Shown: positions 1-64,000 of the stretch, in pieces
Numbering within the stretch: the stretch's first letter is position 1
Layout of the letters: each line of letters opens with the position of its first letter
From: Pelosinus sp. UFO1
Lineage (GTDB): Bacteria; Bacillota; Negativicutes; DSM-13327
DNA length: 64,000 bases
Direction of reading: 5' to 3'
NCBI RefSeq assembly: GCF_000725345.1
Contig: NZ_CP008852.1
Span: 3,960,001-4,024,000, forward strand
The notes under the pieces: model-generated
Seen by the model: the letters and a program-made list of their open reading frames with translations, nothing else
Told to the model about the DNA's origin: nothing
Databases searched by the model: none
Made by a program: the position numbers and the translations under genes

Positions 1-237
1 ATTGGTAAACCAGGAGATGTACTCGAGTTTAAAGACAATAAAGTATTCAGAAATGGTATCGCTTTAGAAGAACCTTATACGAAAGAACTTATGCGTTATA
101 GCTCTGAGAAAAAAATCACTGTTCCAGAAGACCACGTATTCGTCATGGGTGATAATCGTAACAATAGCAGTGATAGCCGCTTTATTGGCCCCGTGCCAAT
201 CAACCAAGTCTTAGGAAAAGTGGTTTTAAAACTATAA
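1..237 (+). CDS. lepB: Signal peptidase I, C-terminal part (cut by window edge)
   Basis: Open from the first base to TAA at 235-237 (78 codons), with the N-terminus outside the window. The fragment carries the type I signal peptidase C-terminal signature MGDNRNNSSDSR followed by FIGPVP and a short hydrophobic end. This is family box E. The catalytic Ser and Lys lie upstream and cannot be checked. The enzyme removes signal peptides from exported proteins at the outer face of the inner membrane. A strong terminator follows within 25 nt, so this is the last gene of its transcript. Confidence 0.93.
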   Translation: MGKPGDVLEFKDNKVFRNGIALEEPYTKELMRYSSEKKITVPEDHVFVMGDNRNNSSDSRFIGPVPINQVLGKVVLKL

Positions 238-260
238 TGGTTTAGATAAAAATACCTATA

Positions 261-297
261 AAAAAGCTCAGGCAACCGTTGGTTGCCTGAGCTTTTT
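261..297 (+). terminator. Intrinsic terminator of lepB
   Basis: Perfect 17-bp arms (GCTCAGGCAACC core) around a GTT loop, flanked by A-run and T-run, so it can work in both directions. Confidence 0.9.
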
Positions 298-374
298 CTA
301 TAATATTCCTTTTGTTGTTTTCTAATAAAAGAACTTCCCTACCACCTTAAATTGCACTAGAAAAATAACACAAG

Positions 375-431
375 TTCTTCATAGGTTCTTCATAGGTCTT
401 TCATTAGATATTCATATTATTTAGGTATTAT
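375..431 (+). promoter_or_regulatory. TTCATA direct-repeat promoter, site 1
   Basis: Four repeats with 11-bp period start at 375, 386, 397 and 408 (TTCTTCATAGG twice, TCTTTCATTAG, ATATTCATATT). The last TTCATA (411-416) is followed by 9 nt and a -10 TATTAT (426-431). There is no independent -35. The layout is identical to eleven other sites in the window, but this is the only one facing right. The inferred start site near 438 leaves a 25-nt leader to the gene at 463. Confidence 0.85.
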
Positions 432-462
432 ATGGGTAATAAGAATTAAGGGGGAAATTAAA

Positions 463-1092
463 ATGAAAAAAACTTTTATAACTGCATCCTTATTAGTAAT
501 GAATGTACTGGGAGCCAGTATGGTTTCCGCTAATGAAATTCTTCCGGAAATAAACCCAATTAAATCGATTGAAACAAAAAAGATTACCAGCGGAGCTCTC
601 GTTCGCTATGTCGCGATCGACCGCAATCCCACCCTCTATAATAAACAAGTAGCTGGCAATCATACGGTGGAAGGCTGGGTCAAAAATGGTGTAGTAAATA
701 CCAGAGTAGATGGAGTCGTAACTACGTCGTATCCTATCAATGGAGATCTTAAAACCATCACTAGTGGTAGTAAGAACAGCCAGCAGTATACTGTGATTGA
801 CCACAATCCTACCCACTACAACAAGAAGGCAGCTGGTAAGCATACGGTGGAATCCTTGGCGAAAAACGATATAGTCACTACCAAAGTTGATGGTGTTGTC
901 ACCAATGCTTATCGCATCAATGCGGACCTCGAAACGATCGTTAGTGGTAGCAAAAACAGTGGGCAATATACCGTAATTGACTACAATCCTAGCCACTACA
1001 GCAAAAAAACAATTGGCGGTCACACAGTGGAAGGCTGGATGGAAAATAGCGTAGTTAACACTAGAATTGACGGTGTTCCCTCCAAGTACTAA
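463..1092 (+). CDS. Secreted protein of three tandem repeats, unknown function
   Basis: A 209-aa protein. Residues 1-23 form a signal peptide ending near VSA. The rest is three repeats of about 55 residues, each running YxxIDxNPxxYxKxxxGxHTVE, then xxVVNTRVDGV, then a GSKNS linker. The third copy stops after DGVPSKY. I do not recognise the family. The ATG follows AAGGGGGAAATTAAA. It is the only plus-strand gene of the 1-31 kb cluster and stands alone between its promoter and a terminator. Its promoter carries the shared direct repeats, so it is probably an envelope-stress or metal-induced exported protein. That role is inference. Confidence 0.8.
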   Translation: MKKTFITASLLVMNVLGASMVSANEILPEINPIKSIETKKITSGALVRYVAIDRNPTLYNKQVAGNHTVEGWVKNGVVNTRVDGVVTTSYPINGDLKTITSGSKNSQQYTVIDHNPTHYNKKAAGKHTVESLAKNDIVTTKVDGVVTNAYRINADLETIVSGSKNSGQYTVIDYNPSHYSKKTIGGHTVEGWMENSVVNTRIDGVPSKY

Positions 1093-1111
1093 ACTTCAAT
1101 ACATATTTCAA

Positions 1112-1151
1112 AACCACTCTATCATTAACTAGGATAGAGTGGTTCCTTTTT
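1112..1151 (+). terminator. Terminator between convergent genes
   Basis: Perfect 12-bp arms (AACCACTCTATC at 1112-1123, complement at 1133-1144) followed by CCTTTTT. It ends the repeat-protein transcript. Confidence 0.85.
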
Positions 1152-1181
1152 CTATACTTCATTGTGTATATGAGATAACTA

Positions 1182-1601
1182 TTATTCTGAGATGATCTGA
1201 ATAATAGTTGGCTGCATTTTATCGTCCATACGGGCGCTATTATCATAATATTTGATATACCATATCGATAATAAGGTCATTCCTGATCCGCCAATTAACC
1301 TTGAAATTAATTCTTCAAATCCTAAAAATCGTCCTATAAAATCACCAATAATAGCACCGGCAAGAGCGGCTAGCAGCGGCAGTATGTATACAGTAAAGGC
1401 TGCCTTTAGCATATTTATTTCTTTAATTTCCACTAGAACTCGTTGACCAGGCTTGGCTCCCACAGAGTTGCGAGCGTCTAAGACCATTGCACTATTACCG
1501 GGACAAGCTCCACAATTCTCACAATCATTATGACGACTGGTTTTCACTTTGGCCATACGACCACTCACTTCCAATACCATTCCTTCTTGCTGTTTTTGCA
1601 T
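1182..1601 (-). CDS. RseC/MucC-family membrane protein
   Basis: A 139-aa protein matching the RseC/MucC (SoxR-reducing system) family. A soluble N-terminal beta domain of about 60 residues contains the cysteine cluster CENCGACPG. Two membrane helices lie at about 68-110, and a short tail follows. In proteobacteria RseC modulates sigma-E or the Rsx electron-transfer complex; in Firmicutes the role is unclear. The ATG at 1601 follows GGAGTGAATCGAT. It has no direct-repeat promoter and is separated from the next minus-strand gene by a terminator, so it is probably a single-gene unit. Confidence 0.8.
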   Translation of the reverse strand: MQKQQEGMVLEVSGRMAKVKTSRHNDCENCGACPGNSAMVLDARNSVGAKPGQRVLVEIKEINMLKAAFTVYILPLLAALAGAIIGDFIGRFLGFEELISRLIGGSGMTLLSIWYIKYYDNSARMDDKMQPTIIQIISE

Positions 1602-1704
1602 ATCGATTCACTCCTAAATTGAACTCAGAATAGAACCATCCTACCAAATAGTTAAGAATACACGATAAGGGTATATAAGTTCTGCTTTTTCGCCTGAGCT
1701 ACCT

Positions 1705-1748
1705 ATAAAGAAGATCAGGCACCCCAAAGGCGACCTGATCTTCTTTAT
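1705..1748 (-). terminator. Terminator at the end of the efflux operon
   Basis: Perfect 15-bp arms (1705-1719 and 1734-1748) that touch the stop codon of the NlpC gene at 1748-1750. It is the likely end of the 8694-1748 transcript. Confidence 0.88.
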
Positions 1749-2308
1749 CATAATACTCGTTTCGCACCATAATATCGCTGTATAAAATAACTATCATTCA
1801 TATCCCCAATAGCGACTACGCCTTTGGAAAAAGAGGTATGAATAAATTTATCCCTGCCAATATAAATTCCCACATGAGATGCACCTGGCTCATAGGTAGT
1901 AAAATACACTAAATCTCCTGGCTGCAAGGAAGCTGGCGATACGGTTCTACCCACTAAAAACTGTAGATCCGCGGTACGAGGCAAATTGATACCTGCTTGC
2001 CGATATACATATTGCACCAACCCGGAGCAGTCAAAACCTTGCCCAGGTGAAGCTCCTCCCCACACTACTGGTTGACCGAGCATACTCCTGGCAATGGTCA
2101 ATATTTGTGCCGACTGTCCAGGCTGGCCCGTAGGCAGAGTAACTGATCGAGCCGCTATTTGCTGCTCATCCGCTACCGGCATGGTCACTCCTGCTATGGA
2201 ATCCAATGACTGCATAAATTGGCTATAACCAGAGGTCGGAGAAGCCTGAACCACTCCTATGCCGTTAAAAAGAATCCCGGCAAATAGTATTGCTATCCAT
2301 TTTCTCAT
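1748..2308 (-). CDS. NlpC/P60 peptidoglycan hydrolase, exported
   Basis: A 186-aa protein with signal peptide 1-22 (cleavage near VQA). The NlpC/P60 catalytic domain covers about 65-186. Its triad is visible: Cys in FDCSG, His in PGASHVG and His in KFIHTS. The family cleaves peptide cross-links in the stem of peptidoglycan. The start has GGGAGGAGAAGTGG upstream. It is the last gene of the tolC-cusB-cusA-lipoprotein run, 28 nt after the lipoprotein gene, which suggests wall remodelling to seat the trans-envelope pump. A second NlpC protein at 13526 has a closely similar catalytic domain. Confidence 0.9.
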   Translation of the reverse strand: MRKWIAILFAGILFNGIGVVQASPTSGYSQFMQSLDSIAGVTMPVADEQQIAARSVTLPTGQPGQSAQILTIARSMLGQPVVWGGASPGQGFDCSGLVQYVYRQAGINLPRTADLQFLVGRTVSPASLQPGDLVYFTTYEPGASHVGIYIGRDKFIHTSFSKGVVAIGDMNDSYFIQRYYGAKRVL

Positions 2309-2335
2309 ATTCCACTTCTCCTCCCCCGCTAGCTA

Positions 2336-2800
2336 TTATTGATGTTGCATGGTTTGTAAGTGAGACGTGGTTGCCTGCATAGCATCTTGCATGGTCTTCA
2401 CTTTGCTTTCCATAGCACTAGGATCCATTTTGCCAGCGTTAACCGTATTTTTAATATCACCTGCCGCCTTGCGCAAATTATCCTTTAAACTGGCATCCAT
2501 CATATGTGGTAGAATTTTTTCGGTTGTACTAACTAACTGCCCTGCGCTCTTTTGTGCATCCATTGTTTGACCAGCTTTTACTTGTTTGACCACATCTTGC
2601 AATGATTTATCCAAATCCTTCATGATAGGCATAGGATCTTCTTTTGGCATCGTTGCACTATGCCCTTGATGACCAGATGCTTGTTCTTGACTAGCGGCTG
2701 GCGCCTGAGCAGGTGCTTTTTCACTAGATCCACACCCCGCTACCAGAGAAACAACTGCAATAATAGCTAATAAACCAAAGAGTACTTTACTTTTTTTCAT
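2336..2800 (-). CDS. Small His/Met-containing lipoprotein
   Basis: A 154-aa protein. The lipoprotein signal is residues 1-23 with lipobox LVAGC. A short Ala/Gln/His linker (GHQGHSATMP) and a helical domain with scattered Met follow. The C-terminal half is amphipathic helix without recognised motifs. The ATG is preceded by GGAGG. It lies between cusA and an NlpC gene in one operon, so a periplasmic or outer-leaflet accessory of the efflux pump, possibly metal binding, is plausible. No family recognised. Confidence 0.75.
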   Translation of the reverse strand: MKKSKVLFGLLAIIAVVSLVAGCGSSEKAPAQAPAASQEQASGHQGHSATMPKEDPMPIMKDLDKSLQDVVKQVKAGQTMDAQKSAGQLVSTTEKILPHMMDASLKDNLRKAAGDIKNTVNAGKMDPSAMESKVKTMQDAMQATTSHLQTMQHQ

Positions 2801-2838
2801 ATCCCAATAACCTCCAATAATTTTTAAATTCTTTTTTG

Positions 2839-2861
2839 TAGTGGGGCATTTTGCCCCACTA
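2839..2861 (-). other. Intercistronic hairpin after cusA
   Basis: Perfect 10-bp arms TAGTGGGGCA around a 3-nt loop, with no T-run on the minus strand. It is more likely an RNA processing or stability hairpin, or a weak attenuator, than a full terminator. Confidence 0.6.
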
Positions 2862-2886
2862 CAGCTTTACTATTAGTTAACTGTCT

Positions 2887-5800
2887 TTACTCAGCAGTGT
2901 GAGATTTTTCAGATACTGCCGGATTCTTACGCTCCCGCCACTGATTCCACACCAGATAGATGCACGGCAGAACGACCAATGTCAAAATTGTAGAAGTCAC
3001 TAGACCACCAACTACGACTGTGGCCATTGGGCGCTGTACCTCGGCACCCGTACCTGTGGCAAACAGTAATGGAAACAATCCTAAGCTAGCAACTAACGCG
3101 GTAATCATAACTGGCCGCAAGCGAGTAAAGGCGCCTTCTGTGATGGCTTCTTCTAAGGTTCGGTGATCTCTTAGGTGTTTAATATAGGTAACCATGATGA
3201 CCCCATTCTGCACCGCTATTCCAAAGAGAGCGATAAAGCCAACAGCAGCCGCTACCGTCATGTAGGTGCCGGTAGCATACATGGCTACAATGCCACCCAC
3301 CAAGGAAAAGGGAATGTTCATCAGGATGAGAAAAGCATCGCTAGCGGAACCAAAGGTCATATAGAGCAAGAAGAATGTGAGCACAATGACTGCTGGTACT
3401 ACCAAAGACAATCGGTCTTTCGCTCTTTGCTGATTTTCATACTGTCCGGTCCATTTCATAGAATAGCCGGCTGGCAAATCAACTTTTTCTTTGATAACCT
3501 GATTGGCTTCATTCACAAAGCTGACCACGTCTCGGCCCCGAGTATTCATCTGGACTATCATTCGATAAACTCCATTTTCACTACTGATCATGGACGGACC
3601 ATCTACAACCCGAAATTGAGCTACTTCACCTAGTGGCACATAAGCACCAGTAGCCGGGCCAGCCGCTGTGGTAGCTGCACCGCCACCCATGCCTGCGCCC
3701 ATTGCACCACCGTTGTTTTTCGTCCCAGAGCCACTACCCGTTACTGGAATGAGAATATTTTGCATGGCGTTAATGGATTCCCGGTTTTCCCGGTTATAGC
3801 GCACTAAGACGTTAAAACGTTTGCGTCCTTCAATGGTAGTGGTAGCATTTTTGCCGCCTACCGCTAACTCAACAGCATCTTCCACATCGGCAATGCTAAG
3901 ACCGTATCGGGCTGCTTTTTCCCGATTTACTTGAATTTCGAGATAGGAAGCGCCAAAGACTCGTTCAGCCAGCAGATCGCTAACTCCTGGTACAGCCCCT
4001 AGTGCTTTTTCAATTTCAAAGGCTTTTTGCTGCAGCACCTGCAGATCTTCCCCATAAAGTTTGATACCTAGTTCGGTACGAACTCCAGTGGTCAGCATGG
4101 ATAACCGTCCCGCAATCGGTTGGGTAAAGGCTAAGTTAAGTCCAGGTACATTGGCAAGTCTGACCATCATTTCTTGCTCAACCTTTTCTTTGGTCATGCC
4201 AGGCCGCCACTGCTCTTTGGGTTTTAACGTGACAATGGTTTCGATCATACTAATCGGCGCTGGGTCCATAGCAGACTCGGCTCGACCTACTTTCCCCACG
4301 GACATATCGATTTCCGGAATATCCATGATGACCTTATCCATGGTTTTAGCCGCTTCTAATACTTCTGATAATGACACATTAGGCAGCATAGTTGGCATAA
4401 CCAGAAAAGTTCCTTCATCCAAGGCCGGCATAAAAGTGGTACCAATTAGGGGCAATAATGAGAATCCAGCAATCATCACGACAATTGCTAAAATAATGGT
4501 GATTTTACTGTGCTTTAACACTGACTTCAAAGTGGGTACATACCATTGGTGCATTTTGGCAACAATCCAAGTATCTTTTTCCTGTATCTTACCTTTGAGC
4601 AATAAGGTACACAATACCGGTACCAAAGTGAAAGCCAACAGTAGTGATCCACTCATGGCAAAGGATTTAGCCCAGGCCATTGGAGTATACATTTTGCCTT
4701 CTGTTCCCGTCATAGTGAATACGGGTAAGAAGGTGACAATGATAATCGTGATAGAGAAGAAAATCGGTGCAGCTACTTCTTTCGCCGCTTCTAGCGTCAC
4801 ATCGATAATATTACGTCGACCGCCGTCTTCTGCCAGATGCCTGAAGATATTTTCAACCATAACAATGGCCGCGTCAGTCATAACACCAATACCGATGGCA
4901 ATGCCGCCAAGAGACATCAGGTTAGCTGATAGATGAATCTGTTTCATAGCAATCAGCGCAATTAAGATACCGATAGGAATAGCGCAGGTCACAATTAAGC
5001 TGGACCGTACATTCCCTAAAAATAAGATGACAATAATTGATACTAAAATAAATTCTTCCATCAATGCTCGGGTCAACGTATTCACTGCTTTTTTAACCAA
5101 ATCCGTCTGATCGTAAAAAGGTACAATTCGCATTCCTTCTGGTAGAGTCGGCCCAATTTCGGCGATTTTCGCTTTCACTTGGTCAATCACGTTCAGCGTG
5201 TTTTCCCCCATACGCTGAATGACAATTCCCCCAGCTGCTTCATAACCAGATTTGGTTAATACCCCTCGGCGAAAATCAGGGCCAGCAGTTACGTTAGCTA
5301 CGTCTTTGATATAAATTGGCACATTGTTATTTTGCGAGATCACAATATTTTTAATGTCATCTGGTGATTGGATTAATCCCAATCCACGGATGATAAATTC
5401 CTGGCCGTTTTGTTCGACTACTTTTGCACCGATATTGGCATTGTTGGCGCCGAGAGCCCCAAATACCTGGTTGAAAGTAATTCGATAGTTTTGTAGTAAA
5501 TGAGGATCAAGATTGATCTGGTATTGCATCACATAGCCACCAATGCTGGCAACTTCGGCCACTCCCGGCACTGCGCTCAATTGCTGCTTGATCGTGAAAT
5601 CTTCAACTGTACGCAAGTCCGCTAGATTGTGCCGGTCACTTTCCACGGTATACATAAAAACTTGGCCCATGGGGGTGCTGACTGGACCCAAGGCAGGCTG
5701 TACGCCTCGTGGTAGTTGGGGAATCGCCTGCTGCACTTTTTCGTTCACAACTTGGCGAGCAAAGTAAGGGTCTACCCCTTCTTCAAAAATTACAGTGATA

Positions 5801-6075
5801 AGTGACATCCCGAAAGAGGAAGCGGAACGTACTTCTTTCACTTTTGGCAATCCACGCAAGGCAGTTTCCAGGGGATAAGTAACCTGATCCTGGATTTCCT
5901 GGGGACCCCGGCCCATCCAATCAGCCGAGACAAGAACCTGGTTTTCACTGAGGTCAGGAAAAGCGTCGATTGGGGTATCCTTTACGGTAAAGGCTCCCCA
6001 AACAATGACCAACGCATATAACACCAGGATAATCGCGCGATTTTTCAAGGAAAACTCGATTAATTTATTAAGCAT
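2887..6075 (-). CDS. cusA: Heavy-metal RND efflux pump, CusA/CzcA family
   Basis: A 1062-aa inner-membrane proton antiporter, full length for the HME-RND family. Visible features are the N-terminal helix (KNRAIILVLYALVIVWG), the porter domain, the TM4 proton-relay motif MTDAAIVMVEN with its Asp, and a repeat of the fold in the C-terminal half. The TM4 motif resembles CusA (monovalent copper/silver) more than CzcA, but substrate cannot be fixed from sequence alone. A low-complexity Gly/Ala/Met insert (about 775-800, GAMGAGMGGGAA) lies in the second periplasmic half and is unusual. The ATG follows GGAGGAGCAAC. The gene starts 11 nt after cusB. Confidence 0.92.
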   Translation of the reverse strand: MLNKLIEFSLKNRAIILVLYALVIVWGAFTVKDTPIDAFPDLSENQVLVSADWMGRGPQEIQDQVTYPLETALRGLPKVKEVRSASSFGMSLITVIFEEGVDPYFARQVVNEKVQQAIPQLPRGVQPALGPVSTPMGQVFMYTVESDRHNLADLRTVEDFTIKQQLSAVPGVAEVASIGGYVMQYQINLDPHLLQNYRITFNQVFGALGANNANIGAKVVEQNGQEFIIRGLGLIQSPDDIKNIVISQNNNVPIYIKDVANVTAGPDFRRGVLTKSGYEAAGGIVIQRMGENTLNVIDQVKAKIAEIGPTLPEGMRIVPFYDQTDLVKKAVNTLTRALMEEFILVSIIVILFLGNVRSSLIVTCAIPIGILIALIAMKQIHLSANLMSLGGIAIGIGVMTDAAIVMVENIFRHLAEDGGRRNIIDVTLEAAKEVAAPIFFSITIIIVTFLPVFTMTGTEGKMYTPMAWAKSFAMSGSLLLAFTLVPVLCTLLLKGKIQEKDTWIVAKMHQWYVPTLKSVLKHSKITIILAIVVMIAGFSLLPLIGTTFMPALDEGTFLVMPTMLPNVSLSEVLEAAKTMDKVIMDIPEIDMSVGKVGRAESAMDPAPISMIETIVTLKPKEQWRPGMTKEKVEQEMMVRLANVPGLNLAFTQPIAGRLSMLTTGVRTELGIKLYGEDLQVLQQKAFEIEKALGAVPGVSDLLAERVFGASYLEIQVNREKAARYGLSIADVEDAVELAVGGKNATTTIEGRKRFNVLVRYNRENRESINAMQNILIPVTGSGSGTKNNGGAMGAGMGGGAATTAAGPATGAYVPLGEVAQFRVVDGPSMISSENGVYRMIVQMNTRGRDVVSFVNEANQVIKEKVDLPAGYSMKWTGQYENQQRAKDRLSLVVPAVIVLTFFLLYMTFGSASDAFLILMNIPFSLVGGIVAMYATGTYMTVAAAVGFIALFGIAVQNGVIMVTYIKHLRDHRTLEEAITEGAFTRLRPVMITALVASLGLFPLLFATGTGAEVQRPMATVVVGGLVTSTILTLVVLPCIYLVWNQWRERKNPAVSEKSHTAE

Positions 6076-6086
6076 GTTGCTCCTCC

Positions 6087-7367
6087 TTACTGACCACCAT
6101 GGCCGCTATGTTCGCTCCCGGTAGCAGGTGCCGGAGCAACCCCGCCGCTATTTGTACCGCCCGAAGGTGCAGGTGCACTAGTCTCCTTAGCTGCTGAACC
6201 GCCACCATGGCCGGCATGACTGCCAAAGCTGCCTAATTTAGTCTGGGAATCAATAAGGAAGTTGGCTGCCGTGACCACTGTTTCTCCAGGCTGTAGTCCA
6301 GACAGAATCTGAACATAACCATCAGCGTATTGCCCTATAACTACATCACGTTTGACAAAGGTATCTTCACTTTGGGCAACAAAGACGGTTTTACGGCTAC
6401 CGCTATCCAAGATACTGGATTCCGGTATGACTAAACTATCTCCCAGCGATATTTGCACATTCGCATTAACGAACATATTCGGTTTTAATTTACCACTCGG
6501 ATTAGCCATTTCAACCCTTACTTTTACTGTTCGCGTGGCATCATCAAGCACCGGGTTAATAAAGGTTACTTGCCCGTTAAAGGTTTCTCCCGGATAAGCG
6601 CCGCTAGTTACCACAACTGGTTGACCTATTTGAATCCCTGCTATATCTTTTTCGTAAATATCGGCATACAGCCAAAGAGTGGATAGGTCGGAAAGACTAT
6701 ACAGTTTATCACCAGGCATAATGAATGCTCCCGGCAAAATTTGTTTCTCAAGAACAGTACCGCCAAACTGAGCGTAGATAGTCATATGATCATTAGGTTT
6801 TCTAGTATGCTCTAAATGAGCGATATCACCATCCGGCACGTTTAACAACTGTAATTTACGCCTTGCAGCTTCCCGCAGACGGTTGTTGATCTGGACTACA
6901 TCTTTACCCGCGTTTTGCAGCTTTTGTACATTTTCTAATGTTAATAAGTATTCTTCCTGGGCCGCGATATAGGTTGGACTATATACAGAAGCGATAGCTT
7001 GCCCTGGAGCAATATAATCACCGTCAGCGGTTACGTATAGTTCATCAACTCGCCCTTCCACTCGGGAAGTAATGTAGGTCCGCCCACTTTCATTCATGGC
7101 AATCTTACCAGTAGTTTTGATTTCTTTTGCTAAAGCCTTGGCAATTGCTTGTGCTGTTTGCACCCCGGCCAATTGCCTAGCCTTGGCGTCCAGAGTAACC
7201 GTATCGCCCATGGCCATAATCGGTCCAGACATTTGATGTCCGCTATGATCTACAGCGACTGGTTTATTGTGCTGCATGGTATAGTAGTAACCGGCACCGC
7301 CAAAAACCAGGATACCAGCAGTCACCCCTATGATAATTTTCTTTTTGTCACGTAATTTTTCGATCAT
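6087..7367 (-). CDS. cusB: Efflux periplasmic adaptor, CusB family
   Basis: A 426-aa membrane-fusion protein with an N-terminal anchor helix (about 10-30), a heavy-metal adaptor segment, lipoyl/barrel-sandwich halves, a hairpin helix and a beta-barrel. The His/Gly-rich C-tail (HAGHGGG near the end and a final SEHSGHGGQ) could bind metal. I chose the ATG at 7367 because AGGAGAGG precedes it. The longer frame to 7412 would start inside tolC and lacks a site. It links CusA to the TolC-type channel and may hand over metal. Confidence 0.9.
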   Translation of the reverse strand: MIEKLRDKKKIIIGVTAGILVFGGAGYYYTMQHNKPVAVDHSGHQMSGPIMAMGDTVTLDAKARQLAGVQTAQAIAKALAKEIKTTGKIAMNESGRTYITSRVEGRVDELYVTADGDYIAPGQAIASVYSPTYIAAQEEYLLTLENVQKLQNAGKDVVQINNRLREAARRKLQLLNVPDGDIAHLEHTRKPNDHMTIYAQFGGTVLEKQILPGAFIMPGDKLYSLSDLSTLWLYADIYEKDIAGIQIGQPVVVTSGAYPGETFNGQVTFINPVLDDATRTVKVRVEMANPSGKLKPNMFVNANVQISLGDSLVIPESSILDSGSRKTVFVAQSEDTFVKRDVVIGQYADGYVQILSGLQPGETVVTAANFLIDSQTKLGSFGSHAGHGGGSAAKETSAPAPSGGTNSGGVAPAPATGSEHSGHGGQ

Positions 7368-7395
7368 GCTGTCCTCTCCTTTTCCACCTTGCTTG

Positions 7396-8694
7396 TTATG
7401 GCTGTGCTCCACTGGTAAATAAAGGTTTACCTACCGCTTTTTCTAAATTTGCCGCTGCTTTTTCATAATCTATACGAGCTTTATAGTAATCCAATCTCAC
7501 GTTACGGAGAGCATTGAGACTATCTAGGACAGCCATAAAATCCACTTTACCGTTGGTATAACTCACGACTCCAGCTTGATAGGTTTGTTCTGCTTGAGGA
7601 ATCACTGTATTTTTATATAGGTCAATTCGACGCCAGGCCGATTGGGCTTCTGTCAGCGCCATCTGCAAGTCCAAACCGGTCATATTTTGCATATTGTTTA
7701 GTGAAGCCTGGGCTGCTTCTAAGTTAGCCGAAGCCGATTTAATTTCTGCTTTGTTTTTCCCCTGCCAAATTGGCAGCATAACCATAAATTCCATTTTCCA
7801 GGTATCCGGTGTAGTTTCCATTTCAGTTTGCTTTCTATCTTTATAACCAATGCTGAATTGATAATCTGGTAGTTGCTGCTTTTTAGCCAATTCTACACCA
7901 TTCTTTGCCATTTCCACTTGTCGTTCCATGCTCACAACAGTTGGCTTACCGGTTTGTGCTTCTGTTTGCAATTTGTCCAAATCAAATGTAGGAGGCGGAG
8001 CGCTGAATTCTTCTTTCACCGCTAACGGTGTATCTGCTTTACGGCCAATGACAGTATTGACTTTCGCTTTTGCCACTGCCGCCATGGACGCCATGCTCAA
8101 CAAATCGGTAGTCATTTTAGAAAACTCGGTCTGAGCCCTAAGTGTATCCTGCAACGGTACCATGCCAGTGGAATAGTTAACCTGAGCAATCTGAACTAAC
8201 TGGCCCATAAGTTGCTGATTTTCCTTACCAATCTCCAGCGCTTTATCGGCATAGAGCAGGTCATAATAGGCTGTTTTGGCCGTAGTATAGACCTCCATCT
8301 GCTTATCTTGGTAATTAGCTTTGGCCATTTCGGCATCGCTACCAGCCATTTTGCCCATGGCTTTTAGTTTGGCTGGATTCATAAATTCCTGGGTTAAAGT
8401 ATATTCGGTCATCATAGCATCAAAAGGATTTAAGCTACCGTTTGGTATGTCGTCTTTCATAATCCCAAACTGCGGATTCGGCAAGGCTTTAGCCAGCGGA
8501 ATACGGGCTTGTTTTTCCTCCCAGCGTTTTTGACTTTCGATTACAGCCGGATTGCTTTTAACAGCCGTATCCACTACTTGCTTTAACGACAATGTTTCCT
8601 GGACCTCCGCCGCCATAGCTGGTGCCATAATTCCCAATACGAGCACAGCGGTCAATGGCAGTGTTTTGTGTTGAAACCATTTTATAACTTTCAT
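7396..8694 (-). CDS. TolC-type outer-membrane efflux channel (CusC role)
   Basis: A 432-aa outer membrane efflux protein with a signal peptide at about 1-28 (ending near AMAAEV). Two OEP repeats are rich in long helices, with the typical MEVYTTAKTAYYDLLYADKAL and LQMALTEAQSAWRRI segments. It forms the outer-membrane duct of the CusCBA pump, which itself implies a diderm cell. It is the first gene of the operon tolC-cusB-cusA-lipoprotein-nlpC and has the four-copy TTCATA promoter 90 nt upstream. Confidence 0.9.
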   Translation of the reverse strand: MKVIKWFQHKTLPLTAVLVLGIMAPAMAAEVQETLSLKQVVDTAVKSNPAVIESQKRWEEKQARIPLAKALPNPQFGIMKDDIPNGSLNPFDAMMTEYTLTQEFMNPAKLKAMGKMAGSDAEMAKANYQDKQMEVYTTAKTAYYDLLYADKALEIGKENQQLMGQLVQIAQVNYSTGMVPLQDTLRAQTEFSKMTTDLLSMASMAAVAKAKVNTVIGRKADTPLAVKEEFSAPPPTFDLDKLQTEAQTGKPTVVSMERQVEMAKNGVELAKKQQLPDYQFSIGYKDRKQTEMETTPDTWKMEFMVMLPIWQGKNKAEIKSASANLEAAQASLNNMQNMTGLDLQMALTEAQSAWRRIDLYKNTVIPQAEQTYQAGVVSYTNGKVDFMAVLDSLNALRNVRLDYYKARIDYEKAAANLEKAVGKPLFTSGAQP

Positions 8695-8780
8695 ATGTCC
8701 CCCTTTACGTCCCCACTTGAGGCGTTAATGACAAACTTATTTCTTTATACTAAATTTTAAGCGCAATAATCCTGTTTACT

Positions 8781-8840
8781 ACTATACAGATAAGTTATGA
8801 AGAAGTTGTGAAGAAGTCATGAAGATCTCATGAAGATATA
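8781..8840 (-). promoter_or_regulatory. TTCATA direct-repeat promoter, site 2 (efflux operon)
   Basis: On the plus strand TGAA begins at 8798, 8809, 8820 and 8831, exactly 11 bp apart. The proximal TTCATA (8801-8796) is 9 nt from -10 TATAGT (8786-8781). Confidence 0.9.
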
Positions 8841-8937
8841 CATAATTTTATAATTTAGTCTTTGATCCTCTATGTCCCTGATTTGAATGCTCGAAACCAC
8901 AACACTCAAGAGTCATGGGGACATTATTTTGATTTCA

Positions 8938-9033
8938 TCATTCTTCCTTGATAGATACCTCTTCAATTCGATTTAAAAGATAATACCATAAATACCCAAC
9001 GACTACCGATTGGATTATAAGTAATCCCAACAT
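8938..9033 (-). CDS. 31-residue single-span membrane peptide
   Basis: ATG at 9033-9031, stop at 8940-8938. The product starts MLGLLIIQSVVVGYLWYY and ends NRIEEVSIKEE: one membrane helix followed by a short charged tail. The ribosome-binding site GAGGTGAAGGGCA precedes the ATG. It has its own repeat promoter 40 nt upstream, which makes real expression likely. Size and shape are those of small regulators of membrane kinases or transporters; its place between the efflux operon and the kinase gene suits that, but this is inference. No family recognised. Confidence 0.7.
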   Translation of the reverse strand: MLGLLIIQSVVVGYLWYYLLNRIEEVSIKEE

Positions 9034-9071
9034 TGCCCTTCACCTCGTTCTTCTTTGCTCTCAATATCTAT

Positions 9072-9119
9072 ATAATATCTAACTGGTGTGAAGATCTCAT
9101 GAAGAAAGTTTGAAGAACT
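9072..9119 (-). promoter_or_regulatory. TTCATA direct-repeat promoter, site 3 (31-aa peptide)
   Basis: TGAA on the plus strand at 9089, 9100 and 9111 (11-bp period). The proximal TTCACA (9092-9087) is 9 nt from -10 TATTAT (9077-9072). Confidence 0.88.
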
Positions 9120-9249
9120 GATGTTATTTATAGTTACTTAATCATTCTTTTATATTTTGAGTAGACTTGAACGACATACCTAACTAACATCAATACCCAT
9201 GACTTCAGAACCTTCCCTATAATACAGGCAGGTTCTTTCCTATTCGGAC

Positions 9250-9280
9250 ATAAAAACAGAGACGCAACCGAATGCGTCTC
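9250..9280 (-). terminator. Terminator of the lemA-RR-HK operon
   Basis: GAGACGCA stem (9059 series: arms 9259-9266 and 9273-9280) followed on the minus strand by TGTTTTTATG. Confidence 0.85.
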
Positions 9281-9331
9281 ATGATAGATTTTCTATATCG
9301 TTTTGAACTACCTGTCTCATTCTCACATGTA

Positions 9332-10507
9332 TTACGAGAGATTCCCCTTATCCTGACTGCTTTCTTCCAGACCAACTGGTAACAGTATTTGAAAAACACT
9401 TCCTTCTCCCAACTTACTTTTGACTGCTACCCGGCCGCCATGAATTTCCACAAGTTGCTTAACAATAGCCAGTCCTAAGCCCGATCCACCGCTTTTTCTA
9501 TCTCGCGACTTGTCCCCCCGATAGAAATGGTCGAAGATATGAGGTATATCCTCTTGTGCAATACCAGGCCCGTTATCAACGACTGAAACCTTAAGCCATG
9601 ATCGACCTTCTATTTCTTCCTGCACAGTAACAACCTTTACAATACTCTTAGTTGGAGAATAACGAATGGCATTCACTAGAATGTTATAAAACACCTGGTT
9701 GAGCCGATCTGCATCGGCTTCAAGCTCCGGCAATTTTTCGTCTAACATGCAATCCACGCGGATGTCCTTCTCATCCGCTAGCGGTTTAAGCATGTACACA
9801 GCTCGACTAACAATTTGATTGACATGTGTACTGTTTTTTTCCAACGCTAACTGACGAACTTCGGCTAACGACAAATCACGAAGGTCTGTAATGAGGCGAT
9901 TGAGCCGGATAGCTTCTTCATGTAAGGAAGAAAGTTGTTCCTGACTCGGTTCAATCACACCATCTACCATCCCCTCTAAGTGTCCTTGAATTATGGCAAG
10001 CGGTGTCCGAAGCTCATGAGCGACATTGGCTAAGAATTGTCGACGCAAGTTGGTATTGAGCGCCAATGTTTCGGCCATCCGGTTAAAGATAGCAGCTAAG
10101 TGACCCACTTCATCTTTCGTTTCCACCGACACTTGCTGATCAAAATTTCCTTTTTCAATTTGCTCTGCAGCGCGGCTCAAATTGCGGAGCGGTACGGTAA
10201 TGCTGCGAGCTACGAAATAACTAGCAGCAAGACCGGCTGCCAAAACGGCCATCCCTACCCAAATAAGCGATTTGTGGACAGAAGCCAAAAAAGTTTCTTC
10301 TGGTGGTCCCATGACAAAAGCCACCGTCGAATTGCCGACATCCGTATGCTTCATCATGCCATTTTGCCCCATTTCCATCTTCTGCACTACTAAATACTCT
10401 TTGAAATGCTCATTCATCTGTCCATTGGTCAAGTAAACCAGTAATAATACCGTAAACGCCACCGCCAAAAACATCACGCCTGTAATGCGGTAAGTAATAC
10501 TATTCAT
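9332..10507 (-). CDS. Sensor histidine kinase with short Met/His-rich sensor loop
   Basis: A 391-aa kinase. TM1 is at about 9-27, an extracytoplasmic loop at 28-79, TM2 at 81-101 and HAMP at about 100-152. The dimerisation helix has phospho-acceptor His164 in AHELRTP, and the ATPase domain has N (NILVNAIRYSP), G1 (VDNGPGIA), F and G2 (GGSGLGLAI) boxes. The loop of about 50 residues holds six Met and three His, which suggests metal sensing (inference). The start at 10507 overlaps the regulator stop by 8 nt (translational coupling). The 62-residue upstream extension would lie inside the regulator gene and is rejected. Confidence 0.93.
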   Translation of the reverse strand: MNSITYRITGVMFLAVAFTVLLLVYLTNGQMNEHFKEYLVVQKMEMGQNGMMKHTDVGNSTVAFVMGPPEETFLASVHKSLIWVGMAVLAAGLAASYFVARSITVPLRNLSRAAEQIEKGNFDQQVSVETKDEVGHLAAIFNRMAETLALNTNLRRQFLANVAHELRTPLAIIQGHLEGMVDGVIEPSQEQLSSLHEEAIRLNRLITDLRDLSLAEVRQLALEKNSTHVNQIVSRAVYMLKPLADEKDIRVDCMLDEKLPELEADADRLNQVFYNILVNAIRYSPTKSIVKVVTVQEEIEGRSWLKVSVVDNGPGIAQEDIPHIFDHFYRGDKSRDRKSGGSGLGLAIVKQLVEIHGGRVAVKSKLGEGSVFQILLPVGLEESSQDKGNLS

Positions 10508-11195
10508 CGACTTCACCAGCAAATTTGTAGCCAATCCCATATACCGTTTGAATATGCTGAGGTTCCTTCGGATTAATCTCGATTTTGCGACGCAAGTTCT
10601 TAATATGTGCGTCAATTGTCCGTTCATACCCTTCAAAGCTATACCCTTGGATTTGTTCGACAATCTGCAGGCGGCTATAAACCTTACCAGCATTGGCTGC
10701 TAATAGTTCCATAATTTTAAACTCGGTAGGCGTCACTTCCACAGTATGGCCACCGTTGGTAACTTGGTGACGTTCTAAGTCAATGATTAGATTTCCCACT
10801 TGAATTGGCTCGCTCCGCACCACCTCTTTATTTGCACGGCGCAAAATGGCTTTGGCCCGAGCGACTACTTCTTTGGGACTAAAAGGCTTTGTCACGTAGT
10901 CATCTGCACCAATTTCCAGACCGATTAATCTGTCGCTTTCTTCATCTCGGGCAGTAAGCATAATGATGGGAATATCATTATCCTTACGGATTTTTCGGCA
11001 GACATCCAATCCATCAAGACCAGGCAACATCAAATCTAACACCATAATATCTGGCTTCTTTTCCCGCACTACCTGCAATGCATCTAGGCCATCATTAACC
11101 GAATACGTTATACAGCCTTCTTTTTCGAAATATGTTCTCAAAAGATTAACTAGTTTCACATCATCGTCGACAATTAATACTGAATATTGGGCCAT
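10500..11195 (-). CDS. OmpR/PhoB-family response regulator, proposed master of the TTCATA regulon
   Basis: A 231-aa regulator. The receiver domain (about 4-116) has acidic pair Asp10/Asp11, phospho-acceptor Asp54 (VLDLMLP), Thr81 and Lys103. The C-terminal winged helix (about 130-228) has the OmpR-type TPTEFKIMELL and RTIDAHIKNLRRK segments. Such regulators bind head-to-tail on direct repeats with about 11-bp period, which is what 12 promoters here show, including that of its own operon. ATG 11195 is chosen for the GAGGGGGG site. Assignment to the repeats is inference from co-location and family behaviour. Confidence 0.93.
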   Translation of the reverse strand: MAQYSVLIVDDDVKLVNLLRTYFEKEGCITYSVNDGLDALQVVREKKPDIMVLDLMLPGLDGLDVCRKIRKDNDIPIIMLTARDEESDRLIGLEIGADDYVTKPFSPKEVVARAKAILRRANKEVVRSEPIQVGNLIIDLERHQVTNGGHTVEVTPTEFKIMELLAANAGKVYSRLQIVEQIQGYSFEGYERTIDAHIKNLRRKIEINPKEPQHIQTVYGIGYKFAGEVDE

Positions 11196-11280
11196 AAGAA
11201 GCCCCCCTCTCATACAACATTCACATTCTACTATTCATCCTTTGACCATTTTCTTCCTCTTTCGGCAACTTGTCTTACTG

Positions 11281-11838
11281 TTAAAACTTAACTTGCGGCA
11301 CTTGTTTAGCTCCTTCATCGGCTTTAAAATATTCCATGGGATCAAATCCGTAATATCTAGCAAATATACTGGCCGGCAGCGAACGAATGGTTGTGTTATA
11401 AAGCTGTACACTTTCGTTATAATCCTTACGGGCCACTGCAATGCGATTTTCAGTTCCCGATAATTCATCCATCAATGCTCGGAAATTTTTATCCGCTTTC
11501 AAATTCGGATAGTTTTCAGCAATTACCAAGAGCCGACTCAGAGCAGTATTTAATTCCCCATTCGCCTCAGCCTTAGCACTCGGTCCTTGGGCACCGCCCA
11601 GTTTCGCCCTGGCATCAGCCACCGCCTGAATCGCTTGCTGCTCATGGGCAGCATATCCCTTCACCGTACTAACGAGATTAGGAATTAAGTCAGCTCTCCG
11701 CTGAAGCTGGTTTTCAATCTGACTCCATTTGCCACCAACGTTTTCACTCATATTTATCAAACTGTTATAGCTTGAAATTCCACCTATGACTAGCATGGCG
11801 ACTATGGCTATAATGATCCATACAGTCCTATTCATCAT
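11281..11838 (-). CDS. lemA: LemA family protein
   Basis: A 185-aa protein with an N-terminal membrane anchor at about 5-22 (outside-facing body), then the LemA helical bundle with WSQIENQLQRRADLIPNLV and the C-terminal FARYYGFDPMEYF. The start is ATG after AAGGAGGAAAAT. It is the first gene of lemA-RR-HK. LemA is commonly paired with TPM-domain proteins, and such a protein lies at 17091 in the same proposed regulon. Its molecular function is not settled, though it is associated with envelope stress. Confidence 0.92.
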   Translation of the reverse strand: MMNRTVWIIIAIVAMLVIGGISSYNSLINMSENVGGKWSQIENQLQRRADLIPNLVSTVKGYAAHEQQAIQAVADARAKLGGAQGPSAKAEANGELNTALSRLLVIAENYPNLKADKNFRALMDELSGTENRIAVARKDYNESVQLYNTTIRSLPASIFARYYGFDPMEYFKADEGAKQVPQVKF

Positions 11839-11865
11839 ATTTTCCTCCTTACCTTCTTTATCTCT

Positions 11866-11910
11866 AGTATACAGTTTTATTGTGAAGAAGTTTTGAAGAT
11901 CATATGAAGA
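11866..11910 (-). promoter_or_regulatory. TTCATA direct-repeat promoter, site 4 (lemA-RR-HK, autoregulation)
   Basis: TGAA on the plus strand at 11883, 11894 and 11905. The proximal TTCACA (11886-11881) is 9 nt from -10 TATACT (11871-11866). It drives the operon encoding the presumed regulator. Confidence 0.9.
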
Positions 11911-11954
11911 ACTTATGGGAATTCACAAGGTTTTCCCATTTTCTATAGCAATCA

Positions 11955-11982
11955 AATAGCCCTTCCGTATGGAAGGGCTATT
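11955..11982 (-). terminator. Hairpin terminator of the small exported protein gene
   Basis: Perfect 12-bp arms AATAGCCCTTCC / GGAAGGGCTATT around GTAT. The T-tract is short. Confidence 0.75.
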
Positions 11983-11986
11983 ACTA

Positions 11987-12175
11987 TTACATGTGATGAC
12001 CAGAATGCTCGTTACCACCGTCTTTCGGAGCATCCTGGGGCGGTGCTGGCTGCTCTTGATTTGTCTCTTCGGCGGCAAATACCGTAGCCGTGGTCGGCAG
12101 CAAAACCGTACCCGATATAAATACTGCTGTTAACGCAGCAAAAATGATTCCTGTTACTTTTTTATTCATTGTCAT
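11987..12175 (-). CDS. Small exported protein with His/Met tail
   Basis: A 62-aa protein with a signal peptide (cleavage near VFA-AEE). The mature part is only about 30 residues, Pro/Gln/Asp-rich, and ends NEHSGHHM, a plausible metal-binding tail. The start at 12175 is placed after GGGGAGAATA; 12169 is an alternative and 12187 has no room for a site. A four-copy repeat promoter lies about 100 nt upstream and a hairpin lies directly downstream, so it is a single-gene unit. No family recognised. Confidence 0.7.
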   Translation of the reverse strand: MTMNKKVTGIIFAALTAVFISGTVLLPTTATVFAAEETNQEQPAPPQDAPKDGGNEHSGHHM

Positions 12176-12280
12176 TATTCTCCCCATTCCTCTTTTTGTT
12201 ATTCTCTATGTACTCCTATAGCGTTATGTCCACTTTTTAAACCCCAAAGCTTATAATTCTTACTGGTTTATATAGTTTTT

Positions 12281-12341
12281 ATTATACTAAACATATGTGA
12301 AGAACTTATGAAGAAAGTTTGAAGAACTTATGAAATTTCTT
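12281..12341 (-). promoter_or_regulatory. TTCATA direct-repeat promoter, site 5
   Basis: TGAA on the plus strand at 12298, 12309, 12320 and 12331. The proximal TTCACA (12301-12296) is 9 nt from a consensus -10 TATAAT (12286-12281). Confidence 0.92.
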
Positions 12342-12393
12342 CTAATAGTATTAAAGGAGTCAGTTTATTAAGTATCTATACCTTAATACCCCT

Positions 12394-12425
12394 AAAAAAG
12401 GATGGTCAATATATCATCCTTTTTT
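12394..12425 (-). terminator. Terminator of the TVP38 gene
   Basis: AAAAAAGGATG / CATCCTTTTTT stem, T-rich on both strands. Confidence 0.82.
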
Positions 12426-12476
12426 CTCCTAGATACCATTTTTCGCTTTTACTACAACCAATGCCTATTTATTTGC

Positions 12477-13154
12477 TTATGCATTTCCATGTTGCACTTT
12501 GCTTCGCCTATACCACCATAAAGCCAGATATACTCCAACAACTAAAGCTGCTACTACTATGAGCCGAGTCATGTTTTCTCCAGCAAATACAATATCATGG
12601 CCAAGTAAGACTTTTATCACTACCGGTGGTAATTTACCAAGCACTGTTGCCAGAAAAAAATCCCGAAATGACATGCGGCTAATGGCTGCAACGGCCGTAA
12701 TAATACCCGATGGAGCTAATGGAAGCAGACGAGCTATTAATAAAGCCTTAAAACCATTGGCTGCGCTGTAATCATCCACCTGCTTAAGATACTTACTTTT
12801 AGTAATCCATCCTTCCACTATTTGACGAAAGAAGTACCGGGCGAAAACAAACATGACTAGTGCCCCAATCACTTCTCCTGACCAAGAAATGACAATACCC
12901 CAAAATAGCCCATAGATGATGCCTGCTGCCCCTGATAAAATCATAAAGGGAAAAACAATCGTAAAAGTCATAACCACAAATAGGGCCAGTGTTATCACTA
13001 CCGACCATTCACCAAAAGAACGTAAGTACTCAGCCAAGGCAGAAATATCACCATGCTTGATGATGCCATATGCTTCTTGAAAAAACTCCGGCTGCCACAG
13101 ATAGGTCAGCCCAACCAATGTAATAATAACTAGCCAGCCCCACAATTTATTCAT
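12477..13154 (-). CDS. TVP38/TMEM64 (VTT/DedA superfamily) membrane protein
   Basis: A 225-aa integral membrane protein with about five to six helices. The VTT core FPFMILSGAAGIIYGLFWG and RLLPLAPSGIITAVAA are characteristic of the TVP38/TMEM64 branch. These proteins are thought to move lipids or ions; bacterial members affect envelope homeostasis and metal or selenite handling. The ATG at 13154 follows AAAGGAAGATTATTT. The longer frame to 13187 has no site. It has its own repeat promoter and terminator. Confidence 0.88.
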   Translation of the reverse strand: MNKLWGWLVIITLVGLTYLWQPEFFQEAYGIIKHGDISALAEYLRSFGEWSVVITLALFVVMTFTIVFPFMILSGAAGIIYGLFWGIVISWSGEVIGALVMFVFARYFFRQIVEGWITKSKYLKQVDDYSAANGFKALLIARLLPLAPSGIITAVAAISRMSFRDFFLATVLGKLPPVVIKVLLGHDIVFAGENMTRLIVVAALVVGVYLALWWYRRSKVQHGNA

Positions 13155-13237
13155 AAATAATCTTCCTTTTCTATAATAATGATTCATTATTTATCTTGTT
13201 ATATACTCTCGTAACTAATCTATATATCTTAATTCTT

Positions 13238-13290
13238 ATCATACTATAACAATATGAAAAACTGATGAAAATCCCTTGAAGAACTAATAA
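13238..13290 (-). promoter_or_regulatory. TTCATA direct-repeat promoter, site 6 (TVP38)
   Basis: TGAA on the plus strand at 13255, 13266 and 13277, with a degenerate TAAA at 13288. The proximal TTCATA (13258-13253) is 9 nt from -10 TATGAT (13243-13238). Confidence 0.88.
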
Positions 13291-13401
13291 AACTTCATCG
13301 GCTTATTGAAATCAGAGCAATTTTATCTGCAAACGTTTGAGTATATGGACCATTAAAAAGAAGAATAGTATACATATATTACTATAAACCATATCAAAAT
13401 T

Positions 13402-13483
13402 AAAAGTAGACTAAAAGGACTGAGTCCTGTACAATACAGGATTCAGTCCTCAAATAGCTGCTTAATAATTTTTGTCTACTTTT
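13402..13483 (-). terminator. Nested terminator hairpins after the NlpC gene
   Basis: The inner hairpin at 13417-13450 has 16-nt arms (AGGACTGA...TCAGTCCT, one mismatch). It is enclosed by the arms AAAAGTAGAC / GTCTACTTTT at 13402 and 13474. The rest of 13290-13525 shows no gene. Confidence 0.75.
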
Positions 13484-13525
13484 TGGGGTCAGTTCAAAAA
13501 TGCTGGCAGCCTTTTTAATGCAATT

Positions 13526-14215
13526 TTAGCGTAATATTCGTTTCGCCCCAATATATCTTGGTGCCCAGTAGGAATTGTCCATGCGAGCAATTGATACACC
13601 GTGGCTTGATGACGAATTAATAAACAGGCCATTACCAATGTAGATACCATTGTGTGATGGTCCTGGTGCATATGTAGTAAAGAACACCATATCTCCCGGC
13701 TGCAGATTGTCATAACTAACAGGAACACCTAATTCGTACTGCTCATCGGCAGTGCGTGGCAGGTTTATGCCATTTAGCCTGAAAACATACTGGGTGAAGC
13801 CCGAACAATCGAATCCTTGGGGAGTATCTCCGCCCCACAAATATGGAATTCCTTGAAGCCTTTTACTTGTTTGAATGATGTTGTCGATAAGGTACCGGCT
13901 TCTCTGGCCCCGGCTGACTTGGCTGTTGCCGCTCCGCAAGGCATCCCATGTCTGATAACCAACGATACCGTCAGCATCTAGTCCGCTATTTGCTTGAAAG
14001 TTTTCAACAGCTGCCTCAGTCAAATTCCCATAAACGCCATCGGCACTCGGGATGTTATAGCCGAGACTTTGTAACCGTTCCTGAAGAAAAGTTACCTCAG
14101 ATCCCCTATCTCCAGGCCGAAGAATATCTGCTGCGTGAGCTCCTACCGGAGTTAACAAAGCAAATGAGATCGCTACTGCAATGGATGCGATGACTTTTGG
14201 TATAAACGTATTCAC
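13526..14215 (-). CDS. Peptidoglycan-binding NlpC/P60 hydrolase under c-di-AMP riboswitch
   Basis: A 229-aa exported protein with a signal peptide ending near AHAAD. A PG_binding_1 domain (about 30-85, RGSEVTFLQERLQSLGY) is followed by a NlpC/P60 domain with Cys (FDCSG) and His (PSHNG). The third polar residue is Asn (FINSS), a known variant. I chose GTG 14215. The frame to 14296 runs backward through the riboswitch and is rejected. Expression appears to be set twice: by the repeat promoter at 14494 and by the cyclic di-AMP riboswitch in the leader. Confidence 0.9.
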   Translation of the reverse strand: MNTFIPKVIASIAVAISFALLTPVGAHAADILRPGDRGSEVTFLQERLQSLGYNIPSADGVYGNLTEAAVENFQANSGLDADGIVGYQTWDALRSGNSQVSRGQRSRYLIDNIIQTSKRLQGIPYLWGGDTPQGFDCSGFTQYVFRLNGINLPRTADEQYELGVPVSYDNLQPGDMVFFTTYAPGPSHNGIYIGNGLFINSSSSHGVSIARMDNSYWAPRYIGAKRILR

Positions 14216-14233
14216 TCTTGTTCCGCCTTTCTT

Positions 14234-14345
14234 CGCCTCCGGAGTTAGCTGTCGGGTTAGGGTCAGGCAATGCAACCCTGCGAAAAAACGCTTCACCCCA
14301 AAAACTTGGGTCCTCCGTACCTATACAGGATTCGGCGTATGTACT
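14234..14345 (-). ncRNA. Cyclic di-AMP (ydaO/yuaA) riboswitch
   Basis: On the minus strand the leader shows the ydaO hallmarks in order: CGCCGAATCC, GGTACGGAGGACCCA, TTGGGGTGAA, GCAGGGT and CCCGACAGCTAAC followed by CCGGAGGC. It sits directly before an NlpC/P60 gene, a typical context. Known ydaO switches turn expression off when c-di-AMP is high, and wall hydrolases are frequent targets. No clear separate terminator is visible between 14234 and the start codon. Confidence 0.9.
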
Positions 14346-14493
14346 GTAAAAAAGCTCCTAAATTCACCTCCTTAAATATAAACACCACCAGTCTTCTTAC
14401 CCCAGCAATAGTTTATTAAAACTGACTTCTAAAAGGAAATTACTCTACAAGAGGCCAAACTACAAGTGGGTGTATTCCAAGTGGGATATAACC

Positions 14494-14540
14494 ACTATAC
14501 CAAAAAAGTATGAATTTTTTATGAAGATCCCGTAAAATTT
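14494..14540 (-). promoter_or_regulatory. TTCATA direct-repeat promoter, site 7 (NlpC with riboswitch)
   Basis: TGAA on the plus strand at 14511 and 14522, with a degenerate TAAA at 14533. The proximal TTCATA (14514-14509) is 9 nt from -10 TATAGT (14499-14494). The transcript leader would be about 270 nt and includes the riboswitch. Confidence 0.8.
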
Positions 14541-14685
14541 GTATGGGCTGGTGAATTATTTCAGTTAAAAAGTACTATAGCCCGGTATCTTACTATTTGT
14601 TAGTAACACTTTAGTTATTGAAAATGCGCAGAAGGTGGTGGCATTGTCATTGAACCTAGCCAAGACCACTAACGTGACGATAAAA

Positions 14686-14715
14686 AATTGAGACTCGGTT
14701 TTCAGCCAGAGCCTC
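14686..14715 (-). terminator. Terminator-like hairpin
   Basis: Imperfect stem GAGGCTCTGG / CCGAGTCTC followed on the minus strand by AATTTTTTA. It ends whatever is transcribed through 14723-15065. Confidence 0.6.
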
Positions 14716-14722
14716 TTTGTTT

Positions 14723-14929
14723 TTAGCACTCAACATTCAAAGTATCTTTTATTTGGTCGCCAGTCACATCTAGATTCTTATAGTGAAGTACAACATCTAC
14801 GTTCTTCGCTAAATTTTTACGATAGGTAACTTGGATAGCTAAGTCTTTGACGACAATCTCCTGCAACCTAATAAAAAAATCGCGGTCACACGTCGGACTA
14901 TGAATGTAAGGAAAGCATGTTCTTTTTAT
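14723..14929 (-). pseudogene. Open frame without a start codon, possible gene remnant
   Basis: Minus-strand frame open from 14929 to TAA at 14725-14723. It reads as protein-like sequence (for example RDFFIRLQEIVVKDLAIQV and LHYKNLDVTGDQIKD) but has no ATG and no ribosome-binding site. Its 5' part overlaps the SHOCT gene in another frame. I do not recognise it. It could be the tail of a decayed gene or chance. Confidence 0.3.
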
Positions 14930-15065
14930 TTAGTATTTCCTTCACCCGCTGATACTCTTCATTGGTAATTTCACCATAGTATATCCCTGCTTTTAATAGT
15001 TCTATTGTATCAACTTTATCGTCTGGGCTATACCGAAAAATCGCTTTATACATCCAGGCCATCAT
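14898..15065 (-). CDS. Small SHOCT-domain protein (55 aa)
   Basis: Starts MMAWMYKAIFRY and ends in a SHOCT-type oligomerisation motif (ELLKAGIYYGEITNEEYQRV), the short C-terminal domain often found on small membrane or stress proteins. There is no membrane helix. GAGGAAG lies 12 nt upstream, and the repeat promoter is 45 nt upstream. It resembles the C-terminal half of the 80-aa SHOCT protein at 18115 (KGEITTDEYQRMKKEL), so the two may interact. Confidence 0.75.
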   Translation of the reverse strand: MMAWMYKAIFRYSPDDKVDTIELLKAGIYYGEITNEEYQRVKEILNKKNMLSLHS

Positions 15066-15107
15066 TATCTTCGTTCACTTCCTCAAATTTATTTTCCATT
15101 ACATCAT

Positions 15108-15165
15108 ATAATACCGAATTCATATGAATTTCTATTGAAAAACATATGAATTTATTGTGATCTTT
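15108..15165 (-). promoter_or_regulatory. TTCATA direct-repeat promoter, site 8 (55-aa SHOCT)
   Basis: TGAA on the plus strand at 15125, 15136 and 15147, then TGAT at 15158. The proximal TTCATA (15128-15123) is 9 nt from -10 TATTAT (15113-15108). Confidence 0.87.
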
Positions 15166-15247
15166 TAAATATGGCCCTTATATTGCCAAAAGAAGGTGAA
15201 TAATTTATGAATATCTTTTCTAAAACTCATTGAAGATTCCTATGAAG

Positions 15248-16930
15248 CTATTTTTTCATCTGACGAAAAATGCGAAAGAATAAATATAGCGTGCCTCCGA
15301 GTGCTACCAATAACAGATAATAGCCAGTGTGATGGATTTGTGCTTGAATTGGTCCCGCTCCTGAGTGCATCATAATAGCCGATGTTAGAAACATACTGGC
15401 AATGATCAAGCTATAGGAAATACGATTAATAGACTTGTCCAGCTTTTCTCCGATAAATTCAATACCACTAATGGTCAAGGGAATTTTCTTTTCGCCGCGG
15501 ATCATCCCCGAAAGAAAAGATGGTAACTCGCTGAACACAATCCGTAACTTTTTCTTCGTGGCAAGGGCATTTGCCAAAACCACCGTCTCACTAGGTCGCA
15601 CCAGAAGATTCTTATGTAAGAATTCTTCAATAATCGGCCGGGCAATCTCCAAAAAGTTGACGTTTGGGTCAATTTTTCGCGCATTCCCTTCAGCCAGAGC
15701 AAATGCTTTACCTAGCAGCAGTAACCGTTCCGGCATGCGGATACCATGCTTTTGCGAAACTTGCATCATGCCAAAAATCATTTTTCCTATCTCCAGTTTG
15801 CCCTGGGTCATCCCCTGAGACACGAAAAGCAGTTCAGCCATATCCTCATAATAATTTTGCCAGTTGGTATGTCCCGAAGATTGTCCCATCTCAAGCGCCA
15901 CATTCATCAACGCTTCCACATCGCTATTCTGTATCGCAGTGAAGTTTTCCACTAATCGTTCGGTCATACGCGGATCAGTACGCCCAACGATACCGAAATC
16001 CAGATATACAATTTCACCTGCAGGGGTCAGACGAATATTCCCGGAATGAGGGTCGCCGTGGAAGACACCATACAATAACACCTGGCGCAGAAAACTTTCT
16101 AAAAATTTGCTGGCTAGTTTCCGTCGAGCCGCCAAATCTAGTTTCCCTGCCGCTTCCTCGATACTTATGCCATCAATAAATTCCATCGTCAAAATATTCT
16201 CATTGCTGAGCCTCCACTCCACCTGTGGCGTACGAGCCAAACCCGCCCCGGCCAGTAACCGACTAAACAACTGGATATTACCGGCTTCCACAGCAAAATC
16301 AAATTCCTTACGGAGGGAATGGGAAAAAACCATGAAGCTATTTTCAATATCCAACAGTTTATACACTTCGGGCTGTTCGGCTAAAAATCCAACGATTTTT
16401 TGCAACACCATTAAGTCCAGTTCGATCTGATTGATAACCTCTGGCTTACGGACTTTGATCGCAACTTTACGACCATCTTGTAAGGTGGCTAAATGGGTCT
16501 GAGCAATGGATGCTACCCCTAATGGCTCCGGATCAATCGATACAAACCATTCTTTATAATCCGGCAAGTTCTCCGCGATTATTTCTTGTATGTGCGCAAA
16601 CGGTACTGGCGTCACTTGCTCCTGCAGCCGCTGTAAGGCATCGGTTACAAATACTGGCACAAAATCAGGCCGACTACTTAGAAATTGGCCGAGCTTAATA
16701 AACGTCGGCCCCAATTCTTCCAACATCAACGGTAATTTTTGTGCCAATCGCCGGAACTCTTCACTTTTAATTGTCTTGTCTAAAGCACCTGCCCGCCCCC
16801 AGGAACCGAAGGCAAAAAAACGTCGCAATCCCAAATCTCTTACCAAAAAACCAAAACCGTACCTGATAAATACACTCGCAATATGACGGGTTCTCGCCCG
16901 CACCGCATCTTCCCTATGCCATGTTGCCAT
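15248..16930 (-). CDS. AarF/UbiB-family atypical protein kinase
   Basis: A 560-aa protein of the ABC1/ADCK/UbiB family. The Ala-rich nucleotide loop is replaced in the usual family way (ASIAQTHLATL). The catalytic Lys is in VAIKVRKPEV, with HGDPHSGNI and YLDFGIVGR forming the catalytic and metal sites. Two C-terminal membrane helices (about 500-555) anchor it. In quinone-making bacteria UbiB supports ubiquinone biosynthesis; here a role in isoprenoid or lipid trafficking is possible. I start it at ATG 16930 behind AGGCGG; a GTG at 16936 is the alternative. Confidence 0.9.
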   Translation of the reverse strand: MATWHREDAVRARTRHIASVFIRYGFGFLVRDLGLRRFFAFGSWGRAGALDKTIKSEEFRRLAQKLPLMLEELGPTFIKLGQFLSSRPDFVPVFVTDALQRLQEQVTPVPFAHIQEIIAENLPDYKEWFVSIDPEPLGVASIAQTHLATLQDGRKVAIKVRKPEVINQIELDLMVLQKIVGFLAEQPEVYKLLDIENSFMVFSHSLRKEFDFAVEAGNIQLFSRLLAGAGLARTPQVEWRLSNENILTMEFIDGISIEEAAGKLDLAARRKLASKFLESFLRQVLLYGVFHGDPHSGNIRLTPAGEIVYLDFGIVGRTDPRMTERLVENFTAIQNSDVEALMNVALEMGQSSGHTNWQNYYEDMAELLFVSQGMTQGKLEIGKMIFGMMQVSQKHGIRMPERLLLLGKAFALAEGNARKIDPNVNFLEIARPIIEEFLHKNLLVRPSETVVLANALATKKKLRIVFSELPSFLSGMIRGEKKIPLTISGIEFIGEKLDKSINRISYSLIIASMFLTSAIMMHSGAGPIQAQIHHTGYYLLLVALGGTLYLFFRIFRQMKK

Positions 16931-16963
16931 TCCCACACCGCCTACAAAACATTATATAGTATC

Positions 16964-16991
16964 ATTATAGCCTTATGGATTGAGTTTTCAA
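16964..16991 (-). promoter_or_regulatory. Sigma-A-type promoter of the UbiB gene
   Basis: TTGAAA (16991-16986), 16-nt spacer, TATAAT (16969-16964). No direct repeats, so this gene is probably outside the regulon. Confidence 0.65.
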
Positions 16992-17090
16992 ACACAGTGT
17001 CCCGTTGCAATGCTCCCTGCCGACTCACTAACCACCACTTTAGCAAGCCTGTCTAGATGAAAGGTAAGTATAATGTTTAAGCACGATAAT

Positions 17091-17843
17091 CTACCATTTC
17101 CGGTCCGCTCCGCCGCCGCCCCCTGATCCACCACCATATCCTCCGCCCCCACTACCACGCAACCTGAGCAATGATAATAGGAGAAAGGTAATGCTGCCGC
17201 CGAGGAGTAGCCAATCTGCGATAAATAGAAGAAAAACCCCTACAACAGCCGCCCCTTGCACCCACCATGGCAAACCATCCCACCATGCCGGAACAAGGTC
17301 GCCGCTTACTTTTGCAGTTCCTCGGGCATCTTGCGGTGCTACGATACCATATTCGGCAGAGACCAACCGCATGATAGCTTTATAGCTGTTCCAGATTCCC
17401 TGATCATAGTCACCACGCCCAGCATAGAGTATAAGGTATTCATCTTGAAGCTGCCCGACCTTGGCGTCGTTTAAAGCCCCTTCCAAACCATACCCTACCT
17501 CGACACGAGACTTTCGATCACCAACGGCTACCAACAGCAATACTCCGTTATTCAGCGATTTATCGCCGATTTTCCACTGTCTGAGCATCGCTAGTGAATA
17601 ATCTTGAATTGGTTCCTCATTCAACGAATTGACAGTAACTACTACTACTTGTGCCTTGGTCTGCCTAGAAATCTTTGCTCCTAGTGTATTGATCTTCGCC
17701 TTGGTTTCTCCGCTTAATACGCCGGCGTAATCCTGCACATATATACTGCCCGCAGGGGCAGGCGGTATGGCAGGCGCCGCCGAAGCTACCGTACCGATGA
17801 CCATATATACCGCCATCAGCAACCACACCAGCCATTTTTTCAT
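17091..17843 (-). CDS. TPM-domain membrane protein (YgcG-like)
   Basis: A 250-aa protein with signal peptide 1-23 (ASAAP). The TPM phosphatase-like domain covers about 25-160 (VYVQDYAGVLSGETKAKI, GDRKSRVEVGYGLEGALND). One or two helices lie at about 190-225, and a Gly-rich tail (GGGGYGGGSGGGGGADRKW) ends the protein. Start chosen: ATG 17843 behind GGAGGGG. The longer frame to 17906 begins upstream of the inferred promoter and cannot be translated from it. Family members work beside LemA proteins, and lemA here shares the same promoter type. Confidence 0.9.
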   Translation of the reverse strand: MKKWLVWLLMAVYMVIGTVASAAPAIPPAPAGSIYVQDYAGVLSGETKAKINTLGAKISRQTKAQVVVVTVNSLNEEPIQDYSLAMLRQWKIGDKSLNNGVLLLVAVGDRKSRVEVGYGLEGALNDAKVGQLQDEYLILYAGRGDYDQGIWNSYKAIMRLVSAEYGIVAPQDARGTAKVSGDLVPAWWDGLPWWVQGAAVVGVFLLFIADWLLLGGSITFLLLSLLRLRGSGGGGYGGGSGGGGGADRKW

Positions 17844-17877
17844 AACCACCCCTCCCTCACTTCCCTCTATTACCACT

Positions 17878-17925
17878 ATTGTACAATGTCCGTATGAAGA
17901 ACTCATGAATATCCTATGAATATCT
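17878..17925 (-). promoter_or_regulatory. TTCATA direct-repeat promoter, site 9 (TPM)
   Basis: TGAA on the plus strand at 17895, 17906 and 17917. The proximal TTCATA (17898-17893) is 9 nt from -10 TACAAT (17883-17878). Confidence 0.88.
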
Positions 17926-17995
17926 CCTACTTTTTCTTAAATTGTCTACAAAGACGACATTCCTCGCCAACTATTGAAAGAGCTGCCGTTAAATC

Positions 17996-18023
17996 AAAAG
18001 ACCAGGATTTTTCCTGGTCTTTT
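17996..18023 (-). terminator. Terminator of the SHOCT gene
   Basis: Perfect 12-bp arms AAAAGACCAGGA / TCCTGGTCTTTT around a 4-nt loop. Confidence 0.88.
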
Positions 18024-18114
18024 CTCTCATTATTTAGTGCTAGTGTTCTCTCCGTCCCATCACCATTTTGCTCATTTTTGGCATGATAGGAGCCTTTATA
18101 AAAGAATTTGTGTT

Positions 18115-18357
18115 TTATTCCAGCTCTTTTTTCATGCGCTGATATTCATCAGTAGTAATTTCCCCTTTGGCGTACCGCTGTTTTAATATCTCCACAGCGT
18201 CAGTCCGGACCCCATTTGTAGTGCCGCCACGGAATAGCGTTTTAAATAGCCAAACCACTGCCATTATAATAAGAGCGGTAAACGCCAAATGAACGAGCAT
18301 TCCTAGGCCCATGCCCAACCAGCCGAAGGGGCCACCGAAACCGTAACCCATCATCAT
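18115..18357 (-). CDS. SHOCT-domain membrane protein (80 aa)
   Basis: Starts MMMGYGFGGPFGWLG. One membrane helix (about 17-42) is followed by a SHOCT motif (EILKQRYAKGEITTDEYQRM). This is a very common Firmicute small-protein layout with no fixed function. The start has AGGAGGTGCATGAACT upstream. It stands in its own unit between a repeat promoter and a terminator. A 14-codon Met-rich frame (18040-18084) follows before the terminator, but I do not call it. Confidence 0.82.
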   Translation of the reverse strand: MMMGYGFGGPFGWLGMGLGMLVHLAFTALIIMAVVWLFKTLFRGGTTNGVRTDAVEILKQRYAKGEITTDEYQRMKKELE

Positions 18358-18386
18358 AGTTCATGCACCTCCTTTGTATTAATCCT

Positions 18387-18430
18387 AGTATAGCTTAACA
18401 TTATGGAGTTTTTATGAAGAAACTGTGCGT
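18387..18430 (-). promoter_or_regulatory. TTCATA direct-repeat promoter, site 10 (80-aa SHOCT)
   Basis: Weakest site of the set: TCCATA (18407-18402), then TTCATA 11 bp upstream (TGAA at 18415), then degenerate copies at 18426 and 18437. The 9-nt gap to -10 TATACT (18392-18387) is conserved. Confidence 0.75.
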
Positions 18431-18612
18431 TTTTGATGTAAATTGATAAAGGCCACCTCTACTAATACCGCTGGGCAGTCTGCTTCTCGGAGCACCTGAA
18501 AATTTGCTTCCTTCACGCCCCGGTCAGAGGTGTTCAATTCCGCCACCAACCTAGTGTGAATGCAGGCAGCCTTTGCCCTCGTATGCTCCCCGGCACTAAA
18601 GCTGAAATGACC
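18412..18612 (-). pseudogene. Relic of an N-acetylmuramoyl-L-alanine amidase (Amidase_3)
   Basis: This frame carries only the C-terminal third of an Amidase_3 domain: DRGVKEANFQVLREADCPA followed by VLVEVAFINL, which aligns with the family's DRGVK..NFYVLR..PAVLVE.GF stretch including the catalytic Glu. The zinc-binding N-terminal half is missing, and the terminator of the next gene begins immediately upstream. The 3' end overlaps the repeat promoter at 18387-18430. It is best read as a gene remnant left by deletion. Confidence 0.65.
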
Positions 18613-18657
18613 AAAAAGCAAAGCAGCCCCTCCTACAGGAAGGGCTGCTTTGCTTTT
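18613..18657 (-). terminator. Terminator of the membrane protein gene at 18676
   Basis: Long stem AAAGCAAAGCAGCCC / GGGCTGCTTTGCTTT followed by T-run on the minus strand. Confidence 0.88.
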
Positions 18658-18675
18658 AACGAATTATTTTAACTT

Positions 18676-19185
18676 TTATTGTCCCATATGTTGCATATGT
18701 TGCATATTTCCACCAACAGCATTGGGATTCCATCCCATAATAGTTGGATCAACCATCCCAAAAATCATGGCTACGTGAGCAACAACGAGAAACACGGTCA
18801 ATAGAATGAAATGGAGCTTCATCTTTTCATCATCAGATTTGCTCTTGCCGATTACACCGAGTTCCAACAAAGCAATACCAAACAGCGGAATTACACCACT
18901 GAGATAAGCCCCTACCGCGAGTATATCAGCAATGCCGCGCCACTGAATAGTAGGAACAACAGTGGTTGTTAAGTTGAGAAAGACGCCTAGAAAGTAAAAC
19001 CCTAGAAAAATACCAATCACCTTATTGGCTGTTCTCCATCCACCAGCATTGGACCCACGAAGGAAGACTGTGAAAAATTCAGTTGCAACAAGTGCTTCCG
19101 CCAGAGCCACAGGAATCACCATATACAAAATTAAATTCCAAGGCTGATTGACAGCCAGCAATTCCATATAGTGTGTCATAACCAT
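18676..19185 (-). CDS. Multi-span membrane protein with Met/His tail
   Basis: About 169 aa with four to five membrane helices (LYMVIPVALAEALVATEFF, IGIFLGFYFLGVFL, LSGVIPLFGIALLEL, FILLTVFLVVAHVAMIFGM). The tail ends NMQHMQHMGQ, which could bind metal. I cannot name the family with confidence. The start is a judgement: the inferred transcription start near 19215 excludes the frame's first ATG at 19230, and AAGGATGGTG lies 9 nt before ATG 19185. The alternative is 19200. Confidence 0.7.
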   Translation of the reverse strand: MVMTHYMELLAVNQPWNLILYMVIPVALAEALVATEFFTVFLRGSNAGGWRTANKVIGIFLGFYFLGVFLNLTTTVVPTIQWRGIADILAVGAYLSGVIPLFGIALLELGVIGKSKSDDEKMKLHFILLTVFLVVAHVAMIFGMVDPTIMGWNPNAVGGNMQHMQHMGQ

Positions 19186-19221
19186 AACAATAAACACCAT
19201 CCTTAATAAACTTATATTGAT

Positions 19222-19282
19222 ATTATACAAATAAAATGTGAAGATCTTGTGAAGAAACGATGAAGAACTTATGAAGTTGTGC
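19222..19282 (-). promoter_or_regulatory. TTCATA direct-repeat promoter, site 11
   Basis: TGAA on the plus strand at 19239, 19250, 19261 and 19272. The proximal TTCACA (19242-19237) is 9 nt from a consensus -10 TATAAT (19227-19222). Confidence 0.92.
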
Positions 19283-19421
19283 AGATTTCATCCTGCTAAC
19301 ATAGATTCAGCCCCCACCCAGAGGCTGCTCTCCTTGATGATGTGACAATCACTAAAATGCTTATCTAACTTACGTACGATTGATATCGCTGACGACCTCT
19401 TTTCGTGGTTGAGATATAAAA

Positions 19422-19443
19422 CGGATGCCATCCCTGGCATCCG
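19422..19443 (-). terminator. Terminator of the HMA chaperone gene
   Basis: CGGATGCCA / TGGCATCCG perfect stem followed by TTTTAT. Confidence 0.85.
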
Positions 19444-19451
19444 CCTAACTA

Positions 19452-19661
19452 TTAAGCAACTACAACATAGCCAGCCTCTTCTACCGCTTGATGAAGATCG
19501 GCAATCGCGGCAAAACCTGTCACCACTGCTTCTTTTCTGTCCAAATCAACATAGGCGCTTGCAACGCCTGCAACTTCTTTAAGAGCATTCTCGACGGCCA
19601 TCTTACAATGACCACAAGACATTCCTTCGATTTTTATTACTGTTTCACCAGTTTGACCCAT
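19452..19661 (-). CDS. Heavy-metal-associated (HMA) domain protein, CopZ/MerP-like
   Basis: A 69-aa single HMA domain with metal-binding loop MSCGHCK near the N-terminus and the beta-alpha-beta-beta-alpha-beta pattern ending in EEAGYVVVA. It shuttles Cu(I) or a similar soft metal in the cytoplasm. I chose ATG 19661 because GGGGAGGTGAATGAA precedes it. A longer form from 19763 is possible (AAGG ahead of tandem ATGs) and would add 34 unrecognised residues. The palindromic operator at 19798 is about 140 nt upstream. Confidence 0.85.
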   Translation of the reverse strand: MGQTGETVIKIEGMSCGHCKMAVENALKEVAGVASAYVDLDRKEAVVTGFAAIADLHQAVEEAGYVVVA

Positions 19662-19797
19662 TTCATTCACCTCCCCTCTTACCTGTAGTGCTTTATCCGA
19701 AGACCAAGTCACTCTAAAGGTCTCTGGACATGATTTGTGAAATTGTTTTAAAACATTCATCATTTTCCTTGTCTACTAGCACATACTCATCCCTCTT

Positions 19798-19821
19798 TAT
19801 ACTATACCCCCGTATAGTATA
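19798..19821 (-). promoter_or_regulatory. CsoR-like operator palindrome
   Basis: Perfect inverted repeat TATACTATAC - CCCC - GTATAGTATA upstream of the HMA chaperone. The C-centred palindrome resembles operators of the CsoR/FrmR copper-repressor family. No CsoR gene is in the window. Confidence 0.6.
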
Positions 19822-19929
19822 ATTTAAGTATATGATAATGTTTTCATCTAGTCAATACCCTATAGTGACCCAAAAGATGGCGTTGCCGTGCGGCCAATAT
19901 ACCAGCACTCACTACCACCTGCCGCAAAA

Positions 19930-19953
19930 AAAGCTGCCTTTACCGGCAGCTTT
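19930..19953 (-). terminator. Terminator, distal end of the cobalt operon
   Basis: AAAGCTGCC / GGCAGCTTT stem followed on the minus strand by a 7-T run. The stretch 19954-20273 between it and the permease gene holds only short frames that I cannot identify; one (19984-20075) looks like a C-terminal gene scrap without a start. Confidence 0.7.
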
Positions 19954-20273
19954 ACTGGAAGAACTTTGACTGCAAGACACTACTTATTTAATGGTGTTTA
20001 AGCTTGTCTAGTCTTGCATAGGTAATTTTTTTAAACTCTTCAAATAAAACGTCCTGAACTATTTCGCTAATGGATCAGGTACATGGTTTTCGTGCCCGAG
20101 ACAATAGCGGAATGGTGATCGTTCTTTTATGAGTATGAAAACATCACTATCTTTCGCTCTTCGCCATTATGTGATAGTCGCCAGCGTGATTTATGAGATG
20201 ATTTTTACTTCTCCGCCCCAGGAAATCGTAATCCCCTAAGACAGCCATACGTAATGTCTGCCCAGACAATACA

Positions 20274-21023
20274 TTAGGTCAGGGTTAAAGTGGGCAGCAA
20301 GTCGCTCTGGCCTATTAAGAAAATGATGCCAACTGCAATACTATATAACGCCGTAGTGCTTGCTAATATTACATAGACTTTTGGATTTTTTGCAGCTTGT
20401 GCATAACCATTTAAGAGAAGAAGGATTAACACAGTTTGCGCTATAAATAAACCAATAATAAATGCTAACACGGCTGTAAGTCCTAAAGCTACCGTACCAG
20501 CTCCTGCGGCCGCAGTAAATAATAAGATTTGTGTTCCAGTTTCTCCTCCAATTCCGTGAAGTATTCCTATACAGCAAGCACTACGAGCACCCAGGTCAAC
20601 TGAAAAATCTTGCTGCACTGGAGTACTTACTGGTTTAAATTTTGATTTTAACCAATATGATATTTTCCTTATCCCCATAAAAAGCAATGTCCATCTACTA
20701 AGTAATACTTGCTCATCCTTCCGATTAAAAAGAGCCACAATTAACCAAATGCCCAAACCAATTAAGATAATCCCAACAATGCGTTCTATAACTCCATCTA
20801 CCCATTCTGGTAATACATTTCCGAGTAAAATTGCAGCACTACCGAACACTAAATTAACCAACGCATGACCCATTACATAGTAAAGTGATAAGAAGAAACT
20901 TTTTTTCTTCGTATCTTCTGCTCCAATAAAATCGGTGATAGCGGCGATATGATCCCAATCGATTGCATGCCTAAGCCCGAGTACAAAACCTAACCCAATT
21001 ATAGCGCCAATTTCGGCATTCAT
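20274..21023 (-). CDS. Cobalt/nickel permease, NiCoT/HoxN-like family
   Basis: A 249-aa membrane protein with about six helices. The N-terminal helix carries RHAIDWDHIAA, the His/Asp signature of NiCoT and related high-affinity Ni/Co permeases. A second His motif (ILHGIGGETGTQ) follows a cytoplasmic loop. It lies 74 nt downstream of cbiK, and both follow a B12 riboswitch, so cobalt is the likely substrate: uptake of cobalt for corrin synthesis when B12 is short. Confidence 0.88.
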   Translation of the reverse strand: MNAEIGAIIGLGFVLGLRHAIDWDHIAAITDFIGAEDTKKKSFFLSLYYVMGHALVNLVFGSAAILLGNVLPEWVDGVIERIVGIILIGLGIWLIVALFNRKDEQVLLSRWTLLFMGIRKISYWLKSKFKPVSTPVQQDFSVDLGARSACCIGILHGIGGETGTQILLFTAAAGAGTVALGLTAVLAFIIGLFIAQTVLILLLLNGYAQAAKNPKVYVILASTTALYSIAVGIIFLIGQSDLLPTLTLT

Positions 21024-21097
21024 CTTTTTAATCTCCTTTAATTCAGCCCACAGGCATCTATCTCATGAAATTACATAATAGTATGACCGGTTTAAAA

Positions 21098-21964
21098 CTA
21101 GTGTTTTTTAGCTTTATGCACGATCAGTTGATCAATAGCATCTTTTAGATGCTGTACATAAATATCCTGGATAGCTAGATTTTCGCCCAAGCCGTGGAAA
21201 TATATATCAACATTAAACCCAGCTTTAAGTAATTGGGATTTAGCAGAATCTTCTTCATCACCAGCCATGTCTTTAGTGGCATGGTCGCCAGCTACCAGCA
21301 TAAATGGCAACAAAGTCAAGTTCTTCACCTTTTTACTTTTCAATTTTTCAATAACGCTATCCAGTGCTGGGAAACCTTCGACAGTATATACAAAAATATT
21401 ATTCAACCCGGCTTCTTCTAATTTTATTTGTAAAGCGGCATAAGCAGTATTAGCAGGATGTACTCCCCCATGACCCATAAGCACTATCGCTTCCTGGTCT
21501 CTTAACTTAGGTAGTTGCGTTTCAACAGCCTTAATGGCAATCAGGTAATCGTCTGGGTTGCCTTTCTGTCCCATATAATAAAGAAGTGGACGGCCAAGAG
21601 TAATCTTATCAAACACTTTAGTATGAGCAAAATGTACAGAAACCGCTCTTAACTTTTCATATTCTTCAGCAGCGGCCACATATAGTGGCTGGATGAATAC
21701 TTCTTTATATCCCTCAGCTTGCAATCTTTCAAGCGCTTGCTTTTCCGTATCAATTAGAATACCATCTCGCTCAGCCAATTTCTTAATGACAATACGGGAA
21801 GTAAACGCCCGACGTACCTCGTAATTAGGGAAGGTAACTCTGATTTTGCTTTCTGTACTTTCAATGGCCATTTTCAACGTATCAAGATAAGTAGTTCCAA
21901 AGCTAACAACTAAAATAGCCCTTTTATCCGCCAAACAGTTGACGGTACTAGCTGTTTTTTCCAT
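21098..21964 (-). CDS. cbiK: Anaerobic sirohydrochlorin cobaltochelatase CbiK
   Basis: A 288-aa class II chelatase that inserts Co2+ into sirohydrochlorin in the anaerobic B12 pathway. Family signatures are RAILVVSFGTTYLDT at the N-terminus, VLMGHGG near the middle and FMLVAGDHATKDMAGDEEDS with the metal-contact His. The ATG at 21964 is used because GGAGGAATTTATA precedes it. The longer frame starts with a TTG inside that site. It lacks a signal peptide, unlike periplasmic CbiK forms of some delta-proteobacteria. First gene of the riboswitch operon. Confidence 0.93.
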   Translation of the reverse strand: MEKTASTVNCLADKRAILVVSFGTTYLDTLKMAIESTESKIRVTFPNYEVRRAFTSRIVIKKLAERDGILIDTEKQALERLQAEGYKEVFIQPLYVAAAEEYEKLRAVSVHFAHTKVFDKITLGRPLLYYMGQKGNPDDYLIAIKAVETQLPKLRDQEAIVLMGHGGVHPANTAYAALQIKLEEAGLNNIFVYTVEGFPALDSVIEKLKSKKVKNLTLLPFMLVAGDHATKDMAGDEEDSAKSQLLKAGFNVDIYFHGLGENLAIQDIYVQHLKDAIDQLIVHKAKKH

Positions 21965-22075
21965 TATAAATTCCTCCAATTATTATAGCTAAATACCAAA
22001 TGATGAATATTGGGGTAGATTTTCATGCAACATACTAACTTCCGCTCCCCAAGATGGAATCGTCAATACACTACG

Positions 22076-22110
22076 TAAAAAAAATAATCTCCCATCCAAG
22101 AACGGGAGAC
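22076..22110 (-). terminator. Expression-platform terminator of the B12 riboswitch
   Basis: TCTCCC / GGGAGA stem followed by TTATTTTTTTT on the minus strand, between riboswitch and cbiK. This is the expected off-state terminator. Confidence 0.75.
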
Positions 22111-22224
22111 GTAATATAAGCCAGGCAAAGTTATATCGATAAAAATCCCTGCGAAAAAACGCAACGATGAAATATTGTACAACAGCATGTACTTAAATCC
22201 CCTCCCCATCGCTCGTGGGTAAAC

Positions 22225-22386
22225 GGTGACTATTAAATAGGCAGTTCTTCTGACTTAGGATCGTAACATTCCTGCGCCTTCCCAAAACTATTATTTCAGT
22301 GACATCATGCAGGTTTGCTCCCCTTTACAGCGGCGGGACCGTGTTGGATTTACACCAACTTCCCTATTAAGCCCGTAGGCACCTAT
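22225..22386 (-). ncRNA. Cobalamin riboswitch
   Basis: On the minus strand the core blocks appear in order: GGTGCC, GGGAAGTTGGTGTAAATCC, CCCGCCGCTGT (B12-box region), GTCACTG and AAGTCAGAAGAACTGCCT. It precedes cbiK and the cobalt permease, the classic targets. A terminator lies further downstream. Confidence 0.93.
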
Positions 22387-22482
22387 CTTACTATATTTAG
22401 TTAAGAAAATCCTATTTAAAGTTACTATCAATATCTAACGTTGTCAAGCTTTTGTTCAATACAAACCGTGTATCAAAACTTT

Positions 22483-23136
22483 TTACTTATCCTGCTTACT
22501 CCCAATTAGGCCCCTTCGACCTAATCTGGGGAAAAAACGTGGAGTCACTGCCGCATAGGCGGCATAGTCTTCACCAAATTGTTCCATTGCTTCCCGTTCT
22601 TCTTGCCTAGCCAACCAAATATACATCCGCACAAGAATAGGGAACATAGCCAATGTTAACAGCGTTGGCCACTGCAGCAAGAAACCCAACAGGATCACGA
22701 TAAAAGCAATATATTGAGGATGACGCACATAGGCATAAGGACCATTCACTGCGATCACACCCCTACGCTGGGCACTGTGCAAAAATCTCCATGTAAAACC
22801 AAGAAAGATAAGCCCCCCAAAAATAAACCAGTTACTTAATTCGTGAATAGGATTGTGGTGGGGATCACCTGTTAGTCCCAGCAATGTATACCAAAGGTGT
22901 CCGGCATCATGAGAAAAGAGATTGATTTGTGGATAGTGGCTCCCCAGCCACCCGGAAAGTAAATAAATACTCAAAGGAAAACCATACATCTCTGCAAATA
23001 GCGCTACAATAAAAGCGGAAAAGGTACCAAAGGAACGCCAATCCCGACCAGAACGCGGACGAGTAAAACTAAAGGCAAAAATAATAAAGATAAGCGAATT
23101 GATGACCACAATTGGCCATAGTCCATAATCTGACAT
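22483..23136 (-). CDS. Isoprenylcysteine/phospholipid methyltransferase-like membrane protein
   Basis: A 217-aa membrane protein with about six helices. It carries the ICMT/PEMT-type C-terminal SAM-binding signature (GPYAYVRHPQYIAF, then RQEEREAMEQFGEDYAAY). Such proteins methylate lipids or prenyl-cysteine groups; the substrate here is unknown. The ATG at 23136 is 1 nt after the stop of lgt, with GGAGAG upstream, so the two are translationally coupled. The pairing with lgt suggests work on membrane lipid or lipoprotein. Confidence 0.82.
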   Translation of the reverse strand: MSDYGLWPIVVINSLIFIIFAFSFTRPRSGRDWRSFGTFSAFIVALFAEMYGFPLSIYLLSGWLGSHYPQINLFSHDAGHLWYTLLGLTGDPHHNPIHELSNWFIFGGLIFLGFTWRFLHSAQRRGVIAVNGPYAYVRHPQYIAFIVILLGFLLQWPTLLTLAMFPILVRMYIWLARQEEREAMEQFGEDYAAYAAVTPRFFPRLGRRGLIGSKQDK

Positions 23137-23137
23137 G

Positions 23138-23899
23138 TTATTCAGTCTCTCCTTTCCGATACCACAACCATAAGCTACTAGCAAGCATTGCCGTTAACAG
23201 CGCCGTCATTTGCGCCACTTTAAGACCGCCAAATAGTAAGCTATCCGTACGTAAAAATTCCAAACCAAATCGGGCCAGGGAATAGAGAATGAAATAGGTT
23301 ATTGCCACCTGTCCATCAAACTGTTTCCGACGGAATATATACAGTAGGACGGCTAGAATCATGAGATCAAACCCAGCCTCAAATAGTTCGGCTGGCACCA
23401 ATGGCATTGCTCCCCATGCTTGATATGCCGATGTTCCCGGCTGATAGACAACGCCATACCAGGCAGTTGTCGGCTTTCCATAGGCATCACCGTTTAATAA
23501 ACAGCCAATACGCCCAATAGCCTGCCCTAGGATAAGACCTGGTGTACTAATATCGGCAAAACGCCGGAAGGATAATCCTTTACTTCGGAAATACCATCCC
23601 GCCAGCAATAAATTGGCTATCACCGCTCCCTGAATGGAGAGCCCCCCCTGCCAAAACATCAACGCCTGCAAAGGATTGCTGCTATAGTCTTGCCAAGAGA
23701 AGACAACTTCCCAAACGCGTGCTCCTAAAAATCCTGCTATTACACCATATAAAACATATTCTTGCAATAGCTCTGCCGAAAACTCACTGTTTCTTGCTAG
23801 GCGTGTCGCTAGCCACAAGCCGGCAAATACTCCTAAAGCTACCATAAGTCCCCAGGCGCGAAATTCCAAACCACCAATACTAAATAAGATGGGATACAT
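23138..23899 (-). CDS. lgt: Prolipoprotein diacylglyceryl transferase family protein
   Basis: A 253-aa membrane protein with seven helices and Lgt signatures (WGLMVALGV, GARVWEV, WQGGLSIQG, AIGRIGCLLNGDAYG). Lgt attaches diacylglyceryl to the lipobox Cys of lipoproteins. The His of the HGG motif, important in E. coli Lgt, is Gln90 here, so activity may differ or this may be a paralogue. A housekeeping copy elsewhere cannot be excluded. It follows the Met-rich protein gene after a 220-nt gap containing a hairpin. Confidence 0.85.
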   Translation of the reverse strand: MYPILFSIGGLEFRAWGLMVALGVFAGLWLATRLARNSEFSAELLQEYVLYGVIAGFLGARVWEVVFSWQDYSSNPLQALMFWQGGLSIQGAVIANLLLAGWYFRSKGLSFRRFADISTPGLILGQAIGRIGCLLNGDAYGKPTTAWYGVVYQPGTSAYQAWGAMPLVPAELFEAGFDLMILAVLLYIFRRKQFDGQVAITYFILYSLARFGLEFLRTDSLLFGGLKVAQMTALLTAMLASSLWLWYRKGETE

Positions 23900-24081
23900 G
23901 ATCCTTCCCCCCCGTTCTATATCCTTCGCCTATTCTAGGCTACGTTAATTTCATCTACCATCAAGTGGAGTTATGCCCGCTTCCAGCAGGAATACGGGCA
24001 GCTCCATGTATATAAAAGACCTCCTGGCAAACCAAGATGATCTGTCATGTCATTACTATCAATCCACCGATTTCATGATCC

Positions 24082-24107
24082 AAGCTGGCGCTTTATAGCG
24101 CCAGCTT
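24082..24107 (-). other. Intergenic hairpin before lgt
   Basis: Perfect 11-bp arms AAGCTGGCGCT around TTAT, without T-run on the minus strand. Possibly an attenuator or processing site between the Met-rich gene and lgt. Confidence 0.55.
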
Positions 24108-24122
24108 AGATGGACAAATAAA

Positions 24123-24557
24123 CTAGGATGGGTGATGAGCATTATGATCGACGGTATCGGGTGCATTAGATGGTGTACTGAACTGCGAAACCGAATTATC
24201 ATTTTGGTCATTGATGTCTATCGAATTAACCAAGTCACGCATGATCTGCCGCATTTCCGGATCACTTGCCAGCATTTGCTTCATCGTGGCCTGCATTTCT
24301 GGCTGCTTCATCATCCCTTTCATTGTCTCTTGCATATCACTGCTTTTCATCATATCCACGCATTGTTTTTGCATTTCAGGCGAATTCATCATTTCCATAT
24401 TATCCTTTTGTCCATTTTGCATCATCTTGCCTTGCATAACTGGCGGTTTGTCAGCAATTTTCTCCGCCGCACTTCCCACATTAGTACCCATTAGCAAACC
24501 AGCGGCAGAAATAGCAAAAACCCCACCCATAATCCAACTTGTCATTCTTTTTTTCAT
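24123..24557 (-). CDS. Methionine-rich exported protein
   Basis: A 144-aa protein with signal peptide 1-30 (GSAAEK). The mature part has repeated MxxM and MMKxxxMQxxMKxMM motifs (about 45-105) and a His-containing end (DHNAHHPS). About a fifth of the central residues are Met. Such sequences bind Cu(I)/Ag(I) in the oxidising envelope. It sits in the run 25305-24123, which starts at a repeat promoter. No exact family recognised. Confidence 0.75.
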   Translation of the reverse strand: MKKRMTSWIMGGVFAISAAGLLMGTNVGSAAEKIADKPPVMQGKMMQNGQKDNMEMMNSPEMQKQCVDMMKSSDMQETMKGMMKQPEMQATMKQMLASDPEMRQIMRDLVNSIDINDQNDNSVSQFSTPSNAPDTVDHNAHHPS

Positions 24558-24641
24558 AATTATTTATCCTCCTTCAAAATCTTATTATCAATATAACTAA
24601 GCCTATAGTTATAGGCAAAGGGTGAGTAACTCAGATCAAAA

Positions 24642-24836
24642 TTAGATTTCCACCAAAGCATATTGAAACCAAAGGCCTCTGCGCTCTAAAATCCGCCGTA
24701 CCTGTCCAGTGGTAATCAAGGTACGCGGGTCGTACAGCGAATAGCGTTTTTTTAACAAGCGCTCTAGCTTCGTTGTAATAGCAAAAAAATGTTTTGAATC
24801 TGCTTTTTCATATGCTTCAACAATCAATGCTTCCAT
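24642..24836 (-). CDS. Small conserved-looking protein of unknown function (64 aa)
   Basis: Starts MEALIVEAYEKADSKHFF and ends LWFQYALVEI. It is a soluble, mixed alpha/beta composition with a basic middle (ERLLKKRYSLYD). The start has a strong AAGGAGGAAAGTACT site. The longer frame to 24905 would overlap the upstream gene and has none. It lies inside the small-protein run driven by site 12. I do not recognise it. Confidence 0.65.
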   Translation of the reverse strand: MEALIVEAYEKADSKHFFAITTKLERLLKKRYSLYDPRTLITTGQVRRILERRGLWFQYALVEI

Positions 24837-24885
24837 AGTACTTTCCTCCTTACGTCTTATATTTAAAATGTCAGTGTACCAATCA

Positions 24886-25146
24886 CTAACTAGATTGCTT
24901 TTCATCCTCCGCTTTTTTACCCATGCTCCTCATCATGAAAAAATGCATCAGCGGACACATGAGAAGCACCAAGTAATTGGCTGATCCTTCATAACCACTT
25001 TGTTTGAGCAGCAGAACCAGACCGAGGGGAGCCAAGCAGCATACCATCATCATCACCATATGCTTCCAACCACCACCGCAGCCCTGATGTTGCGCGTGGC
25101 TGGTTTCTTGTCCTTTGATTTGAGACACTTGTTTATATTGATCCAT
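24886..25146 (-). CDS. DUF2933-like small membrane protein (86 aa)
   Basis: A His/Cys-containing N-terminus (ETSHAQHQGCGGG) is followed by two helices (MVMMMVCCLAPLGLVLLL and YLVLLMCPLMHFFMM) and a charged tail. The pattern matches DUF2933-type proteins seen in copper and heavy-metal clusters. My recall of the family is moderate. The start has GGGAGG upstream. It lies 18 nt after the 46-aa protein gene in the same unit. Confidence 0.7.
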   Translation of the reverse strand: MDQYKQVSQIKGQETSHAQHQGCGGGWKHMVMMMVCCLAPLGLVLLLKQSGYEGSANYLVLLMCPLMHFFMMRSMGKKAEDEKQSS

Positions 25147-25164
25147 CCTATTTTCCTCCCTTGA

Positions 25165-25305
25165 TTAAGAATGCATAATCATCGCTATTGCTATAAAGAC
25201 TGTGCCCCAAGCACCCCATTGCAATAATGTCAGCACTCCCTTTTGCCATGGAGTATATTCTACGCTGCCTTCGATTATTTCCGGCGATTTATTGTTTTCT
25301 TCCAT
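25165..25305 (-). CDS. 46-residue single-span membrane protein
   Basis: ATG at 25305-25303, stop at 25167-25165. An acidic N-terminus (MEENNKSPEIIEGSVEYTPW) is followed by one membrane helix (LQWGAWGTVFIAIAMIM). GGAGGAATATAGA precedes the ATG. It is the first gene after repeat promoter site 12, followed by three more small genes in the same orientation. No family recognised. Confidence 0.72.
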   Translation of the reverse strand: MEENNKSPEIIEGSVEYTPWQKGVLTLLQWGAWGTVFIAIAMIMHS

Positions 25306-25347
25306 TCTATATTCCTCCATCTAGCTGATGAACTTTGTATTGTCCTT

Positions 25348-25395
25348 ATCTTACCATGCTGTTATGAAGAACCTGTGAAGAACTCTTGAAGAACT
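25348..25395 (-). promoter_or_regulatory. TTCATA direct-repeat promoter, site 12
   Basis: TGAA on the plus strand at 25365, 25376 and 25387. The proximal TTCATA (25368-25363) is 9 nt from a weak -10 TAAGAT (25353-25348). Confidence 0.82.
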
Positions 25396-25438
25396 TCTGT
25401 TTTTTAAGATACTAAGAAATGCACGTATATTCTCTCAT

Positions 25439-25535
25439 AAGAAAAGACTTGGCTTGTGCCAAGTCCTCAGACGCAGGCAGAAGCCTTAGTCGTTCTTACT
25501 TGGAATCAAGAAAGTGTTATACTTTCTGATTCCGT
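25439..25535 (-). repeat. 97-bp dispersed element, copy 1
   Basis: On the minus strand it runs from a GGAATC...GATTCC hairpin through a conserved middle (ACGACTAAGGCTTCTGCCTG) to a terminator-like GACTTGGC-ACAA-GCCAAGTC-TTTTCTTA. Immediately upstream (25543-25561) lies an unrelated GCCTAGGC/GCCGAGGC hairpin with a 7-T run. Three further copies are at 38863, 48917 and 49100. The stretch 25562-25662 holds nothing I recognise. Confidence 0.85.
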
Positions 25536-25662
25536 AAAAAAAGCCTCGGCAATGCCTAGGCAGTGTTATTGCACTATATATAAAGGAAACAGAAGATTTA
25601 GATTCACTCGGCTCAGTACAATTTTCTCGTATGCTGATATTGGCAATTTTAGTGGTATATGA

Positions 25663-25693
25663 TAAAAAGGCAAAGTTCAATTGAACTCTGCCT
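25663..25693 (-). terminator. Terminator of the HMA-SafE-cupredoxin gene
   Basis: GGCAGAGTTCAATTGAACTTTGCC stem (one mismatch) followed by TTTTTATC on the minus strand. Confidence 0.85.
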
Positions 25694-25755
25694 CGCCCAA
25701 ACGAGCATTTTATGAAGTACTGGATGCCATCCAAAAGATCTTTGGTTTGAAATGT

Positions 25756-27534
25756 TTACAAAAATTTTGATCTGACGTTTTCCAGGTCAGTCGTAGCAAG
25801 ATTATCAACCACTTCGATAACACCAATAATTTTGCGGTCCTTATAAATCCCAAAAGTACCAACCTCATCTTGCCGAAAGTCTATCTCTTTGATTTCTTGT
25901 TTTCCTGCAAACGAAGAAACAACTTTCTTTTGTTTGTAATCAACAATATTCCAGTTCCCAACAGCATTATCAAATTCGGCGAGGTCGATTTTGATTTTTG
26001 CAAGGGTCTGTTTTTGGATAACGACCACCAGTGGTTCAAATTCATACCCGATACCTTTTATCGACACGGTTTGTAGCTTATTACTGATTGTGGCTTTACG
26101 AATAAGCCTTTCTGTTGAAACCTTAGCAATATCATCGCCATAGATACTTTCAACTTGCGTACCACCGGTACTGCAGCATCCGCCTACTGATGAGGCAACA
26201 GATGTTTTATCTTTAGTAACATCAATGGCGCTGACATCATCCACCACCTTAATGACGCCTCGAATCATTCCCATCCAACAACTAAAGCTTATGTCTTGAT
26301 CTTGTGGCGTAAATTCAATGATGTTTTCCCCATAAGATAATTTTTTCTTACTATTTAGAGTAGGGATGATGATCTGGTTATTACAGGAGGTTATTTGTTC
26401 ACCGTCAACAATCCATTTTACCGGGACACCTTTTTGCACATATAACACGTTTGGTGTGTAGCCTCTATTATTTGCCGACATGCGGATGGTTTGCACGCCA
26501 TTATCAATTTGCGCCTTTGTTACCATAGAAGTTCCGTTAGTGCCTTTTGCTGTTAAATCCGAAAAGGGAAGATTCAGCCCCGCAATTGCTAAACCACGAT
26601 TCGTCATGATGACGCCTAATACAATCACAAGGACACCACTTAATTTCATAATCCGTTTTGTTGAATCTTTACTAAAAAGACTTGTCAATGTTCCAAAAGA
26701 AAGCATTAACGGCAATGTACCGAGAGCAAAAACCAGCATGGACGAAGCCCCCTGTAACACACTGCCTGTGCCCAAAGCATAAAGCTGCATCGTTTGGAGG
26801 GGACCGCAGGGCATCAATCCATTTAGGAGTCCAACCAAAAAAGGAGCCTTTACTTTTTTGCTTAACGAATGTGTAGGTAACGAGATTTTTAGATACTTCC
26901 TAAATATGCTAAATCCAGCCATATTGAGCCCCATAACTATCATAAAGATACCGGCAAAGATTGCAACACCAGACATAAAGCCAATTGACACGCTAAGAAC
27001 AGATCCAATCGCTCCGACGATGCCGCCAAGTACCGTATAACCTAATACCCGGCCCATATTATAGTGTAACGATGGTAGAAATGATTTAAATTTCCCTTTG
27101 GCTTCATTACCTATACTTTGTGACAACATGATGCCGCCACACATACCAACACAGTGTAAGGAAGTAAAAATCCCAATCATAAACAAAACCAAATAGGTAA
27201 CTTCTCCCTTGAGTTTTGAACCCATATCGAAGTTACCTGTATAGTTACCCAACAGGAGTACAGCTAGAAAGACGATTAAAATACCTGCAACGCTCTTAAA
27301 TTTGCCCGCTGACTGAGTCCTATAACCAATGGTATAACCAATATTACGAATCGTCTTACTGATTTCTTCGGGGTTACATGTAACGGAATCATATTCTATA
27401 TATACCATATTCTCAGCATAGCTGGCCCTAACTTTCTTAACCCCTTGTACATTTCGTATTACTTTTTCAATTCGCCCTTCGCAGGATGAGCAATGCATAT
27501 CCTGTATTGGAATTTTTTTAGCAATTGTACTCAT
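25756..27534 (-). CDS. HMA - SafE/TauE-like membrane - cupredoxin fusion (copper handling)
   Basis: A 592-aa protein. Residues 5-70 are an HMA domain with the metal loop MHCSSCEG. Residues about 75-320 form a six-helix SafE/UreH-like membrane domain with SLHCVGMCGG and LMPCGPLQTMQLYALGTG. A cupredoxin-like domain follows (about 340-430), with Cys ligands (TSCNN and SCWMGM). Then comes a CCSTGG linker and a second, degenerate beta domain. Likely role: moving or reducing copper across the membrane. The start is ATG 27534 after GAGGTGAAGAA. A single-gene unit. Confidence 0.88.
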   Translation of the reverse strand: MSTIAKKIPIQDMHCSSCEGRIEKVIRNVQGVKKVRASYAENMVYIEYDSVTCNPEEISKTIRNIGYTIGYRTQSAGKFKSVAGILIVFLAVLLLGNYTGNFDMGSKLKGEVTYLVLFMIGIFTSLHCVGMCGGIMLSQSIGNEAKGKFKSFLPSLHYNMGRVLGYTVLGGIVGAIGSVLSVSIGFMSGVAIFAGIFMIVMGLNMAGFSIFRKYLKISLPTHSLSKKVKAPFLVGLLNGLMPCGPLQTMQLYALGTGSVLQGASSMLVFALGTLPLMLSFGTLTSLFSKDSTKRIMKLSGVLVIVLGVIMTNRGLAIAGLNLPFSDLTAKGTNGTSMVTKAQIDNGVQTIRMSANNRGYTPNVLYVQKGVPVKWIVDGEQITSCNNQIIIPTLNSKKKLSYGENIIEFTPQDQDISFSCWMGMIRGVIKVVDDVSAIDVTKDKTSVASSVGGCCSTGGTQVESIYGDDIAKVSTERLIRKATISNKLQTVSIKGIGYEFEPLVVVIQKQTLAKIKIDLAEFDNAVGNWNIVDYKQKKVVSSFAGKQEIKEIDFRQDEVGTFGIYKDRKIIGVIEVVDNLATTDLENVRSKFL

Positions 27535-27686
27535 TTCTTCACCTCGCTGGTTTTATAGCAAATCACTACTCCCAATCATAAGTATTATATTCTCCCTCTA
27601 AGTTATATAGAATGAGAACACTTAATTAGAAACAATAGCTCTATTTTTCCCATAATTACAATAATTAAACGGATTAGGTTAAGTAA

Positions 27687-27716
27687 GAAAAGCTGTCAAA
27701 TAATCGGCAGCTTTTC
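27687..27716. terminator. Bidirectional hairpin
   Basis: GAAAAGCTG / CAGCTTTTC stem. It lies in 27535-27876, which otherwise shows only a second terminator. Confidence 0.6.
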
Positions 27717-27814
27717 TTTGATCACTCGCTTATTTTACGACCTTAGCCTTCATATCCTTAAAATAGAAGTATCGAAGAAAAAGGTTGTTTCACCTAAGCT
27801 ATCCGTTTTATAAA

Positions 27815-27863
27815 ATTGAAAAACCAGAGAAGGAACCGGCTTATCCGAACTCATTCTCTGGTT
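27815..27863 (-). terminator. Terminator of the FTR1-lipoprotein operon
   Basis: AACCAGAGAA / TTCTCTGGTT arms followed on the minus strand by TTTTTCAATTTT. Confidence 0.8.
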
Positions 27864-27876
27864 AATCATGTTTTTT

Positions 27877-28635
27877 TTATTTTAAGCTTTGCACCAATTT
27901 TTTCAATGATTGAGCCAAATCATCGTTTAACTTGGTCAAAGTTTCCTTGTCAATCGGACTTTTTTGTGACCCAGCTACCTCAGGGTTCAGACTTTTTTCG
28001 ATTTCCTCATAAAGGTCTGCATTACGTGGTTTCACACCATCCTCGAAGGTGCTCCAAATTTCCTCTAATTTTGGACCCATTTCTTTGATTTTAGCTTGGT
28101 CTCCCGCATCAATCGCTTTTTTCAATTCACTAGTGAGGCCAATTAACTGTGTCGCACCATTTTTAACTTGATCAGCTGGAATTAGCTTTTGTGCCAGGTC
28201 ATACAAATCTTGTATCAATTGGTCATTAAGTTTTGAAATAGCATCTTTATCAAAAGATGAAGCCTTTGTACCTGCCACAATTGGATTCAAACTCTTTTCA
28301 ATTTTCTCGTAAATTTCAGGATATTTCGGTTTAATTCCATCCTCTATCTTAGACCAGTTCTCTTCTAATTTCGGCCCGTATTCCTTTACTTTGGCCTCAT
28401 CACCAGCTATAGCAGCTTTACGTAGCTGCCTAGCCGTCTTTAACAATTTGGTTAATCCATCTTTTACTGCGGCGTCAGAAGGAACTTTATCCGCGGTAGA
28501 TTGAGTCGATTTCGTAGCAGCTGCTTCCTGTTTATCAGCGGATACACCTTTTGATCCACAACCAGTCAGCGCAAGGGTAGTAAGAAGCATAAGTATTACA
28601 AACAATGTAGCATTTTTCGAAGTATTAGTTTTCAA
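27877..28635 (-). CDS. Lipoprotein with duplicated FTR1-type periplasmic repeat
   Basis: About 252 aa with lipobox LALTGC. The body has two repeats of about 85 residues: KLLKTARQLRKAAIAGDEAK, then ENWSKIEDGIKPKYPEIY, and the parallel LTSELKKAIDAGDQAKIKE, then EIWSTFEDGVKPRNADLY. The same W-x2-x-E-[DG]-x-[VI]K pattern occurs twice in the extracytoplasmic part of FTR1 encoded just upstream, so this is probably an iron-binding partner. I place the start at TTG 28635 behind AATGGAGG; ATG 28650 overlaps that site. Confidence 0.8.
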   Translation of the reverse strand: MKTNTSKNATLFVILMLLTTLALTGCGSKGVSADKQEAAATKSTQSTADKVPSDAAVKDGLTKLLKTARQLRKAAIAGDEAKVKEYGPKLEENWSKIEDGIKPKYPEIYEKIEKSLNPIVAGTKASSFDKDAISKLNDQLIQDLYDLAQKLIPADQVKNGATQLIGLTSELKKAIDAGDQAKIKEMGPKLEEIWSTFEDGVKPRNADLYEEIEKSLNPEVAGSQKSPIDKETLTKLNDDLAQSLKKLVQSLK

Positions 28636-28671
28636 TGAATTGGCCTCCATTTTTTTTATATTCGTTCGTAT

Positions 28672-30141
28672 TTAGTTCGTAGCAATTATTTTACTCTTTT
28701 TCTTACGAGTCTCGTTGACAATCAAGAAAGTGATTGCAAACAATGCAATTGCCAGTTGGGGCACAGCACTCTGCCAAGAAGGGAAAAATCCGAGAAAATC
28801 AATCGTTGGCAGAATCGGTGCATTCGAAACAGGTATGATACCTGCTAACTGTAAGCCATGTACTCCAAGTCCCATGAATTTAACACATAGGTAGAATACA
28901 ACTACGCTGGAAACTAGGAAGAACGGGCGAATGGGTAATTTTACGCCTACAAATAGCATCAAATAAGCAATGACCGTAAGAATACCGCAACCAACAAAAA
29001 TCCCAAAGAGCAACTCTTGTGTGCTGATTTGATTGATCATTCCAATGATGAAGAGAACCGTCTCAGTACCTTCCCGGAAAACTGCCAAAAATGAAAGCAC
29101 CCCTAAGGATATTACCCGGCCTGTACTCAAGGCGGTTTCGGTTTTCCCCTTAATATACCGGTTCCATTCCTCCATATTGGAATTGCTATGAAGCCAGTAA
29201 CTCATATAAAGCAACATTACCGAGGCAAAAATCCCCGTCCACCCTGCTATTAGGAAATTGTTTTTCCCAAACGCACCAGAGGTAAAGACCAATTTGATGA
29301 CGATTGCCAAGATCGCACTAACAATTACCCCAGCAAAAACACCGGCCCAGACCCAACGCTTACCTTTGCCATCCTTTGATTTATTGACAAAAGCAAGCAG
29401 TGCGCCAACAACCAGTAATGCTTCCATCCCCTCTCTGAGCGGTATCATGGCTGCGTCCCAAAAGGTATAGGATGATTTTTGTGCCAAGGGGGTAAGATAG
29501 GCGATCATAGTCTCTACAAGGGCTGCCGCATTATCATACTTTTGATCGGCAATCATGGCATTAACGACAACCATGTCCCTTTCCGAATCGTTATAGATGG
29601 AAGAGGATTGGGCTACAACACTTCCCTCAACACTCAACCATGTTTCTCGTACTTTAGTTATCGATTCAAGCGACTTTGCCTGATCCTGCTTTTGAATATT
29701 CTCTTTCGTTTGCTGTAAAAGCTCGACGAACTCAGCAAGAGTAGCGTCTTCTTCTTTCGAATCGACACCTTTCTCATACTGACCACGAATATACTTTTCG
29801 AAAACTTGCTGTAAGTTCTGAAGTGCTGTCAATGCATCTTGCTGCTTATTGATCATAAATGCATATTCAACCTGGCCCATTTGGGTTTCGATATCACGGT
29901 AAGCAAGTTTTGAATCCGCTTTTACTGTATCCTCTATGTCAAGCCATTGATCGTGAAATTGATCATATGATTTTTTTGAGGACACCAGATCTGTTTTTGC
30001 TTTGATAAGAGCTTGATCGATATAAGGTTTTGCCTTGGTCATATTCTGAACACCATCACTTGCAGCATTCGTAACATTTGCCCCAAGAGGCACGATGAAA
30101 ATAAGTAGAAACATTACTAAAAGAAAAAAACGGTTTCGCAT
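28672..30141 (-). CDS. FTR1/EfeU-family iron permease with periplasmic domain
   Basis: A 489-aa protein. The signal peptide and extracytoplasmic helical domain cover residues 1-230, with two copies of a W-x2-[IV]E motif (QWLDIEDTVKADSKLAYRDI and TWLSVEGSVVAQSSSIYND). Seven membrane helices follow, carrying the two iron-transport motifs PLREGMEALL and FREGTETVLF. It takes up iron (Fe3+ after oxidation in characterised systems). Start: ATG after AAAGGGGAGTTT. Two Fur boxes lie upstream. The lipoprotein gene follows after 36 nt. No DyP peroxidase (EfeB) is present. Confidence 0.92.
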   Translation of the reverse strand: MRNRFFLLVMFLLIFIVPLGANVTNAASDGVQNMTKAKPYIDQALIKAKTDLVSSKKSYDQFHDQWLDIEDTVKADSKLAYRDIETQMGQVEYAFMINKQQDALTALQNLQQVFEKYIRGQYEKGVDSKEEDATLAEFVELLQQTKENIQKQDQAKSLESITKVRETWLSVEGSVVAQSSSIYNDSERDMVVVNAMIADQKYDNAAALVETMIAYLTPLAQKSSYTFWDAAMIPLREGMEALLVVGALLAFVNKSKDGKGKRWVWAGVFAGVIVSAILAIVIKLVFTSGAFGKNNFLIAGWTGIFASVMLLYMSYWLHSNSNMEEWNRYIKGKTETALSTGRVISLGVLSFLAVFREGTETVLFIIGMINQISTQELLFGIFVGCGILTVIAYLMLFVGVKLPIRPFFLVSSVVVFYLCVKFMGLGVHGLQLAGIIPVSNAPILPTIDFLGFFPSWQSAVPQLAIALFAITFLIVNETRKKKSKIIATN

Positions 30142-30178
30142 AAACTCCCCTTTCTTTGTTGTATGTAATAACCGATAC

Positions 30179-30193
30179 TAATAATCATTATTA
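30179..30193 (-). promoter_or_regulatory. Fur box 1, upstream of FTR1
   Basis: TAATAAT-C-ATTATTA is a perfect 7-1-7 palindrome, one mismatch per arm from TGATAATnATTATCA. It is 38 nt before the start codon. Confidence 0.75.
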
Positions 30194-30364
30194 ATACATT
30201 GGCGTGCTTTTGCTAATAAAAATCATTCAATTGAAATGTTGAATTTATCTTTTATTCAACCTATACCTATATCCACTTGAACTTTCTCTATTTAGACAAA
30301 ATATCTACAGCCTCGAACTATATTAATAACAAGAGTGACACCCATCAATACATACTCTTTAGTC

Positions 30365-30383
30365 GATAATGATTTTCATTGTC
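30365..30383 (-). promoter_or_regulatory. Fur box 2, upstream of FTR1
   Basis: GATAATGATTTTCATTGTC closely matches the 19-bp Fur consensus. The rest of 30194-30490 is AT-rich with no gene. Confidence 0.7.
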
Positions 30384-30494
30384 ACATTTGCAATTATAAT
30401 GTCGAAATTCCCTATCGTCAAGATAAAAAATTAAAAAAACTTAGCAATTCATAAATTTATTTTTAAAGGGTTACTGCAATCCAAACAACCGTTT

Positions 30495-30580
30495 CTATCT
30501 ATCTTTCCTTAATGAAAGATAGATAGCACGATGTACAAAGGAAAGGCAACCAGCGAGGTTTATCTCTTGTTGGTTGCCTT
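30495..30580 (-). terminator. Two hairpins ending the sigma-DoxX-desulforedoxin unit
   Basis: 30543-30580 carries AAGGCAACCA / TGGTTGCCTT. 30495-30526 carries perfect 13-bp arms CTATCTATCTTTC / GAAAGATAGATAG. Confidence 0.7.
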
Positions 30581-30589
30581 CATTTGTTT

Positions 30590-30706
30590 TTACTTTTTCT
30601 TCATTGCTTGACCGCAGCAGTGGATTTCTGGATTGCCACCAGCTTTAGTCACCGTTACTTCATTTCCGCAGAGTTCACAAACTAATACTTCACCTAATTG
30701 AGCCAT
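30590..30706 (-). CDS. Desulforedoxin-like small iron protein (38 aa)
   Basis: Complete frame starting MAQLGEVLVCELCGNEV and ending HCCGQAMKKK. The Cys pattern C-x2-C ... CC is that of desulforedoxin, the rubredoxin-like Fe(S-Cys)4 domain also found at the N-terminus of desulfoferrodoxin. No superoxide reductase domain follows. GGAGGTTCTATTA precedes the ATG. It lies 34 nt after the DoxX gene. Probably a small electron carrier in oxidative-stress defence. Confidence 0.85.
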   Translation of the reverse strand: MAQLGEVLVCELCGNEVTVTKAGGNPEIHCCGQAMKKK

Positions 30707-30739
30707 TAATAGAACCTCCTATTTTAAAAATTAATATCA

Positions 30740-31153
30740 TCAAGCAGTTTTCTTTGCAGAGGAACTTGCTTTGGATGAACTGAATAGATTTCCTAAGGAA
30801 TAGGTGTTACTTCCTGATAGAATCAACGCCACTGCAATAGCTAGTAACGATATATCAAACTCATACCCACCAATAAATCCCTTACTCATTTTGACGGAAA
30901 AAATTGCTCCTAGCATAACAAACATAATTCCAGCTGCTGCAGTGCGTGTAAACAATCCGAGAATCAGGAACGCACCACCTACAGTCTCAATTGTAGTCAC
31001 TACATAGGCAAGTGCAGCTGGCAATCCTATTGAGCCGAACCATTTAACAATGCCCTCAAATCCAGCTATTTTTTGTAATCCATGAGCTAGAAAAATGATT
31101 CCTAAAGCGACACGGAGCACAAGCATACTCCATTCATAATAACGTTTTGACAT
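30740..31153 (-). CDS. DoxX family membrane protein
   Basis: A 137-aa protein with four helices and DoxX signatures (LRVALGIIFLAHGLQKI, LPAALAYVVTTIETVGG, LILGLFTRTAA). The Ala/Ser/Lys tail is unremarkable. DoxX proteins are linked to thiosulfate/quinone oxidation in archaea and to thiol-redox and oxidative stress in bacteria; the exact role here is unknown. Start: ATG after GGGGGAAGTAAA. It is between the ECF sigma gene and the desulforedoxin gene, same strand. Confidence 0.87.
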   Translation of the reverse strand: MSKRYYEWSMLVLRVALGIIFLAHGLQKIAGFEGIVKWFGSIGLPAALAYVVTTIETVGGAFLILGLFTRTAAAGIMFVMLGAIFSVKMSKGFIGGYEFDISLLAIAVALILSGSNTYSLGNLFSSSKASSSAKKTA

Positions 31154-31232
31154 TTTACTTCCCCCTATTTTCTATTTCATTTAGTTAGTCAACCTTTCTC
31201 CTAAAAAGGATACGGCTACTTTTTATTTTTTT

Positions 31233-31868
31233 CTACATTATTTTATTGGAATCTTCTGCCGAGAAAACGCCTACCCCTTCCATTCCTTTGACTACAAAAC
31301 CTTTGCTTATAATATTACGCAAAGCTGCTCTACCGCGATGAATTCTTGACTTTGCTGCATTCGTATTAATATTTAAAATACTGGCAACCTCGGGAACGGG
31401 AATTCCCTCAAGATCATGCAAAATAAGAAGTGCTCGCTGGGTCTCGGGCAATTTTAAGATAGCTTGCTGAACCAAAAATTGATTATACTTAGACTCACAC
31501 ATCTTATCTGGATCTTCATTTGGACGTTCAATCGGCAGCATGACTGCTTGGAGACTTTCCTCCCACTCTATTTGATTGCTAGTTCGGCTTCTTTTTTTAC
31601 GAAAATTAAAACATACGTTAGAGCTCAATCGATAAACCCAAGTGTATAAACTGGACTGCCCCTTAAAATTTCGCAAAGATCGATGTACTTGGAGCAGGAT
31701 TTCTTGTAGCGCATCCATAGCATCGTCATGGTTCCCAAGCATCCGGTACGCCAAGGAATAGAGTTTCGTCTGATATTGATTTGTAAAAAGTTTTAATGCT
31801 CTCTCCTGATCTCCGACCTTATAAAAACGAATTATCTCCTGATCAACCGTCTTTTCGTTCTCGCTCAT
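31233..31868 (-). CDS. ECF-type RNA polymerase sigma factor
   Basis: A 211-aa protein. Region 2 covers about 20-95 (LAYRMLGNHDDAMDALQEIL and YTWVYRLSSNVCFNFRKK). Region 4 covers about 130-185 (LPETQRALLILHDLEGIPVP, EVASILNINTNAAKSRIHRG). A short extra tail of about 20 residues follows. It directs polymerase to stress promoters. No anti-sigma gene is adjacent, which is unusual; the next genes on the strand are doxX and the desulforedoxin. Start: ATG after AAGGAAGGATAGAAT. Confidence 0.9.
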   Translation of the reverse strand: MSENEKTVDQEIIRFYKVGDQERALKLFTNQYQTKLYSLAYRMLGNHDDAMDALQEILLQVHRSLRNFKGQSSLYTWVYRLSSNVCFNFRKKRSRTSNQIEWEESLQAVMLPIERPNEDPDKMCESKYNQFLVQQAILKLPETQRALLILHDLEGIPVPEVASILNINTNAAKSRIHRGRAALRNIISKGFVVKGMEGVGVFSAEDSNKIM

Positions 31869-31889
31869 ATTCTATCCTTCCTTTTATCT

Positions 31890-32735
31890 TCAATGAATCA
31901 TACCACTAGGCTGACAATACTTCAAAAAATCCTCGTCCTTCTCATTATAACCTGAATCTAAAAATTCAACGATCCCCATGCCTACACCAGGCAACTTTTC
32001 ATAAGCCCGAATATGCCCAGGAGTCTCTGACCCCATTACTCCTAGCAACATAAACAAGTCACGGAAATTCCCTTCAGGTTTTGCTATCTCCATTAGTTCC
32101 TGATCAATCTTCAAAACGTCCATCCCTTTGCCTTCAGAAAGTAGCTTAAGCACCCGACGATCAAAAGTTTCATGCTCTAATCGCATTTTGCCATTCATAA
32201 AACAGGTAAGGTCGTGGGAAAGGGAACCCGAAATAAGAAATAGCACTTTCCCCCCCCAATTTCTTAGTGTATGTCCCAAGGTTCTTCCCCACCGGAAAGC
32301 ACAGAGCAATGAACCTGAAACAGAGAGGGGAATTACAGGAATGTTTTTCTCTGGAAACATGAAGTGTAATGGAATAGCAATGGCATGATCAGCACCATGT
32401 TTGCTACTGTTAGGAAAGATCAGATTTTTTTCACCGGCTTGTAAAAGTAAGTTAGCCAATTTAGGATGTCCCAAAACGTCATATTCAATTTTTGGGCGAA
32501 ACCCGTAATAGTCCATCACTGTTTCATGCAGCGATGAGTTATCTATGAAAAATTTATCGTTAGTCTGCCAATGGGTAGTGACGGCAACTACAGCCTCCAC
32601 GCCCCAGTCTTGCATCCTTTTGCCACTCTCTTGCAGTGCTTTTATGACGGGAGAGGATGGGTGGTCCATTTCATCTTCAAGCAAGGTTGGGGCATGAGGT
32701 ACAATAATTCCATGAATATTAGAATCTATTTTCAT
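31890..32735 (-). CDS. LigB/DODA-type class III extradiol dioxygenase-like protein
   Basis: A 281-aa protein of the LigB superfamily. The metal His near the N-terminus is in GIIVPHAP, with VAVTTHWQ, DYYGFRPKIEYDVLGHP and HGADHAIAIPLHFMFP carrying the other ligand and the catalytic His. Characterised relatives open catechol-type rings with Fe2+ and O2; an anaerobe may use it otherwise (the fold is shared with Memo/AmmeMemoRadiSam B). ATG 32735 has AAAGGA 10 nt upstream; 32774 has none. It lies 22 nt ahead of the sigma gene. Confidence 0.8.
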   Translation of the reverse strand: MKIDSNIHGIIVPHAPTLLEDEMDHPSSPVIKALQESGKRMQDWGVEAVVAVTTHWQTNDKFFIDNSSLHETVMDYYGFRPKIEYDVLGHPKLANLLLQAGEKNLIFPNSSKHGADHAIAIPLHFMFPEKNIPVIPLSVSGSLLCAFRWGRTLGHTLRNWGGKVLFLISGSLSHDLTCFMNGKMRLEHETFDRRVLKLLSEGKGMDVLKIDQELMEIAKPEGNFRDLFMLLGVMGSETPGHIRAYEKLPGVGMGIVEFLDSGYNEKDEDFLKYCQPSGMIH

Positions 32736-33040
32736 TTTATACTTATCCTTTCTATCCCACTTTAATCTAGTCATTCATCACAATTCTAATTCTATTTGCA
32801 TTCTTAACTTCTCTTAGAGTCAGTTACTATTTAATTAGATATTGAATTCTTTCTATAATCTTAGTCACGATAAAGCCTAAAAGAGATACGGGGTAAATAC
32901 TAAAAAATTTATTAAAAATAGAAATAGCTTAAACTCTCTTAGGATTAGGTTACCTTTCTCCATTACTATAAACGAGTTTCAAAGTATAATCTAAAAAATA
33001 ATAAACGTAACTCAACATTAGGACTTTTAAGCAAATTAAT

Positions 33041-33091
33041 GTACCACAAGAAAAAAGCTGTCAGACACCGACAGCTTTTTTCTTGTGGTAC
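33041..33091. terminator. Very long perfect hairpin terminator
   Basis: 22-bp perfect arms (33041-33062 and 33070-33091) with internal AAAAAAGCTGTC / GACAGCTTTTTT. It ends the aldehyde oxidoreductase operon on the minus strand. Confidence 0.9.
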
Positions 33092-33130
33092 ATTGTTCTA
33101 TATCCTATTAACTTTAAATTTGCCCTACAA

Positions 33131-33865
33131 CTATTTCAATGTTAATACTTCAAAAAGGTTAAACTCTGTATCAAAATATAAAAGCCGATTTTGCAATACT
33201 TCACCGATGCCAGTTAACAATTTGACTACTTCTTGGCACTGAATTGCCGCAGCCAAAGCAGGAGTAGTTGCTGGATTTCCAAGTTGGGTCTCAATGCCTT
33301 TTTCCCCGCTACTATCTTTTTTATAGATTCTTTCCAAACCTACATCTCCAGGCAACAGGGTAGTCACTTGCCCTGTAAATCCAGCAATTGCACCATGTAC
33401 AAAAGGTAAACCAAGTTCCCTTGTTATTTGGCTGAGTAGCAAGCGATCACGAATATTATCTAAAGCATCCACTACCACATCCACATCCGCCAGTAGCTCC
33501 TTGGCATTTTCCTTAGTGAGCATTTGAGGTATAGCTTCTGTAATTATATCAGAATTAATAGCAGCAACCCGTTCTACTGCGGCACTGGCTTTATTTACCC
33601 CGATATTCTGTTCTGTCGCTAATAGTTGGCGATTCAAATTATGAACCGCAAAGCTATCTCCATCAATCACTCTTATAAAACCTACACCCTGACGAGCCAA
33701 TAATTCTATAATATTACCACCTAAACCGCCCGCCCCAACAATGACTACTTTCCCACGTAACAACTTTTGCTGCCCAGCCACTCCAATTGTGCCAATATTT
33801 CTTTGGTACCTTTCTGGGGTTTCCCCCTTCTCTAGCTTATCTAGACTACTATTACTCCCTATCAT
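33131..33865 (-). CDS. E1-like adenylyltransferase, ThiF/MoeB/HesA family
   Basis: A 244-aa protein with ATP loop VVIVGAGGLGGNIIELLA, the Asp/Arg motif NLNRQLLA and the DALDNIRDRLLL segment of the ThiF fold. The zinc-binding CxxC pairs of classical MoeB are not seen. It activates the C-terminus of a ubiquitin-like sulfur carrier by adenylation. The ATG directly follows the stop codon of the ubiquitin-like gene. Here it most likely serves tungstopterin synthesis for the oxidoreductase of the same operon. Confidence 0.88.
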   Translation of the reverse strand: MIGSNSSLDKLEKGETPERYQRNIGTIGVAGQQKLLRGKVVIVGAGGLGGNIIELLARQGVGFIRVIDGDSFAVHNLNRQLLATEQNIGVNKASAAVERVAAINSDIITEAIPQMLTKENAKELLADVDVVVDALDNIRDRLLLSQITRELGLPFVHGAIAGFTGQVTTLLPGDVGLERIYKKDSSGEKGIETQLGNPATTPALAAAIQCQEVVKLLTGIGEVLQNRLLYFDTEFNLFEVLTLK

Positions 33866-34102
33866 TTAACCACCACCTACAGCTGGGAAAAGTCCTACTC
33901 GATCTCCCACTTGCAGAGCGGAGTCTAATGTACTACTAACACCATTTATCATAATAATATGAACCTCTGCCATATCAATCTTCATAGTGTTAAGTAAATC
34001 ACTAACCCTACTGTCTGCCTGCACTTCAACCGATGACACCCCTGCAATCCAAGAAGGGTAATATCGCCTTAATGTAGCATATAACCGTACCTCTATATAC
34101 AA
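33866..34102 (-). CDS. MoaD/ThiS-like sulfur carrier
   Basis: A 78-aa beta-grasp protein ending PAVGGG, so the C-terminal Gly-Gly needed for adenylation and thiocarboxylate formation is present. The N-terminus MYIEVRLYATLRRYYP is typical of MoaD2-type proteins that accompany aldehyde:ferredoxin oxidoreductases. TTG start behind GGGAGGGATAGTA. Stop and next ATG are contiguous with the E1-like gene. Confidence 0.87.
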   Translation of the reverse strand: MYIEVRLYATLRRYYPSWIAGVSSVEVQADSRVSDLLNTMKIDMAEVHIIMINGVSSTLDSALQVGDRVGLFPAVGGG

Positions 34103-34119
34103 TACTATCCCTCCCTATT

Positions 34120-34404
34120 TTACTCCTTTTTAATAAAACCTAATAGGACACGGTATGGCCCTGGCGTACCTGGGGGCACTAAAGCCACACGATCGCCAGG
34201 ACAAATAATCGCATCAAAGGGGAGAAAAGCTTTTCCATTTATAAATATGATCTCAACGTCCTTCTTTGGAATATCCAATATTCCTAGTAGTTCGGGGCCT
34301 GTTACTTCTTTCTCTAAACTAAAAAAATAAGGATTTGACCAATTTCTCTTTTTAAATAAAGTAAATAGTCCCATAAACCCTCGGAGTTCAATCATATCAG
34401 GCAT
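34120..34404 (-). CDS. Ubiquitin-like protein without Gly-Gly
   Basis: A 94-aa protein. The beta-grasp core is recognisable by EIIFINGKAFLPFDAIICPG and DRVALVPPGTPGPYRV, which parallel the MoaD-like protein encoded next (HIIMINGV, GDRVGLFP). It ends GFIKKE, so it lacks the Gly-Gly tail and cannot act as a standard sulfur carrier. Start: ATG 34404, with GGGGGCGAG upstream. Possibly a structural partner of the oxidoreductase or a diverged paralogue. Confidence 0.7.
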   Translation of the reverse strand: MPDMIELRGFMGLFTLFKKRNWSNPYFFSLEKEVTGPELLGILDIPKKDVEIIFINGKAFLPFDAIICPGDRVALVPPGTPGPYRVLLGFIKKE

Positions 34405-34472
34405 CAAATCTCGCCCCCAGAATTCAAATAAAAAGACTTATTCTCATCCTTGAATATATAAAAAACATTTTG

Positions 34473-34573
34473 AAACGCGAAGACGCGAAGACGGGGAAGA
34501 ATAAGAAATAAAACAATATCCCTTCGTAATCTTCGTACATCTTTGCGAGCTTCGTGTTTCAGCGTTTTTCCTA
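34473..34573. repeat. Imperfect palindromic intergenic repeat
   Basis: GAAACGCGAAGACGCGAAGAC at one end and CTTCGTACATCTTTGCGAGC plus CTTCGTGTTTC at the other form an imperfect inverted repeat. It has the same style as the 157-bp family at 38706 and 49822 but a different sequence. It lies between the oxidoreductase gene and the ubiquitin-like gene. Confidence 0.5.
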
Positions 34574-34592
34574 ATACTGTATCATCAGATTG

Positions 34593-36314
34593 TTAAAAAT
34601 TAAATACAGTATCTAATTCTGCTTTTGGCACGTCAAATGCCACATTATGAGGCGGTAATAGTTCTTTTCTAAAGAAGTCAGGTAGATCATCAGCTCCATC
34701 GCCAATACCTGCTGAAGAATTAAAAGCTCGTTCCTCTCTGAGTACTTGTTTACCCATTTCTAGATAATCCCCAATTGTCTTATTCCAACCATAACGAGCA
34801 TTGCACATCTCAACAATCCCCTCTAGACCTTCTGGAATATCCAAAATGGCAAAGGCAACAAATAAACAAAGGCCTGTGCTATCAATGAAAGCGGTAGCAA
34901 TCTGAAGATTACGAGATAGTTCCACCTGTCCTTCTGGTTTTAGGGGATCCACTTTTCCACCTACACCAAGAATATTAGCTGTTACTGAATAGCCAGCCGT
35001 ATGATCTGCTCCCATAGTAGTCGTAGCATAGGTAACGCCAACACCTTTAACAGCCCGTGGGTCGTAAGCGGGAATGGCCTGCCCTTTTACGGTTGGAACC
35101 CTACGCACACCAAATACTTTACCCGTAGTTTCCGCCCCAGCACCGAGAATTCGTCCCATTGGGGTTGCTTTGCCTAATTCATGGATTAAGTTAATTGCTG
35201 CCTGACTATCACCAAATTTAATATAACCGGCCTCCATTGCTACTCCTATGGCCACCCCTGTATCAATGCTATCTACACCGTAATCATCACACAATCGATT
35301 CATTAAAGCAATATCATCAAGGTTATCAACACCTAAATGAGCGCCAAAGGACCAGCAGCTTTCATATTCAAAACCACCTGTCAAGACTTCTCCCTTTTTA
35401 TCTTTATAGATTTGAGAACAGCGAATGATACATCCTGGCGAACAGCCATGTCCTGTTTTTCCGCCCCGTTCATGAATGGTTGCCGCCAGTGTTTCACCGC
35501 CAATGTTATTTGCCCCCTCAAATCTTCCTGAGCTAAAATTCCTGGTAGGCAATCCACCCGCCTCACTTAGTATATTCACTAATACATCAGTACCATAAGC
35601 AGGTAGTGCTTGACTTGTAACAGGATGGGTCAATAGGGCATTGGCTAATTTTTTTGCTCCCGCTCTAAAGGCCGGTTCATCCACAAATGGCACCATCTTT
35701 GTACCGCTATCATCAGCTATAATTGCTTTAATCCCCTTACTCCCCATTACTGCACCCATACCACCGCGGCCAGCTTGACGAGTAGGATCGCCTTCCATAT
35801 CAGTAAACCCAACACAAGCTGTTGCCATCTTGCGTTCCCCTGCCGTACCAATACAGCCAATGGCTATTTTGGCACCAAATTTCTCTTGCAGTTTGGCTAC
35901 CGTATCATAAATATCTAGCCCTTTTAATTCAGGCATTTCCTCTAAAAACAATCCTTCACTACAGACTCGTATAATATAGGAGATTTCTTTTTTGGGTAAT
36001 CCTTCTACGATGATCCCTCTGATTCCAAGCCTGCCTAGTTTATGGCCCATTGCTCCGCCTACATTACTTTCTTTAATCCCTCCGGTTAATGGGCTCTTCG
36101 CGCCTAATGACATGCGTCCTGCATTAGGTGCTCCTGTGCCTGATAGTAAACCAGTAACAAAAACAAGCTTGTTCCCCTCGCCTAGGGCATGGTCTGTAGG
36201 AGATACTTCAGTATCTATAATCCGTGAACTAAGGGCACGACCTCCTAGTCCTTGGTATGGCGTACCCTCATCTTTTTTTACCGATAGATCAGCCATATTT
36301 ATACGATAAAACAT
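34593..36314 (-). CDS. Aldehyde:ferredoxin oxidoreductase (tungsten)
   Basis: A 573-aa protein of the AOR family. The N-terminal pterin-binding domain includes GGRALSSRI and NVGGAMGHKLG. The 4Fe-4S cysteines are visible in GCSPGCIIRCSQ, with the fourth in DSTGLCLF. The enzyme oxidises aldehydes to acids with ferredoxin, or the reverse, using a tungstopterin. Length is slightly below the common 600-620. Start: ATG after GGAGGGGGAAAATAG. Transcription is probably from the -24/-12 promoter at 36500. Confidence 0.92.
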   Translation of the reverse strand: MFYRINMADLSVKKDEGTPYQGLGGRALSSRIIDTEVSPTDHALGEGNKLVFVTGLLSGTGAPNAGRMSLGAKSPLTGGIKESNVGGAMGHKLGRLGIRGIIVEGLPKKEISYIIRVCSEGLFLEEMPELKGLDIYDTVAKLQEKFGAKIAIGCIGTAGERKMATACVGFTDMEGDPTRQAGRGGMGAVMGSKGIKAIIADDSGTKMVPFVDEPAFRAGAKKLANALLTHPVTSQALPAYGTDVLVNILSEAGGLPTRNFSSGRFEGANNIGGETLAATIHERGGKTGHGCSPGCIIRCSQIYKDKKGEVLTGGFEYESCWSFGAHLGVDNLDDIALMNRLCDDYGVDSIDTGVAIGVAMEAGYIKFGDSQAAINLIHELGKATPMGRILGAGAETTGKVFGVRRVPTVKGQAIPAYDPRAVKGVGVTYATTTMGADHTAGYSVTANILGVGGKVDPLKPEGQVELSRNLQIATAFIDSTGLCLFVAFAILDIPEGLEGIVEMCNARYGWNKTIGDYLEMGKQVLREERAFNSSAGIGDGADDLPDFFRKELLPPHNVAFDVPKAELDTVFNF

Positions 36315-36499
36315 CTATTTTCCCCCTCCATACTTAGTAAGAGTCTTTTTTCACCGTAACCTGTTTCCCTTATCAGATAAGCCCCCTCTCCGTAAAATAC
36401 CAACCATAAACTATCTAACTGTTTTCAGTTCTCCCCCTGGATAATTACCACTCTAACTTATTCGAATTTTTCCAATTTACTATATGTAATCAGTAATTA

Positions 36500-36515
36500 T
36501 GCATATACCATGCCA
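36500..36515 (-). promoter_or_regulatory. Sigma-54 (-24/-12) promoter of the AOR operon
   Basis: On the minus strand TGGCATGGTATATGCA has the invariant GG and GC at the required spacing. The start site would be near 36489. Confidence 0.75.
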
Positions 36516-36524
36516 TTCATGCAC

Positions 36525-36567
36525 ATAGAAAATAAGCCATTCCCTATAATTTAGGAAGTGGCTTATT
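36525..36567 (-). terminator. Terminator of the sigma-54 activator gene
   Basis: AATAAGCCAYTTCC-type stem (13-14 nt arms, one mismatch) followed by TTTTC on the minus strand, between the activator and the -24/-12 promoter. Confidence 0.7.
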
Positions 36568-36578
36568 GATGATTTTGT

Positions 36579-36634
36579 AACAATAGTGTCACCTTTTTGT
36601 CACCTATAAGTAACACAAAAGTGACACTATTGTT
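36579..36634 (-). promoter_or_regulatory. Putative upstream activator site
   Basis: Perfect 14-bp inverted repeat AACAATAGTGTCAC / GTGACACTATTGTT. It encloses two more TGTCAC/GTAACA half sites (TTTTGTCACC, GTAACACAAAA). It is 75-130 bp upstream of the -24/-12 promoter, the usual place for an enhancer-binding protein. Confidence 0.65.
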
Positions 36635-36638
36635 TTAT

Positions 36639-38639
36639 TTAATTTTCTACACCATATAAATGCATCTTGCGATAAAGGGTATTACGAGAAATTTTCAGTT
36701 CTCGAGCTACTTCACTCACATTACCACCATGCTTTGTTAAAAACAATATAATTTGCTGTTTCTCGGCATTTTCCAATATTTTTTTTCGCTCTATACGGCC
36801 AAAATTCCCTTTTAGAGCCTGAGAAAATATAGTTTCTAACGCCACTGGAGGGTTTATTCCTGCACAAATCTCAATTGGCAAATGCACTGCTGTAATCATC
36901 TCAGTTCCAGACAAACTTACAGCTCGTTCTACTACATTTTGTAATTCACGCACATTACCCGGCCAATCAAACTGCTGTAAGCATTCTATTACCTGAGGAT
37001 CGACACAAAACTTACAATTCCTTTCCCTACCAATTCGCTCTAAAAAATTAGTAAAAAGTAAGGGAATATCTACCTTACGCTCACGAAGAGGTGGAATATT
37101 GACAGTAATTACATTTAGTCGATAATAAAGATCTTGGCGAAACGTTCCTTTTTTTACCTCTTCCATCAAGTTTTTGTTTGTTGCACAAATAATCCGTGTA
37201 TTAATCGGAATCATCTTATCGCTACCAATGCGTGTTATATTCTTCTCTTGCAATACCCTTAGTAATGCGATTTGTTGCTCTAGAGGCATATCACCTATTT
37301 CATCAAGAAAAAGAGTACCACCAGAAGCAAATTCGAATTTCCCTGGTTTACCACCTCGTTTGGCACCCGTAAAGGCACCTTCGGCATAACCAAATAATTC
37401 ACTGCCAATTAAATCTTTAGGTATAACACCGCAGTTCATGGCTACAAAGGGGCCATTCCTTTGTTTACTCCGGTTATGAATAGCCTGAGCAAAAATCTCT
37501 TTTCCTGTACCACTCTCACCTTGCAAAAGAATGGTAGAGGCGGTAGGTGCTGCCAACGAAGCCACTCGTATGGCTTCTACTATCGCTGCGCTTTCACCAA
37601 TAACATCACCAAATTGCAACGTAACTTGATAACCACTAAATCGATTCTCTAGATTTTGCGTTGGTTTCGGACGCAAAAGAATAACTCCACCAATTACTCG
37701 GCCTTGCTCATCTAGTAAAGGCTCACCAGATGCCAGGCAGTGAAACATACTATTCTTCGTATCAACTATGCATTCGATCTCTTCATAAGACTCTTTACTA
37801 TGCAGCATCAACTGGGCTATTACATTTTTGTTGCCAAATAGACGATCCATAGGCATTCCTACTATTTCATGCTCTATTGTGCTTAAAATATCTTTAGCAG
37901 CTGGGTTAATTTGTTTTATAATACCACATTCATCAACCATCAATACCCCATCAGACATGGTATTAAAAAGGTTTGTTAAACGCTTATTCGCCTCTGCCAA
38001 TTCTCGATTTTTTCGTTGTATGGCAAGTTGCGCAGTAATGGCTTCTGCAGCAGCAGCAACCATACCCAACGTATGCAGATGGGAAGTATAGGAGGCACCC
38101 GACATATCCAAAATTCCAATTACTTGTCCTGTAGGATTAAAAATGGGTGCTGCAGAACAAGTTAGGCAGTGATGTTTTTGGCAATAGTGTTCTGCCCCTG
38201 AAACCTGAACGGCTTCTTTTATCATTAAAGCGGTTCCAATGGCATTGGTACCTTCTCTTTCACTCCACAAAGCTCCTTGAAAAAAATTGCTCGTCATAGG
38301 ATTGTTCAATGTATCTTCATCACCGAACATTTCCATTATATAGCCCCGCTCATCAGTTAAAGCAACTACAAATCCAGAGCCCTCAACAAAGGAATATAGA
38401 TTCATCATAAAAGGTTTGGCTATCTCTATAAGCTCTCGCTTCTCTAAGAGCATAGAAAACATGGCTGCTTCCTCTAATTTGCTATGGATTATATTTCCAT
38501 AGGGGTTAACACTAGCCTTATAACAACGCGTCCAGGATTCAATGATTAGCGAACGAGTGGAATACTGGCCCTTTTCTCCCATGATAAACTTTTTCCAATC
38601 GGGAAGAGTATAATCTTGATAACTATTGTTAATCGTCAT
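36639..38639 (-). CDS. Sigma-54-dependent transcriptional activator (AcoR-like)
   Basis: A 666-aa protein. An N-terminal GAF-like sensor (about 60-225; EGTNAIGTALMIKEA) is followed by a PAS domain (about 235-345). The AAA+ domain (about 365-590) has Walker A GESGTGKE, the sigma-54 contact loop GAFTGA and Walker B TLFLDEIGDMP. A Fis-type HTH ends the protein (NVSEVARELKISRNTLYRKM). ATG 38639 follows AAGGTGGGTATT. The longer frame runs into a repeat element. It probably senses a small carbonyl compound and activates the neighbouring AOR operon. Confidence 0.9.
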   Translation of the reverse strand: MTINNSYQDYTLPDWKKFIMGEKGQYSTRSLIIESWTRCYKASVNPYGNIIHSKLEEAAMFSMLLEKRELIEIAKPFMMNLYSFVEGSGFVVALTDERGYIMEMFGDEDTLNNPMTSNFFQGALWSEREGTNAIGTALMIKEAVQVSGAEHYCQKHHCLTCSAAPIFNPTGQVIGILDMSGASYTSHLHTLGMVAAAAEAITAQLAIQRKNRELAEANKRLTNLFNTMSDGVLMVDECGIIKQINPAAKDILSTIEHEIVGMPMDRLFGNKNVIAQLMLHSKESYEEIECIVDTKNSMFHCLASGEPLLDEQGRVIGGVILLRPKPTQNLENRFSGYQVTLQFGDVIGESAAIVEAIRVASLAAPTASTILLQGESGTGKEIFAQAIHNRSKQRNGPFVAMNCGVIPKDLIGSELFGYAEGAFTGAKRGGKPGKFEFASGGTLFLDEIGDMPLEQQIALLRVLQEKNITRIGSDKMIPINTRIICATNKNLMEEVKKGTFRQDLYYRLNVITVNIPPLRERKVDIPLLFTNFLERIGRERNCKFCVDPQVIECLQQFDWPGNVRELQNVVERAVSLSGTEMITAVHLPIEICAGINPPVALETIFSQALKGNFGRIERKKILENAEKQQIILFLTKHGGNVSEVARELKISRNTLYRKMHLYGVEN

Positions 38640-38705
38640 AATACCCACCTTATCACAATGATAAGAGTAAATTTCGCCATTATCCTGCTGACACCTGCAA
38701 CAAGA

Positions 38706-38862
38706 TAAGAAAAACACTACGCGTCCTTTTTGAACCACAAAGACACAAAGGTCACAAAGGGGTTCTATCCTTTCATTCCCATCTTCTTTGTGTGCCGCAA
38801 TAGCGGCATTGTGTCTTTGTGGTTCAATCTTTTAACTAGAAACTTATAAATTCTGATACCAT
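38706..38862. repeat. 157-bp palindromic repeat, copy A
   Basis: Begins AAGAAAAACACTACGCGTCC. Its core arms are GAACCACAAAGACACAA and TTGTGTCTTTGTGGTTC. A second copy is at 49822-49979 with about 90 percent identity by eye. It abuts the 97-bp element copy 2 directly. Confidence 0.85.
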
Positions 38863-38959
38863 AAGAAAAGACTTGGCTTGTGCCAAGTCCTTGGACGCAG
38901 GCAGAAGTCTTAGTCGTTCTTACTTGGAATCAAGAAAGTGTTATGCTTTCTAATTCCGT
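38863..38959 (-). repeat. 97-bp dispersed element, copy 2
   Basis: Same end hairpins and core as the copy at 25439, with a few substitutions (TTGGACG, GTGTTATGC, TAATTCC). On its upstream side (minus strand) it abuts the terminator of the IclR gene. Confidence 0.85.
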
Positions 38960-39017
38960 AAAAAGAGATCACTCTTCCTTTCAGCTTTTCAGCTAAATTA
39001 AAGAGTGATCTTTTTTT
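38960..39017 (-). terminator. Terminator of the IclR gene
   Basis: GATCACTCTT / AAGAGTGATC arms with T-runs on both sides. Confidence 0.82.
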
Positions 39018-39021
39018 CTTC

Positions 39022-39789
39022 TTATCCCACATAGCCTAAAATACGAGAAATACGCAATGTACTATCTAACAATTTATCGACTACTTCTTTTTCAATAAAA
39101 TCAAGAGAGAAGCGAGTGGCAATTCCTGAGATGCTAATCGCAGCAATAACCTTTCCTGCCTTATCATAAATAGGGGCGCCAATACATCTTCCTTCCATTT
39201 CGCTTTCTTGCTTATCTAAGGCATAACCTAACTTTCGAACATCTTCCATCTCTTTAAGATAATCAAGAGGTTTCGTCAGGGTATTTTCCGTCCTCTTTTC
39301 CATACCTTCTTCTTCAAGAATAGCAAGTATCTCTGCATCTGTATGATGCAGTAGCAGAACTTTGCCAAGAGCAGTACAATGTACAGAATTAGTCGTTCCT
39401 AGTTTAGCAACTAAACGTGAGGGGTGAGGACTTTCTACCGTATCTACATATAAAACTCGCTTTTTCTGTAAGATAGCTAAGTGGACTGTTTCCTTCGTAA
39501 ACTCATTCAGTGACTCTAAAAACTCTTTTGCCAAGTGTTTAATCTCAAACTCTTTTTCTGCCCACTGACTCATCATCAATAGTTGGTACCCAAGTCGGTA
39601 ATTCCCGTTGTGATCACAGAAAGCATAGTTCCTATTCTCAAGATTATTTAACAAGCGGTAAACGGTAGATTTCGGTAGTCCCGTATCTTCAGTAATTTTT
39701 TTTATACTAATGGGATTTCGGCTATTACCAATTACCTCTAATATATCAAATGCCCTGTGCAATGATTGCACTTCTATTTTTCCCGCCAT
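39022..39789 (-). CDS. IclR-family regulator (KdgR-like)
   Basis: A 255-aa protein. The N-terminal winged HTH is at about 8-70 (QSLHRAFDILEVI, ITEDTGLPKSTVYRLLNNL). The IclR effector domain is at about 85-250 (GYALDKQESEMEGRCIGAPI). Members of this family repress or activate sugar-acid catabolism. Its position after eda, kdgK and the kdu genes points to 2-keto-3-deoxygluconate as effector (inference). Start: ATG 39789 with AAGGAAGGGG upstream. A possible operator is the palindrome at 45276. Confidence 0.88.
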   Translation of the reverse strand: MAGKIEVQSLHRAFDILEVIGNSRNPISIKKITEDTGLPKSTVYRLLNNLENRNYAFCDHNGNYRLGYQLLMMSQWAEKEFEIKHLAKEFLESLNEFTKETVHLAILQKKRVLYVDTVESPHPSRLVAKLGTTNSVHCTALGKVLLLHHTDAEILAILEEEGMEKRTENTLTKPLDYLKEMEDVRKLGYALDKQESEMEGRCIGAPIYDKAGKVIAAISISGIATRFSLDFIEKEVVDKLLDSTLRISRILGYVG

Positions 39790-39928
39790 ATCTATGCCCC
39801 TTCCTTGTACCTTAAAAAGCAACCCTTATCATTATTGTATTATATCATTTTTACTAGAGCAAGCTTATCGTTACAATTCAGTCAGCAAGAATAGCAATAG
39901 ACATACATGATTACTTTTCGTAACCAGC

Positions 39929-40579
39929 TTATCCTACTTCTTCTTTTGCTTTCTGGACAGCTGCTACAAAGCGGCGTGCTGTTTCTGTAACCAAGGCATA
40001 ATCACCAGTAGCGGCACCTCGTGTTAAATTACCGCCAACCCCTACTGCTACACAACCAGCTTTAAGCCATTCTCCAACATTATCTATGTCCACACCACCT
40101 GTTGGCATTAGACGTGCATGAGGTAATGGCCCTTTTAATGCTTTCACAAATTTAGGCCCCATCATTTCTCCTGGGAATGCTTTTAAAATATCTGCTCCTG
40201 CTTCCATAGCTAACACTGCTTCACGCACTGTCATGATTCCCGGCATTACCGGTACACGATATTTGTTACAAAGTTTTACTGTTTCCACGTCAAGGCAAGG
40301 AGATACAACAAACTCAGCACCACTTAAAATAGCTAATCTTGCAGTTGTAGGATCTAACACTGTTCCTGCACCTATCATTACGTCTGTACCCTTATATTCC
40401 TCTGCCAGTTCAGCCATAAGCTGGTGTGCTCCTGGAATGGTAAAAGTAACTTCAATTAACTTGATGCCACCTGCAACGCAAGCTGTTACTGTTTTACGTG
40501 CTTCTTCATGGTTTGCACCACGTACAACAACTACTAAACTTTCTTCGCAAAGTCTCTTTATTACAATCTCTTTATCCAT
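39929..40579 (-). CDS. eda: KDPG/KHG aldolase
   Basis: A 216-aa TIM-barrel aldolase that splits 2-keto-3-deoxy-6-phosphogluconate into pyruvate and glyceraldehyde 3-phosphate. Motifs: IEVTFTIPGA with catalytic Glu, MIGAGTVLD, and the Schiff-base Lys in DILKAFPGE. The end VGVGGNLTRGAA is the phosphate site. ATG after GTGAGGTAAAA, 18 nt after kdgK. Last step of the pathway encoded by this operon. Confidence 0.93.
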   Translation of the reverse strand: MDKEIVIKRLCEESLVVVVRGANHEEARKTVTACVAGGIKLIEVTFTIPGAHQLMAELAEEYKGTDVMIGAGTVLDPTTARLAILSGAEFVVSPCLDVETVKLCNKYRVPVMPGIMTVREAVLAMEAGADILKAFPGEMMGPKFVKALKGPLPHARLMPTGGVDIDNVGEWLKAGCVAVGVGGNLTRGAATGDYALVTETARRFVAAVQKAKEEVG

Positions 40580-40597
40580 TTTTACCTCACTACCTTT

Positions 40598-41536
40598 TTA
40601 TTTTTGTGCCATAAAAGCTGATAGACCTTTTCTAGTAGGCAGTCCATCATTATCACCAGGAGACATAACTGCCAATGCACCAATTGCAGCTGCACGTCTT
40701 ACAGCCTCTTGCAAGGACAAGCCTTCTAATAGAGCGCTCACCAAGCCAACAGCAAAACCATCACCTGCGCCTACTGTATCTACCACTTTTTCCACTCTAA
40801 ATCCCGGTGTGTAAAAATGTTGCCCCTCTGAACTTGTATAAGCGCCCTCGGCACCTAATTTTATTACAACAGTCTTCACACCAGCAGCATGATAAGCATC
40901 GGCGATTTCTTGTACAGTTTCTTTACCAGTAAGCAATTTTCCTTCTTCAATACCTGGAATCACAATATCAGCAAGGCATGCTAAATCGTTAACTACACTT
41001 GCCATTTCTGCTTTATCTGGCCAAAGACCAGGACGTAAGTTGGGATCATAGGAGATTTGTACTCCTTTTTCCCTGGCTTGTTTAATCAATTCATATACAA
41101 CCTGCCGGCATCCAGCTGAAAGTGCCGGAGGAATACCTGTCAAATGGATATGGTCAAATCCATCCCAATTAAGTTCAGCGATTGTACTTAAATCCATGTG
41201 AGAAGCTGCTGAATTTCTGCGTAAAGAAAAAACTTGAGGGTCACCAGTCGTAACTTTCTGCTTCCACTGCATACCAGTAAAATAATTTGCATCGTAGGTA
41301 GCATAAGAAGTATCAATACCATTTTGTTGTAAAAATTCTTCTATCTGTTTACCGAAAGGATCATCACCTAGTTTTGTAATATAAGTAACTTGATGTTCTA
41401 AACGTACCATACCGATAGAAAAGTTAACTTCAGCACCCGCAACAAACCGCGAAAAATGTTCTACATCTTTCAATGCACCTTCCTGCTGTGCTACAAAAAG
41501 TGCCATAGGTTCGCCAATTGTAAGTATTTTGCTCAT
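40598..41536 (-). CDS. kdgK: 2-keto-3-deoxygluconate kinase
   Basis: A 312-aa PfkB/ribokinase-family kinase. The N-terminal substrate part is GEPMALFVAQQEG and the C-terminal signature is DTVGAGDGFAVGLVSALLEG with the catalytic Asp. It makes KDPG from KDG. ATG after GGAGGTAAAAT. It lies between the epimerase-like gene and eda, with short gaps, which supports the KDG assignment over other PfkB sugars. Confidence 0.9.
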   Translation of the reverse strand: MSKILTIGEPMALFVAQQEGALKDVEHFSRFVAGAEVNFSIGMVRLEHQVTYITKLGDDPFGKQIEEFLQQNGIDTSYATYDANYFTGMQWKQKVTTGDPQVFSLRRNSAASHMDLSTIAELNWDGFDHIHLTGIPPALSAGCRQVVYELIKQAREKGVQISYDPNLRPGLWPDKAEMASVVNDLACLADIVIPGIEEGKLLTGKETVQEIADAYHAAGVKTVVIKLGAEGAYTSSEGQHFYTPGFRVEKVVDTVGAGDGFAVGLVSALLEGLSLQEAVRRAAAIGALAVMSPGDNDGLPTRKGLSAFMAQK

Positions 41537-41565
41537 ATTTTACCTCCTACATTCAAATTATAACA

Positions 41566-42324
41566 TTATGATTTGCTTACCTGTTGTATCTTTTCAATTG
41601 TTTTTAGTAATAATTCCTCTGGTTCTTCCCCACAAGGAAACTCGATGCCTACAGGTACATCCTTAGGCAATAGGCTAAGAGCTGCCCGCCAGTTAATATG
41701 ACCACCATCTAAGCTGCGTACTTGAGGTCCTTGAAGCGTCATTTCCACGTCTTTTAAATGAATATAACGAACAAAAGGATAAAGTTTTACTGCATTATAA
41801 AGTGGCTCTTGACCAACAAAAACAAAGTTACCTACATCATAGGTAGCATATACAGGAATATTATTTTTGCGGCATGCTTCCATTAATCCTAAAATGGTCT
41901 CAACTCTGCCATTGGCAGGAGATTGATCACCCTCTACAGTGACAAGCACAGTATGCCCACTAAGTACATTCTTAAGATCAAACAATTCTTTTTGAGCGGT
42001 ATCATCAAACTCACCTACAGCGAATTTAACGCGTGTAGCATTAAGTACTCTTGCTTCGTGGAGCACCTCGAGCAAACCACCACGATCTAATTTACCTTTT
42101 TTAAACAGCACCGCTGGAATCGAATAATATACTTCCAGACCAAGTTCCGCTGCTTTACTGCGCATTTGCGGTAGTTCCACGGCAAAGTCCTTAATCCATT
42201 CGCGCCGCACTTCTACTTTTTTCACGCCTAAAGACGCTACTTTAGAGAAAAGCTCAACCTGTCTCGTTCCCTTACTAACAGCATCAGCAAAAACTAATAG
42301 GTTAATCACAATATCTTTCGACAT
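41566..42324 (-). CDS. Xylose-isomerase-like TIM barrel sugar isomerase/epimerase
   Basis: A 252-aa protein of the AP-endonuclease-2-like TIM barrel family: KKVEVRREWI, VTVEGDQSP, PVYATYDVGNFVF and RYIHLKDVEM hold the metal-binding Glu, Asp and His. The exact substrate is unknown. In this operon an isomerisation step feeding KDG formation is likely. ATG after GAGAGGAGGATCAAT. It is separated from kdgT by an 18-bp hairpin. Confidence 0.8.
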   Translation of the reverse strand: MSKDIVINLLVFADAVSKGTRQVELFSKVASLGVKKVEVRREWIKDFAVELPQMRSKAAELGLEVYYSIPAVLFKKGKLDRGGLLEVLHEARVLNATRVKFAVGEFDDTAQKELFDLKNVLSGHTVLVTVEGDQSPANGRVETILGLMEACRKNNIPVYATYDVGNFVFVGQEPLYNAVKLYPFVRYIHLKDVEMTLQGPQVRSLDGGHINWRAALSLLPKDVPVGIEFPCGEEPEELLLKTIEKIQQVSKS

Positions 42325-42362
42325 ATTGATCCTCCTCTCCTTTATTTGTCAAAATTCCAATG

Positions 42363-42406
42363 CTTAATGAAAAGAGGCATACAGGGGCATGCCTCTTTTC
42401 ATTAAG
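42363..42406 (-). terminator. Hairpin between kdgT and the epimerase-like gene
   Basis: Perfect 18-bp arms CTTAATGAAAAGAGGCAT / ATGCCTCTTTTCATTAAG. There is no long T-run, so read-through is possible. Confidence 0.7.
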
Positions 42407-42416
42407 CCATATCGAT

Positions 42417-43388
42417 TTATGCTTGTTTTACAGCTTGCTCTTTTTCTTTCATATAGTTGCTCCACCAAGCTGTCAATATTGGAACCATAACGGATGTCAC
42501 AATGACTGACGTAGCAACTAACGCAGTTGCAGCTTGTGCAGCAGGTTTAAATTCTGGTAGCATTTCACCAATAATGAGAGGATTGGTAACAGCTGCTCCT
42601 GCAGTACTGGATGCTGCAAGCCCTGCAGTCCCATTTCCGCCACCGATAAATTTATCAGCTAACATCAATGGAATACCTGTAACTATAATAACGGAAATCC
42701 CTAATGCAACTCCTAATAATCCAGTTTTACCAATTACATTCAAATCAATTGTATTACCTAACGCAAACGCAAAGAAAGGAATCATAACATTAGATGCCTT
42801 ACCAAAGTATTCTCTTAGTTCGCTATCTAAATTACCTAATGCAAAACCAACTAAGAAAGGAAGAACAGCACCAACAAATAAACGTGGTTCAAAGGTTGCT
42901 AAACCAGAAGTACCCATAATAAGCATGGTCACTAAAGGACCTGATTCAATTGACATGAGGACAAACGCTCCTGCCTCTTCCTTTGATCCATATTGTTGCA
43001 TAATGGAAGCATACAAACCGCCATTGGTCATATCCATCGCTGCAATTAATGCAAGAGTAGACAATCCAGCGAAAAATCCTGTTTGTACCCCATTTCCCGG
43101 AAGAATCTTGGCTGCGATAACTGCTACAACCCAAGCAACGGCAATTTTAGTCAATACTAATGTACCTGATTTTCTTAGTACTGTACCTGTAGCTCTAATA
43201 TCAATACCAGCACCCATGCAGAAAAACCAAACGGCAAGGATGGGTACGGTACCAGTAATTAAACCATTCGTAAAGGATCCGAAATATTTACCAGAGTCAG
43301 GAAAAAATGTGTGACAAATCGCTCCCAAAAATAAAGGAACCAGCATGAGGCCACCAGGAATTCTATCAATCGTTTGTTTGATTTTCAT
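42417..43388 (-). CDS. kdgT: 2-keto-3-deoxygluconate permease
   Basis: A 323-aa membrane protein with about ten helices, matching the KdgT family ([33 protein letters not shown]-like start, [31 protein letters not shown]). It imports KDG by proton symport. ATG after AAGAAGGTAAACT. It lies between kduD and the KDG catabolic genes, which fixes the assignment well. Confidence 0.92.
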
Positions 43389-43538
43389 AGTTTACCTTCT
43401 TTCTTTTATTCAATATTTTTAAATATATATAATTGCGCACTTAAACTAAATCTTTCATCATCTGTGAAGATTCGGAATTTATTAGCGATAAGATAAGGCA
43501 GCCTTTGAAACCGGCTACCTTATCTAAATCTATTACTA

Positions 43539-44294
43539 CTAACGAGCTAACCATCCTCCGTCAACAGCTACAGTGTAGCCATTCACATAGTCAGAAGCAG
43601 GTGCTGCCAAGAACACAACAGGTCCTTCTAAATCTTGCGGCAAGCCCCAACGTCCAGCTGGAATACGATTGACAATTTCAGCATTACGTTGTTCGTCAGC
43701 GCGAATCGGAGCTGTATTGGCAGTAGCCATATAACCAGGTGCGATTGCATTGGCATTAATATTATATTTAGCCCATTCATTCGCCATTAGACGAGTAATT
43801 CCCATTACGCCGCTTTTGCTACCAGTATAGGAAGGTACGCGAATACCACCTTGGAAGGATAACATGGAAGCGATATTAATAATCTTACCGCCTTGGCCTT
43901 GCTTAATAAATTGTTTTGCTGCCGCTTGGCTGAAAAAGAATACGGTTTTGAGGTTAAGATCCATAACATCATCCCAGTCTTTTTCCGTGAAGTCAATTGC
44001 ATCGGCACGACGAATGGTACCAGCACAGTTAACTAAGATATCAAGTCTGCCAAAAGTAGCAACGACTTGATCAATTACAGCAGGAATCACTTCAATGCTC
44101 ATCAAGTTCGCATCTACAGCCAAAAATTTTCTACCTGTAGCTTCGATTAATGCTTTTGTTTCAGTATTATCACCTAAACCTACACTAACAATATCTGCTC
44201 CAGCTTTTGCTAAAGCAGCAGCCATCCCTTGACCTAGTCCCATAGCTGCACCAGTGACAATGGCCACTTTTCCCGTTAAATCAAACATGCTCAT
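43539..44294 (-). CDS. kduD: 2-deoxy-D-gluconate 3-dehydrogenase (DKII reductase)
   Basis: A 251-aa short-chain dehydrogenase. The Rossmann motif is TGAAMGLGQGMA, NCAGT follows, and the catalytic Ser-Tyr-Lys is seen in IASMLSFQGG and PSYTGSKSG. The C-terminus VAVDGGWLAR is typical of KduD. It reduces 2,5-diketo-3-deoxygluconate to KDG with NADH. ATG after TGGAGGTTTAAA. It follows kduI by 58 nt. Confidence 0.92.
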   Translation of the reverse strand: MSMFDLTGKVAIVTGAAMGLGQGMAAALAKAGADIVSVGLGDNTETKALIEATGRKFLAVDANLMSIEVIPAVIDQVVATFGRLDILVNCAGTIRRADAIDFTEKDWDDVMDLNLKTVFFFSQAAAKQFIKQGQGGKIINIASMLSFQGGIRVPSYTGSKSGVMGITRLMANEWAKYNINANAIAPGYMATANTAPIRADEQRNAEIVNRIPAGRWGLPQDLEGPVVFLAAPASDYVNGYTVAVDGGWLAR

Positions 44295-44352
44295 TTTAAA
44301 CCTCCACTTATCCTACATTTGTCTATAAAAGATTGCCATTTATCAACTACAT

Positions 44353-45180
44353 TTATTTCAGTGTTTTCATAGCAACATGATCCATATCATCGAAAGTTTG
44401 ATTTTCTCCTGCCATACCCCAAATGAAAGTATAACTTTGTGTACCTACGCCAGAATGAATTGACCAGCTAGGTGAAATAATTGCTTGTTCATTTCGCATT
44501 ACTACATGTCTGGTTTCTGTTGGTTCACCCATATAATGGAATACAACAGCATCTTCTGGAAGATTAAAGTACAAATACACTTCCATACGGCGATCATGCG
44601 TGTGACAAGGCATAGAATTCCACATATTTCCTGGTTCAAGAACTGTCATTCCCATCACCAATTGACAGCTTTTCACCCCTTGTGGATGAATATACTTATA
44701 TATATTACGATCATTTGACTGTGTTATGGAGCCAAGATGATTCGGAGTGATTTCCGTTTTTTCAATTTTCACTGTTGGATAAGTTTTATGGGCTGGTGAA
44801 CTATTAAAATAAAATTTAGCTGGTTTGCTGGCATCTGCACTTGAAAAACTAATTTCTTTTGCACCCATACCAATGTATAAGCCATCCGTTGTACTAAGGT
44901 CATGTTTCACACCATCAATGGTAACAGTACCTGGATTACCAATATTAATTATTCCCATCTCCCGTCTTTCTAGGAAATAATCAACGCCCATTCCAGCTCC
45001 TGCTTCAAGCACTACAGGTTGAACAGGACATACACCACCAGTTATCATCCGGTCAACGTGACTGTATACCATTTTCACTTCATTTGGCACAAATAGCTCT
45101 TGGATTAAAAATCGATTTCTTAATTCCTCAGTTGTATAATGCTTTGCATCCTCTGGATGAACGTTATGTCTGACATCCAT
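44353..45180 (-). CDS. kduI: 5-keto-4-deoxyuronate isomerase
   Basis: A 275-aa cupin enzyme with the KduI signatures [49 protein letters not shown] (zinc His and Glu) and [11 protein letters not shown]. It isomerises 4-deoxy-5-ketouronate from pectate or other uronan cleavage to 2,5-diketo-3-deoxygluconate. ATG after AAAGGGAGGCTTTTTAA. First gene of the operon. No polysaccharide lyase is in the window, so the substrate is probably imported. Confidence 0.94.
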
Positions 45181-45275
45181 TTAAAAAGCCTCCCTTTTCT
45201 CACTATGTGGATTTATTTTTCATTTATACCGCATATATTCGCGTAATATATTCTAAATCCTCTTTTTATTCTCAT

Positions 45276-45318
45276 AAATAAATAAATTATTCCACTATGC
45301 GGAATAATTTATTTATTT
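45276..45318. promoter_or_regulatory. Long palindrome upstream of kduI, candidate operator
   Basis: 18-bp perfect arms ending ...AATTATTCC and GGAATAATT... around a 7-nt centre (ACTATGC). There is no T-run positioned for a terminator of kduI, and it lies about 100 bp upstream of the start. The central ATTCC-n7-GGAAT is a reasonable IclR-type site. Confidence 0.55.
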
Positions 45319-45343
45319 TTATTAATATATACAGTAAAATACA

Positions 45344-45381
45344 AAAAACACCTTACAACCAATTCTTGGTTGCAAGGTGCC
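45344..45381 (-). terminator. Terminator of the 83-aa protein gene
   Basis: GCACCTTGCAACC / GGTTGTAAGGTG stem (one mismatch) followed by a 6-T run on the minus strand. Confidence 0.83.
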
Positions 45382-45407
45382 TTAGTAACAAGAACTAAGA
45401 AAGAAGA

Positions 45408-45659
45408 TTATTCGATCTCTTCCTCATCTTCTTCGCCTGCTATAATATATTCAAAGGTATCAAGAATATTAGAATGATGTTCTTCTAACGCGTCACTCAT
45501 CAATCTTAAAACTGCCCCAGTCTGTTCTTCAGGCAAGCCCATGGCAATAATAACATCCGATAAACGATCTTCGAGAAGCTCAATATCATCTGTAAACAAC
45601 ACTGGAATTTCATCCGTCATTTCAGGATCTTTTTCTTCACAACCGCACATAATACACAC
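45408..45659 (-). CDS. Small acidic protein of unknown function (83 aa)
   Basis: Starts MCIMCGCEEKDPEM with three Cys (CxxCxC), then an acidic helical body (DDIELLEDRLSDVIIAMG, DALEEHHSNIL) and an all-acid end (GEEDEEEIE). No membrane segment. The Cys cluster could hold a metal. The start has AAAAGGAGTGTGTATT upstream. It stands alone with its own terminator. I do not recognise it. Confidence 0.7.
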   Translation of the reverse strand: MCIMCGCEEKDPEMTDEIPVLFTDDIELLEDRLSDVIIAMGLPEEQTGAVLRLMSDALEEHHSNILDTFEYIIAGEEDEEEIE

Positions 45660-45836
45660 TCCTTTTTCCTATCAATTTAATCAACTAAGCACCAATCACA
45701 CTTTTATCATTTGGTGATTTTACTTGTCCAATACCATAGTACCACGTATTTCCAGTGATGTCTTGTAAACAATTTGTAAATCTTGTAGAAAAATAATAGT
45801 ATTTTTCTTTATTTGCGGAATTTCGCGGCCTGTAGC

Positions 45837-46262
45837 CTATTCTTCTACCGACGCTAGAGAACGATGCGCCAATCCTACGGCTACTTCGTTAAGATTCAAA
45901 ACACCCACACCAAAGTAAACTGCTACGCAAATATGTTCACCATGGCGGGCGATCCCGATCTTTCCGCCCACATTAAGCCCAACTGCTTTCGGCGTAATTT
46001 GTTCTAAGGCCGCATGTGTCGCACCAGCAACAGCCCCTTCACCGACATGATTGGCACTAACCAATCCTTGACGTTCGGCAGCTACCACTGCCCGTTCAAT
46101 AATTTTTTTGACGGATACTAAATATTCACCGCCAAAATCAACAGCAACAGAACGGATATCACGAGCGTTCAAGCGCTTCTGGATCTCTTTCTCATCCTGT
46201 CGATCCTCACTAATCGCCATATTCATTGCTGCCCTACCGACAACAATACTCGTAATTTCCAC
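45837..46262 (-). CDS. hutP: HutP-family RNA-binding antiterminator
   Basis: A 141-aa protein matching HutP: RDIRSVAVDFGGEYLVSVKK, the metal/histidine region GEGAVAGATHAALEQI and the C-terminal EHICVAVYFGVGVLNLNEVA. HutP of Bacillus binds histidine and Mg2+ as a hexamer and opens a terminator in the hut leader by binding NAG triplets. Here there are no hut genes. Its start is 1 nt after the stop of a solute symporter, so the pair forms one operon. The leader of that operon has NAG triplets and a terminator. Confidence 0.88.
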   Translation of the reverse strand: MEITSIVVGRAAMNMAISEDRQDEKEIQKRLNARDIRSVAVDFGGEYLVSVKKIIERAVVAAERQGLVSANHVGEGAVAGATHAALEQITPKAVGLNVGGKIGIARHGEHICVAVYFGVGVLNLNEVAVGLAHRSLASVEE

Positions 46263-47678
46263 TTAGGCTGCCTCCCTCTTTTGTATGACTGTAATTTTTT
46301 CGTTATCTACGATGGCAACGATAAAGAAAGTAACAAGGCAAACCAACCACTCCATGTAGATGGGATGGGCAAAAATCTGAATTGAGGGGAACATTTGCCA
46401 AGCAAACAATGTTATCATACCTGCCAGCGTCGTATAAAAGGCAGAATTTCGACGACAGAAGTTTGGTGCAAACATAGTAAATAAAAATACCAAGGTAAAA
46501 GCTGTTGTGAGACTAAGACCAATTAGCATCGTCTTCACAATACCTACAGCATTAAAGGCAAACCACAAGGTAGCGATTCCTAATCCTAAAATAGAAGATC
46601 GATTGATGATTGTGTATTTTTCATCACTTACACTAGGATTAATGAAACGTTTGTAAATATCTTGAGAAAACAAGGTCCCTGCAGCTAGTAAAATATGGCA
46701 AGCAGTGGCAACATCCGCTGCCCATAATGCCGCCAATGTCAGTCCAGAAATGATAGGGTCTAATCCCATAATCATTTGAGGAAGCGCTAATGTTGCATTC
46801 ATACCTGGATGTGCAACCCTAGCTGCCATTCCCATAATGGCACACAAAAAACCTACGGGGAAAATTAAAAGTGCCCCCCACAAAAATCCCTTTTTCGCAG
46901 CCTTTCCATCTACTGCCGAACAAGCAACCTGTACAGGCCCCTGGGCCGTAATCGTTTGCGTCATCATAACAGCAAACCAACCAACAATCGTCGCTAATCC
47001 CAATCCACCAAGAGGACTAAACCAGTCTACATTAGAGGGTAAAGAGGCCGCCAGATTGGATAAACCACCTTGATTAGAAACAGTCGTCACCGTGCTAATC
47101 AGCACACCAATGTAAATTAAAGTCACACTTAAAATATTGGACAAACCTGATGACCATAAGCCACCAATCAATGTCGTGCCAATAAATACTATGGCACTGG
47201 TTATCATGCCCCCCTGGAAGGAAAATATACCAGGTAAAAGCGAAGACAAGATAGCTCCGCCCGCAAGATATTGAAGTGAGGTAATCACCAACTGAATGGT
47301 GATCATTCCTAAAACACTAATTGCTCGCCCTTTTTTATCATAATAACGTTCAAATAATTCCGGTATCGTCGTACAATCCATCTCCCGGTACTTTTCTGCT
47401 GCCACCATTGCCATTAATACAGCTCCTGCAGCCCAGGCTACATTGTACCATCCAGCAGCAATACCATATTGATAGGCATTTTCTGCAACACCAATCGTCG
47501 ATGCTGCGCCAATCGCCGTACCCGCAATGTTCGTTGCCACTAGCAGTGTGGTAAGCTTGCGTCCAGCAAAGAGAAAACCGGTACTACTTTCCGTCCTGCG
47601 TTTAACATAAATACTAATCCCAAACAAAACACAAATATAAAGAATAATGATTACGAGTTGAATATTCATTTTTACCAT
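46263..47678 (-). CDS. Sodium:solute symporter family transporter
   Basis: A 471-aa protein with about 13 membrane helices, SSS family (NIAGTAIGAASTIGVAENAYQYG at the sodium site, GGLWSSGLSNILSVTLIYIG, ALWAADVATACHILLAAGTL). Substrate not determined. Coupling to HutP suggests histidine or a related amino acid (inference). ATG after GTAGGATGGTAAAA. The leader 47679-47815 holds the putative antitermination elements. Confidence 0.87.
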   Translation of the reverse strand: MVKMNIQLVIIILYICVLFGISIYVKRRTESSTGFLFAGRKLTTLLVATNIAGTAIGAASTIGVAENAYQYGIAAGWYNVAWAAGAVLMAMVAAEKYREMDCTTIPELFERYYDKKGRAISVLGMITIQLVITSLQYLAGGAILSSLLPGIFSFQGGMITSAIVFIGTTLIGGLWSSGLSNILSVTLIYIGVLISTVTTVSNQGGLSNLAASLPSNVDWFSPLGGLGLATIVGWFAVMMTQTITAQGPVQVACSAVDGKAAKKGFLWGALLIFPVGFLCAIMGMAARVAHPGMNATLALPQMIMGLDPIISGLTLAALWAADVATACHILLAAGTLFSQDIYKRFINPSVSDEKYTIINRSSILGLGIATLWFAFNAVGIVKTMLIGLSLTTAFTLVFLFTMFAPNFCRRNSAFYTTLAGMITLFAWQMFPSIQIFAHPIYMEWLVCLVTFFIVAIVDNEKITVIQKREAA

Positions 47679-47710
47679 CCTACTTTCCTACAAGTAATGT
47701 ACAGAAATTG

Positions 47711-47745
47711 GCTAAAAACAAAAAAACACTCCACAAAAGGAGTGC
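47711..47745 (-). terminator. Leader terminator before the symporter
   Basis: CACTCC / GGAGTG hairpin followed by TTTTTTTGTTTTTAG on the minus strand, about 30 nt ahead of the symporter start. It can only be a leader attenuator or a stray terminator. Confidence 0.8.
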
Positions 47746-47753
47746 ACAATGCC

Positions 47754-47812
47754 CTTCTAACCATCCTGCCATCCTACAAATGATACAACCATCTTACTAT
47801 ACTACTATTCTA
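47754..47812 (-). promoter_or_regulatory. NAG-triplet-rich leader, candidate HutP binding region
   Basis: On the minus strand TAG occurs six times and AAG/CAG three times in 59 nt just ahead of the terminator (TAG at 47812, 47807, 47804, 47799, 47776 and 47759). Spacings are mostly 8-9, not the 7 of the Bacillus site. Confidence 0.45.
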
Positions 47813-47990
47813 CGTAATAATTATATAAGCAATGGTGAGACTATGTCAAATGGTAAACACAGTATAGTGTTGCACTTGTGTAGCCCTACGGCAAATCTCA
47901 CTTGCCGCGAACCATTGTATTTACATAATAAATATTGTATTATTGCACTAAATCATTCCAAATTCTCATTATAGAAAGAAGGACCTACAA

Positions 47991-48896
47991 ATGAAATCTT
48001 TTATTACCTATAAAGTATCCAAGGAGCATGCAGGTTTTACTCTTGAGGAATACCTAAAGCAAATCTTACAATATTCTGGAAGAAAAATTCAAAAGTTGAC
48101 AAGACAAAAGGGTATTTTTTTAAATGGTAAAAAAGTTTTTCTGCAAAAAAAAATTAAGGCAGAAGATACATTACGAGTCCTACAATCTGAGGATTTGTCT
48201 TATGGGGTAGAACCTGAACAAGGTCATATCGAAATACTCTACGAAGACGATACCATGTTAGTCTTACATAAACCAGCCTATCAGCTCGTTCATCCTACAG
48301 GGCAAACCACTAGCGGTACATTAGCAAATTATCTTGCTTACTTGCTTAAAGAGCGAGGCACTATAAGCACAGTTCGCCCTGTACACCGACTAGATAGGGA
48401 AACTTCAGGTTGTATCATCTTCGCAAAGGATTCCCGTAGTCAATTCATCCTAGAACAGCAACTAAAGGCCGGAACCTTAAAACGTACCTATTGGGCTTTG
48501 GTAAAAGGAATCGTCAATCCAGCTGCTGCAACCATTAATGCCCCAATCGGTTTTCACCCCACCTTGGCCAACCGACGGGCGATAAACGAAAAAGGTGAGC
48601 ATGCTGTCACTCACTACCAGACCATCCAAACATTATCCTCAGTTTCACTACTTGAATTACATTTAGAAACGGGTCGAACCCACCAAATTCGAATTCATTT
48701 AGCACATATTGGCTACCCGATTATAGGAGACGCCATGTACGGAATTCGCACGTCTTGGATGCCAAGGCAAGCTTTACATGCGGCTTCTATAACTTTTAGA
48801 CAAGTAGAAAGCAATGAGGAAATTACAGTAAAAGCACCCCTACCGCAGGACTTTCTAGAGGCCGTCAACTTTTGTACAAAAGAAAATCCCTTTTAA
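47991..48896 (+). CDS. RluA-family 23S/tRNA pseudouridine synthase
   Basis: A 301-aa protein. The N-terminal S4-like RNA-binding part is at about 15-75 (GRKIQKLTRQKGIFLNGKKV). The catalytic domain has the RluA motif HRLDRETSG with the nucleophilic Asp and the late ETGRTHQIRIHLAHIGYPI. ATG after AGAAGGACCTACAA. It is the only plus-strand gene between 1 kb and the right edge, apart from the secreted repeat protein. Precise target (23S or tRNA) not decided. Confidence 0.92.
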   Translation: MKSFITYKVSKEHAGFTLEEYLKQILQYSGRKIQKLTRQKGIFLNGKKVFLQKKIKAEDTLRVLQSEDLSYGVEPEQGHIEILYEDDTMLVLHKPAYQLVHPTGQTTSGTLANYLAYLLKERGTISTVRPVHRLDRETSGCIIFAKDSRSQFILEQQLKAGTLKRTYWALVKGIVNPAAATINAPIGFHPTLANRRAINEKGEHAVTHYQTIQTLSSVSLLELHLETGRTHQIRIHLAHIGYPIIGDAMYGIRTSWMPRQALHAASITFRQVESNEEITVKAPLPQDFLEAVNFCTKENPF

Positions 48897-48916
48897 CTTA
48901 TACATTTTGATATTAT

Positions 48917-49013
48917 AAGAAAAGACTTGGCTTGTGCCAAGACATCGGACGCGGGCAGAAGCCTTAGTCGTTCTTACTTGGAATCAAGAAAGTGTTATAC
49001 TTTCTGATTCCGT
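48917..49013 (-). repeat. 97-bp dispersed element, copy 3
   Basis: Same ends and core as copy 1; minor differences in the terminator-like stem (GCCAAGACATCGG). On its upstream side it abuts the hairpin at 49017. Confidence 0.85.
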
Positions 49014-49016
49014 AAA

Positions 49017-49062
49017 CAACCGGGTGATAATTCTTTTTTGAATTATCACCCGGTTGTTTCAA
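49017..49062 (-). terminator. Hairpin flanking element copy 3
   Basis: ACAACCGGGTGATAATTC / GAATTATCACCCGGTTGT arms, with a short T-run on the minus strand. Confidence 0.75.
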
Positions 49063-49099
49063 GACGACCTCATCACCAAATCTATGTAAACTTTTAATT

Positions 49100-49195
49100 A
49101 AGAAAAGACTTGGCTTAGGCCAAGTCTCAGACGCAGGCAGAAGCCTTAGTCGCTCTTACTTGGAATCAAGGAAGTGTTATACTTTCTGATTCCGC
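49100..49195 (-). repeat. 97-bp dispersed element, copy 4
   Basis: 96 bp, one base shorter than the others. It abuts the tRNA-operon terminator at 49200. Confidence 0.85.
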
Positions 49196-49199
49196 AAAA

Positions 49200-49227
49200 A
49201 AGCATCGCAATAGCTGCGATGCTTTGG
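49200..49227 (-). terminator. Terminator of the tRNA operon
   Basis: GCATCGCA / TGCGATGC stem followed by TTTTTT on the minus strand, directly after tRNA-Leu. Confidence 0.88.
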
Positions 49228-49235
49228 TTTTTACT

Positions 49236-49324
49236 TGGTGCCGAGGACCGGAATCGAACCGGTACGGAGATCACTCTCCGAGGGATTTTAAGTCCCTTGC
49301 GTCTGCCAGTTCCGCCACCCCGGC
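49236..49324 (-). tRNA. tRNA-Leu(UAA)
   Basis: Type II tRNA with long variable arm, acceptor GCCGGGG paired with CCTCGGC, anticodon TAA in ACTTAAAAT, T-loop GGTTCGATTCC and encoded CCA. Last of four tRNA genes on the minus strand. Confidence 0.96.
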
Positions 49325-49371
49325 ATATTTTAATATGCCAAACTGTTAAAGGCAGTATATAAAAATCGAAT

Positions 49372-49446
49372 TGGAGGCGACACCTAGATTTGAACTAGGG
49401 AATAAAGGTTTTGCAAACCTCTGCCTTACCACTTGGCTATGTCGCC
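49372..49446 (-). tRNA. tRNA-Cys(GCA)
   Basis: GGCGACA acceptor, anticodon GCA in GGTTTGCAAAACC, T-arm AGTTCAAATCT, encoded CCA. Confidence 0.96.
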
Positions 49447-49452
49447 ATAATT

Positions 49453-49527
49453 TGGAGCGGGAAACGAGATTCGAACTCGCGACCCTCGCCTTGGCAAGGC
49501 GATGCTCTACCGCTGAGCTATTCCCGC
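49453..49527 (-). tRNA. tRNA-Gly(GCC)
   Basis: GCGGGAA acceptor, D-loop CAGCGGTAG, anticodon GCC in CCTTGCCAAGG, T-arm GAGTTCGAATCTC, encoded CCA. Confidence 0.96.
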
Positions 49528-49553
49528 ATTAATAACCATGTCTTAAAGCAAAA

Positions 49554-49630
49554 TGGTCGGAGCGGCAGGATTCGAACCTGCGACCCCCTGGTCCCAAGCC
49601 AGGTGCTCTACCAAGCTGAGCCACGCCCCG
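49554..49630 (-). tRNA. tRNA-Pro(UGG)
   Basis: CGGGGCG acceptor, anticodon TGG in GGCTTGGGACC, T-arm AGGTTCGAATCCT, encoded CCA. First gene of the tRNA operon. Confidence 0.96.
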
Positions 49631-49703
49631 AAATTTTTATCACCATTTATTGAAAAAACAACCGTAATTGCTGTTCAATAATTTACTGGGGTGACGATTT
49701 CTA

Positions 49704-49732
49704 ATTATAGCAGACATTTAAATATACGTCAA
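49704..49732 (-). promoter_or_regulatory. Strong promoter of the tRNA operon
   Basis: TTGACG (49732-49727), 17-nt spacer, TATAAT (49709-49704): near-consensus sigma-A promoter. Confidence 0.9.
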
Positions 49733-49821
49733 CAGGTTATCTTCTTGTTTTTTTATTTTTGTACAACTTTTTTCTAATAAACCAAATCAGTCATTTCAGA
49801 ATTTTTTTTTAGCCAACTCAT

Positions 49822-49979
49822 AAGAAAAACGCTACGCGTCCTTTTCGAACCACTAAGACACAAAGGTCACAAAGGGGTCCTATCCATTTCATTCCATCTT
49901 CTTTGTGTGCCGCGATAGCGGCATTGTGTCTTTGTGGTTCAATCTTTTTAACTAAAAACTTATGAATTCTGATACCACT
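49822..49979. repeat. 157-bp palindromic repeat, copy B
   Basis: Matches 38706-38862 over its full length, from AAGAAAAACGCTACGCGTCC to TTCTGATACCA. The tract 49733-49821 between it and the tRNA promoter holds no gene. Confidence 0.85.
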
Positions 49980-49983
49980 AGAA

Positions 49984-50016
49984 AAACCCTACAGTTTATT
50001 CTTAAACTATAGGGCC
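49984..50016 (-). terminator. Terminator of the flavodoxin gene
   Basis: CCCTAYAGTTTA / TAAACTATAGGG stem followed by TTTTTC on the minus strand. Confidence 0.83.
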
Positions 50017-50041
50017 CTTATATTCTTTTAACACATTATCA

Positions 50042-50479
50042 TCAAATAATTGCTGCTGCGAGTTTTGCTCCTAGGTTTCGGCAAAGATCAAGTCCTGACT
50101 CATCAGGAGTATTGTGAATCATCAACCCTTCTGCTACCAATTTAGCTCCCTGCTCTTCCATTCTTTCTGCCCAGTCTTTCAGCCACTGTCCATCGCCCCA
50201 ATCATAAGAACCAAACAGAACTAAAGGTATGGAAGATAAGTTTTCACCCTCCAAATCTTGAATAAAAGGTTCCATTTCCATCTCTTCTAACACTTCATTT
50301 CCCATTGCCGAGCAGCCCAATGCCACAGCATCCGACGTAAGTACATCAGCTTTGCTTGCTTTATCTACAGATAGCAAATTTACAGAAATTCCTTCTAAGG
50401 CAGCACCTGCTGCAATGGCCTCAGCCATCTGCTTCGTATTCCCTGTTCCGCTCCAATAAATAACTGTAATTTTCTTCAT
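50042..50479 (-). CDS. Flavodoxin
   Basis: A 145-aa FMN protein. The phosphate loop WSGTGNTKQMAEAI is at the N-terminus. The isoalloxazine loops are at about 55-65 (LGCSAMGNE) and 85-100 (FGSYDWGDGQW). It carries one electron at low potential and replaces ferredoxin when iron is scarce. A Fur box lies 30 nt upstream of the start, in agreement. Single gene with its own terminator. Confidence 0.93.
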   Translation of the reverse strand: MKKITVIYWSGTGNTKQMAEAIAAGAALEGISVNLLSVDKASKADVLTSDAVALGCSAMGNEVLEEMEMEPFIQDLEGENLSSIPLVLFGSYDWGDGQWLKDWAERMEEQGAKLVAEGLMIHNTPDESGLDLCRNLGAKLAAAII

Positions 50480-50509
50480 ATCTTATCCCCCATTTTCTTG
50501 AATTCCAAT

Positions 50510-50524
50510 TGAGATTAATTATCA
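50510..50524 (-). promoter_or_regulatory. Fur box upstream of flavodoxin
   Basis: TGAGATT-A-ATTATCA: one arm is a perfect match to the 7-1-7 consensus, the other is close. The rest of 50525-50750 holds no gene. Confidence 0.65.
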
Positions 50525-50750
50525 ATATTTTTCTAAAAAAAATATCACTATTACTAAATTCAACATCTATAAAGCAAGGAATTTACCGATAAAATGCGAA
50601 TAACAGGCATGAAGATGCTACTTTCCGCCACTCGCTCGTTGATAATTTCTCTCAATTACACAAGCTAATATTAACAACAATATTACTTTCTGTCAACAAA
50701 AAAATGCTTACATTCTTAGGCAAAAAACAGGGATAAATTAGAGTCCTAAA

Positions 50751-50788
50751 AAAACAGGCCTGCAATTATTATAAATTGCAGGCTGTTT
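50751..50788 (-). terminator. Terminator of the pga/GH10 operon
   Basis: AACAGCCTGCAATT / AATTGCAGGCCTGTT-type stem with one bulge, followed by TTTTTTT on the minus strand. Confidence 0.83.
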
Positions 50789-50798
50789 AATTAATCGC

Positions 50799-52544
50799 TT
50801 ATTGATCAATCATTATTTCTTTCATTCTATAATAAGAGGGTTTTCGCTGATAATCAGCATCAAATAGCAATCCATTACCTAACTGAAAGTATTCAAACAT
50901 AGGTGCTAGAGAAGAATACCGGTCAGTGACACCCCATTGCCCAAAACTTTTCAGCTTATCTTGCCTGATACTCATTGCCAGCATCTCACCAAAACCACGG
51001 GCTTGTTCATTTAATCGATGAGGCGTTGGCTTTGCGTTTAGATTTACATCCATCTCAGAAACTCGAACCTCTAGCCCCAAATCCACTATCTTTTGCATAT
51101 TTACCGCTACGAGCTCAGGCTGGGAACCGACATATTTACCAGCTTCCATGTCCTCATGCATTTGGAAGCCAATGCCATGTATTGGCACGCCACGAGCTAA
51201 AAGACGTTTTACCAATGCATATAAAGCATCAAATTTCTCGCCTGGCTCCTCAATACCATATTCATTTAAATACAGTCGAGCATTTTCATCCGTTGCATTT
51301 GCCTCACGAAAGGCAAAGTCAATATACTCTTCTCCCATAGCCTGGAACCAAGGATTGGCGGAACGAAGCCCCTTATTCGTGTTGTATCCCATATCTTTCA
51401 ACGGTTCATTTACAACATCCCACTCGGCAACTTTTCCCTTATAATGACCTACCACAGTTCGAATGTGCTCAGAAAGAATTTGTTTTACTTCATCTGACGA
51501 ACGTCGCCCCTCCGTTACCCACCTAGGCAAGGCCTCATGCCACACTAAAGCATGTCCATGGACGCGGATATTATTGTTTTGAGCAAATTCAACTAAAGCA
51601 TCTGCTTCATTAAATGCATAAAGATTAGGACCTGGATGGATAAACTGAAACTTCATATCGTTTTCAGGAGTAACCATACTAAATTCCTGTCCTACCAAAG
51701 ACTGATACTTTTCATCTGTAACCAACGGAATCGCCGCAACGGCTGCACCAATATAAATTGGTTTATCCCGAGAAGAGGCAATCGCCCGCAAAGAATCAGG
51801 GCTGACATTGTAGTTTTTTAGTGGTTCACGGTCTATAACCTGTACTTTAGATACTGTAGAAAGAGGCTGGGTTGAAATTTGACGAATTGTAAAACCGCCG
51901 CCTTGTTCTGCATCAGCTCCAAATACAATTTCTCCATTACTAAATACTCCTGGATCAGCTAATCGCCCAACTTGCTTTCCGTTTATTTCAAATAAGAAAT
52001 TTCCACCTATTCTAGACACACTCATTGTTACAATCCCTACCGCCCCATCACCAAATTTCTTAATGATTGGTTCAGGTAAACTACCATCCCAAGCAAATAC
52101 CATAAGCACTCCATTCTTTACTCCCAAACGAAGCCTCTTACCTTCTTGCCGCCATTCATCGTAAATAATTGGCAATGTTCCGTAAAGATCTAAATAGGCT
52201 CCTTTATCAGACCTTACATCCATAAGGATTGAAATAGTAAAATCACCTTCTACCTGTAGTATCGGGCCACGTAAGTTGATTGGTGGATTCGGCGTTGGTG
52301 TCATTTTAGCCATCTCTGCCACATCTGGATCTCTTGTTTCCTTGGGAACAGAAATCTTAGGAACAATCATACGGCCGACTGGCATAACTTCTATGCCACT
52401 ATCAGTAAGGGTAGCGCCAGTAAAGTGTCGCCAATCATGATTCGTAATTAAATCTGCCGCAGAGCAAGAGGGTGAATTAAAAAGGATCACTGAAAGCATT
52501 AGCCCTAAGAATATTCTTATCAATAACTTGTTTAACCGCTCCAT
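50799..52544 (-). CDS. Glycoside hydrolase family 10 (xylanase-like), exported
   Basis: A 581-aa protein with a signal peptide at about 1-30. An N-terminal beta-sandwich of about 190 residues resembles laminin-G/DUF1080-type sugar-binding domains. A full GH10 barrel follows from about 255 (VTPENDMKF, HGHALVWHEALP). Acid/base Glu is in DVVNEPL and nucleophile Glu in VRVSEMDVN. GH10 enzymes cut beta-1,4-xylan. Its place directly after pgaD on the same strand, before a shared terminator, is odd and may mean another beta-linked substrate. ATG 52544 follows GAGAGGTGGTATT. Confidence 0.88.
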   Translation of the reverse strand: MERLNKLLIRIFLGLMLSVILFNSPSCSAADLITNHDWRHFTGATLTDSGIEVMPVGRMIVPKISVPKETRDPDVAEMAKMTPTPNPPINLRGPILQVEGDFTISILMDVRSDKGAYLDLYGTLPIIYDEWRQEGKRLRLGVKNGVLMVFAWDGSLPEPIIKKFGDGAVGIVTMSVSRIGGNFLFEINGKQVGRLADPGVFSNGEIVFGADAEQGGGFTIRQISTQPLSTVSKVQVIDREPLKNYNVSPDSLRAIASSRDKPIYIGAAVAAIPLVTDEKYQSLVGQEFSMVTPENDMKFQFIHPGPNLYAFNEADALVEFAQNNNIRVHGHALVWHEALPRWVTEGRRSSDEVKQILSEHIRTVVGHYKGKVAEWDVVNEPLKDMGYNTNKGLRSANPWFQAMGEEYIDFAFREANATDENARLYLNEYGIEEPGEKFDALYALVKRLLARGVPIHGIGFQMHEDMEAGKYVGSQPELVAVNMQKIVDLGLEVRVSEMDVNLNAKPTPHRLNEQARGFGEMLAMSIRQDKLKSFGQWGVTDRYSSLAPMFEYFQLGNGLLFDADYQRKPSYYRMKEIMIDQ

Positions 52545-52713
52545 AATACCACCTCTCATTCCATTGCGTCATTTAGTATCACTACCTTATTATCCAGGAA
52601 CCAAGTCGCTATAAACCTCTTTTCCTTAAGTAAAAGATCCAAAGCGACTTGATCCTAAGGATAATTGGCACCTTAGTTAGAATTAAAATTCATCTGAAAC
52701 TTTTTTATCTAAT

Positions 52714-53178
52714 CTATTTTGCCGTAGGAGCGTTTGTGGAAAAACATTTTCCTTGATAGCTGCAAAGCACTAGTCCCTCTTCCTTGACTTCAATCGTAGC
52801 CGACTTAAACGTCTGTGCCAAAGCAACAGGCTCACTTTCAATAGCATACAATGTGCCTGTCTCTTCTAATGAGGGTGGTGGCACGGCACGACGACGATTT
52901 AAGCTGCCAAATCGAACCAAATTATATTTGGACCAAAGTAGCATGATGATAAATACAGCACTTCCTACTAAAGTAAGACGGATAAGCATATTTATCGTTG
53001 CTTCAACATCCTGGGGAGTAAAGAGATAGTTGTAAAAATACGTTCCTGCAGCACCCCATAAAGCAAGGGTTAACATGATTAGGAAAAAACTAAACACAGC
53101 AAGACCAATTGTGATGATCGTATTATCCGCTGCCTTCTGTTTACTTGATTGAAGTTTAGGCTCATTAATGATTGCCAT
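52714..53178 (-). CDS. pgaD: PgaD-like PNAG synthesis protein
   Basis: A 154-aa protein with two membrane helices (about 25-50 and 65-90) and a cytoplasmic tail, as in PgaD. Sequence identity to known PgaD appears low, so the call leans on size, topology and position after pgaC. ATG 53178 follows GAGGAGGTAATTCTA and overlaps the end of pgaC by 14 nt. PgaD supports PgaC and contributes to c-di-GMP control in E. coli. Confidence 0.75.
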   Translation of the reverse strand: MAIINEPKLQSSKQKAADNTIITIGLAVFSFFLIMLTLALWGAAGTYFYNYLFTPQDVEATINMLIRLTLVGSAVFIIMLLWSKYNLVRFGSLNRRRAVPPPSLEETGTLYAIESEPVALAQTFKSATIEVKEEGLVLCSYQGKCFSTNAPTAK

Positions 53179-54436
53179 TAGAATTACCTCCTCTTGCACC
53201 ATCAATCACTCGTATTCCTCTATCTGGACTGGTCCACGTTGCTGAAGTGCCTTTTTTCTTTAGAAAGGCTTTGGGGATCGCCCGTATTACAGCAAGTGAA
53301 TTAAACATCCAATAAATTACTGGATACCAGATAACAACGAAGTACACGGCAAGTAAATTCGAATCGTATTTCCTATCGAGAAATAAACTAAGGGAAAATT
53401 GAATGAGGCAAGTCAGGGCAATTATGCCACCAGTCCATTGAGGTATTGCATTTCCATAAGGTGCAAAGGCCGACTGGATTCCAAATAACACTCCCAATGC
53501 CCCCAAAATAGATACGGTTATAAAGGTTAATGCCCAAGTAACACTTAGCACATAGTCAAGGTATAGAGGCCATAAGCGGCATTCCTTCCAACTTGTAAGA
53601 ACATCGGAGTGACGTCTTAGTACTTCAATACCACCTTGGGCCCAGCGCACTCTTTGCCTCCAAAGGCCACCCAAGGTTTCTGGAACTAATATCCAACCAA
53701 GAGCATTGGTCTCGTAACGAACATCCCACTTCTTTTTCTCAATCTTCCACGTCATATCAATATCGTCCGTAATCATATCTGTACTCCATAGCCCTACGTC
53801 AATCAAAGCAGATCGACGAAATGCAGCTATAACACCTGATACTGTCAAAATCTTACCCAACAGCCTTTGGGTTCGCTTAATGAGACCTATTACACTAGAA
53901 TATTCGGCTGTCTGAATTTTAGCCAATAAACTGGTCCGATTACGCACCCTCGGGTTTCCAGTAACAGCTCCTACTCTAGGAAACTTTGTAAAGTGCCATA
54001 CTAACCAATGTAATGCTTTTTTATCTAAAAGACAATCCGCATCTATGGTTACAACGATTTCACCTTTACTCATTAAAAACCCATAATTTAAAGCTGCTGC
54101 TTTGCCCATATTCTGCTTGAGAATTAAGGAACGAACCTTCGGTGATTCCGCTACAATGTCATCAATCATTAAACAAGTTTTATCGGTACTGCCATCATCA
54201 ACAACAATAACTTCAAAATTTGGATAATCTGATTCTAAAATAGCATGCACTGTTTCCTTTATCGAATCTTCCTCATTGTGAGCTGGAACCATGATTGTCA
54301 TTAGAGGAAATTCTTGCAAATCCGGATACTCAGGCACGTTACGCTCATAGCGGAAATAAAAGTAGGAAGCTCCTATCATCCAAACAATACTCATAATGAT
54401 TGGATATAAGAAAATAAACTGTCCTAAAAATTCCAT
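53165..54436 (-). CDS. pgaC: Poly-beta-1,6-N-acetylglucosamine synthase PgaC
   Basis: A 423-aa family 2 glycosyltransferase. An N-terminal helix is followed by the GT2 core: VIVVDDGSTDKT, VTIDADCLL (DxD), TDDIDMTWKIE and the processivity motif QRVRWAQGG. Three to four C-terminal helices complete it. It polymerises UDP-GlcNAc into PNAG at the inner membrane. The start is ATG 54436 behind AAGGGGGCGAGGAC; 21 nt after pgaB. Confidence 0.93.
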   Translation of the reverse strand: MEFLGQFIFLYPIIMSIVWMIGASYFYFRYERNVPEYPDLQEFPLMTIMVPAHNEEDSIKETVHAILESDYPNFEVIVVDDGSTDKTCLMIDDIVAESPKVRSLILKQNMGKAAALNYGFLMSKGEIVVTIDADCLLDKKALHWLVWHFTKFPRVGAVTGNPRVRNRTSLLAKIQTAEYSSVIGLIKRTQRLLGKILTVSGVIAAFRRSALIDVGLWSTDMITDDIDMTWKIEKKKWDVRYETNALGWILVPETLGGLWRQRVRWAQGGIEVLRRHSDVLTSWKECRLWPLYLDYVLSVTWALTFITVSILGALGVLFGIQSAFAPYGNAIPQWTGGIIALTCLIQFSLSLFLDRKYDSNLLAVYFVVIWYPVIYWMFNSLAVIRAIPKAFLKKKGTSATWTSPDRGIRVIDGARGGNSNGNH

Positions 54437-54457
54437 GTCCTCGCCCCCTTGATATTA

Positions 54458-56290
54458 CTATGGTATCCGTACCGTTTTATCTTCAAACACGATATCAGGG
54501 ATGAAAATAAAGTCAATGGCTCCCTTGCTACGTAACATATCCATTTGCGCTTTTAGATCCTTTTCTTTAATCCACAAATTTCTATTACTATCAAAGGTTT
54601 CTAATTCAAAAGCGAACTTTGTTCCAGTATTAGCTAGAGTCGTCTCTGCTATTTTTCCTAACCACTGTAAGTAGTCACCATTTTGTTTTTGGTGAAAAGG
54701 ATAAGTCCTTATCACAGTGTAGTTAAAAGAATCTAAGTAACTCCCGAAATCCCGATCTTGCTCTTTAGTAAGCAGGTCCTCTGCAGATATGCTTTGCGCA
54801 AACAATGCATATGGTCGATAGGTATGAACGGATTTCATCATTTGAATCGTTAGATTTTGCACAGTCTCTTTTTGCATTCTCTTCCATTGATTGCGAATCG
54901 ACTCATCTTTTAAAACTTCGGCTGTAAGTTCTTTGTTAAATTTACTTTGAAAGCTTGCTTTCGCCGCTGACGAAAAATCTTCAGTCGTTACTGGATACAA
55001 ATCATCTTGAAAAAGCACTCCATCCACATACGTATAGGCAGCTAAATCAGCATAAAGTTCAACAAGTTTTTTTTGCACTATTGGACTAAAAGGTGTCGCC
55101 CTAGTATATCGACTATTATTCTGAACATCTGATACTATAAATCCATCCTCTGGATGTTCTTTAGTAAGCCACTGGGAGGACAAATCTGGCATCACAGCAT
55201 ATACTAAAAAACCTCCCTCGCGAAGTTTGCTGGCTATATGACTAAAAATATCGGCTTTTACAGGCATTACCGTTGTATGAAAGTAGGCACTTTCTATATC
55301 CTTATTTTCATTAGTAAATGCTCTTAAAAAGACGGTGTTAATACCTGTTTTATTAAACCTAGCAATTGCAAGATTTAAGTTACTATCCGTTGTACGTAAA
55401 CTATTAGAATCGTAGATAGTATCAATATCTAAACGAGCTGCCCTCATAGGATTATTTTCTAGCCCTCCACTCTTGACGAAAGAAGCATAAAATGAAGTAT
55501 TAGGATTTTTCATGATAATTCCTCGACGCGCTTCGACTAAACCCTTTTGACCAACTTCATTCATTCCGCCACCCAGTGTAAACATAGACTCAAATCCCTT
55601 ATTTTTTGCAATCTCTATGGCAGTTAGATTATACTCACCGTAAGGCCAAACTAGCGCCTGGACTTTATGTCCTAGCTCTCTTTCAAACACTTTTTGAGAT
55701 TGATCCAAATCATCGGAAACCCTTTTCGTATACTCTTCCATGGTTTCATAATGATCATTGGTATAAGTACGAGTCGCCAATAATTCCCCCCGATCACCTT
55801 GTGAGTTCATTACCGTAAAACGATGGGACCTGAAAGAATGAGAAGCAATTGTGACTAAACCTGAGGCATCCATCTCTCTTATTTGCTGCCAACTTACTAG
55901 CTTCCCTACATCAGAAGGAGCATAATCTAGCCAAGAACCAACAATAGCGAGCATAGCAGGGTAGTTATACTGTTTGAGCAAAGGATATACTTCATTGTAA
56001 AAGGAGATATATCCATCATCAAACGTGAGCATGACTGGTTTCTCAGGCAATGGTGCCCCATCTTTCGTAAAAGCAATATACTGTTCTAAAGAAATAGGGT
56101 GATAACCATTGGCCTTTAAGTAGGACAAGTGACTAATTAATGTCTCTTTAGTAACTGTATATTCATTATTAACAGTTCCCCCTACGTCATGGTAACAGAT
56201 AATGGGTACACCTCTATCTGCTGCCATGACATTAGAAGAAAAAATAAATTGAAAGACAGCTACCAAAGTGATAATCCATCTCTTTGGCAT
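54458..56290 (-). CDS. pgaB: PNAG N-deacetylase PgaB
   Basis: A 610-aa exported protein with signal peptide 1-23 (MAADR). The polysaccharide deacetylase domain covers about 25-260 (ICYHDVGG, LTFDDGY with metal Asp, IASHSFRSH). The C-terminal GH-like domain covers about 300-600 (YVDGVLFQDDLYP, the GH153-type acidic site). PgaB removes some acetyl groups, which PgaA export needs. In E. coli it is a lipoprotein; here the signal lacks a lipobox Cys. ATG after AAGGAGAGGATCCT. Confidence 0.92.
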   Translation of the reverse strand: MPKRWIITLVAVFQFIFSSNVMAADRGVPIICYHDVGGTVNNEYTVTKETLISHLSYLKANGYHPISLEQYIAFTKDGAPLPEKPVMLTFDDGYISFYNEVYPLLKQYNYPAMLAIVGSWLDYAPSDVGKLVSWQQIREMDASGLVTIASHSFRSHRFTVMNSQGDRGELLATRTYTNDHYETMEEYTKRVSDDLDQSQKVFERELGHKVQALVWPYGEYNLTAIEIAKNKGFESMFTLGGGMNEVGQKGLVEARRGIIMKNPNTSFYASFVKSGGLENNPMRAARLDIDTIYDSNSLRTTDSNLNLAIARFNKTGINTVFLRAFTNENKDIESAYFHTTVMPVKADIFSHIASKLREGGFLVYAVMPDLSSQWLTKEHPEDGFIVSDVQNNSRYTRATPFSPIVQKKLVELYADLAAYTYVDGVLFQDDLYPVTTEDFSSAAKASFQSKFNKELTAEVLKDESIRNQWKRMQKETVQNLTIQMMKSVHTYRPYALFAQSISAEDLLTKEQDRDFGSYLDSFNYTVIRTYPFHQKQNGDYLQWLGKIAETTLANTGTKFAFELETFDSNRNLWIKEKDLKAQMDMLRSKGAIDFIFIPDIVFEDKTVRIP

Positions 56291-56312
56291 AGGATCCTCT
56301 CCTTCTTACTTT

Positions 56313-58619
56313 TTACCAGATAACTTGATACTGAATATCATATTGACGAGAACCAAAATGTAAACCACTTGAATTGAGGAGACGATTCGTCCTTGCACCA
56401 TATTCTGCTCCCACAATCAACACTTGATTGGGAGAAAAATTATGTCCATACTCCAATCGGAAACTTGGTTCAAAGTCATTTGGATCTGGCCTATCCCTAC
56501 CCCAAGCTAAGGTTGTAGTAGCTTCCCAGTAACCTTTCGGAATGACCCACCGTTGGGTAAAACCAGTTCCATAAGCCTGCCTAACGGTAGGACTTTCATA
56601 CACTGTATCAAGTCCATTAATTTGTTGAAGTTTATAGTTACTACGATTGACAAAAACAAACCAATCTACACTTTTCCTTTCATTGTCAAACAAGGTACGA
56701 TCCCATCTAAGATCATAGCTATTCACTTGATTGCCATCGCTATAAAGGCCGCGAGTAAAGTTAAAGGAGTAAGTATCTTTTAAACCTACTTGCCGTGTAA
56801 ATCCTATCCGATAATTTGATGACATAATACGCCCCAGAAGTTCTGCATTTGTAGGATTTAACGCCTGTGCATCCAAAATAGGAGTTCTTTCAAAATCTAA
56901 GTTTAATACTGCATGATCATTAAAATAGTAATTATTATAAACTCGATATCCTGAAAAGGTTCCACTGCTTTGGTAGCTATCTACCCATAGCCTTGTATCA
57001 AACTTCATTCCAAGATATTGTAGACCCAATGATTTGCTTTTCAGAGTGGTACTTTCATTAACATCTTTATCAGTAATACGATTTGTACCAATGCTAGCTA
57101 ATATTGAGTAACTACCACCAATGCTCTGATCCGAAGTGACCACAAACTGCCTAGATTCAATCCCCTTATAGTCGGAAGAATAGATATAGGAAAAATCCGC
57201 TCCTCCTTTACGCCTACTGTCATAGCTCGCAATTGCTGATTGGCTTATGGCATTTCGAGCATATTTCTCTCTGAGAATACCAACAGCTTGACCTGCTGCA
57301 TGATAGTCACCCACAGTTACAGCAGCCTCTACCATTCCCCCATTGCCCACTAACTGTCCACCAGGCAGTTTTGCTAAAGCTGCAAATTGTTCATAAGCCT
57401 GACGAGGCATTTGGTTATCAGCTAAGGAACTGGCCATTTCCTGACGAAAAGCTGGAATATCGGGAAATTGTTCAACTACTAATCCATAAATGGATTTACC
57501 TGCCGCATACCGATTTTTAGCAACAAAATCATAGGCATCATCTAAAATAACCTCGGCGCGTTTGGGATCTTCCTTCAATACTTGCCGGTAAAGTTCTGTC
57601 CCCTTCGCCACATTCCCCTCAGCCATATAAGAATAGGCTAGACCTAATTTTACGTTAACTGAATCAGGGTCACGCTTTAATATATGTTCGTATACTTTCT
57701 CTGCCTTCTGCAATTGTCCACTGCGAAGATAAGAATCTCCTAACGCTTGAAGACCAAAATTAGGGATCTTGCCGTAATCAGGCCATAAACGTTCACCTTC
57801 AGAGATAGCTGTTTTATAATCTGCATTCAATCTTAAAGCAGTAATATAATCACCCTGCATCCACACATCAGCCGTTCCATCTTGAATATATGGCTTCAAC
57901 AAAAGAATCGCCCTGGCTTCATCCCCAACTCTTATGTATGAAATTGCCATATCATAGTTTATCTGACGTCGTTTATTTATTCCTTCATCACCTGCTGGAA
58001 CTAAACTAAGTGCTTTTTCAAAGTCAGCTACAGCAGCTGTATGTTGGTTCATCAAGACTAATACTGACGCTCTACTAAGATATACATCTATATCATCAGG
58101 ATTTTTATCTAAAAGTAACTTATATATCTTATTACCAGCCTCTACTTCACCCATACGCAGCAAAGACTGCGCTTCCCATAGTAAAGCTTTGTGATCACCA
58201 GTCACTGCAACTTCATGAAATAGTTTTTGGGCTGCTTTATAGTCGCCTGTTTGATAATAAGCTCCTGCTACACTTACCTTTACGTACGTGGGCACTGTTT
58301 TACCATCTAACTTTTCATACATCTCAATCGCTGCTAAATTATTACCTGCCCAATTAAGAACAACGACATAATCAAATTGAATTTCTTTATTATCAGGATA
58401 TTTCTGATACAACTGCTTGAAGATTTCTAAAGATTCAGAGAATTGTTGAGACCTAGCTAATGCAATTGCATATTCCTTAGCAGCTACTAAATTTTCTTTA
58501 TTTTGATTATAAGCTATTTGTTTTTCGGATAGATTCGGATCATCAGCAGCAATAACTACCCCAAGATTCGACAACATTAACGTAAAGCATAGTCCTGATA
58601 TCCAATTTCCTACTTTCAT
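56313..58619 (-). CDS. pgaA: PNAG outer-membrane export porin PgaA
   Basis: A 768-aa protein with signal peptide 1-24. Tetratricopeptide repeats run from about 30 to 460 (YQTGDYKAAQKLFHEVA, DSYLRSGQLQKAEKVYEHIL). The C-terminal beta-barrel of about 290 residues ends GSRQYDIQYQVIW, with aromatic terminal residue as in outer-membrane barrels. It exports PNAG across the outer membrane; its presence shows a diderm envelope. First gene of pgaABCD; a Fur box lies about 110 nt upstream. Confidence 0.92.
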   Translation of the reverse strand: MKVGNWISGLCFTLMLSNLGVVIAADDPNLSEKQIAYNQNKENLVAAKEYAIALARSQQFSESLEIFKQLYQKYPDNKEIQFDYVVVLNWAGNNLAAIEMYEKLDGKTVPTYVKVSVAGAYYQTGDYKAAQKLFHEVAVTGDHKALLWEAQSLLRMGEVEAGNKIYKLLLDKNPDDIDVYLSRASVLVLMNQHTAAVADFEKALSLVPAGDEGINKRRQINYDMAISYIRVGDEARAILLLKPYIQDGTADVWMQGDYITALRLNADYKTAISEGERLWPDYGKIPNFGLQALGDSYLRSGQLQKAEKVYEHILKRDPDSVNVKLGLAYSYMAEGNVAKGTELYRQVLKEDPKRAEVILDDAYDFVAKNRYAAGKSIYGLVVEQFPDIPAFRQEMASSLADNQMPRQAYEQFAALAKLPGGQLVGNGGMVEAAVTVGDYHAAGQAVGILREKYARNAISQSAIASYDSRRKGGADFSYIYSSDYKGIESRQFVVTSDQSIGGSYSILASIGTNRITDKDVNESTTLKSKSLGLQYLGMKFDTRLWVDSYQSSGTFSGYRVYNNYYFNDHAVLNLDFERTPILDAQALNPTNAELLGRIMSSNYRIGFTRQVGLKDTYSFNFTRGLYSDGNQVNSYDLRWDRTLFDNERKSVDWFVFVNRSNYKLQQINGLDTVYESPTVRQAYGTGFTQRWVIPKGYWEATTTLAWGRDRPDPNDFEPSFRLEYGHNFSPNQVLIVGAEYGARTNRLLNSSGLHFGSRQYDIQYQVIW

Positions 58620-58726
58620 ATCTGCTCACCGTCCCCAAAATAGTTTAGTCTATTTGTCTAAAGCCTTAAAAAGAATATCCATTAAGGGATAATAATTCCA
58701 TTTGGTATTTTAATAATAGTATATAT

Positions 58727-58741
58727 TGATAATTATTATCG
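58727..58741 (-). promoter_or_regulatory. Fur box upstream of pgaA
   Basis: TGATAAT-T-ATTATCG, one mismatch from the 7-1-7 Fur consensus. It overlaps AT-rich sequence that could hold the pga promoter (TATACT nearby). Nothing else is seen in 58620-58845. Confidence 0.72.
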
Positions 58742-58845
58742 GTCAATATATATTTTCTCTTTATTGTTGTTATTTATTATATTTTTTCTCTATACACTTG
58801 TTACCATCTTTTTTATACTTAGTTACCAACATATTCACGCAATAA

Positions 58846-58893
58846 AAAAGGTGAATAGAACTCTACCCCCTTGTAGAACTCCATTCACCTTAT
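58846..58893 (-). terminator. Terminator of the chemotaxis operon
   Basis: AAGGTGAATRGA...TCCATTCACCTT stem, T-run TTTTTTATTG on the minus strand. Confidence 0.8.
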
Positions 58894-58910
58894 TATTTTA
58901 GAAAGATAAA

Positions 58911-59384
58911 CTATAAATAAGTCAATTCTAAATGTAGCATTGTTTCCCCAGCCTCAAATTCCATCCTTAGTTGTGATACGTTCTTCTTATACAAAATAAA
59001 ATGATTGTCACCCACAATTGTGAGGGGAGGTGTTATGCGATAATAATAACCCGTTCCCGCCAACAAGGCTTTCGCCCTTCCCGCTATCATATTCACCAGC
59101 TCAGCAACCCCATCGTATAGCTCTTCATCTGCCAATTCTATTATCCTAATACCAGTCATAAAAGAAACAATTGTGGCTGCATGTTGTTTACTCATTGCCA
59201 TAGACAGTATTGCATTTCGTTCACTTAGAATCATCATGACCCCAGTGATTTCAACCTTACTATTCTTTGAATTTTCAGCTTGCTGTTTAATCTCACAACA
59301 TTCCAGGCCAACCATAGTACTAAATACATCCGACACAGCTTGGGCTAAGCATTTTTGCAACAATACAGGATCTTCAATTTCCAT
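58911..59384 (-). CDS. cheX: CheX-like CheY-P phosphatase
   Basis: A 157-aa protein of the CheC/CheX/FliY phosphatase family, CheX type. The single active helix is DGVAELVNMIAGRAKALL with the conserved Glu and Asn three residues apart. It dephosphorylates CheY-P and resets signalling. It starts 4 nt after the stop of the cheY gene. Last gene of the operon. Confidence 0.87.
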   Translation of the reverse strand: MEIEDPVLLQKCLAQAVSDVFSTMVGLECCEIKQQAENSKNSKVEITGVMMILSERNAILSMAMSKQHAATIVSFMTGIRIIELADEELYDGVAELVNMIAGRAKALLAGTGYYYRITPPLTIVGDNHFILYKKNVSQLRMEFEAGETMLHLELTYL

Positions 59385-59388
59385 ATCA

Positions 59389-59763
59389 TTACATCCCCTC
59401 TCCCATACATTCTAATACTTTCTTCATTAATTCTTCAATAGTAAATGGTTTTACTAGATAATTAATGGCTCCAGCCTGGATCGCTCTTATAATATTTTCT
59501 TTTTCACTCTCCGTGGTAACCATCATAATAGGTATATGCTTTAAAGCAGCGGTATTTTTAACCTTTTCTAAGAAAACTAAGCCATCCATCCCTGGCATAT
59601 TCCAATCTAATAAAATTAGAAGGATCTCTTCGCCAGACTGTTCTAGTATGGTTAAAGCCTCCATTCCATCTGCAGCTTCCACTAGTTCATAATCAAGCAA
59701 TTCGACTCCGCTACGAATAATTTTTCGGATGATGGCCGAGTCATCTACTGATAATATTTTCAC
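59389..59763 (-). CDS. cheY: Single-domain response regulator, CheY-like
   Basis: A 124-aa receiver with Asp7/Asp8, phospho-acceptor Asp53 (LLLDWNMPG), Thr in MVTTES and Lys in YLVKPF. The start is taken as GTG 59763, because AAGGAG lies 8 nt upstream; a GTG at 59772 would overlap the site. It overlaps the end of cheR by 23 nt. Probable output of the adjacent MCP-CheW-CheV array, although no CheA gene is in the window. Confidence 0.88.
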   Translation of the reverse strand: MKILSVDDSAIIRKIIRSGVELLDYELVEAADGMEALTILEQSGEEILLILLDWNMPGMDGLVFLEKVKNTAALKHIPIMMVTTESEKENIIRAIQAGAINYLVKPFTIEELMKKVLECMGEGM

Positions 59764-60616
59764 AACTCCCACTCCTTACGCGATATAAATTGGCGTTTTT
59801 ATAATTCTCGGCTTCATAGCATTCTTTGTAATCCAAAAAGACTTCCGAGTTTCCTAAAATTAATACCCCCTTAGGTAACAGGGATTTATTAATTTTTCTG
59901 AAGACTTCTTCTTTGAATTGCTCTGAAAAATAGATCGCTACATACCGGAAAAAGATTACATCAAATAAACCTAAACTTGTAAAACTATTTTGCAGGTTAA
60001 ACTGTCTAAATTGAACACTGTTCTTAATTTTTTCGTCCAGTAACCAAATACGGCCATCTTGGCGAAAATATTTATCTCGATAGTTCTCTTGCATTCCACG
60101 TACCATAGAAATATTGTCATACTTACCCATTTTGGCCATACGCAGCACCGTGTGAGAAATGTCGGTAGCGATTATTTCGAAATGATCTAAGGTAATATCT
60201 TTAATGTTCTGCTCTGCCAGGTAATTGTCAATGCACATAGCTATCGAATAAGGTTCCTGTCCAGTGGCACAGGCGGCACTCCAAATTCGAATTTTTCCAC
60301 ATACACCCTGCCTAATTTTCTCAACGTAGTCTGGCAATAACTTTTCCTCTAATGCTTGCCAAGGAGTTTTATCTCTAAACCACAAGGTCTCGTTCGTTGT
60401 GATTGCATCAATAATTTGTTCCGCCAGGGTTGTTTGTTTCTGCTGGCTAAGCATGCAATATAGTTCATCAAAACTAGATAAGCCAAACGTAATTAAAAAT
60501 TTGGAAAGCCGACTCTCAATCAAATAGGCTTTCTCATCGCGAATCACAATTCCACATTGTTCTTCAATGTATTTTTGAAATAAATGAAATGCTTGGGACG
60601 ATAAGTTCATACTCAT
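59741..60616 (-). CDS. cheR: Chemoreceptor methyltransferase CheR
   Basis: A 291-aa protein. The N-terminal helical domain is at about 1-80, and the SAM-binding domain has RIWSAACATGQEPYSIAM and the late FFRYVAIYFSEQFKEEV. The family's usual NVxIYF reads YVAIYF. It methylates receptor glutamates. ATG after AGGGGGGATGATCA. Located between the MCP gene and cheY. Confidence 0.92.
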   Translation of the reverse strand: MSMNLSSQAFHLFQKYIEEQCGIVIRDEKAYLIESRLSKFLITFGLSSFDELYCMLSQQKQTTLAEQIIDAITTNETLWFRDKTPWQALEEKLLPDYVEKIRQGVCGKIRIWSAACATGQEPYSIAMCIDNYLAEQNIKDITLDHFEIIATDISHTVLRMAKMGKYDNISMVRGMQENYRDKYFRQDGRIWLLDEKIKNSVQFRQFNLQNSFTSLGLFDVIFFRYVAIYFSEQFKEEVFRKINKSLLPKGVLILGNSEVFLDYKECYEAENYKNANLYRVRSGSCENIISR

Positions 60617-60649
60617 TGATCATCCCCCCTATATTAATAATGAATTTAT

Positions 60650-62656
60650 TTATACAGTAAAGCGTTTTGCCAATTCTTGCAATTTATTAGACACAATTAC
60701 AAGTTTATCTGCAGCCTCAGTTGTTTGAACTCCCTTTGCTGCCGTATTATTAGAAGCCTTATCCATCTCATTAATACTTCTGAATATTTCCTCTACATTT
60801 ACAGCAATTTTTTGAGAAGCATTCGCTACATCTTTCATTCCCACAGAAGCACTTTCTGTATTTTTGGCCAAATCCCCCGCCGTAAGGGATAGATCGCCAA
60901 CTGAGCGAGCAATCTCTTTTACCCCTAGGGTGCTTTCAGCCGCACCTCTTGCTACATCACGAGATTTTTCTGCAATATCACCAATTTCATTTGATATAAC
61001 ATTCACTTTTTCGGCAGCGATAATTACGGCGGCTGAAATATCCCCAACGACAGCCGACTGTTCTGTGACCGCCACCGCAATATTATTACTATTGTCATTA
61101 ATAGCGCTAATTACTTGGGTGATGCCACTTACCGCCTGAACAGCTTCTGCCATTTCTTCCTGCATTGTTTCTATCTGATTAGCAATCTCATCTGTTGCCC
61201 CTGAAGTTTGTTTTGCCAATTCCTTAACTTCATTGGCTACAACGGCGAACCCCTTCCCTGCATCACCTGCACCTGCAGCTTCTATGGCTGCATTCAAGGC
61301 TAGCATATTGGTTTGATCTGCAATATCATTAATTAAATTTACTACCTTACCAATCTGTCTAGATACACTGCTTAATTTTTGTATAATAACGGTAGTTTCC
61401 TGAGCCCTCATTTCTGCATCTTTTGCTACAGAAATTGAACGTTCGCAGTTCTTACTTACTTCACTTAACGATAAATTTATCTCTTTAACAGCAGTCACCA
61501 CATCTGTTACAGAACCTGAAACATCTTTTGCCGAACCTGCAACCAAATTGATCCCGCCGGATATTTTATCTACCAGAACACTAACCTGATCCAAGTTAAC
61601 GGAAGCCTGTTCAGAAGCTGATGCCAAGCTATGGATTGTTGCAGATATTTCTTCCGTGGCAGCAGAAATAGAATTAATATTACCACTGAGCTCTAGAGAT
61701 GTGACTGCTCCATTATTCACACTCACAGTAATTGCTTCAGTAGCTTCGCTTGCTCCGCTAATAACAGCGCTCATCTCCTCACTATTGGATGCTACCACTT
61801 CGGCAACAGACAGCATATTACTAGAAGATTCATTTAAGATAATGGCTGTATCGTATATTTCCTTATTCATGTGATGCATCGTTTCCACCAGTTTATTAAA
61901 AGACAAAATTAACTTACCCATCTCATCTTCAGAATTCACCTTGCCTTGCACAGTAAGATCTCCCCCCTCAACTTGGGCCATGAGAGATTGTAATTCTTTT
62001 ACTGAATTTGTGCTAAGACGTGTAATCAAAACAACGAGAGTAAGAGCCACTAAAAAACTGACTATAAGTAAAATGAACATATTCTTAGTGGCTGCCTTTG
62101 TTATTTCGGAATTACTTGCTGCTTTTTGACCTGCTTGCGCCATTTGCAACTCCATTAAGCGGTCAATAATTTGGCTGATTTCTACTGAATATTGATTCCC
62201 TTGCGTCGAATAAAGAGCATAAGCTGCTTGATTCTGACCTGTCAACGTCAGTCGCAGAACATCGTCCAAAATAACAGCCCATTTTCCTTGAATGGTTTTT
62301 AGCTTATTGAATTCCTGACGCACTTCCGGTGATTGGATATTTTTTTCAAAATTATTCAATTCCGTGTCCATTGTTTTATGCAATTCAGCTACGGTATTTA
62401 CATACTGTTTCTTCTTCTCTATATCATCTTCTGAGATCAATTGTCCAATACTCACGCGAATACGCTGATAGGCCATTCCAGCTTGTGCAATATCTCCAAT
62501 CGATAGTGTATTTATCTCATATAACTCGGCATCAATTACCTCAATGTCTTGAATATTACGTATACCTACTACCCCCACCAGGACGGTAATAAGGACGATT
62601 ATCATAAAGCTTACCATAAGTTTTTTACCAATATTTAAGTTTTTAAACCACTGCAC
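60650..62656 (-). CDS. Methyl-accepting chemotaxis protein
   Basis: About 668 aa. TM1 is at about 12-30. A four-helix-bundle ligand domain (4HB_MCP, about 35-185) is followed by TM2 near 195-215, then HAMP and a long coiled-coil signalling domain. The tip motif is [20 protein letters not shown] (Glu replaced by Gly near the end, [20 protein letters not shown]), close to consensus. The start is GTG 62656 behind GGGAGAGG; upstream in-frame ATGs lack a site. Ligand unknown. Confidence 0.92.
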
Positions 62657-62681
62657 GCGACCCTCTCCCATCACATTTTCT

Positions 62682-63110
62682 TTATACAACATCAATTATT
62701 TTTTCTATATCTAACAGTAGCATAACCTGGCTATCTAGTTTTACTACTTCTGAAATAAATTGCCCTTCTACATTCCTTATATTCGCTGGCGGCAGTTCAC
62801 ACATCGCAGATGTCACATCAACTACTTCTCCCAATTTATCAATAAGAAATCCTATCTGCTCTCCACGAGATATCTTTTTAAGGATGATACACCGAGAACT
62901 TATCCTATCTTTTTTCTCTACAAAGCGTAATACTTCAGTGAAATCAAATAGGGTAACTACTTGTCCCCTTACATTTAATAATCCTACTATATGAGCTGCT
63001 CCACCGGGGACAGATGTATATTTGATATTGCGATTAATTTCCTTTGCCAAGGTAATATCAATACCGCACAGGCTGCTTCCAAGATAAAAGGTCAAAACTT
63101 TTCCTGTCAT
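62682..63110 (-). CDS. cheW: CheW-like coupling protein
   Basis: A 142-aa CheW domain: [38 protein letters not shown] and [15 protein letters not shown] are the usual blocks. It links receptors to CheA. ATG 63110 is 1 nt after the stop of the CheV gene and is preceded by GGAGGATGCTTAA, so translation is coupled. Confidence 0.9.
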
Positions 63111-63111
63111 G

Positions 63112-63996
63112 TTAAGCATCCTCCAATTGCACTGCTGCGACTTTTTCCAGCAAATCCCTACGATCAAACTTACATCCGTAGGAGTTAAAACCAGCCTTTA
63201 ACATGGCTTTTTTTTGTATTTCATTTTGGGATTCATCAGATACCACAATCACTGGTATCTCCGCCAGATTTTCATCGACGCGGATACGTTGTAACATTTC
63301 CATACTGTCCACTAATGGCATATCCAAAGCAGTGATAACAACATCAATGCTTTGCTGACGAAGAAATCGCAATGCCTCTCTTCCATTCTGAACGACAAAG
63401 ACTTGATAACCAGCATATCCTAAGTACTTTTTCACAAGTCTTATAAAAAACGGTGTATCTTCTACTAGCAGCACATTTTTTGTTACCTTTTGTAGCTGAT
63501 TGTTTTCCCAGGGGATTTCTTGCTGTGGTACTGCCATTTCCAATAGTTCATATAAATCCATTAATAATACAATTTTGCCATTTACAACCGTAGATCCTAA
63601 TAAGCCTTTGGCCTGTATGTCATCCTCTGTCATCAGCAAGTCACTTTCCACTGTATCTTGAATCTTTCTTACAAGAATACCAACAGACTCTGTGACAAAT
63701 TTAGGATGAATGACATACATTTTTTCTCCTACGTTATCTTGATAAGCAACAGGCAGATGTTTTTCTGGTCTGATTAATTCTACAATATTTCCCTGGAAAT
63801 GATAAAATTCTTTGTCGCCAATTCGTTCAATTTGGTGACAACGAATTTCATTAACCCTAGCTACCATAGACAAATGCAAGGCAAATGTCTCCGGTCCAAA
63901 ACAATGAAATAGCAATAATTTTTGTAAATGTTCTCTTTTCGATTCTACGGCTGCCAATTCGATTTGCGAATTAGTAGCTTCCTCTTCGGTAAACAT
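63112..63996 (-). CDS. cheV: CheV-type protein with degenerate receiver domain
   Basis: A 294-aa protein starting 4 nt from the window edge, so the ribosome-binding site is not visible. A CheW-like domain (about 25-160) is followed by a receiver domain (about 173-292). The receiver keeps Glu179/Asp180, Ser253 and Lys276, but the phospho-acceptor position is Ala223 (ITALDMP in place of ITDxxMP). The Gly after MPxxD is Ser. It probably couples receptors to CheA without phospho-control, unless Asp225 substitutes. Confidence 0.87.
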   Translation of the reverse strand: MFTEEEATNSQIELAAVESKREHLQKLLLFHCFGPETFALHLSMVARVNEIRCHQIERIGDKEFYHFQGNIVELIRPEKHLPVAYQDNVGEKMYVIHPKFVTESVGILVRKIQDTVESDLLMTEDDIQAKGLLGSTVVNGKIVLLMDLYELLEMAVPQQEIPWENNQLQKVTKNVLLVEDTPFFIRLVKKYLGYAGYQVFVVQNGREALRFLRQQSIDVVITALDMPLVDSMEMLQRIRVDENLAEIPVIVVSDESQNEIQKKAMLKAGFNSYGCKFDRRDLLEKVAAVQLEDA

Positions 63997-64000
63997 TAGA

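Follow-up and report, generated by a model that had tools for sequence, protein, structure and literature searches.

The window, the whole 64,000-nucleotide stretch of Pelosinus sp. UFO1 DNA analysed here, carries direct-repeat promoter boxes upstream of the following genes (coordinates in the window, strand, feature; copy numbers refer to the repeat, and positions are those of the gene-proximal copy and the -10 hexamer).

378..431, +, box: four copies, proximal 411, -10 426; position weight matrix (PWM) score 37.2
463..1092, +, secreted repeat protein, no Pfam family
1748..2308, -, NlpC/P60 protein, in the pump operon
2336..2800, -, small lipoprotein-like protein, in the pump operon
2887..6075, -, CusA/CzcA heavy-metal RND pump (TIGR00914, 1141.8 bits)
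6087..7412, -, CusB/CzcB-like adaptor containing His/Met stretches
7396..8694, -, outer membrane efflux protein (OEP; Pfam PF02321)
8781..8834, -, box, promoter of the OEP-CusB-CusA operon: four copies, proximal 8801, -10 8786
8938..9033, -, 31-aa protein (TM31), a single hydrophobic stretch by eye
9072..9114, -, box: three copies, proximal 9092, -10 9077
9332..10507, -, histidine kinase whose extracytoplasmic loop is short and Met/His-rich
10500..11213, -, response regulator, OmpR/PhoB type
11281..11838, -, LemA (PF04011)
11866..11908, -, box, promoter of LemA, regulator and kinase: three copies, proximal 11886, -10 11871
11987..12175, -, 62-aa secreted-looking protein, C-terminal end HSGHHM
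12281..12334, -, box: four copies, proximal 12301, -10 12286
12477..13154, -, TVP38/VTT membrane protein (PF09335)
13238..13269, -, box: two copies, proximal 13258, -10 13243
13526..14296, -, peptidoglycan-binding and NlpC/P60 hydrolase, start codon uncertain
14494..14525, -, box: two copies, proximal 14514, -10 14499
14898..15065, -, 55-aa SHOCT-like protein, clustering by BLAST with the 80-aa SHOCT protein; no Pfam match of its own
15108..15150, -, box: proximal 15128, -10 15113; first and third copies exact, the second reading TTCAAT
15180..15211, -, weaker second tandem box, present too in sister genome G006
15248..16936, -, ABC1/UbiB-like kinase, downstream of TPM
17091..17849, -, TPM-domain protein (PF04536)
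17878..17920, -, box upstream of TPM, then ABC1: three copies, proximal 17898, -10 17883
18115..18357, -, SHOCT protein (PF09851)
18387..18418, -, box: two copies, proximal 18407 (TCCATA), -10 18392
18676..19185, -, DUF6803 protein with a Met/His-rich tail (PF20617, E 3e-69)
19222..19275, -, box upstream of DUF6803: four copies, proximal 19242, -10 19227
23138..23899, -, Lgt-like prolipoprotein diacylglyceryl transferase, downstream of the TM46 and DUF2933 genes
24123..24557, -, Met-rich secreted-looking protein; a match to GerD falls short of the cut-off
24886..25146, -, DUF2933 protein (PF11666)
25165..25305, -, 46-aa protein (TM46), first gene behind the next box
25348..25379, -, box: two copies and a degenerate third, proximal 25368, -10 25353

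The ABC1/UbiB-like kinase probably shares one operon with TPM; G006 has the identical order behind one box. The Lgt-like gene is possibly the end of the TM46-DUF2933 operon, and in G013 and G028 a box stands immediately upstream of lgt.

The twelve sites of the initial annotation were re-located in the window, and their coordinates and orientations were correct throughout. The weaker tandem site at 15200 (minus strand, PWM score 20.8) was absent from that list. In all twelve, the proximal copy lies 9 nt from the -10, as had been claimed, and the -10 fits TANNNT. Copies of TTCAYA at an exact 11-bp period had also been described; the period and the TTCA core hold, but the repeat is degenerate and not exact everywhere. 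The proximal TTCAYA is exact at 11 of 12 sites, the exception being 18407, and TTCA is retained in the distal copy of all twelve. Two to four contiguous copies with at most one mismatch each are present at 11/12 sites; the exception is 15128, with two mismatches in its second copy. The window has only six exact TTCAYA pairs 11 bp apart, and its only same-strand TTCAYA spacings of up to 30 bp are 11 (n=6), 22 (n=6) and 19 (n=1). When one mismatch is allowed, TTCAYA-N5-TTCAYA has 24 matches in the window versus 2.3 +/- 1.6 in shuffles. Twelve sites with 11-bp repeats at a fixed distance from the -10 support the PhoB-type geometry, without a separate -35, that had been proposed. The predicted operators have the 11-bp half-site consensus AGWTCTTCAYA, two to four in tandem.

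A search of the whole 5.1-Mb genome, as the initial annotation had suggested, found that near-exact repeats are not spread over the genome. Matches with zero or one mismatch all lie in the 25-kb cluster except one, C1:1542812, which precedes a paralogue of DUF6803, itself a cluster target. The regulon, of about 13 promoters in all, is mostly local to the cluster, and the rest of the 5.1 Mb holds a single strong site. With up to three mismatches, an extended pattern gave 21 matches genome-wide versus 3 in the reversed control. Run over the whole genome, a 47-site profile recovered 10 of the 12 window promoters at E <=0.02; for 25368 the match was partial (E 0.53), and 17898 was not among the matches listed. 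A PWM built from 13 own-genome sites and applied to the window plus 40 loci gave 110 matches at scores of at least 18 versus none in the reversed control, which had two matches at scores 10-16, and a 47-site matrix gave no control match at 12 or more. The loci used in these PWM and matrix scans were partly selected by motif (including L188-L194), so only their real-to-control ratios are meaningful. By automatic, uncurated gene calls, 22 of 168 sites lie inside a long ORF and 33/168 have no downstream gene found. Chance repeats were ruled out by the shuffle, reversed-genome, PWM and 47-site matrix controls.

In related genomes, a comparison that had likewise been proposed, the same boxes recur upstream of orthologous genes. 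For DUF6803 genes picked by Pfam, with sites outside the training set, a box was present at 31 of 40 versus 0 of 840 controls. The set excluded genes whose sites lay in training loci, those of G171 and G208, and copies that were fragmentary or broken (G053, G074, G006:C1, G009:C2). At a score of at least 5 the count was 36/40, with none at 4/40 and a largest control value of 7.0; the 12 top-scoring sites among the 40 were compared with the training sites, and none was identical to one. The most widely shared targets are DUF6803, the regulator operon and the pump. The box precedes the pump operon in 17 genomes and members of the secreted repeat protein family (463..1092) in 7, our own included in both counts, and in G006 a multicopper oxidase is among the box targets.

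The protein at 10500 has the receiver and winged-helix Trans_reg_C domains of an OmpR/PhoB regulator (PF00072 and PF00486, both above cut-off), and the site at 11886 lies upstream of its own operon. Among 40 loci of the regulator family (of 45 matches listed at >=52% identity, leaving out the window's own, G012, G042, G003:C63 and G037:C7), 32 have a box scoring at least 12 within 1.5 kb upstream, versus 0 of 20 other OmpR-type regulators, which were matches of 43-48% identity chosen regardless of motif. In 14 of these 32 the best site is identical to a training site, so this test leans towards yes. No box at that score was found within 1.5 kb upstream in 8/40 loci; in one of these, G028, a box stands further up, before lgt-PEMT-regulator. 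A distance of 2.7-2.9 Mb separates the regulator from the target cluster in G002 and G004, and the two are on different contigs in the drafts G001, G003, G005 and G007; in each the regulator's own box is retained. A TM46 homologue lies upstream of the regulator in G001-G005 and G007. At the level of genomes, a site (E <=1e-3) was found in 26 of 33 with the regulator versus 4 of 26 without a close one (p 1.3e-6), in a table compiled by hand that counts G037 (E 6.9e-80) as having it. A scan of other genome contigs with the regulator, in a set that may omit genomes near the window's, had relatives 40-51% identical among the matches listed. Because its own operon has a site, and that site persists where the regulator is distant from the cluster, regulator 10500 is the likely master, as the initial annotation had implied. 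Box binding and activation by regulator 10500-11213 are likely, as predicted from sequence. Together, the geometry of the twelve sites, the DUF6803 test and the regulator loci indicate a PhoB-type regulon that includes its own regulator and is conserved in related genomes, probably within the class Negativicutes.

An RND pump and metal stress had been named for this regulon. The RND pump stands, and the assignment can be narrowed to a CusA/CzcA-type metal exporter. The pump scores 798.7 bits against CusA (3t51) with the methionine triad aligned, its Met residues matching M573, M623 and M672 of CusA. By the position of the box upstream of its operon, the pump is a predicted target of the regulator. 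A CusA-type pump with this triad makes Cu(I) or Ag(I) the likeliest signal. DUF6803 tails are Met/His-rich in 21 of 24, and the sensor loops of the regulator-family kinases are mostly 12-28% Met+His, a comparison made within this family only. Met+His content of the whole regulon showed no significant excess over neighbouring genes (p 0.19), and general Met/His enrichment was dropped as copper evidence. We know of no copper role for LemA, TPM, ABC1, SHOCT or TVP38.

The view that no described regulon has this motif did not hold, since a TTCA half-site and an 11-bp period are shared with the copper CopR boxes of Corynebacterium glutamicum and Synechocystis. According to the accessible text for C. 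glutamicum, the CopR box is TGAAGATTTnnTGAAGATTT, with binding shown by EMSA and mutation; its reverse complement has the TCTTCA half-site found here, repeated with the same 11-bp period (PMC3140484). CopRS is likewise an autoregulated copper two-component system, but it has one genomic site as compared to about 13 here, and the target region described there encodes a P-type ATPase together with a multicopper oxidase, without an RND pump (PMC3140484). The likeness to C. glutamicum CopR described here is one of the box. In Synechocystis PCC 6803, copMRS-copBAC is described, in the text available, as encoding an HME-RND pump, a Met-rich secreted protein and a two-component system (PMC4335983). 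On pSYSX we find TTCAT repeats 11 bp apart upstream of copM and copB; the box was published as TTCATN4-5TTCAT, a spacing one or two bases tighter than our reading (PMC4182526, accessible text). Synechocystis CopR is only 33% identical to regulator 10500, the extracytoplasmic stretch of CopS is much longer (by eye), and CopRS has two operons only.

E. coli CusRS-CusCFBA resembles the present system in having a CusA-type Met-triad pump under two-component control. However, the regulator and kinase here miss the corresponding subfamily models (TIGR01387, CopR/SilR, 166.3 versus a cut-off of 279.2 bits; TIGR01386, 180.9 versus 292.55 bits). The E. coli CusR box is an inverted repeat. PhoB/PhoP regulons share tandem 11-bp repeats overlapping the -35, and the Pho box of E. 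coli phoA lies at the same distance from the -10 as the boxes here; the Pho half-site is GTCAYA as compared to TTCAYA. A phosphate regulon was rejected, as Pfam identified no phosphate gene in the window's target set. Downstream of four TTCGTCAYA-type sites (G002, G003, G004), no gene was recognised by eye as phosphate-related. The Bacillus subtilis YclJ box is reportedly TTCATANTTTNTTCATA, an 11-bp repeat. The YclJ system differs in its glycosylation genes and in oxygen limitation. Its regulon includes a DedA-family gene according to the accessible text (PMC7961091). A search of the open-licence literature on direct-repeat boxes and YclJ found nothing pertinent. The tandem TTCA repeat at 11 bp is closely similar to boxes known from copper regulators of other bacteria, and the regulon here has a wide envelope gene set.

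We favour, with a probability of about 0.7, the reading that the boxes are operators of regulator 10500-11213, that its kinase senses Cu(I)/Ag(I), and that the regulator then induces its own operon, the Cus-type pump and envelope genes. Such a regulon would be CopRS/CusRS-like in its working and lie outside that protein subfamily, with copper as the inferred inducer. The kinase (9332-10507) would sense periplasmic Cu(I) or Ag(I) via its short Met/His-rich loop and phosphorylate the regulator. Regulator dimers would then bind two to four tandem 11-bp half-sites over the -35 region and may recruit sigma-70 polymerase to the -10 located 9 nt downstream, in the fashion of PhoB at the Pho box. Predicted to be induced are the regulator's own operon, the RND pump and metal-binding secreted or membrane proteins (DUF6803, Met-rich proteins), along with the envelope maintenance genes LemA, TVP38, NlpC/P60, TPM/ABC1, SHOCT and Lgt. 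Operator anatomy, conservation, regulator-family association and pump type are the parts of this model derived from the sequences themselves.

The same operators and regulator could instead respond to general envelope damage in the manner of BaeSR or Cpx, with copper as one inducer among several. Many targets do resemble envelope-maintenance genes, and the best NCBIfam scores of the regulator are BaeR (240.7 bits), MtrA, RpaB and PhoB; E. coli BaeR, as annotated, is 45.6% identical to it. For the kinase, WalK (241.4) is first and BaeS (234.4) second. However, every regulator score is below its cut-off, the BaeR and BaeS equivalog cut-offs (380 and 603) are missed, the pump is of the heavy-metal and not the drug type, with the CusA Met triad, and the sensor loop is Met/His-rich. 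We regard this alternative as unlikely. Still less probable is that another OmpR-family regulator reads the boxes, whether PhoB, WalR or the paralogue at C1:1069884. The paralogue is 56% identical to regulator 10500, has related boxes and could share its targets; its own promoter carries a TCTCCA variant of the box, and TCCA recurs at window site 18407 and at SHOCT/DUF2680 sites of other genomes. Against this stand the empty upstream regions of all 20 other OmpR-type regulators and the box that accompanies 10500-type regulators even away from the cluster. That the boxes are AT-rich promoter repeats with no dedicated regulator is scarcely credible: the copies are degenerate and exact pairs few, but the 9-nt and 11-bp geometry is strict, controls are empty at the PWM and matrix thresholds given above, and the boxes are kept upstream of the same genes across many genera.

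The copper/silver reading may tentatively be extended, at somewhat less than even odds, to a Cu(I)/Ag(I)-responsive envelope-stress regulon that spans the class in Firmicutes with an outer membrane. It would comprise a new family of minimal sensor kinases whose entire sensor is a Met/His-rich loop of 30-50 residues, a second paralogous pair reading TCCA boxes, and DUF6803 as a new, nearly obligatory copper-handling membrane protein. Among the matches listed in the open-licence literature, no copper two-component regulon was described for diderm Firmicutes, and neither DUF6803 nor DUF2680 was mentioned in those on DUF6803, DUF2680 and SHOCT. The regulon offers a testable function and inducer for DUF6803, DUF2680-like, DUF2933 and the 31- and 46-aa proteins, and it connects LemA, TVP38, TPM/ABC1, SHOCT and Lgt with stress from copper or at the envelope, the bacteria concerned probably being diderm Firmicutes. 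The use of similar TTCA repeats by regulators about 33% identical also provides a case for how the specificity of OmpR-type regulators is kept or re-evolved.

The twelve promoters that the initial annotation had described as carrying tandem 11-bp repeats with a TTCAYA core were all found in the sequence at the coordinates and on the strands claimed. In each of them a -10-like TANNNT lies 9 nt from the gene-proximal copy, again as claimed. The TTCAYA core held exactly in the proximal copy of 11 of the 12 and failed in the twelfth; the two to four copies are contiguous in 11 of the 12 (at most one mismatch per copy), the second copy being damaged at the promoter whose proximal copy lies at 15128. 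Alignment of the 12 window promoters with one further genomic site gave the consensus WTCTTCAYAAGWTCTTCAYA-N8-GTATAATA, with an invariant TTCA in the distal copy. A weaker tandem site at 15200, missing from the initial list, was detected in a profile scan.

The 25-kb target cluster holds the following genes.

Pump unit: CusA/CzcA pump, adaptor and outer membrane channel
LemA operon: LemA; OmpR/PhoB-type response regulator (10500-11213, minus strand); partner histidine kinase (9332-10507, minus strand)
Envelope and other: TVP38, two NlpC/P60 proteins, ABC1/UbiB, TPM, SHOCT
Further: DUF6803, DUF2933, a secreted-looking Met-rich protein, Lgt, a PEMT/ICMT-like methyltransferase

The regulator gene belongs to the LemA-led operon, one of the target operons, as had been proposed. 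Three genes adjoining the cluster at 25756-30141 lack a box; they encode an HMA-DsbD_2-cupredoxin fusion, an internally duplicated lipoprotein-like protein and an FTR1 permease.

The two-copy pattern with at most one mismatch matched 24 times in the window as compared to 2.3 in shuffles. The whole-genome and related-genome searches that had been suggested were both performed. Across the single-contig genome (5,115,410 bp), the extended pattern with up to three mismatches gave 21 matches as compared to 3 in the reversed control; those with no more than one mismatch all fall within the cluster except C1:1542812, a box directly preceding a paralogue of DUF6803, itself a target in the window. A genome-wide profile search agreed: at E<=0.02 it gave C1:1542812 and 11 matches in the cluster, which account for 10 of the 12 promoters, and other matches outside the cluster followed only from E 0.09. 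The remaining two promoters performed poorly, 25368 being matched in part (E 0.53) and 17898 being absent from the matches.

In relatives, regulator neighbourhoods and some motif clusters were analyzed, a selection made partly by motif. Run on 740,600 bp, a profile from 13 own-genome sites gave 110 matches at a score of at least 18, whereas the reversed sequence gave none. In these partly motif-chosen loci, the number of genomes with a box before the gene or operon is 18 for regulator-kinase (including the paralogous pair), 18 for DUF6803, 17 for OEP-CusB-CusA and 14 for a DUF2680-like secreted protein rich in Met; it is lower for SHOCT, lipoprotein, NlpC, Lgt, TVP38 and other genes. Our own genome is counted wherever the gene is present.

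Among 250 genomes from the class Negativicutes, Pfam identified DUF6803 genes in 64. For 40 such genes, 350 bases upstream and 20 bases of the gene were scanned; 31 scored at least 12 and 36 at least 5, whereas no control (40 reversed, 800 shuffled) reached 12 (maximum 7.0). The box ends 29-60 nt ahead of the match in 30 of those 36. At some DUF6803 promoters (L327, L328, L331, L332, L338-L340; families f11 and f15) TCTGCA replaces the TCTTCA half-site, as expected were site and regulator drifting together, which suggests that the two co-evolve.

Of 40 regulator-family loci, 32 had a box within 1.5 kb upstream, and in 14 of these the best site is identical to a training site; none of 20 other OmpR-type regulators, which share 43-48% identity, had one (p = 7e-10). 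Among 59 relatives, a site at E<=1e-3 was present in 26 of 33 genomes with the regulator and 4 of 26 without it (p = 1.3e-6), and a window-derived pattern gave the same trend (p = 5e-7). The exceptions are G012, G025, G030, G037, G042, G048 and G049 (regulator only) and G008, G010, G022 and G044 (site only). At E<=1e-4, a site occurred in 9 of 299 genomes of a phylum sample, our own included, versus 27 of 60 relatives, a rough contrast with fewer candidates scored per phylum genome. For the most part, the regulon appears to be limited to the class. One strong box-like match each was seen in G332, G367, G472 and G495, all in one family (f98) outside the class.

In G002 and G004, 2.7-2.9 Mb separate the regulator from the target cluster; in drafts G001, G003, G005 and G007 the regulator is on a separate contig. 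In all six of G001-G005 and G007, the fetched regulator neighbourhood contains one box, before the genes for TM46 (a homologue of the 46-aa window protein), regulator and kinase. Because the box stays with the regulator away from the target cluster, the regulator is predicted to bind it; these decoupled loci are the best sequence argument for this.

G000:C1:1069884-1070564 (L196) encodes a paralogue of the regulator (56% identity), which is accompanied by a Met/His-loop kinase and adjoins a DUF2680-like secreted protein of 174 aa, duplicated and Met-rich; the promoters of both regulator and secreted protein carry a TCTCCA-type box variant (profile search, E 0.09 and 0.16). A match to the paralogous regulator at G004:C1:1104610-1105296 has one internal TAA in the search output versus 231 aa by ORF call. 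TTCGTCAYA/TTTGTCACA-type direct repeats near genes without evident copper link (L350, L351, L353 and L354, in G002, G003 and G004) are probably operators of another OmpR-type regulator. At G009:C82:95000-103000 (L352), TTCACA repeats lie ~40-60 nt upstream of another regulator-kinase pair, followed by a 137-aa secreted protein, Spy/CpxP-like by eye.

The statement that no described regulon has this motif does not stand. C. glutamicum CopR binds TGAAGATTTnnTGAAGATTT, as established by EMSA and mutation (PMC3140484), and the reverse complement, AAATCTTCAnnAAATCTTCA, has the half-site and period of the window boxes. Synechocystis CopR is assigned TTCATN4-5TTCAT (PMC4182526); on plasmid pSYSX, the start-to-start distance of the TTCAT copies preceding copM and copB is 11 bp, i.e. 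N6. However, the regulator shares only 33% identity with Synechocystis CopR, is nearer to BaeR (a gene so annotated in E. coli) at 45.6%, and falls below the CopR/SilR subfamily cut-off. Since the boxes match but these measures do not, the regulator would work like CopRS, with membership of the CopR/SilR protein subfamily not supported by score or identity.

Alignment of the pump with E. coli CusA scores 798.7 bits and places Met residues of the pump opposite M573, M623 and M672. At least three Met/His occur among the last 20 residues of DUF6803 in 21 of 24 tails checked. In the cluster of sister genome G006, a strong box precedes a multicopper oxidase (L197, G006:C10, near 76866); none is found among the annotated window genes. 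Among kinases of regulator-family loci, the extracytoplasmic loop has ~30-50 residues (65 in G024), mostly 12-28% Met+His (10% in G026), in a survey where the G006 and G003 loops were miscut to include membrane sequence and the G004 paralogue loop was missed by the pattern. The window kinase likewise has a short Met/His-rich loop. Against a copper reading, Met+His is not significantly raised over the whole regulon (p = 0.19), and for many targets we know of no connection with copper. Cu(I)/Ag(I) would nevertheless be the most probable inducer of the regulon.

On these comparisons, the regulon is real, conserved, autoregulated and of the direct-repeat type, with operator binding and activation predicted. 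It would combine a broad envelope gene set with a minimal Met/His sensor loop.
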